Shown here: positions 1 through 25,938 of the stretch, one piece after another | Layout: each line of letters starts with the position of its first letter | Numbering within the stretch: position 1 is the stretch's first letter | IMG/VR virus record: IMGVR_UViG_3300024348_000214 | Span: 1-25,938 of that record | Reading direction: 5' to 3' (one strand) | Length of the DNA: 25,938 bases | Source of the DNA: a virus | Notes under the pieces: model-generated | Seen by the model: only the letters and a program-made list of their open reading frames with translations | Database searches by the model: none | What the model was told of the DNA's origin: nothing | Made by a program: the position numbers and the translations under genes

Positions 1-1190
1 CTCTTGAACAGATTGTAAAATCAGAAATTTCACAAGAATTAGTTGCAAAAATTGTCCTTGACACCATCAAACAAGTAAAAGACGCACCATTTGAAGGAAC
101 CATGTTCGTTCAAGAGAAAGCGTTAAAGTTCTGTAAACAACAAGAACTTCAAAAGGCAATGGACAAAGCCCAAAAAATCATTACAGAAGGTGACTTCGAA
201 TCTTACGACAAAGTTGAAGGATTGGTTCGTGAAGCTCTTCAGGTTGGGGAAAGAGATACAGGTACAACTGATATCTTCTCCAATCTTGACACCGTTCTTG
301 ATGAGGACTTTCGTCATCCAATTGCGATGGGAATACCAGGTATTGACAGACTACTTAAAGGTGGTTTGGCAAAAGGAGAAATTGGTGTTATCTTAGCACC
401 TACAGGTGTTGGTAAAACTACCATCCTTACAAAAATTGCGAACACTGCGTTCAATCTTGGATATAATGTTCTTCAAATCTTCTTTGAAGACAACCCAAAG
501 ATTGTACAACGTAAACACTTCACACTTTGGACTGGTATTGAACCTGACAACTTGGTAAAACACAAAGATGAGGTCATGGCTAAAATCACAGAAATCAAAG
601 AAACGATGAAGAACGAGTTAATCTTGAAAAAACTTCCATCGGATTCTATGTCCATGAATCAAATCAAAAACCAAATCAGAAAAATGATTGCTGATGGTAC
701 AAAGATTGACTTGGTTCTTTTAGACTATATTGATTGTGTGGTTCCTGAAAGTTCGAGTAAAGATGAATGGAAAGCTGAGGGTTCAGTAATGAGAGGTTTT
801 GAGGCGATGTGTCACGAACTATCATTAGTTGGATGGACTGCAACACAGGGTAACAGAAGCTCTATATCTTCTGAGGTTGTTACCACCGACCAGATGGGTG
901 GTTCTATTAAGAAAGCACAAGTTGGACACGTTATCATTTCCGTGGCTAAGACTTTACAACAAAAAGAAATGAACTTGGCAACCATCGCTATCACCAAATC
1001 ACGTATTGGTAAAGATGGGGTTGTATTTGAAAACTGTAAGTTTAACAACGAATTATTGGAAATAGATACTGATTCGTCTGTAACATTCTTAGGTTTAGAA
1101 GAACAAAAAGAAGAAAGAAAAAGAGATAGAGTTAAGGAATTGCTCGAAAAGAAAAAACAAAGAGAGCAACAACAACAACAACAATCGTAA
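1..1190 (+). CDS. Replicative DNA helicase, DnaB/T4 gp41-like (5' end outside window)
   Basis: This is probably the hexameric helicase that unwinds the phage replication fork and works with a primase. The reading frame is open from position 3, so the ATG at 102 is internal and the gene starts upstream; about 33 residues precede that Met. Numbering from that Met, a RecA-fold core follows an alpha-helical linker. Walker A (APTGVGKTT) is at about 99-107, a Walker B-like strand ending LLDYID at about 206-211, and a TATQGNRSS motif resembles the DnaB sensor segment. A late IGKDG...F segment matches the DnaB C-terminal strand. T4 gp41 has about 475 residues; roughly 395 are visible here, so the N-terminal domain is mostly missing. 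The C-terminus is very charged and ends in a seven-Gln run. nrdB starts 18 bases downstream. UvsX or another RecA-like ATPase is less likely because of the DnaB-type motif spacing. Confidence 0.88.
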   Translation, partial: LEQIVKSEISQELVAKIVLDTIKQVKDAPFEGTMFVQEKALKFCKQQELQKAMDKAQKIITEGDFESYDKVEGLVREALQVGERDTGTTDIFSNLDTVLDEDFRHPIAMGIPGIDRLLKGGLAKGEIGVILAPTGVGKTTILTKIANTAFNLGYNVLQIFFEDNPKIVQRKHFTLWTGIEPDNLVKHKDEVMAKITEIKETMKNELILKKLPSDSMSMNQIKNQIRKMIADGTKIDLVLLDYIDCVVPESSSKDEWKAEGSVMRGFEAMCHELSLVGWTATQGNRSSISSEVVTTDQMGGSIKKAQVGHVIISVAKTLQQKEMNLATIAITKSRIGKDGVVFENCKFNNELLEIDTDSSVTFLGLEEQKEERKRDRVKELLEKKKQREQQQQQQS

Positions 1191-1208
1191 AAAATACAAT
1201 TTAAAATT

Positions 1209-2156
1209 ATGGAAAAAATATTAATAGAGAACCCTAATAGGTTTGTTATCTTCCCAATTCAACACAACGACATTTGGGAGTATTACAAAATGCACCAAGC
1301 GGCTTTTTGGACGGCAGAAGAAATTGACTTGACAAACGACATCAGAGATTGGAATAATCTCTCTGAGAATGAACAATATTTTATTAAGAATATTCTATCA
1401 TTCTTTGCGGCATCTGATGGTATTGTCAATGAAAACTTGGCTGAAAACTTTTATCGTGAAGTACAATACCCTGAAGCGAAGTTCTTCTATGGTATGCAAT
1501 TGGCGATGGAGAACATCCACAGTTTGATGTATTCACTTCTTATCGACACTTACATCTCAAGTGAAGAAGAAAAGAATTTATGTTTCACAGCATTGGACAA
1601 CTTACCTGCAGTTCAAAAGAAAGCTAAATGGGCTTTGGATTGGATTGAAAAGGCGTCGTTTCAAGAAAGATTGGTTGCGTTTGCGGCGGTTGAAGGTATC
1701 TTCTTCTCAGGTTCATTCTGTTCAATCTTTTGGTTGAAATCAAGAGGTATCATGCAAGGTTTGTGTAATGCAAATTCTCTTATCTTTAAAGATGAGAACT
1801 TACACTGTGACTTCGCAATTCACCTTTTAAATAATCACGTTGAAAACAAACCAAGTGAAAAAAGAATCAGAGAGATTTTATTATCGGCTTTGGAAATCGA
1901 AAAAGAATTCATCACTGAGTCATTACCTGTATCTTTAATTGGTATGAACTCAAACTTAATGAAACAATATCTTGAGTTTGTTGTTGATGGATTGTTGGTT
2001 AAATTTGGTTGTAAAAAAGAATTCAATGTTGAACAACCATTCAAATTTATGGAACAAATTGCGGTTGAGACTAAAGGTAACTTCTTTGAGTCAAGAACAG
2101 TTGAGTATCAAAAAGCTAAATTAAATGAAACAATTTCCTTCGAGGAAGATTTCTAA
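1209..2156 (+). CDS. nrdB: Class Ia ribonucleotide reductase, beta (R2) subunit
   Basis: This is the small subunit of aerobic ribonucleotide reductase. It houses the di-iron centre and the tyrosyl radical that is passed to the alpha subunit for reduction of ribonucleoside diphosphates. All expected ligands are visible: D70 (AASDG), E101 and H104 (AMENIH), E162 (AVEGIFF), and E196 and H199 (DENLHCDF). The radical Tyr is Y108. The C-terminal tail ends SFEEDF, the acidic-aromatic tail that docks into the alpha subunit. At 315 residues it is near normal for the short forms of the family. Over its whole length it resembles eukaryotic-type R2 (for example [13 protein letters not shown]) more than the E. 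coli NrdB type. The start has no Shine-Dalgarno sequence. nrdA follows after 11 bases, so the two are surely co-transcribed. Confidence 0.96.
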
Positions 2157-2167
2157 TCTAAAACAAT

Positions 2168-4594
2168 ATGATGTCATTAAAAATTAAAAAAAGAAATGGT
2201 GAGGACGTATCATTCAATCCTCAAAAAATCTATAATCGAGTTAAACGTGCAGCTAAAGGATTGAACGTAAACTCTGATGAAATATTCATCAAGGTTATTA
2301 CGTCAGTGCCAACTGAAGGACTTATCACAACTAAAGAGTTAGATAAGTTGGTTTATGAAATCGCTGCGGCATACACTGGTAGTCACCACGACTATTCAAG
2401 ACTTGCATCTTCAGTTGCAATTTCTTCTTACCACAAAGAGACCAATGATAGTTTCTGTGAGACTATTATGGAATTACACTCTACAGGTGTAATCAATGAT
2501 AAGTTAATTGAAATCATGAATGAGTACGGTCACGATAAAATCGACGCGGTAATCAACCACGAGAACGATTACAACTTTGATTACTTCGCTTGGCGTTCAT
2601 TACAAGAAATGTACTTGTTGAAGACACCTCAAGGTAAAGTAATTGAAAGACCACAACACATGTATATGAGAGTTGCATTGTGGGTCACAAAATCATTTGA
2701 ACAAGCGGTTGAGTATTACCACTCATTGTCTAACCAACTTATTTCACCAGCAACACCAATCATTATCAACTCAGGAACCAAAGTTCCTCAGTTAGCGTCT
2801 TGTGTGTTACACTACAACAATGCGGATTCACGTAATGGTTTGTTACATACCTTGAATGATATTTCAACATATTCTTCAGACGCGGCAGGTATTGGTTTAT
2901 CAATGTCTAACATCAGAAGTAAAGAAAGTCGTATCAATTCATCAGGTGGATTTGCGGGTGGATTGTTGAAGTATTTGAAAATCGTTAATGAGTCATTGAG
3001 ATTCTTTAATCAACAAGGAAGACGACCTGGTAGTGCGGCTATCTACATCGAACCATGGCATAAAGATGTTATGGACCTATTGGATATTAAAAAGAACACA
3101 GGTGCTGAAGAATTGAGAGCGAGAGATTTGTTTACGGCTCTTTGGATTCCTGATAATTTCATGAAAGCGGTTAAAGAAAGTTCTGATTGGTATTTGTTCT
3201 GTCCTAATGATATTATCAAGGCGGGTATTAAACCACTTCAAGAATGTTATGGGGATGAATACGAAGCAAACTACAATAAAGCGGTTTATTTAGGTCTTGG
3301 TAAAAAAGTTAAGGCTCAAGATGTTTGGACTAAGATTATCGAATCACAAGTTGAAACTGGTGTTCCTTACTTATGTTCTAAAGACAATGCGAACAAGAAA
3401 ACAAATCACCAAAACATCGGAGTGATTAAACAATCAAACCTTTGTAATGAGATTTACCAATACACCGATGAGGAGACTACGGCAATCTGTACATTATCTT
3501 CAATGGTATTGAAAAATTTTATTAATAAAGGTGAGTTTAATTTCGACTTACTTTATAATGAGGTAAAAAAAGTTGTTAGAGCACTTAACAAAGTTATCGA
3601 CATCAACAGTTACTCGACTGAAAAAGGTAGAAAAGGTGGATTAGACCAAAGAGCAATTGCAATCGGTACTCAAGGATTAGCTGACGTATTTTATTTGATG
3701 GATTACATCTTCACATCAGAAGAAGCTAAGAAATTAAACAAGATGATTTTCGAAACAATCTACTTCGCAGCTATTACTGAAAGTATGGAGTTATGTAAGT
3801 CAGGTGAATACAAACCTTACGCTCACTTTGAAGGTTCACCAATGTCAAAAGGAGAATTCCAATTTGATATGTGGGGATTAGATTATGAAGGATTAGGTGG
3901 TTTATGGGATTGGGACAGTCTTAAGTTAGAAGTATCTAACCATGGAGTATGTAACTCATTATTCACGGCTCAGATGCCTGTTGCATCTTCAGCTAAGATT
4001 ACAGGTTCATATGAAATGACAGAACCAGCTCACTCGGCAATCTTTAACAGACGAGTTGTTGGTGGTGAAATCATGATTGTAAACAAGTACCTAATTAACG
4101 ACTTTGAGAAAATGGGTATTTGGTGTGAAGACTTGAAAAATGAAATCATCCTAAACGAAGGGTCAGTCCAAAACATTAACTTCAACAATTATTTGGATAC
4201 TGAAGACAAAAACTACACTAAGAAAGTTAAACGTATTGAACACTTGATTAGTAAGTACAAAACAATTTGGGAGATTTCACAGAGAGAATTGATTAACATG
4301 GCGGCAGATAGGGCACCATTTATCGACCAATCACAATCAATGAATATCTACATGGCTAACCCAACATTGTCTAAGATTACTTCATCACATTTTCACTCAT
4401 GGGAAAAAGGATTGAAGACTTTATGTTACTATGTTAGAACTAAGGCAATTTCAACAGGGGCTAAACACTTGGCGGTTGACGTATCAAAAATACAACAACC
4501 TAAAGTTAAAGTTGAAACTCCAAAAGTTGAAATAACTGAATTAACAACAAAACCTGAAGATAGTCCTTTTGAATGTTTTGGATGTAGTTCCTAA
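2168..4594 (+). CDS. nrdA: Class Ia ribonucleotide reductase, alpha (R1) subunit
   Basis: This is the catalytic subunit of ribonucleotide reductase and partner of the upstream nrdB product. The N-terminus (about residues 3-90) is an ATP-cone, so dATP feedback on overall activity is likely retained. Active-site residues are visible: C212 in LASCVL, then N424, C426 and E428 in SNLCNEI, and C441 in AICTLS. The radical-transfer tyrosine pair is Y754-Y755 in TLCYYVRT. The C-terminal swinging-arm cysteine pair is C803 and C806 (ECFGC), used for re-reduction by thioredoxin or glutaredoxin. At 808 residues the length is normal for a eukaryotic-type R1. The start may be either of two adjacent ATGs (2168 or 2171). 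A terminator follows directly. No intron, intein or frameshift is seen, although phage nrdA genes often carry such insertions. Confidence 0.97.
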   Translation: MMSLKIKKRNGEDVSFNPQKIYNRVKRAAKGLNVNSDEIFIKVITSVPTEGLITTKELDKLVYEIAAAYTGSHHDYSRLASSVAISSYHKETNDSFCETIMELHSTGVINDKLIEIMNEYGHDKIDAVINHENDYNFDYFAWRSLQEMYLLKTPQGKVIERPQHMYMRVALWVTKSFEQAVEYYHSLSNQLISPATPIIINSGTKVPQLASCVLHYNNADSRNGLLHTLNDISTYSSDAAGIGLSMSNIRSKESRINSSGGFAGGLLKYLKIVNESLRFFNQQGRRPGSAAIYIEPWHKDVMDLLDIKKNTGAEELRARDLFTALWIPDNFMKAVKESSDWYLFCPNDIIKAGIKPLQECYGDEYEANYNKAVYLGLGKKVKAQDVWTKIIESQVETGVPYLCSKDNANKKTNHQNIGVIKQSNLCNEIYQYTDEETTAICTLSSMVLKNFINKGEFNFDLLYNEVKKVVRALNKVIDINSYSTEKGRKGGLDQRAIAIGTQGLADVFYLMDYIFTSEEAKKLNKMIFETIYFAAITESMELCKSGEYKPYAHFEGSPMSKGEFQFDMWGLDYEGLGGLWDWDSLKLEVSNHGVCNSLFTAQMPVASSAKITGSYEMTEPAHSAIFNRRVVGGEIMIVNKYLINDFEKMGIWCEDLKNEIILNEGSVQNINFNNYLDTEDKNYTKKVKRIEHLISKYKTIWEISQRELINMAADRAPFIDQSQSMNIYMANPTLSKITSSHFHSWEKGLKTLCYYVRTKAISTGAKHLAVDVSKIQQPKVKVETPKVEITELTTKPEDSPFECFGCSS

Positions 4595-4597
4595 TTT

Positions 4598-4625
4598 GAA
4601 AATCCCGACACAATCGGGATTTTTC
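4598..4625 (+). terminator. Rho-independent terminator after nrdA
   Basis: A perfect 8-bp stem (AATCCCGA at 4601-4608 with TCGGGATT at 4614-4621) has a five-base loop CACAA. It extends outward by A-T pairs and is followed by a T-rich run. It begins only a few bases after the nrdA stop and separates the replication and nucleotide block from the tail block. Confidence 0.85.
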
Positions 4626-4661
4626 ATTTTTAATCTATTTAAAGAAAAATAGATAGCATTA

Positions 4662-4670
4662 TATTTATTA
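4662..4670 (+). promoter_or_regulatory. TATTTATTA element upstream of the gp25-like gene
   Basis: TATTTATTA ends two bases before the ATG at 4673. The same core occurs at 7058, 15717 and 22135, also just before genes that follow a gap. It could be a phage-specific promoter element or a translation-initiation sequence; the very short distance to the ATG here favours the latter or a leaderless transcript. The assignment rests only on recurrence. Confidence 0.35.
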
Positions 4671-4672
4671 GT

Positions 4673-5143
4673 ATGGCAGATGGAATTACTTATGGTATAA
4701 ATTTTCCCTTTAGGGATTCTAGACGTGGTGATTATTTAGAACTTACAGAATTAGAGTCTCAGGAAATTAAAGCCGACTTGATACATTTATTATTAACAAG
4801 AAAAGGTTCAAGATATTACTTACCTCAATTTGGTACGAGATTATATGAATTTCTTTTCGAACCATTTGATGGTTTGACGTTCAATGCTATCGAATCTGAC
4901 ATTAGAGATGCGATTGAGACATTTATGCCAAACTTATTGGTTAATAGTTTGAGTATCACACCTGCGGATGCTCAAGAGGAAGTTGATATTGCAACAGGAC
5001 AAAATATTTTAGGTTCAAGTGAATCATCAATTTACAGATTTCCTGGTAAAGGTACGTCTGAATATACTGCAAAAATAAGATTAGATTACTCAACCAACGG
5101 GTCAACATACGGACAGAGTGATTTTGTAATTATCAATATTTAA
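4673..5143 (+). CDS. Baseplate wedge protein, gp25-like
   Basis: This is a small structural protein of the contractile-tail baseplate. In T4 and related contractile machines gp25 sits in the inner baseplate at the start of the sheath and binds the gp6/gp7 wedge core. The family signature is visible at about residues 31-65: a helix EIKADLIHLLLTRKGSRYY followed by a P-x-FG-x-x-L-x-x-x-LFEP segment. The product has 156 residues, somewhat longer than T4 gp25 (about 132), with the extra length in an Asp/Glu-rich insertion around 100-130. The gp6-like gene follows after five bases; gp25 next to a J/gp6-type protein is the usual order in contractile tails. Despite the family's lysozyme-like name, no catalytic activity is implied. 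Confidence 0.9.
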   Translation: MADGITYGINFPFRDSRRGDYLELTELESQEIKADLIHLLLTRKGSRYYLPQFGTRLYEFLFEPFDGLTFNAIESDIRDAIETFMPNLLVNSLSITPADAQEEVDIATGQNILGSSESSIYRFPGKGTSEYTAKIRLDYSTNGSTYGQSDFVIINI

Positions 5144-5148
5144 TATAA

Positions 5149-6987
5149 ATGGCAAATAATAGAATATCGTACGCAACTAGAGATTATCAGTCAATCAGGA
5201 CTGAACTCTTAAATTACACTAGAACATATTATCCTGACTTAATTCAGGATTTTAATGATGCTTCGATATTTTCTGTGTTTATTGATTTAAATGCTGCTAT
5301 CGCAGACAACTTACACTATAACATTGACCGAAGTGTTCAAGAAACGGTATTACAGTATGCACAACAAAGGTCGTCTATATATAACATTGCAAGAACTTAT
5401 GGATTAAAGTTACCAGGTCAAAGACCTTCAGTTTCTTTAGTAGATTTTTCAGTTACAGTCCCTGCGTTTGGTGATAAAGAAGATGAAAGATATCTTGGTA
5501 CATTACTAAGAGGTTCTCAAGTTGTTGGGGCTGGCGTAGTTTTTGAAAATGTTTATGATATTGATTTTGCTTCACCATATAATGCTCAAGGTTTCCCAAA
5601 TAGATTAAAAATTCCTAATTTTAATTCAAATGGGATATTGGTTAACTATACAATTACAAAAAGAGAAATTGTTGTTAATGGTATTACCAAAGTTTTTAAA
5701 AGAGTTATCAGTGCCAATGATGTTAAACCTTTCTTTGAATTGTTCTTGCCTGAAAAAAATGTGTTGGGTATTACAAGTGTATTATTAAAGAACGGAACTC
5801 AATACACAAACATACCAACCACAGCAGAATTTTTAGGCGCTGAAAATAGATGGTACGAGGTGGATGCATTGGCTGAGGACAGAGTGTTTATTGAAGACCC
5901 TACCAAAGTTTCAGACCAACCTGGTATTAAAGTAGGTAGATATATTCAAACACAAAATAGATTCATTACTGAATATACTCCTGAAGGATTTAAGAAAATG
6001 ACTTTTGGTGGTGGTACCAATACTGCTCAAGACCAATTGAATCAGTTCACAACTTTAGGTACAACATTAGAGTTACAGAAGTATTCAAATAACTTCTCAT
6101 TAGGTTCAACACTAACACCTAACTCAACATTGTTCATTCAATATAGAGTTGGTGGTGGTTTAGCAACAAACTTGGGGACTAACGTAATCAATCAGATTGG
6201 TACAGTATCTTTCTTTGTTAATGGTCCTTCAGAAACTACAAACTCTGCGGTAATCAACTCGTTAAGATGTGTTAACGTAACTGCCGCTGTAGGTGGGGCA
6301 GGACTTCCATCATTAGAGGAAATTAGAAATTATGTATCCTTTAACTTCGCAGCTCAGAAAAGAGCGGTAACGGTACAAGATTATGAATCAATTATTAGAA
6401 ACATGCCAGCTCAGTTTGGTGCACCTGCGAAGGTATCCATTACTGAAAACGACAACAAGATTTTAATTCAAATACTATCTTATGATACATCAGGTAAATT
6501 GACAAATATTGTGTCAAACACTTTAAGACAGAATATTGCAAATTACTTATCAAATTACCGTATGATGAATGATTATATATCAATTTTTAGTGCTGAAGTT
6601 ATTGACCTTAGTGTTGATGTTTCGATTGTTTTAGATTCGGCACAAAATTCGGGTCAAGTTATTTCAAGTGTTATTGATAAGGTATCTGCTTATTTCAATC
6701 CACAAACAAGACAGTTAGGTCAAAACGTATATCTATCGGAGATTAGAAGTATTATTCAAAATACAAATGGTGTATTGACTGTTGCAAGTTTGGATGTGTT
6801 CAATGAAGTTGGAGGACAGTACTCGTCAGCTGAAACATCTATGGAGTATTCTGACCCTGCACTTAAATTAATTGGCCCAGTTGATGACACAATCTTCGCT
6901 CAACCATCTCAGGTTTATCAAATTAGATACCCTGGTAAAGACATCCGAGTTTCAGTTAAGAACTTCCAATCAATTACTTTCTCTTAA
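5149..6987 (+). CDS. Baseplate wedge protein, gp6-like (baseplate J family)
   Basis: This core wedge protein in T4 forms the dimeric ring that holds the baseplate together and rearranges on sheath contraction. The N-terminus (TRDYQSIRTELLNYTR at about 9-25, then PDLIQDFNDAS) is the characteristic gp6 start. A conserved C-terminal segment (SLEEIRNYVSF, then KRAVTVQDYESI, at about 386-417) matches the baseplate_J-type region. At 612 residues it is close to T4 gp6 (about 660). The start ATG at 5149 lies five bases after the gp25 stop and lacks a Shine-Dalgarno sequence. Together with the gp25-like gene it is the strongest evidence that the virion has a contractile tail. Confidence 0.9.
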   Translation: MANNRISYATRDYQSIRTELLNYTRTYYPDLIQDFNDASIFSVFIDLNAAIADNLHYNIDRSVQETVLQYAQQRSSIYNIARTYGLKLPGQRPSVSLVDFSVTVPAFGDKEDERYLGTLLRGSQVVGAGVVFENVYDIDFASPYNAQGFPNRLKIPNFNSNGILVNYTITKREIVVNGITKVFKRVISANDVKPFFELFLPEKNVLGITSVLLKNGTQYTNIPTTAEFLGAENRWYEVDALAEDRVFIEDPTKVSDQPGIKVGRYIQTQNRFITEYTPEGFKKMTFGGGTNTAQDQLNQFTTLGTTLELQKYSNNFSLGSTLTPNSTLFIQYRVGGGLATNLGTNVINQIGTVSFFVNGPSETTNSAVINSLRCVNVTAAVGGAGLPSLEEIRNYVSFNFAAQKRAVTVQDYESIIRNMPAQFGAPAKVSITENDNKILIQILSYDTSGKLTNIVSNTLRQNIANYLSNYRMMNDYISIFSAEVIDLSVDVSIVLDSAQNSGQVISSVIDKVSAYFNPQTRQLGQNVYLSEIRSIIQNTNGVLTVASLDVFNEVGGQYSSAETSMEYSDPALKLIGPVDDTIFAQPSQVYQIRYPGKDIRVSVKNFQSITFS

Positions 6988-7027
6988 CAAGTTTATTTAT
7001 TTTTACTTTAAGTTATTATTTAATTAC

Positions 7028-7058
7028 ATGCGTAAACTTTAAAAATAACGCATAAACT
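7028..7058. repeat. Pair of 11-base near repeats in the 92-base gap
   Basis: ATGCGTAAACT (7028-7038) and ACGCATAAACT (7048-7058) match at 9 of 11 positions, with starts 20 bases (about two helical turns) apart. The ATGCGT and ACGCAT parts also form a six-base inverted repeat. They sit in the gap before the 1678-residue structural gene and could be a regulator-binding site. The rest of the gap (6988-7079) is AT-rich and otherwise featureless. Confidence 0.4.
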
Positions 7059-7066
7059 ATTTATTA
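7054..7066 (+). promoter_or_regulatory. AAACTATTTATTA element upstream of the 1678-aa gene
   Basis: AAACTATTTATTA lies 13 bases before the ATG at 7080. It matches AAACTATTTATAA before the gene at 15737 at 12 of 13 positions. It is a possible late promoter or leader element that would start the long structural operon. Confidence 0.4.
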
Positions 7067-7079
7067 ACTAAAGAGATTA

Positions 7080-10000
7080 ATGGGTCAATCATATAGAATA
7101 AGGACTGAGTTAGGTATTAGTAAGACTATCAATGTACAGTTAGACCAAGAGTTTGAACAGTTAGAGATTTTATCTTTAAAAATACAACAAGAGGATGTCT
7201 ACATAAGAAGTTGTGCGGATTACGGAGTAATTGTTGGTAGAGTTACTGCTAACAATGGATTCGGATTACCTAATGCAAGAGTTTCTATATTCATACCTAT
7301 ATTAAATGTGGATGAATCGAATCCAATTATCTCAAGTATATATCCTTACAAATCGCCAAACGATAAAAATGAAGATGGTTATAGATATAATCTACTACCT
7401 TACGAAAAATCATATTCGGCACATGCTGCTACAGGTACATTACCATCAAGATTAGATGTTTTGACGGGTGGTACTGCGGTTGAGATATACGACAAATATT
7501 ATAAGTTCACAGCAAAAACAAATGATAGTGGTGATTACATGATTATGGGGGTACCACTTGGGTTTCAAACTGTAGTGATGGACGTGGACTTATCAGATAT
7601 AGGTGAGTTTTCTTTAACACCTCAAGATTTGATAAGAATGGGTTTAGCCACAGAATCTCAAGTTGCTGGAAACCGATTTAGAACTTCAAACGATATTAAT
7701 TCATTACCGCAAATTATTAATTTAGTTAAGAGTTTGGAAATATCTCCATTATGGGGAGACCCTGGTGTTTGTGACATTGCAATCAATCGACTTGATTTTG
7801 ATTTAAGGGATGAAGCTAATATTGATATACAACCAACATCGGTTTTTATGGGGTCAATGTTCTCCACACCTGATAGTATGAGAATTAGAAGAAGTGCAAG
7901 ACCTAAAGATAATATGGGTAATTTATGTGGACTTCAAGCAGGACCTGGACAAATACTTGCCATTAGACAAACGATAGACCAAGGTAGTGATGGTAATCCT
8001 ATTTTAGAACAATACGAATTAGACCAATCGGGTAATGTGATTGACGGAGATGGTACATGGTTAACTGAATTACCTATGAATTTAGATTATTTTATTACTA
8101 ATGAGTTTGGTGAAAAAGTAATATCTAACGACCCTACTATTGGAATACCGACAAAGGCAAAATATAGATTCAAAATAAAATGGACACAACCTACAGGATT
8201 GTCGGAACAAACTAGAAGACCATATTTTTTGGTCCCAAATGTTAGAGAATACGGTTGGAGTAACACTTCAGCGGACCCAAATTATTCAACAAATCAAACT
8301 ATTAGTAAAAGATTGGCAGGTTCTTATTATTTTGGATTAGATTGGACGGGTTATACAAATGCAGATGCCGCGGTAAATTGCGAAGACACATTTTATCAAT
8401 TTGATTACAATAAAGTCTATACTGTTGCAGGTTTAATTGATGAATTTAAAAATGGAGGTAGAGGTAGATTTATTGGTATTAAAGAAATTGATAATCAAGA
8501 TTGTGAAAGTACTATTAATAAATTCCCTGTAAATGAGGGGTTTAGAAATTTTGATATAATATATTTCATATTTGCAATATTAATGCAAATACTACAATTT
8601 GTTGGGGTTATTCTATTATATGGTTATCATTATGTTGCGTTTTTATGGAACATAATTGTTAATTCAAATGTCTTACAGACATTATTCAAAATAAATGCAC
8701 AACCATTTCCACCATTAAGATTACCCATGATAACTTATCCTGATTGTCAAGCGTGTGAATGTGGTGACCAAAACATAACCCAACCTACATCTACTAATTT
8801 GGTTGAATCTGGATTTCTAACCCCAATATCAGACCCAGCAAGATACCAAGATAAGATTTACACTATCATATCAACTAACGCACCATCATCAGTTACAAAT
8901 GATTTGAATAATTATTCTGCCATGATGTCTGAGGCATTTTCAACTTTAAATAATTATGAGCAATTCCCAACATTATTTAAAAATGGTAAAAGTAAGTTAT
9001 ATCAATTTACTAATTATAATGGGTATTCGATTCAACCATTAACAATACCTTTAGGTGTGAGAATAAATACATTTAACACTAATGGAAAATATTATGAAAA
9101 TGTTAATAGAATCAAAGTTACTTTCGCAGCGGATTCTAATTTGAATTATCATTATGATAATACTTTAACTATTTTAACAGTGCCTGAATTTTCTGATATT
9201 ACTCCTGGTACATTATTAACATTTATAAATCCTAGTGGTTCGACAGATACAAATTTTTTGTGGACAGGAGCAACACCTGGAGGTACTGTAGTTCAAGGTA
9301 TAAACGGAACTTTACAGACCGACCAATTTGTAATGAACGTAGAATACGCCGACCCAAACAATAGACTCAATAATTTATCAACAACATACACAATACCTGC
9401 GAATCCATCAGTGTTATGTGTTAATAGTGTTACCGTTAATGTAACAAGTTTGGGTACTATTACATATACTAATTGTGAGACTTTAAATGAAACCTATACA
9501 GCCACAACATTAGGTACCCAAACAATTACTAATGATTATGGTATCACCTTGAATACTTTAGGTGGTACTGCGGAATATACCATTACAAATAGTGGGGATA
9601 CATACCAAAGGTATTTGTACCCTTCGGATATAGAATATTATCAAGTATTAACTGCAATAACTATAAATACAAATGTTGTTAATGGAGTTACAAATTATGT
9701 AATTCCAAATGCCTCAACTACTACAGGATTTTTAGGTGGGGTTTTACTAAAAACCACTACCGTACAAAACTTTAAAACTCTTTGTCCTGTTGGTGGTGGA
9801 ACTTGTCAATATGTTCCTGACACAACAATACCAACTTTATCAATAAGTCAACCATCCTTATTTGACGGATTCCAAGAACAGAAAATTTTGATTTTACAGA
9901 GAGGTGTTGACCCTTATTCTCCATTATTACCAAATAAGTATGGTATTGGAACACTATTTGGGACTAATGAAAATGACCCTAACTGGACATTTACCGCTCA

Positions 10001-12116
10001 AACAAGGGTGAATGTACCAATCCAAAAAGTACCAAATGGTTCACCAACTACAGTACCTCAACATAACTCTCAGGATAATATATTTTTTCAATCAAGTTTC
10101 TTTACTCCTGGTGTTCCTGGTTCTACAACACCTGGTTTACAATATTCCTCATTTACCACAAGTAATGTTGGATATTATGGAGCTTTAGATGGAATATCAA
10201 CAAATAGAATAGTGACTAACATTGTGCAAAACAGCACATTCAATTCTGTTAATTATGTTAACAAATCACCAACTTTTGGAATTGCTAAAGGTGCGGTTTG
10301 TAAAACTTCAGGAAATTTACTTTATAGTAGTGTTATTTCTGATTTAAAATACGATAGTGCTGAAGATTTATCGGGAGGGGCGATATCGGTAGTGTTTCCA
10401 ACCACTACAGTACAAATTTGTAATAGTGTGAACTTTTTTGGTAATTGTAATGGATATACTTCAGGTATTGAACAACAAGGGACTTTAAATTTCAGTCCAA
10501 TTTTATATCCCACACTTACAGGTGCGAATACGTTATCGGTTACAAATCCGTCAAGAAATATATTAAGAACTGAAAGACTCCCATCGTCGGATAAATTAGA
10601 TAACCCAACAAATTTAAATGGTAGTAATAGTTTATTACAACAAAATTTAAAATTTGCGGTCTATATTATTGAAACTGCAGGAAACCTATTATACGTAAAT
10701 CCAGGATTTTCAACTGGAGCATCTCAAGTAACTCCTGATATTGGTGGACAATTGGGTGCGGAAAATGTGGTTTCTACTTTAGGTAATTGTGAAAGAATGG
10801 TTGGGTTACGTTGTTATCAGGGTGATGGAGTTAATTTTAGAGTTAACTCTAATTGTGATGTTTATAACCCTGTTGAAAACGGGTGTTACGTTTTTGTTGA
10901 AGAGCCTTTAGCTACTTTAGCTGATGACATTGTGAATTTTAGAGAGTGGGGTTATAGGTTTAGATTTTTCTATGGATTATGTAGAGGGGTTTTGTCACAA
11001 ACATTTACAAATAACTGGGTTAATGGTTCTTTATTTGCGTTCCCGATTCAAGTTGACACTTATTATGATAATAATAATCAACCACTACCTCCTGTATTTG
11101 CAAAAGAGTTAGTTTATTTTGATGATAAAACCAACAATTTTTATTATAGGAGTTCACCATATTTGACAGGTAGTACTGTTTCTCGATTTATTGGGAGACC
11201 TGTTAATGGATTATTAAACCCAACAAATGAACGAAATCTATTGTTCCCAACCACTATTGTAAATTTAGGGATGAAAGATAGTTTTTATAGTGAGTTAAGT
11301 TATGACGCATCCGCCAAGGGATATATCATGAATACATTAAACCCAACTAGTTATTCTGACACTTCAGATTTGGTAAATTTGTTTGTAATATCAAGAATTA
11401 CTAATTCTGCATTTTTAAGTAATTTAATTAGTTTAAAAGATAATTCACTAAATATTTTATTTGGAAGACCTGAGAGAAGAATTGATGGTGATTTGGCACA
11501 AAGTATGTCTATAAATTCTGAGTATGGAGTAATTCCATTTTCACCTGAGTTCTATAGTGTTTATGGAAATAGTGATGACCCTGTAGTCATTTTAACTTCA
11601 TCTAATGGTCCAACAATGGGTGTCTTTTTTTCATCAACTACAATTGATTTACAAAATAAAGATTATTTATCGCCAGGAGTCATTAATTTTAGACCGACAC
11701 CTGGAGGTAATGCAATTACATATCCGTATGGAATTAAATCTCAGTATGTTCCTTTTTATCAATGGGGGTTAGAACAGGGAAGCACTCAAAATATTTTTGG
11801 TACAGAATTAAATAATTGGAAAACAAATCAATCACCTAATATTAATTCATCAGGAATTTTTGGATACAAATATCAATCTTTAGACAGAAGGAACATTAAT
11901 CCACCAACATATTTTGTTGGTGCTAATAATACAAATGATATTTACCAAAGAGGGTACATTTTTAACGTTAATTCTAGTGGTAATTATTCTTTTAGTATGG
12001 CAGGTGTACCATCAAGTAAATTTTTAGTTAGTGCTCCAAACCATTTTTATTTTGGTATTATGAAAGGTAATACTGCGTTAGATAAATTCAAAACAAAATA
12101 TTCAATTAGTGAATAA
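7080..12116 (+). CDS. Giant structural (baseplate/tail-associated) protein with a carboxypeptidase-regulatory-like domain and a buried hydrophobic segment
   Basis: A 1678-residue protein directly after the wedge genes, so probably part of the baseplate or proximal fibre apparatus; the exact role is unknown. The N-terminus holds a carboxypeptidase-regulatory-like beta-sandwich: VGRVTANNGFGLPNARVSI at about 52-70 and TNDSGDYMIMGVPLG at about 147-161 match the paired strands of that fold. Residues about 491-527 are strongly hydrophobic, rich in Ile, Phe and Leu with an internal Gly-Tyr-His turn, like one long or two short membrane segments. A CxxCxC cluster (C556, C559, C561) follows. From about 600 on, the protein is rich in Asn, Thr, Ser and Tyr, as in beta-structured fibres. 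It has no signal peptide. Nothing resembles a coiled-coil tape measure. The next gene overlaps its stop by eight bases. Confidence 0.7.
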   Translation: MGQSYRIRTELGISKTINVQLDQEFEQLEILSLKIQQEDVYIRSCADYGVIVGRVTANNGFGLPNARVSIFIPILNVDESNPIISSIYPYKSPNDKNEDGYRYNLLPYEKSYSAHAATGTLPSRLDVLTGGTAVEIYDKYYKFTAKTNDSGDYMIMGVPLGFQTVVMDVDLSDIGEFSLTPQDLIRMGLATESQVAGNRFRTSNDINSLPQIINLVKSLEISPLWGDPGVCDIAINRLDFDLRDEANIDIQPTSVFMGSMFSTPDSMRIRRSARPKDNMGNLCGLQAGPGQILAIRQTIDQGSDGNPILEQYELDQSGNVIDGDGTWLTELPMNLDYFITNEFGEKVISNDPTIGIPTKAKYRFKIKWTQPTGLSEQTRRPYFLVPNVREYGWSNTSADPNYSTNQTISKRLAGSYYFGLDWTGYTNADAAVNCEDTFYQFDYNKVYTVAGLIDEFKNGGRGRFIGIKEIDNQDCESTINKFPVNEGFRNFDIIYFIFAILMQILQFVGVILLYGYHYVAFLWNIIVNSNVLQTLFKINAQPFPPLRLPMITYPDCQACECGDQNITQPTSTNLVESGFLTPISDPARYQDKIYTIISTNAPSSVTNDLNNYSAMMSEAFSTLNNYEQFPTLFKNGKSKLYQFTNYNGYSIQPLTIPLGVRINTFNTNGKYYENVNRIKVTFAADSNLNYHYDNTLTILTVPEFSDITPGTLLTFINPSGSTDTNFLWTGATPGGTVVQGINGTLQTDQFVMNVEYADPNNRLNNLSTTYTIPANPSVLCVNSVTVNVTSLGTITYTNCETLNETYTATTLGTQTITNDYGITLNTLGGTAEYTITNSGDTYQRYLYPSDIEYYQVLTAITINTNVVNGVTNYVIPNASTTTGFLGGVLLKTTTVQNFKTLCPVGGGTCQYVPDTTIPTLSISQPSLFDGFQEQKILILQRGVDPYSPLLPNKYGIGTLFGTNENDPNWTFTAQTRVNVPIQKVPNGSPTTVPQHNSQDNIFFQSSFFTPGVPGSTTPGLQYSSFTTSNVGYYGALDGISTNRIVTNIVQNSTFNSVNYVNKSPTFGIAKGAVCKTSGNLLYSSVISDLKYDSAEDLSGGAISVVFPTTTVQICNSVNFFGNCNGYTSGIEQQGTLNFSPILYPTLTGANTLSVTNPSRNILRTERLPSSDKLDNPTNLNGSNSLLQQNLKFAVYIIETAGNLLYVNPGFSTGASQVTPDIGGQLGAENVVSTLGNCERMVGLRCYQGDGVNFRVNSNCDVYNPVENGCYVFVEEPLATLADDIVNFREWGYRFRFFYGLCRGVLSQTFTNNWVNGSLFAFPIQVDTYYDNNNQPLPPVFAKELVYFDDKTNNFYYRSSPYLTGSTVSRFIGRPVNGLLNPTNERNLLFPTTIVNLGMKDSFYSELSYDASAKGYIMNTLNPTSYSDTSDLVNLFVISRITNSAFLSNLISLKDNSLNILFGRPERRIDGDLAQSMSINSEYGVIPFSPEFYSVYGNSDDPVVILTSSNGPTMGVFFSSTTIDLQNKDYLSPGVINFRPTPGGNAITYPYGIKSQYVPFYQWGLEQGSTQNIFGTELNNWKTNQSPNINSSGIFGYKYQSLDRRNINPPTYFVGANNTNDIYQRGYIFNVNSSGNYSFSMAGVPSSKFLVSAPNHFYFGIMKGNTALDKFKTKYSISE

Positions 12117-13797
12117 GTACACCATAATACCAAGTAGTCAGGAATATAAATCAGCACCATTTGTTGACCAAGATATTAGTGTGACTTTAGAACAACAATC
12201 ACAACAAATTGTTGAATACGACCGAAGTCAAAGTATTAGTCTTGCTCAAGTTTTTGATGATGAAAGACAGGCGAGTACAATCTTTAGACCTACCTTTAAG
12301 GTGAATTATATTTATGCTAATACATATACAGGTACTACAGAGTATGTACCATTTAAAAATACTCTATTTTATGTTGATGCAATTCAATCTACGGTTAACG
12401 GTATATGGAAAGGGTTTCCACAGTATTATGAATTTGATTTTTATAGACCTAGAATAACTGACCAACATATTGATTACAAACCAAAAAGTGCTTATACATA
12501 TAATTGGACTTATTATATTAGTTATGCTTATAATAATGATTATACAAAACAATTGTCATATGAATTAAATAATAGTTCATATGATTGGATTGTATCTGAA
12601 GGAATACCGTTCTCCATCACTAATAGAACTCAAAATGGTAGTAATGTAATATCATTTGAATGTGTTGCACCTCATGGATTGACAATTGGGGAATATGTTG
12701 AACTATCGTTTTTTTACAACCAAACAAATTTGTTTCAAGTATATTCATTGGGTAATAATGAATTTGACAGTGATGAGTACATATTCAGTATTTATAATTT
12801 TGGATATACTGGTACGACATTTGCTAATGGGGTTACAGGTACCTTTAAAAGGATTACTAATCCCGATAATATTACCGAAACAAAATCTAAATACTACATA
12901 AGACAACATAAAATGTTGACAAATGTTGATGGGACTATTATGACTAAAAATGGTTTTGAAAAAAACGTATTCAATGAAGAGAAACAGTTTGAATACAGTT
13001 CAATAACTCCAAATCAAGTCTCAAGGATTTCACAAAAAACTAGTAGTAATTCGTATAATGTAACGGTTGCGGATGATATTAATTTATTAGGTGTTTTAGA
13101 TAACCAAAAGAGACCTGTTACAGAATTATTCTTAACAATTATTAATAAAGGTTATACGGGTTATTTTAATCAACCAAATAATGGTATTGGTTTAAAACAG
13201 GGTTGGGAGTTTAATTTAACATCACCAGTTAGTACTTGGTGGGATTTACCTAATAATTATTCAGATACCAATATACAAACATCAAATTATACTTTAACTA
13301 ATGGTGCGACCAAAACATTTTATTATAATCAAGATTTAAAGATAGGTGATGTAATTGACGGAGATTTTTGTGAATGGAACGATTATGAACAAATTGAAAG
13401 AGTTATTTCCCCATACTATCAAAAAATCAATTACAATCAAAATGTATTCCAAACAACAAGTATATATGATACAAATAGCCCTGGATTCTATTATAAACCA
13501 CATACATCAATGACTATTAGAGTGTTTTCAGATTACGTTGAGACTGCAAATGTTGGACAAGTGGATAACGTACCGTTCTATTCGTATTATTCAAACTCTG
13601 ATGAACAATTTAGATGGAGAGATTTATATAGTTATGGGTTTAAAGATAATTTAGAACGAGGGGTTGATTACCCATTCTTGAATAGTGCCCAATATCCATT
13701 TAAAGAATTAACTTTTAGGTTAATACCTGAAGGTATAAATTACAACACACTTGGTGTTGAAATCCCAATTAAACCATTGATAGATGAGTGTGAATAA
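12109..13797 (+). CDS. Unassigned phage structural protein (562 aa)
   Basis: I do not recognise this family. It starts at GTG 12109, overlapping the upstream stop by eight bases. An in-frame TAG lies about 30 bases upstream and no ATG occurs for well over 200 codons, so GTG is the only reasonable start. The product is rich in Tyr, Asn, Thr, Phe and Asp and poor in Cys, with alternating polar and aromatic stretches. That is typical of secreted-type or virion beta-structure proteins. No membrane segment or catalytic motif is evident. Its place between the giant protein and the fibre genes, with overlaps on both sides, suggests a baseplate or fibre-connector role (inference). The start of the next gene overlaps its 3' end by 14 bases. 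Confidence 0.7.
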   Translation: MNKYTIIPSSQEYKSAPFVDQDISVTLEQQSQQIVEYDRSQSISLAQVFDDERQASTIFRPTFKVNYIYANTYTGTTEYVPFKNTLFYVDAIQSTVNGIWKGFPQYYEFDFYRPRITDQHIDYKPKSAYTYNWTYYISYAYNNDYTKQLSYELNNSSYDWIVSEGIPFSITNRTQNGSNVISFECVAPHGLTIGEYVELSFFYNQTNLFQVYSLGNNEFDSDEYIFSIYNFGYTGTTFANGVTGTFKRITNPDNITETKSKYYIRQHKMLTNVDGTIMTKNGFEKNVFNEEKQFEYSSITPNQVSRISQKTSSNSYNVTVADDINLLGVLDNQKRPVTELFLTIINKGYTGYFNQPNNGIGLKQGWEFNLTSPVSTWWDLPNNYSDTNIQTSNYTLTNGATKTFYYNQDLKIGDVIDGDFCEWNDYEQIERVISPYYQKINYNQNVFQTTSIYDTNSPGFYYKPHTSMTIRVFSDYVETANVGQVDNVPFYSYYSNSDEQFRWRDLYSYGFKDNLERGVDYPFLNSAQYPFKELTFRLIPEGINYNTLGVEIPIKPLIDECE

Positions 13798-14605
13798 ATT
13801 AACAATTCGTAAGGATGGGTTTGTCGATAAACAACTCACAATTCCTGTACAATTTACTTGGGATTATATTGGTCAAGACCAAAGTATTGATGAGTATGAA
13901 TCTGAAATTATTACGGAAGTAATTGGTGTTGGTCGAGATTTTGAAGTTAGTCGTTTTGCTCACACACCTTTAACTGGTGCAACAAATGACCCAACAGATA
14001 TAAAATATGAGTTCAATTTTTATTCGGGTACGTCTTTAGATAGTTCATCAAATTGGATTACGGATTACAGGGCTGAAGGATTTACCACACAAGAAATATT
14101 CTATTACTCAAACAATTATTCAAACTCATTTTTCAAACTTGATTTATACGATAATTTTGACGAGAAAAGACAGAAAAATTATATAACAATAATAATCCCA
14201 ACACAACAGGGATTGAAGATGAATGCGATAATGCAAACAACTCCAGTTACAATTAATAAACCATCATTTGTACTTGATTATGTTGGAGATAAAGAAGGGT
14301 TTTTCCTTTATTGGTTGAAGAAACGAACATTCTTGGACATTGATACATTTTACATGACTGCAAAATTTTATGATGCAAAACAAGGGGTCTTTGTTAAAAT
14401 GATGAACATGCCACAATCATCTTTATCAGGTAATAAATATGTGTTTGATAGCTCACAATATTTCTATTATAGGGTTCATCTTGATTATGACAAACAAGAA
14501 TATCAGGTATTTAACATGAACCCAAATCAAACAATTTATTTGAATGATGGAGAAAGAGCGGGAACCTTGGAACCCATAAAATGGTATGAATATGTTAATC
14601 CATAA
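13784..14605 (+). CDS. Unassigned phage structural protein (273 aa)
   Basis: Family not recognised. The ATG at 13784 overlaps the upstream gene by 14 bases, and its own TAA shares a base with the ATG of the following gene (TAATG). This arrangement suits translational re-initiation within a structural operon. The N-terminus is basic-polar (VNKLTIRKDGFVDKQLTI) and the rest is a mixed aromatic/Asp sequence with predicted beta character. No Cys motif, membrane helix or enzyme signature is visible. By context it is probably a small baseplate or fibre-attachment component. Confidence 0.7.
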   Translation: MSVNKLTIRKDGFVDKQLTIPVQFTWDYIGQDQSIDEYESEIITEVIGVGRDFEVSRFAHTPLTGATNDPTDIKYEFNFYSGTSLDSSSNWITDYRAEGFTTQEIFYYSNNYSNSFFKLDLYDNFDEKRQKNYITIIIPTQQGLKMNAIMQTTPVTINKPSFVLDYVGDKEGFFLYWLKKRTFLDIDTFYMTAKFYDAKQGVFVKMMNMPQSSLSGNKYVFDSSQYFYYRVHLDYDKQEYQVFNMNPNQTIYLNDGERAGTLEPIKWYEYVNP

Positions 14606-15714
14606 TGGAAGATTTTTATAATATTATAATTTCACCCGAAACTATTAAAGGTGATATCTTTACGGTTAACATGCAAGGTCAAAATGTTAATTCGAGTTAT
14701 ACTGGTGAAACAACTGGCGTATATTCGGGTATGACCCAAATATTAACTGCTGGACCAAATGGTAGTTCATTATTAACGGGGTTGACAGTTCCAATATTAA
14801 TCAGACAGACTGCGGTTGACTTTGGATATTATAGTCCGTTTGATGGTGCTGTTTTACAAAAAGATGTGGTTGCGAATTTTATATTTTCGTCAACAACTGC
14901 TGACCCATATGTTTATAATGTCTATAACACATCAAGTGAGTTTCAAAAGTTCCTTGAGTTATCGGTATATAAAATTAATTGGGGGGATGGTACGCCAGCT
15001 CAAACAATTAGTTCATACACACCTAATTCAATTGCTCACACTTATCCAATTGCAAATGCTCAATACACCATTACATTAGAACAAACAAATCCTTGGGGTG
15101 TTACAAGAGTTTCTAAAACCATAACAACACCTTATGTTGATGTTGTACCTAATAACCCAAATGGTGAGGCGTTCTTTATTCCTGCGGGTGGTAATTGGTT
15201 TGAAACTCCAATCAGTTATAACTACATATTTTCAGGTGATGCGGTTAACGTGGTTTCGGCTCAAACCTCAAATAATTATACCACTGTACCATTTGCGGTT
15301 TCAGGATTGACAAAATCAAAATTAAATGAACTTTCAATGTACGGACCATTTAAATTCCAAGTTGGAGTTCCCGTTATTAAAAATGGTCAGATATGGGGGG
15401 CAATTACAAATACTGCAACAACATTCACTGCCTATACAATTAATTCGGTTGATTACTATGATTACATTGATGGTACCACAATATTTTTTGAACAATCATC
15501 TGGATTTACTGACAGTAATTTAACTGTAAGACCAATAACTAAAGAAGAAGTTTTACTTAAAGTGATTGACCAACCGCAGATACAAACTAATGTTTTTGTT
15601 GAACGAGGAAAGAATTCTGCTTACGAAAGAGTCCAAAGAATGGGTGAAGTTGATAATTTAGGTGACATGATTAACTACGGATATGGATTTTTTAACGTTG
15701 AAAAAAAGAACTAA
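14605..15714 (+). CDS. Tail-associated protein with a PKD domain (369 aa)
   Basis: A structural protein with one clear Ig-like PKD domain at about residues 85-180. It shows the PKD hallmarks: INWGDGTP at 124-131, a following HTYP turn at 145-148, then YTITL and a final strand near KTITTPY. PKD domains serve as extracellular spacers or binding modules and are frequent in Bacteroidota surface proteins and phage fibres. The N-terminal ~80 and C-terminal ~190 residues are not recognised. It starts at ATG 14605 in a TAATG overlap with the upstream stop. The next gene follows after a 22-base gap holding the TATTTATAA element. Likely a baseplate-to-fibre or decorating component. Confidence 0.75.
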   Translation: MEDFYNIIISPETIKGDIFTVNMQGQNVNSSYTGETTGVYSGMTQILTAGPNGSSLLTGLTVPILIRQTAVDFGYYSPFDGAVLQKDVVANFIFSSTTADPYVYNVYNTSSEFQKFLELSVYKINWGDGTPAQTISSYTPNSIAHTYPIANAQYTITLEQTNPWGVTRVSKTITTPYVDVVPNNPNGEAFFIPAGGNWFETPISYNYIFSGDAVNVVSAQTSNNYTTVPFAVSGLTKSKLNELSMYGPFKFQVGVPVIKNGQIWGAITNTATTFTAYTINSVDYYDYIDGTTIFFEQSSGFTDSNLTVRPITKEEVLLKVIDQPQIQTNVFVERGKNSAYERVQRMGEVDNLGDMINYGYGFFNVEKKN

Positions 15715-15725
15715 ACTATTTATAA
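15713..15725 (+). promoter_or_regulatory. AAACTATTTATAA element upstream of the 302-aa gene
   Basis: AAACTATTTATAA begins within the last codons of the upstream gene and ends 11 bases before ATG 15737. It is the closest match to the element at 7054. It fills most of the only gap inside the structural chain, which makes a regulatory role more likely than chance. Confidence 0.4.
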
Positions 15726-15736
15726 GATAAAAAGAT

Positions 15737-16645
15737 ATGGCAATAGGTTCATACGGCACAATACGACCAAGTGATGTCTCACCAGAAGATGTTCAAATTA
15801 TTATGAATTATACACCATCAAGGGATGTTACGGATAACTTTACCTTAACACAACTTGATGCACAGACAATTCTCAAGCCTTATTTCAACAATACTCAAAC
15901 AGGTGGAAACGCTGGCGTTGAGGTATTGGGTGGACTATACAATTTAACATTACCTGCAGAACAGTTCAACGCTCTTGGAATTTACACATTATATTTAAGA
16001 CCAGCACAGATTAGAACAAGAATTACTGATTGTGGTGTGTTAAATGCATTACCAAACGTAAAAGGTATTGTAATAGATATTACAAATGTACCAACACAAT
16101 ACCAAAACAAATTTGTACCACAAGGATTAGTTGGTTTTAGAATAGAATATCTAAATCCTGATGGCTCAAAGATACCAAATTTCTTTAGAGTTGTTACCTC
16201 ATCGTTCTTTTGTGAACCTGTTGTAACAAATGAAACAAATACAACACAAAAAAGTATTAGATACAGATATGTTGAGGGCAATTCAAATTTAATATTCTTA
16301 ACATTATCACCATCTTCATCGCCAACAAACAATCCAAATGCGACACCGTTTATTGGACAACCAAACCAAAACATTATAATCTCAAACACTTATTTCAATC
16401 CAATTACTTTGGAAATTGAAATGGTTGAGTACGACGTATCGTCTCTTGCAATTGCTCTTTATGGTAATCAAACCAAATCAATTGATGATGGTATCTATAC
16501 TATCTATGACACTCAAAATAACATATACAGACAATACAACTTATATGAAATTAGAGACCAATTTAATGCGTTACTTTATGAGGTTAGACAAAGTAGAGGT
16601 AATAATATTGACTTCAGTAAAAACTTCACAAATATAACATCTTAA
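15737..16645 (+). CDS. Unassigned phage structural protein (302 aa)
   Basis: I do not recognise the family. The first residues (MAIGSYGTIRPSDVSPEDV) look like a conserved ordered N-terminus, and the middle holds beta-rich segments (GLYNLTLPAEQF, then GIYTLYLRPAQI). A Ser/Pro/Asn-rich loop (about 190-210) precedes a C-terminal part rich in Tyr and Asn that ends in a likely helix (LYEIRDQFNALLYEVRQ). This could be a trimerising or wedge-binding protein, but that is inference. It is preceded by the AAACTATTTATAA element and its stop overlaps the next ATG (TAATG). Confidence 0.7.
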   Translation: MAIGSYGTIRPSDVSPEDVQIIMNYTPSRDVTDNFTLTQLDAQTILKPYFNNTQTGGNAGVEVLGGLYNLTLPAEQFNALGIYTLYLRPAQIRTRITDCGVLNALPNVKGIVIDITNVPTQYQNKFVPQGLVGFRIEYLNPDGSKIPNFFRVVTSSFFCEPVVTNETNTTQKSIRYRYVEGNSNLIFLTLSPSSSPTNNPNATPFIGQPNQNIIISNTYFNPITLEIEMVEYDVSSLAIALYGNQTKSIDDGIYTIYDTQNNIYRQYNLYEIRDQFNALLYEVRQSRGNNIDFSKNFTNITS

Positions 16646-19629
16646 TGGCGGTAAATACCAAAAATACTAAATTCTTTTACCCACCAAGACCTGGTAATGG
16701 TGCGGGTACCTTCTCTGACAACATTGTAGGATTACAAACTGTTGAGGGAGGAGGTCTTACGCAGGGTAATTTTGAATTTACAACTGGTGTAACAGAAAAA
16801 GTTAATAGAACATTTAATGTTGGGGCGTTCTCTGAACCTATGACGTTAGATGCTATGAACATCGATAGTCTTGAGGAAAGTAGAAGGATATTAGCAACCC
16901 AATTTAGAGTTTACCCTAACTTCGATATCACTCAAGTTTTAAACTTTTCAATGTATGGTTCCCTATCCGAAAGATTTAGGGTGTCAATTACAAAAATCAT
17001 TAATTATTTTCCTGCGTCTTTAGATATTCAGTTTAGTAATAGTCAGTATTTGACTGGTAATACCGCATATGACATCACATACGATGTTCAAAACGACGAG
17101 ACATATTTTAAAGTCAGTCTTAATAGGATTAAGAATCCATTTGACATTGATTATTCTGTTAGTGCGACAACCAATTTATCAATACGAGAATTAGTTACAT
17201 CGAAATATAGAAATTTAAGTGAAACTTATTTGGATTATTGTATCAGTATTAATGATAACATTTACAAAGTATTAGCCTTTGTACCATCCGAAACATTATC
17301 TTCAGGTGAACTCACATTTTATGTGTCAGGTGCTCCATTTGGTACAACAGCAACAACAATTAACGAAGAATATCAAATCAGACCTAATGACTATATAGTT
17401 GATAAAGTATTTCAAGAAGATTTTGATGAGGTTGAAAAATTCTTGGTTAATAGATTAGTTAGACCTGAATACACTGCGGTATTCCAAGTACCCGCACAAA
17501 ATGAGTATGGTCAAACATATACCGACTATCAACAAGTCACATGGCCAAAAGACGGTCCATGGAATTTAGATATTAGTTCCTTCTTGTTTGATTCTTATTT
17601 GGAACAAATTCAAGCAATTGCAGTCAATTTAGATTCATTTAAAACAAATCTTATTTCAAGATTTTTAGTTTCAGACTCATTAAAAGAATTTGATACTTTA
17701 GGTAGAAAGGTTGAAAAGATATTTCAAATTTATGGTAGAAGTTTTGACCAAATAAAACAATTTATTGAAGGATTAGCTTACATGAATTCTGTAAACTATA
17801 ATCCGTCAAACGATATACCATCACAGTTGTTAGTTAATTTATCTCAAACTTTGGGATGGTCATCTAACTTCTCGCCAATTACAAACGAAGATTTCTTATC
17901 ATCTGTTTTTGGTAACACATCAACACCTACGTACCCTGGTTATGCTCGAGCTTTAACACCCACAGAATTAAACTATGCTTATTATAGAAACTTAATTCTT
18001 AATGCTTCATATCTCTTCAAATCAAAAGGTACAAGAAGGTCGGTTGAGTTTTTATTAAGATTAATTGGTGCACCCGATTCGTTAATTGAATACAACGAAC
18101 ACATTTATTTGGCTGACCAAAAAATTAACTTAGACCAATTCTATACTCAATGGGCTCAAATTTCAGGTGGAACTTATGTTCAAGAAACACCGACATATGC
18201 TGTAGGTCAAACTTATAGTATTCACGGTCAAATATTTACAGCCTTTACAACAAATGCCACATACCAAGACGTTAATATCACGTTGGAGGATTACCCAATA
18301 GATTTTGAGGGTTATCCAAACGCACCTGTTAATACTGAAAATTACTTTTTCCAAATTGGTGCTGGTTGGTATGAACAAACACCACAACATAGAAGTCCTG
18401 ATGAGGTTGCGATTACAGGAAATGTTTTTACAGGTCAAAACTTTAACATTCAAACACAATTACAACCATTCACTTATGGTCAACCATATTTGAATCGATT
18501 TAGAGACTTCCCATATATGACTGAAGGGTTTAAACTTCAAAAGGTTGTGGATAACAACAAGTCATGGTTATCGGATGATGACAAAGTTAGGGTATCAACT
18601 CAAGGTGATTATAATGCTTATTACTTTGTTGATAATGAGAAGTTAGTGTTGAATGTTAAAAACGTTGATATCTTCTTAAACCCTGGTCAAGGTCTTGTTT
18701 ATGATGTGTGGGACCAATCAAGAAAATATGATTACCCGATTCCTGAATCAGGTTTAACTGTTGGATACCCTGTACCAGGTGGTGTGGATTGGACTTATGT
18801 TGACCCCAAGCCTAAGAAAAAAACATTCTTTGAATTCTCCCAAACTTTTTGGCAGAATATGATTAACACTCGAAACAGACAATACATCTCTGATGGTAAG
18901 ACGGGTGGTTATCCTACACTACAATCTATTTGGTGGAAATACATTGAATCGGAACAAACTGTCGGATTACCTAACAACAAGTACACTTATCAAAAGTTAA
19001 TTGATTACGTGAATGGTATTGGTCCTTATTGGACTAAGTTAGTGGAACAGATGGTTCCTGCTACAACTATTTGGAATGGTGGTGTTAGATTAGAAAACTC
19101 TGTTTTACATAAACAAAAGTTTGTTTATAGAAGACAAAGAGGATGCCAATTTATACCTGTACCTGTTGACCCATGTTTTATCATTTCAAGTATTTTTGAT
19201 TATACATGTAGTACTGAATACGTAGATTTTAATATATACCCATGGTTAAATGGTGACATTGTGGTTTCAAACTTTGAAAGCATTTTGGCAAACAGAATCA
19301 ACAATATGTTATCATCAAGCGGATTGACATTAAATCAGTGTGACCAAAATTCAGTTCAAACTGAATGGTTTGTTGACTTACGAATTGCTGGTGATATATT
19401 GATACAAGAAACATTCTACAGTGGGTACGGATACAATGATGTACCAACAAATTCTGAATGGAGAAATGCTTTGATAAATTACCTACCAATATTATATAAT
19501 TACGGATACACTTACTTCTTAAATGGTAATGAATTAACAATAACTAATTTAAATTGTTTAACTCAAAATTTACAAGAGACTGTAATTTTAAATGTTGGTA
19601 TAAATATTAATATAGATTGTAGTATATAA
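16645..19629 (+). CDS. Large tail/baseplate protein (994 aa)
   Basis: A large virion protein joined by TAATG overlaps to genes on both sides. At about residues 452-488 there is a helix-rich segment (YLFKSKGTRRSVEFLLRLIG, then APDSLIEY). It resembles the conserved YLxKSKGTxxSIxxLLRxxGxP motif that I associate with phage tail and baseplate proteins; this family match is from memory and moderate. The N-terminal ~450 residues are beta- and Tyr-rich. The part after about 830 contains several Cys and ends in a compact domain (about 870-994) that may be related to the C-terminal domain of the next protein. Probably a baseplate periphery or fibre-hub protein. No enzymatic motif or membrane segment is seen. 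Confidence 0.7.
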   Translation: MAVNTKNTKFFYPPRPGNGAGTFSDNIVGLQTVEGGGLTQGNFEFTTGVTEKVNRTFNVGAFSEPMTLDAMNIDSLEESRRILATQFRVYPNFDITQVLNFSMYGSLSERFRVSITKIINYFPASLDIQFSNSQYLTGNTAYDITYDVQNDETYFKVSLNRIKNPFDIDYSVSATTNLSIRELVTSKYRNLSETYLDYCISINDNIYKVLAFVPSETLSSGELTFYVSGAPFGTTATTINEEYQIRPNDYIVDKVFQEDFDEVEKFLVNRLVRPEYTAVFQVPAQNEYGQTYTDYQQVTWPKDGPWNLDISSFLFDSYLEQIQAIAVNLDSFKTNLISRFLVSDSLKEFDTLGRKVEKIFQIYGRSFDQIKQFIEGLAYMNSVNYNPSNDIPSQLLVNLSQTLGWSSNFSPITNEDFLSSVFGNTSTPTYPGYARALTPTELNYAYYRNLILNASYLFKSKGTRRSVEFLLRLIGAPDSLIEYNEHIYLADQKINLDQFYTQWAQISGGTYVQETPTYAVGQTYSIHGQIFTAFTTNATYQDVNITLEDYPIDFEGYPNAPVNTENYFFQIGAGWYEQTPQHRSPDEVAITGNVFTGQNFNIQTQLQPFTYGQPYLNRFRDFPYMTEGFKLQKVVDNNKSWLSDDDKVRVSTQGDYNAYYFVDNEKLVLNVKNVDIFLNPGQGLVYDVWDQSRKYDYPIPESGLTVGYPVPGGVDWTYVDPKPKKKTFFEFSQTFWQNMINTRNRQYISDGKTGGYPTLQSIWWKYIESEQTVGLPNNKYTYQKLIDYVNGIGPYWTKLVEQMVPATTIWNGGVRLENSVLHKQKFVYRRQRGCQFIPVPVDPCFIISSIFDYTCSTEYVDFNIYPWLNGDIVVSNFESILANRINNMLSSSGLTLNQCDQNSVQTEWFVDLRIAGDILIQETFYSGYGYNDVPTNSEWRNALINYLPILYNYGYTYFLNGNELTITNLNCLTQNLQETVILNVGININIDCSI

Positions 19630-21764
19630 TGTCAGTTTTTAACTATAACATATCGGTAACGGGGGACTGTTCAAACACTAATTCAGGTTCAATCAGTTTA
19701 TCATTAACTGGTGGTACTCCTCCATATACTGTTGAATGGTTGAGTCCTGTTTTATCTCCTGATATTGTAACTACATTACCTGCGGTTAAGACAGGATTAA
19801 GTGCCACAACATATGCGGTTAGGGTTAATGATAGTACCCTACCAATAAACTCTGAATTTTATATTAATATCCCAGTATCAAGTGGGGTGTGTGGTAGTAT
19901 TGTATCTGTTTTAGATACGACATGTGGATTTAATAACGGTTCTGTGACAGGAACCTCAACATCTGATTATTCATCGACCAATTTTTATTTATACCACGGT
20001 GATGGTGTATTTTCACAATCTGCGGTTACCAACCAACAAACTGTTGTATTTGGTAGTTTAACTGCGGGAACATATTATATGACGGTTGAAGATTTGGGTG
20101 GATGTACTGCACAAACTTCTAACTTTATTGTTGAAAATTCTCCATCATTAAACTATGGATTATATGCCGTACCAAACTCTTCTTGTGGTGGAAGTCCTAT
20201 GGGTAAAATCATGATTACAGGATTGACTGGTCATCCACCTTTTAGTTATTCTTGGAGTACAAGTGCGACGGGGTCGACTGTAACAGGTTTAACCGCTGGA
20301 ATTTATTCTGTTGATGTTACTGATGGTTATGGATGTGTTAAAACTGAAACTGCAACCATATCTAATGTTCCTCCTATTGGTTTTGGTACGTTTACTGCGA
20401 CGCAACCGACTTGTTTTTCAAATGATGGTACATTAACAATTCAAATTACAGGTGGAACCGCACCTTATTATTATTCTGCATCGACAGGAGACGTTGTTGT
20501 TCAATATGCAACAAGTTGGACATTGTCAGGGTTATCACCAGGTAATTACAGTATAAGTGTTACTGACGCAGGTTTATGTGCGTTTACTCAAGGAACCGTA
20601 TTAACTTCACCAAATGGAATAACTTCTGTAAGTATAAACACTCAAGGTTCGACATGTTCAAGTAATGGAGGTTCTATTAGTATTGCGGTTAATGGTGGAA
20701 CTACTCCATACGTTTACTCGTTAATATACCCTAATGGTAATACTTTAAATGTTGCGAATTCACAGACAAACCAATTGTTTTCCAATTTATATTCAGGAAC
20801 TTATACTGTTTCAGTTACTGATGCTTCAGGATGTTTCTATATGGATGAGGTTACATTACTTACCACAGACACATTCACAATTTCAACCCAAACAACAGGT
20901 ACAACTTGTAATCAAGATAACGGATATATTACTGTTACTAAAACAAGTGGTGGAGAACCTCCATTTGATTATTCTTTGGATGGTTTGGTGAATGTGTTAG
21001 ATACTTCACAATCGGCAGTAACATTTAATAATGTATCTTCAGGTCAACATACAATAACAGTTACTGATAATACAGGTTGTACTCAGACATTACAAGTTTA
21101 TGTTGATGAAAGCCCTTCGTTAAATTATAGTTTATATAACACATCTTGTGGTAATGGTTCAAACGGTTCAATAACAGCATTCATTTCTTCAGGTGAACCT
21201 CCATTTACATATGTTTGGTCACCTAATGTACCAAACAACCCACAACAAATCCAAGTAAGTGGTCTTACTGCTGGTACATACAATGTTACCATTATAGATA
21301 GTAATGGATGTTCATTACAAAGATTTGCAAATATCGCTTGTGATGCGAATTATGTGTCTTATCAGACATATGTGATGGGGTCAGAAGTATTTAATATCCA
21401 ATCACAAACAAAATATGGTTTGTTACAAATGTTAAATGATGGATTTGATGATTTAACATCAGGTAATACAAGTTGTAGTTTAATTTCTGCGACATATACT
21501 GTAAAAGTTTCTGTTAATCCATTAGGTTTAACTACAAGTGATACTTTCTTTACAACGACTTCATTAGTTGTTGCACCAACAGATAATCAATATTACGATA
21601 CGGTAGTTAGTTTGTTACAAACAATACCTGGCATTGGAAATATTAGTGTGGACTCAGGTAATAATCAAATTACAATTGAAACTAGTCCAAATAATAATAG
21701 TTTGGATGGTCAAGAAATCATCGTTGAGTTAATAATCGTTTATGATACAATTTGTTTGACATGA
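19629..21764 (+). CDS. Fibre/adhesin-like protein with seven SprB-type repeats (711 aa)
   Basis: About seven Ig-like repeats of 70-80 residues fill residues 5-570, roughly 5-82, 88-168, 178-245, 254-325, 336-411, 418-492 and 499-570. The best copies follow the SprB pattern: Cys near the start, a TGGxPPYxYxW-like strand, a GLTAGTYxVxVTD strand and a closing GC. Examples are HPPFSYSWSTSATGSTVTG and SGLTAGTYNVTIIDSNGC. SprB repeats are known from gliding-motility and other surface adhesins of Bacteroidota, so this phage protein probably forms an extended host-binding or mimicry stalk. The last ~140 residues form a distinct domain. Most repeats carry two Cys, which could pair after lysis. The gene starts in a TAATG overlap and its stop overlaps the next start. 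Confidence 0.82.
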   Translation: MSVFNYNISVTGDCSNTNSGSISLSLTGGTPPYTVEWLSPVLSPDIVTTLPAVKTGLSATTYAVRVNDSTLPINSEFYINIPVSSGVCGSIVSVLDTTCGFNNGSVTGTSTSDYSSTNFYLYHGDGVFSQSAVTNQQTVVFGSLTAGTYYMTVEDLGGCTAQTSNFIVENSPSLNYGLYAVPNSSCGGSPMGKIMITGLTGHPPFSYSWSTSATGSTVTGLTAGIYSVDVTDGYGCVKTETATISNVPPIGFGTFTATQPTCFSNDGTLTIQITGGTAPYYYSASTGDVVVQYATSWTLSGLSPGNYSISVTDAGLCAFTQGTVLTSPNGITSVSINTQGSTCSSNGGSISIAVNGGTTPYVYSLIYPNGNTLNVANSQTNQLFSNLYSGTYTVSVTDASGCFYMDEVTLLTTDTFTISTQTTGTTCNQDNGYITVTKTSGGEPPFDYSLDGLVNVLDTSQSAVTFNNVSSGQHTITVTDNTGCTQTLQVYVDESPSLNYSLYNTSCGNGSNGSITAFISSGEPPFTYVWSPNVPNNPQQIQVSGLTAGTYNVTIIDSNGCSLQRFANIACDANYVSYQTYVMGSEVFNIQSQTKYGLLQMLNDGFDDLTSGNTSCSLISATYTVKVSVNPLGLTTSDTFFTTTSLVVAPTDNQYYDTVVSLLQTIPGIGNISVDSGNNQITIETSPNNNSLDGQEIIVELIIVYDTICLT

Positions 21765-22087
21765 CACAAGTAAGAATAACCGAAATATCAGGAGGAACTT
21801 ATCCTATTGACGTATATATTTCAGATGTGTATGGTAATAATCAAACTTTGCTTGGTACGATTAATACTGGACCTGTTCCACCTATCATTGAATACAATAC
21901 GGTAATACCATCTATATTTAACACTGCGCCTGAAATAATGTTGACCTTAACGGACAACAATGGTTGTAGTATTTTCAAATTATTACAATGTACTTTTGGA
22001 TGTACTTTCCAAATTACAATAGAATTGGCGTCTTGTGTTGTTAATATCGACATTCAAGAAGCGAATTGTCTTTTCACTCTTCAGTAA
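21761..22087 (+). CDS. Small unassigned structural protein (108 aa)
   Basis: I choose ATG 21761, which forms an ATGA overlap with the upstream stop. A TTG three codons earlier (21752) is possible but less likely. The product is short, beta-rich and Cys-rich: five Cys occur in the last 45 residues or so, including LQCTFGCTF. A LTDNNGC segment echoes the closing strand of the SprB repeats in the upstream protein, so it may be a single divergent Ig-like module or a cap for that fibre. It has no signal peptide or membrane segment. The function is unknown. Confidence 0.6.
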   Translation: MTQVRITEISGGTYPIDVYISDVYGNNQTLLGTINTGPVPPIIEYNTVIPSIFNTAPEIMLTLTDNNGCSIFKLLQCTFGCTFQITIELASCVVNIDIQEANCLFTLQ

Positions 22088-22099
22088 AGTTTCCAATAT

Positions 22100-22120
22100 T
22101 TTTAATTCGTTGAATTGAAA
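22100..22120 (+). other. AT-rich hairpin in the 70-base gap after the small gene
   Basis: TTTTAATTC (22100-22108) can pair with GAATTGAAA (22112-22120) around a three-base loop, giving nine pairs with one G-T. No T-run follows, so it is not a convincing terminator. It may be a weak terminator or an mRNA-processing site. Confidence 0.25.
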
Positions 22121-22134
22121 TAGTATTGTTGTGG

Positions 22135-22143
22135 TATTTATTA
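22135..22143 (+). promoter_or_regulatory. TATTTATTA element upstream of the Pro/Thr-linker fibre gene
   Basis: TATTTATTA ends 14 bases before ATG 22158, in the gap after the long overlapping chain. It has the same core and about the same spacing as the elements at 7054 and 15713, which supports a shared role in starting expression. Confidence 0.35.
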
Positions 22144-22157
22144 AATAAAAACATCGA

Positions 22158-23588
22158 ATGTCCACATACTCTATATTAGTTACAAACGAAGCCCCTGGAT
22201 GCGGTACAGAAATCGAACAACAACTGACGATTACTGGCTGTACTAGTTATATTGTTAGATTAGCTTCAAATTCAAATGCTTTAGGTCCATTTAATGTTTA
22301 TGTTGACGGTATTATTTACTACTCTGCACAAACAAGAAATGAAATGTTTAATGGGGTTGTAATCAATCTTGAATGTGTTACGCCTTCTCCAACTGTTACA
22401 CCGACTATTACACCAACTCCTACTCAAACTGACCCAATGACGGGTACAACTACAACGCCAACTCCAACACCTACTAACACTCCAACTAACACTGCCACAC
22501 CAACATTTACACCTACCAATACTATAACTCCTACTAATACTGAAACACAAACCCCAACTCCAACACAAACCCCAACTAATACTGAAACCCAAACGCCAAC
22601 TCCTACACCAACAAATACTCAAACACCAACTAATACTCAGACACAAACACCAACTAACACTGCAAGTAATACGGCAACTCCAACCAATACTCCTACTCAA
22701 ACTCAAACACCTACAACAACTACGACTTTAACTACTACACCAACTCAAACACCAACTAATACTGCAACACCAACTAATACAATTACACCTACTAAGACTC
22801 AAACTCCAACTCCAACCAATACACCAACTAATACTACAACTCAAACACAAACACCAACTAATACTGAGACACCAACTAATACCGCTACTAACACATCAAC
22901 TCCAACTCCTACAAATACAGAGACTCCAACTAATACACCAACATTAACACAAACACCAACACCGACTAACTTACCATTCTCAGCTTATTTATTCCCTGAA
23001 CCAAGTGATTTTAATTCAACTAATAATCTTGGTCAATATATGTCAGATAATGGTGCTAGTTCATTCTATGGTTATTGGCTTAATGGTCAGGTTGCTCCTG
23101 CCTCAGGACCAAATTACTCTCCTGATTTGGACGTTTATGCTCATTTCTCAGGTTGGTCAACTACTGTTGATGGATTCCTAACACCTGTTACAACTTTAGC
23201 TGGTCCAATAAGACAAGTTTCTGGTTCAGGTACTGATTCTTATGGTTGTGGACAAAATCAATACACGTTTGGTACTATTGCGGTCGCTCCTGGACAAGTA
23301 GACCCTAGTATTCAATACTTCTATTCAATTTGGATACCATTGGCGGGTGTTGGAGGTACAATGACAAATATGACGGTAGATATTGGTACTGGTAGTGCGT
23401 GTGCGACTAATATTATTAATGATGGAGTACCTGACCCAAGTTTATCAACACAAAACGTTACTGTAACTTCAGGGGCAGCTATTCCTGCGGGAACTTATAG
23501 AGTATTATGGTTAGGTTCGTATGCTGAACAACCAGTAGCACCTCCATTGTCTGTTACAATTTATTTTAAGGGGGACACTAAAACATAA
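22158..23588 (+). CDS. Fibre protein with a long Pro/Thr-rich linker (476 aa)
   Basis: Three parts are visible. Residues 1-74 form a small globular domain with several Cys. Residues 75-271 are a low-complexity tract made almost only of Thr, Pro, Asn and Gln with a few Glu, in runs such as TPTNTPTNT and TQTPTPT. This should be an extended, flexible, mucin-like stalk. Residues 272-476 form a beta-rich globular C-terminal domain with aromatic strands ([21 protein letters not shown]), plausibly the tip that meets a receptor or glycan. The C-terminal fold is not recognised. The gene stands alone, with gaps of 70 bases before and 36 after, and has the TATTTATTA element upstream. Role as a tail fibre or virion decoration is inferred from composition and position. 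Confidence 0.72.
22380..22970 (+). repeat. Thr-Pro low-complexity coding repeat
   Basis: The stretch encodes about 197 residues dominated by TPT, TNT and TQT tripeptides. Codons for Thr (ACA, ACT, ACC, ACG) and Pro vary from copy to copy, so there is no exact long DNA repeat. This suggests the composition is kept at the protein level rather than by recent duplication. Confidence 0.9.
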
Positions 23589-23624
23589 TATAAACACACA
23601 TTTTTAATATAAAAAAAAAACAAC

Positions 23625-25938
23625 ATGTCATTTCCATATAAAAATCCTATAACCGCAAGTCAACTTTCAGGTTCTGAATCCGTAACAAGGGCAGCAACAT
23701 TTGGTACTAATTTTTCTGTACTTCAAACAGGTGGTTATATGGAGGTATATTCACTTTCAGATTTAAATTGGTCAACATACGGTGTAACATCAGGTGCAAT
23801 TCAAAATTCTGGTAATACAATACCAATTCAATTTACAAAAGGAACTGGAACCTCATTTTCACGTGATGTGTTAACATTAAATTCTGATAATATATCTTCA
23901 GGTAGAAGGAGATTGGGTATGCAAGTATTTGTTCAGGAAACTGAAACTGTATATCAATATACCATACCAAATTATGAAACATTATGGAATGCTTTGACAG
24001 GATTAACAGGTAACTCTGGAATTACTGTTACTGAATATGCAACATCGGTTAATGACCGTTCACAAGCTGGTAGAGATTTCATTAACGCTTGGACTGGTTC
24101 AACAATTGAAGGTCAAAGTGGTACAACAAGAGAAGATGCTCGTTGGAGAATATTCTATGGTACTGACGTTCAAATCACAGGTGGAACATATTTTTCAGGA
24201 ACACAAGAATTAGATTTATATAATAATACAGGTGGTACTGTAACAATTACAGGATTTACAGGTACAATTACGGGAGGTACTTATGATAGTAATACAGGTA
24301 CTCTTAGATTGGACAGTAGTGCGGAATCTCCTATCTATATTACAGGATTCACATCAGGTGGTGGAGGTAGTCCTCTAACGATTTATGATGCTACTTCAGG
24401 AGTAACGGCGACAAACGTTACAGGTATGACATTTTCAGGTGCTTCTGTTATTGATAACGGAGATGGTAATGTTGTAATTAATTTTACTGGTGGAACAGGA
24501 ACATCAGGGACTAGTGGTACTTCAGGTATTAGTGGTATTGATGGTTCATCAGGAACTAGTGGTTCTTCAGGGACTAGCGGTAGTTCAGGGACTGACGGAA
24601 CTAGTGGTTCTTCAGGAACTGACGGAACTAGCGGTAGCTCAGGAACATCAGGTAGTTCAGGAACTGATGGAACAAGTGGTTCATCAGGAACTTCAGGTTC
24701 AAGCGGTACATCAGGTAGTTCAGGAACTGACGGTACATCAGGTTCAAGCGGAAGCTCAGGAACAGATGGTACATCAGGTTCATCTGGAACTAGTGGTAGT
24801 TCAGGGACAGATGGGACATCAGGTTCAAGTGGTACTTCAGGTATTAGTGGTATAGATGGTTCATCTGGGACTAGTGGTAGTTCAGGAACTGACGGTACTA
24901 GCGGTTCTTCAGGTACAGATGGTACCTCAGGTAGTTCAGGAACTTCAGGTTCAAGTGGTACATCAGGTTCATCTGGAACTAGTGGTAGTTCAGGAACTGA
25001 CGGAACAAGTGGTTCATCTGGAACTAGTGGTAGTTCAGGAACTGACGGAACAAGTGGCTCATCAGGGACTAGCGGTAGTTCAGGAACAGATGGTACATCA
25101 GGTAGTTCGGGAACTGACGGAACAAGTGGCTCATCAGGGACTAGCGGTTCTTCAGGAACGGATGGTACATCAGGTAGTTCAGGAACAAGTGGTACTTCAG
25201 GTATTAGTGGTATAGATGGTTCTTCAGGAACTAGCGGTAGTTCAGGAACTAGCGGAAGCTCAGGCACATCAGGTTCTTCGGGAACTGACGGAACAAGTGG
25301 TTCTTCAGGAACTAGCGGAAGTTCAGGTACAGATGGTACGTCAGGTTCTTCAGGAACTAGCGGAAGCTCAGGAACGGATGGTACATCAGGTTCTTCAGGA
25401 ACTAGCGGAAGTTCAGGTTCTTCAGGTACAGATGGTACATCAGGTTCTTCAGGAACTAGCGGAAGTTCAGGTACAGATGGTACGTCAGGTTCTTCAGGAA
25501 CTAGCGGTAGCTCAGGAACGGATGGTACATCAGGTTCTTCAGGAACTAGCGGTAGCTCAGGAACGGATGGTACATCAGGTTCTTCAGGAACTAGCGGAAG
25601 CTCAGGAACGGATGGTACATCAGGTTCTTCAGGAACATCTGGCTCAAGTGGTTCATCAGGAACTAGTGGTAGCTCAGGAACGGATGGTACATCAGGTTCA
25701 TCAGGAACATCTGGCTCAAGTGGTTCATCAGGAACTTCAGGTTCTAGCGGAAGTTCAGGTTCTTCAGGGACAGATGGTACATCAGGTTCTTCAGGAACTA
25801 GCGGAAGTTCAGGAACCGACGGAACAAGTGGTTCTTCAGGAACTAGCGGAAGTTCAGGAACTGACGGAACAAGTGGTTCTTCAGGAACTAGCGGAAGTTC
25901 AGGAACTGACGGAACAAGTGGTTCTTCAGGAACTGACG
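23625..25938 (+). CDS. Collagen-like tail fibre protein (3' end outside window)
   Basis: The frame opens at ATG 23625 and stays open to the last base, giving at least 771 codons. Residues 1 to about 290 form a globular, Gly/Thr-rich N-terminal region (start MSFPYKNPITASQLSG) with no recognised family, probably the virion attachment domain. From about residue 292 (position 24498) everything is Gly-X-Y, about 160 triplets, almost all GTS, GSS, GTD or GID/GIS. Such tracts form collagen-like triple helices and are common in phage fibres, where they act as long trimeric rods. There is no Pro in the tract. The receptor-binding tip and stop codon lie beyond the window. Upstream is a 36-base gap with a poly-A run and no Shine-Dalgarno sequence; it lacks the TATTTATWA element. 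Confidence 0.88.
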   Translation, partial: MSFPYKNPITASQLSGSESVTRAATFGTNFSVLQTGGYMEVYSLSDLNWSTYGVTSGAIQNSGNTIPIQFTKGTGTSFSRDVLTLNSDNISSGRRRLGMQVFVQETETVYQYTIPNYETLWNALTGLTGNSGITVTEYATSVNDRSQAGRDFINAWTGSTIEGQSGTTREDARWRIFYGTDVQITGGTYFSGTQELDLYNNTGGTVTITGFTGTITGGTYDSNTGTLRLDSSAESPIYITGFTSGGGGSPLTIYDATSGVTATNVTGMTFSGASVIDNGDGNVVINFTGGTGTSGTSGTSGISGIDGSSGTSGSSGTSGSSGTDGTSGSSGTDGTSGSSGTSGSSGTDGTSGSSGTSGSSGTSGSSGTDGTSGSSGSSGTDGTSGSSGTSGSSGTDGTSGSSGTSGISGIDGSSGTSGSSGTDGTSGSSGTDGTSGSSGTSGSSGTSGSSGTSGSSGTDGTSGSSGTSGSSGTDGTSGSSGTSGSSGTDGTSGSSGTDGTSGSSGTSGSSGTDGTSGSSGTSGTSGISGIDGSSGTSGSSGTSGSSGTSGSSGTDGTSGSSGTSGSSGTDGTSGSSGTSGSSGTDGTSGSSGTSGSSGSSGTDGTSGSSGTSGSSGTDGTSGSSGTSGSSGTDGTSGSSGTSGSSGTDGTSGSSGTSGSSGTDGTSGSSGTSGSSGSSGTSGSSGTDGTSGSSGTSGSSGSSGTSGSSGSSGSSGTDGTSGSSGTSGSSGTDGTSGSSGTSGSSGTDGTSGSSGTSGSSGTDGTSGSSGTD
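24498..25938 (+). repeat. Gly-X-Y coding tandem repeat with a 45-base unit
   Basis: The basic period is nine bases (one triplet). A higher-order 45-base unit (15 residues, GSSGTSGSSGTDGTS) is clear toward the 3' end, for example four near-identical copies at 25443-25622 and three plus a partial at 25785-25938. A marker block encoding GTSGISGID starts at 24516, 24831 and 25191, spaced by 7 and 8 units of 45 bases. Confidence 0.93.

What the first reader, a model, noticed from the sequence alone, without database searches (positions are those of the whole stretch)
1..25938. GATC is completely absent from the window
Reading through every line, I found no GATC in about 26 kb. At this base composition several tens would be expected (my rough estimate is 70-80). 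Other palindromes of the same composition (GTAC, CATG, AGCT, CTAG) are common. Synonymous choice supports active avoidance: in every Asp-Pro, Asp-Gln, Asp-Arg and Asp-Leu pair I inspected (for example near 3074, 5325, 5896, 6604, 8276, 9911, 12221, 17745, 18112, 24052), Asp is GAC, although GAT is frequent before other codons. The likely cause is long exposure to a host GATC-cutting (Sau3AI/MboI/DpnII type) restriction system.
Basis: partly seen in the sequence, partly recalled or inferred. Interest (0 to 1): 0.8.

Follow-up and report, generated by a model that had tools for sequence, protein, structure and literature searches.

The report
Large phages purged of GATC sites
This piece of a large bacterial virus lacks the four-letter word GATC, as do most of the relatives examined, probably because bacteria they infect cut DNA at that word; this is a known kind of escape from bacterial defence, seen here on an unusually large scale.

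Summary
The window holds 0 GATC against 74 (Markov) or 81 (synonymous shuffles, minimum 57 of 1000) expected; all 42 Asp codons before C are GAC.

The window is a fragment of a tailed phage. Of 73 non-redundant close IMG/VR loci, 68 have no GATC; nine large records (104-322 kb, chosen by size and state) hold 1 against about 4,934 expected. GATC-bearing relatives exist, some in the same metagenomes; the gp6 tree needs at least four changes.

Best explanation: host GATC restriction (DpnII/Sau3AI type), as in staphylococcal phage K. Host support is thin: of three genomes with distant GATC-free contigs, one has a DpnII operon, one a partial MutH-family match that may be MutH, one neither; three with GATC-bearing contigs have neither. 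Three GATC nuclease families were not found in 23 phage records. The host is unknown, such genes are uncommon in Bacteroidota, and DpnI-type enzymes are not excluded. A known kind of adaptation, extreme in scale.

The parts
1..25938 (.). Whole window: GATC absent on both strands (palindrome)
   Evidence: 0 observed, 74.2 expected; 0 vs 80.7 +/- 6.4 in synonymous shuffles
1..25938 (.). Whole window: CCGG absent as well
   Evidence: 0 observed, 19.6 expected; 0 vs 14.5 in synonymous shuffles; below 0.08 of expectation in 38 of 78 rows of the gp6 tree, 13 changes on it
3..1190 (+). DnaB-like replicative helicase (5' end open)
   Evidence: phrog_19 E 4.3e-50
1209..2156 (+). Ribonucleotide reductase small subunit
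   Evidence: phrog_86 E 1.2e-57
2168..4594 (+). Ribonucleotide reductase large subunit (NrdA); query for relatives
   Evidence: phrog_84 E 1.3e-170; 80 relatives kept
4673..5143 (+). gp25-like baseplate wedge subunit
   Evidence: phrog_261 E 1.8e-17; the gp25 name is recalled
5149..6987 (+). gp6-like baseplate wedge subunit; the gene used for the tree (the gp6 name is recalled)
   Evidence: phrog_219 E 1.7e-23; 80 relatives kept; tree of 78 rows
7080..23588 (+). Run of nine open frames downstream of the baseplate genes, function not assigned
   Evidence: open frames; 5 of these 9 were tested and have no PHROG match, the other 4 were not tested
23625..25937 (+). Long Ser-Gly-Thr repeat protein, perhaps tail-fibre-like (3' end open)
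   Evidence: translation; role inferred

Best explanation
The window comes from a lineage of large tailed phages under long, continuing selection against the restriction site GATC, imposed by GATC-cutting restriction-modification systems (DpnII, MboI or Sau3AI type) in at least some of the bacteria they infect. Shown: the word is absent, it is missing because codons and words were chosen to avoid it, the state covers large records and much of a broad clade, and it changes independently in some lineages, most simply by loss of the avoidance. Inferred: the agent is a host enzyme that cuts unmethylated GATC in incoming phage DNA, so a new GATC lowers phage survival and synonymous neighbours are kept. 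CCGG, CATG, TCGA, ACGT and GTAC are each missing in some relatives, which fits further restriction systems that change faster. The host is probably in the Bacteroidota (inferred).
For: Window counts and synonymous tests. Non-redundant loci of the NrdA/gp6 set with at least 10 expected: 68 of 73 with zero GATC, 41 observed against 3,130 expected in all 73. Nine large GATC-free records: 1 against about 4,934. In eight of them (frames of 150 aa or more) Asp before C is GAT 0, GAC 1,889; in five GATC-bearing relatives GAT 824, GAC 511. All twelve single-step neighbours of GATC are raised 1.09-1.34-fold, so no single mutational decay such as C to T. gp6 tree: at least 4 changes of GATC state, against 13 for CCGG; gp6 position 221 is GGTC in 70 of 70 avoiding rows and GATC in L117, L121, L127, two separate lineages; position 766 is GACC in 70 of 70 and GATC in L117. 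Nine metagenomes, picked by hand from the hit tables, hold both GATC-free and GATC-bearing relatives, which argues against a library artefact. Host side: bin G066, which holds GATC-free phage contig L468 (0/63), has a DpnII gene (E 2e-101) next to a Dam-family gene and a further methyltransferase-like frame; bin G062, which holds GATC-free contig L464 (0/55), has a MutH-family match (E 7e-11); the three genomes with GATC-bearing contigs (G061, G064, G065) have neither. No match to the DpnII, MutH/Sau3AI or DpnII-MboI families in 23 phage records. Precedent: phage K, 0/112 GATC in 50 kb, tied to Sau3A in PMC6532042 (passages read).
Against: The host is not identified. The host-side finds rest on two metagenome bins and on phage contigs whose sheath is only 33-39% identical to the query; the third genome with a GATC-free contig (G063, 0/10 in 4.1 kb) has neither gene. 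The match in G062 covers positions 1-69 of 103 in a 215-aa frame, which by length could be MutH rather than Sau3AI (lengths recalled). DpnII-family genes occur in 12 of 395 Bacteroidota genomes over the cut-off (3 strong) and MutH/Sau3AI-family genes in 6 of 395, sparse for so deep an avoidance. The phages carry two widespread methyltransferases whose specificities are unknown. Single GATC sites persist in some otherwise free loci (G042, L278, L351, L376-L379, and L003 three bases from its end). In GATC-bearing rows gp6 itself still shows Asp before C as GAC 23, GAT 1, and L134 and L149 have no GATC inside gp6, so the loss of avoidance there is partial or recent.
Confidence: 0.7

Rival explanations
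1. A methylation-dependent host enzyme of DpnI type cuts Gm6ATC. The phage avoids the site because its DNA would be methylated there, by the host or by the phage's own Dam-family methyltransferase.
For: Dam-family genes are fairly common in Bacteroidota (63 of 395 over the cut-off). DpnI-family genes occur in 8 of 395 over the cut-off, seven of them strong, against three strong DpnII matches. A Dam-family gene is in 5 of 38 phage records, including the three largest. PMC6286503 reports GATC below expectation in all 46 phages whose hosts carry the type IIM enzyme (passages read).
Against: The one phage Dam-like protein tested scores below the curated dam cut-off (59.9 vs 114.85 bits); the phage proteins lack the loop seen in the Dam-family protein of bin G066 and have the same loop in GATC-free and GATC-bearing phages (that this loop reads GATC is recalled). 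The Dam-like gene was not found in G004-G006, GATC-free records of 104-128 kb, though these are fragments.
Confidence: 0.12
2. The phages make their own nuclease that cuts GATC in host DNA (host genome breakdown), and have purged the word to spare themselves without a protecting methyltransferase.
For: Near-zero tolerance across large records of different sub-lineages would follow from a core phage enzyme. Many conserved phage genes have no assigned function.
Against: No DpnII, MutH/Sau3AI or DpnII-MboI family match in 23 phage records. One protein from each of the 17 clusters present in 5 or 6 of the 9 GATC-free records and none of the 6 GATC-bearing ones, and 3 of the 28 such clusters present in 4, gave no nuclease match in Pfam. 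Closely related phages carry GATC, and other palindromes come and go in the same way. Genes shared by both groups were not tested as nuclease candidates.
Confidence: 0.07
3. Counter-selection by the host's Dam/MutHLS mismatch repair, as proposed for enterobacterial phages.
For: phiX174 is devoid of GATC, and this is discussed in terms of MutH (PMC5014478, passages read). The 215-aa frame in bin G062 could be a MutH.
Against: MutH-family matches are in only 6 of 395 Bacteroidota genomes, and five of the six have frames of 463-514 aa, long like Sau3AI (that comparison recalled). Bin G066 holds a GATC-free phage contig and has no MutH-family match. CCGG, CATG and TCGA are purged in some relatives too, and these are not mismatch-repair signals (recalled).
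Confidence: 0.03
4. Artefact or compositional accident: sequencing, assembly or mutation bias.
For: None found.
Against: Synonymous and Markov controls; nine metagenomes hold both GATC-free and GATC-bearing relatives; all neighbour words are raised, not one.
Confidence: 0.01

Closest known systems
Staphylococcus phage K (Kayvirus) and Sau3A avoidance
   Same: Large tailed phage with no GATC: 0/112 in the first 50 kb, GGCC 0/13 as well. A review names elimination of GATC sites in its genome as avoidance of Sau3A (PMC6532042, passages read).
   Different: Unrelated host group; 148-kb record. Here purging covers records up to 322 kb and many sub-lineages, with lineages that carry GATC. In phage K the cognate host enzyme is named; here it is not known.
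Recognition-site avoidance in prokaryotic viruses (PMC6286503, passages read)
   Same: Loss of palindromic orthodox type II sites; complete or nearly complete elimination is reported there for about one tenth of viral genomes.
   Different: Uncultivated large phages, not tied to a known host; several palindromes lost in different sub-lineages of one clade, with turnover counted on a tree.
phiX174 without GATC (PMC5014478, passages read)
   Same: Complete absence of GATC.
   Different: 5.4-kb phage of E. coli, interpreted through methyl-directed mismatch repair.
Microcystis phage Mel-JY01 (PP395634.1)
   Same: A named relative (baseplate protein 26.7% identical over 99%) with 0 of 348 GATC in bases 1-185,359 of 190,001.
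   Different: Also lacks CTAG (0 of 152); recorded host is a cyanobacterium; no paper with the name in the held library.

Membership tests
Type II restriction-site avoidance | Palindromic site depleted beyond composition and codon or word usage | tested here: met
Type II restriction-site avoidance | Selection acts through synonymous or otherwise tolerated changes | tested here: met
   Asp GAT before C 0 of 42 in the window and 0 of 1,889 in eight large records; locked positions
Type II restriction-site avoidance | Related genomes not under the pressure carry the site | tested here: met
   G044-G049 at 0.53-0.88 of expectation; at least 4 changes on the gp6 tree. That these are free of the pressure is inferred
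Type II restriction-site avoidance | Host carries the cognate restriction enzyme | tested here: inconclusive
   DpnII operon in bin G066, partial MutH-family match in bin G062, nothing in G063; these hold distant GATC-free relatives; true host unknown
Type II restriction-site avoidance | No other protection of the site (modification by a phage methyltransferase) | tested here: inconclusive
   Two widespread phage methyltransferases, specificities unknown; DNA modification cannot be seen in these data
Type II restriction-site avoidance | Non-temperate life style, where full elimination is commonest | not tested
   No search for integrases was made; the link to life style is from PMC6286503 (passages)
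MutH-directed counter-selection of GATC | Host with a Dam/MutH system | tested here: inconclusive
   MutH family in 6 of 395 Bacteroidota, five of them long frames; host unknown
Phage-encoded GATC endonuclease | A nuclease gene of a known GATC family in the phage | tested here: not met
   0 of 23 records for PF04556, PF02976 and PF18742; many records are fragments and unknown families are not excluded

The most novel reading that the evidence does not exclude
GATC-free genomes in this clade reflect a phage-encoded, GATC-directed attack on host DNA by an unrecognised nuclease, the phages having purged the word instead of carrying a protecting methyltransferase; GATC-bearing lineages would be those that lost the enzyme or its specificity.
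Probability: 0.06. Interest if true: 0.75.

Novelty: new member of a known kind. Interest (0 to 1): 0.45.

Why it matters
If the reading is right, missing palindromes in uncultivated phages are a record of the restriction systems their hosts have used. This clade, with a stable GATC loss, a fast-changing CCGG loss and sister lineages that carry the sites, is a natural comparative system for how strong the pressure is, how quickly it is lost, and which bacteria the phages infect. The scale (about 4,900 expected sites missing in nine records) shows that even records over 300 kb can be kept free of one site.

Tried and rejected
Considered and rejected: composition or codon bias (Markov and synonymous controls); one-way mutational decay (all neighbour words raised); library artefact (both states in nine metagenomes); loss or protection explained by the phage Dam-like gene (same loop in both groups; Dam-like and SPPY-type methyltransferases occur with GATC-free and GATC-bearing contigs). 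Gene content of 9 GATC-free against 6 GATC-bearing records gave group-specific genes, but no nuclease among the 20 proteins tested in Pfam; 25 of the 45 clusters found in 4 or more GATC-free and no GATC-bearing record were not tested. The two genes found in all 6 GATC-bearing records and in no GATC-free one look like membrane or coiled-coil proteins (by eye) and by position seem to replace diverged counterparts (inferred). Host search: gp6 found no relative in genome contigs; a sheath alignment found six. Nine paper searches: none of the listed papers was on GATC loss in this clade; I saw listings and the passages cited, and subscription papers are mostly not held.

Weak points of my own analysis: the 148 non-redundant loci were chosen by a 41-mer overlap filter, after an attempt to group by contig name failed because names are not in the files (its counts of 312 loci are redundant and its metagenome test empty, so neither is used). 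The 121 GATC-free loci are selected for that state. The 15 large records were picked by size and known GATC state, not at random. The gp6 tree uses 77 of the 80 loci plus the window (L095, L118 and L120 left out; none has GATC); the Dam-like tree uses 63 of the 80 loci plus G001, near-copies left out by hand, and G001 sits on a long branch. Many records are fragments. On checking, I lowered the best explanation from 0.75 to 0.70 and raised the DpnI rival from 0.08 to 0.12, because strong DpnI-family matches (7 of 395) outnumber strong DpnII ones (3 of 395).
Full report
Observation. GATC occurs 0 times in 25,938 bases; 74.2 are expected under a maximal-order Markov model, 70.5 under a first-order one and 82.5 from base composition. 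In 15 genes, 1000 synonymous-codon shuffles give 80.7 +/- 6.4, minimum 57. Asp before C is GAT 0 and GAC 42, against 298 and 101 before other bases; Ile after G is never ATC (0 of 63). CCGG is also absent: 0 against 19.6 and 14.5 in shuffles. TCGA, TATA, GCGC and CGCG are also below the shuffles (z -4.2, -3.7, -4.1, -2.7), but none is near GATC (z -12.6).

What the window is. IMG/VR holds it as a 25,938-base linear record. It encodes a DnaB-like helicase, ribonucleotide reductase subunits and baseplate wedge proteins, hence a tailed phage, probably with a contractile tail (inferred). Named phages are distant: NrdA about 40% identical in Tenacibaculum and Cellulophaga phages, gp6 26.7-28.2% in Flavobacterium phages, an uncultured phage and Microcystis phage Mel-JY01.

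Breadth. Of 312 IMG/VR loci from four searches, 148 remained after removing overlaps. Among those with at least 10 GATC expected: in the NrdA/gp6 set 68 of 73 have zero and 5 do not (L134, L149, L137, L127, L117); in the set found through a Dam-family methyltransferase 22 of 44 have zero, 6 are between 0.05 and 0.6 of expectation and 16 above; in the set found through a second methyltransferase 30 of 31 have zero and one has a single GATC. For palindromes with 15 or more expected, elimination below 0.05 of expectation occurs for GATC (114 of 140), CATG (25 of 138), CCGG (6 of 70), ACGT (2 of 108) and GTAC (1 of 128), and for no locus with AATT, ATAT, TATA, TTAA, TGCA, AGCT, CTAG or TCGA; TCGA is at zero in some loci outside that filter, such as L129 0/12 and L224 0/16.

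Whole records. GATC observed/expected: G001 (322 kb) 0/901, G002 0/782, G003 0/622, G004 0/376, G005 0/286, G006 0/245, G039 0/883, G043 0/430, G042 1/409; GATC-bearing G044 538/1007, G045 522/596, G046 443/566, G047 369/431, G048 228/302, G049 212/259. These 15 were chosen by size and state. Mel-JY01 has 0/348 in 185 kb; the 42-kb stretches of a Flavobacterium phage and of an uncultured 484-kb phage are normal, 136/143 and 205/189.

How the word was lost. In eight GATC-free records Asp before C is GAT 0, GAC 1,889; in five GATC-bearing ones GAT 824, GAC 511. The share of Asp followed by a C-starting codon is 7.0% against 10.9%, so codon choice and the following codon both moved. The twelve neighbour words are raised 1.09-1.34-fold, which fits selection against the word and not decay of one base.

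Turnover. On a gp6 tree of 78 rows, the 8 GATC-bearing rows need at least 4 changes, CCGG loss 13 and TCGA loss 4. The GATC-bearing rows are nested among avoiding ones, so four losses of avoidance is the simplest reading; a mix of gains and losses is not excluded. Of six GATC-bearing rows looked at, L117, L121, L127 and L137 have GATC inside gp6 and L134 and L149 do not. Position 221 is GGTC in 70 of 70 avoiding rows and GATC in L117, L121 and L127; position 766 is GACC in 70 of 70 and GATC in L117; two further sites (956 in L117, 1727 in L137) lie where avoiding rows vary. In the GATC-bearing rows Asp before C in gp6 is still GAC 23, GAT 1, so recovery there is slight. On the Dam-like gene tree the GATC-free state needs 3 changes among 64 rows, so it is old and stable.

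Agent. No match to DpnII (PF04556), MutH/Sau3AI (PF02976) or DpnII-MboI (PF18742) families was found in 23 phage records. One protein of each of 17 clusters present in 5 or 6 of the 9 GATC-free records and in none of the 6 GATC-bearing ones, and 3 of the 28 such clusters present in 4, gave no nuclease match in Pfam. The phage Dam-like protein tested is below the dam cut-off; the phage proteins lack the loop of the Dam-family protein of bin G066, and their own loop is the same in GATC-free and GATC-bearing phages. That this loop sets GATC recognition is recalled.

Host side. A sheath alignment found six bacterial records: four Bacteroidota bins, a Prochlorococcus single cell and a Desulfofervidaceae bin. 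Their phage contigs have GATC L463 32/57, L464 0/55, L465 0/10, L466 8/16, L467 36/81, L468 0/63. The bin of L468 has a DpnII gene (E 2e-101) between a Dam-family gene and a frame that looks like a second adenine methyltransferase (by eye). The bin of L464 has a MutH-family match over positions 1-69 of 103 in a 215-aa frame (E 7e-11), which could be Sau3AI-like or MutH. The genome of L465 has neither, nor do the three with GATC-bearing contigs. Background in 395 Bacteroidota genomes over the cut-offs: DpnII family 12 (3 strong), MutH/Sau3AI 6, DpnI 8 (7 strong), dam 63. This is suggestive, with small numbers and the uncertainty of binning. PMC10333322 (passages) reports GATC as a methylated motif in at least one isolate of all five Bacteroides-group species analysed.

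Comparison with what is known. Complete or nearly complete loss of sites is reported for about a tenth of viral genomes (PMC6286503, passages). Staphylococcal phage K is the nearest in kind: 0/112 in 50 kb, attributed to Sau3A in PMC6532042 (passages). That review says type II systems are present in about 33% of strains and names Sau3A as the commonest type II system in S. aureus, so a patchy enzyme can go with zero sites.

Verdict. A real, strong and clade-wide restriction-site avoidance (the cause inferred); a known kind of adaptation, notable for record size, breadth, near-zero tolerance and visible turnover. The enzyme and the host remain to be shown.

Noticed in passing
window 1-25938; G003 and G002 records: CCAG and its complement CTGG, a non-palindromic word, are depleted: CCAG 19/61 in the window, 36/307 and CTGG 53/351 in G003, 76/381 and 115/460 in G002. 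Cause unknown.
   Followed up: no
G003 record; L191:164-1909: A GATC-free phage encodes a type IIG-like restriction-methyltransferase (PADLOC E 7.6e-118).
   Followed up: no
G003 record (whole): CATG is also completely absent (0/584), and CTTAAG is nearly absent (1/33).
   Followed up: partly
G047 record: AGWCT is depleted (7/83) in a GATC-bearing relative.
   Followed up: no
L216, L218-L220 (Mel-JY01): A phage recorded from Microcystis lacks both GATC (0/348) and CTAG (0/152) in 185 kb.
   Followed up: partly
L463: A contig of a Prochlorococcus single-cell genome encodes a sheath 45% identical to that of these phages.
   Followed up: no
window 23625-25937: Very long Ser-Gly-Thr repeat protein, open at the window end.
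   Followed up: no
L469:548-3194: Dam-family, DpnII and a further methyltransferase-like frame side by side in a Bacteroidales bin that also holds a 287-kb contig with a sheath homologue.
   Followed up: partly
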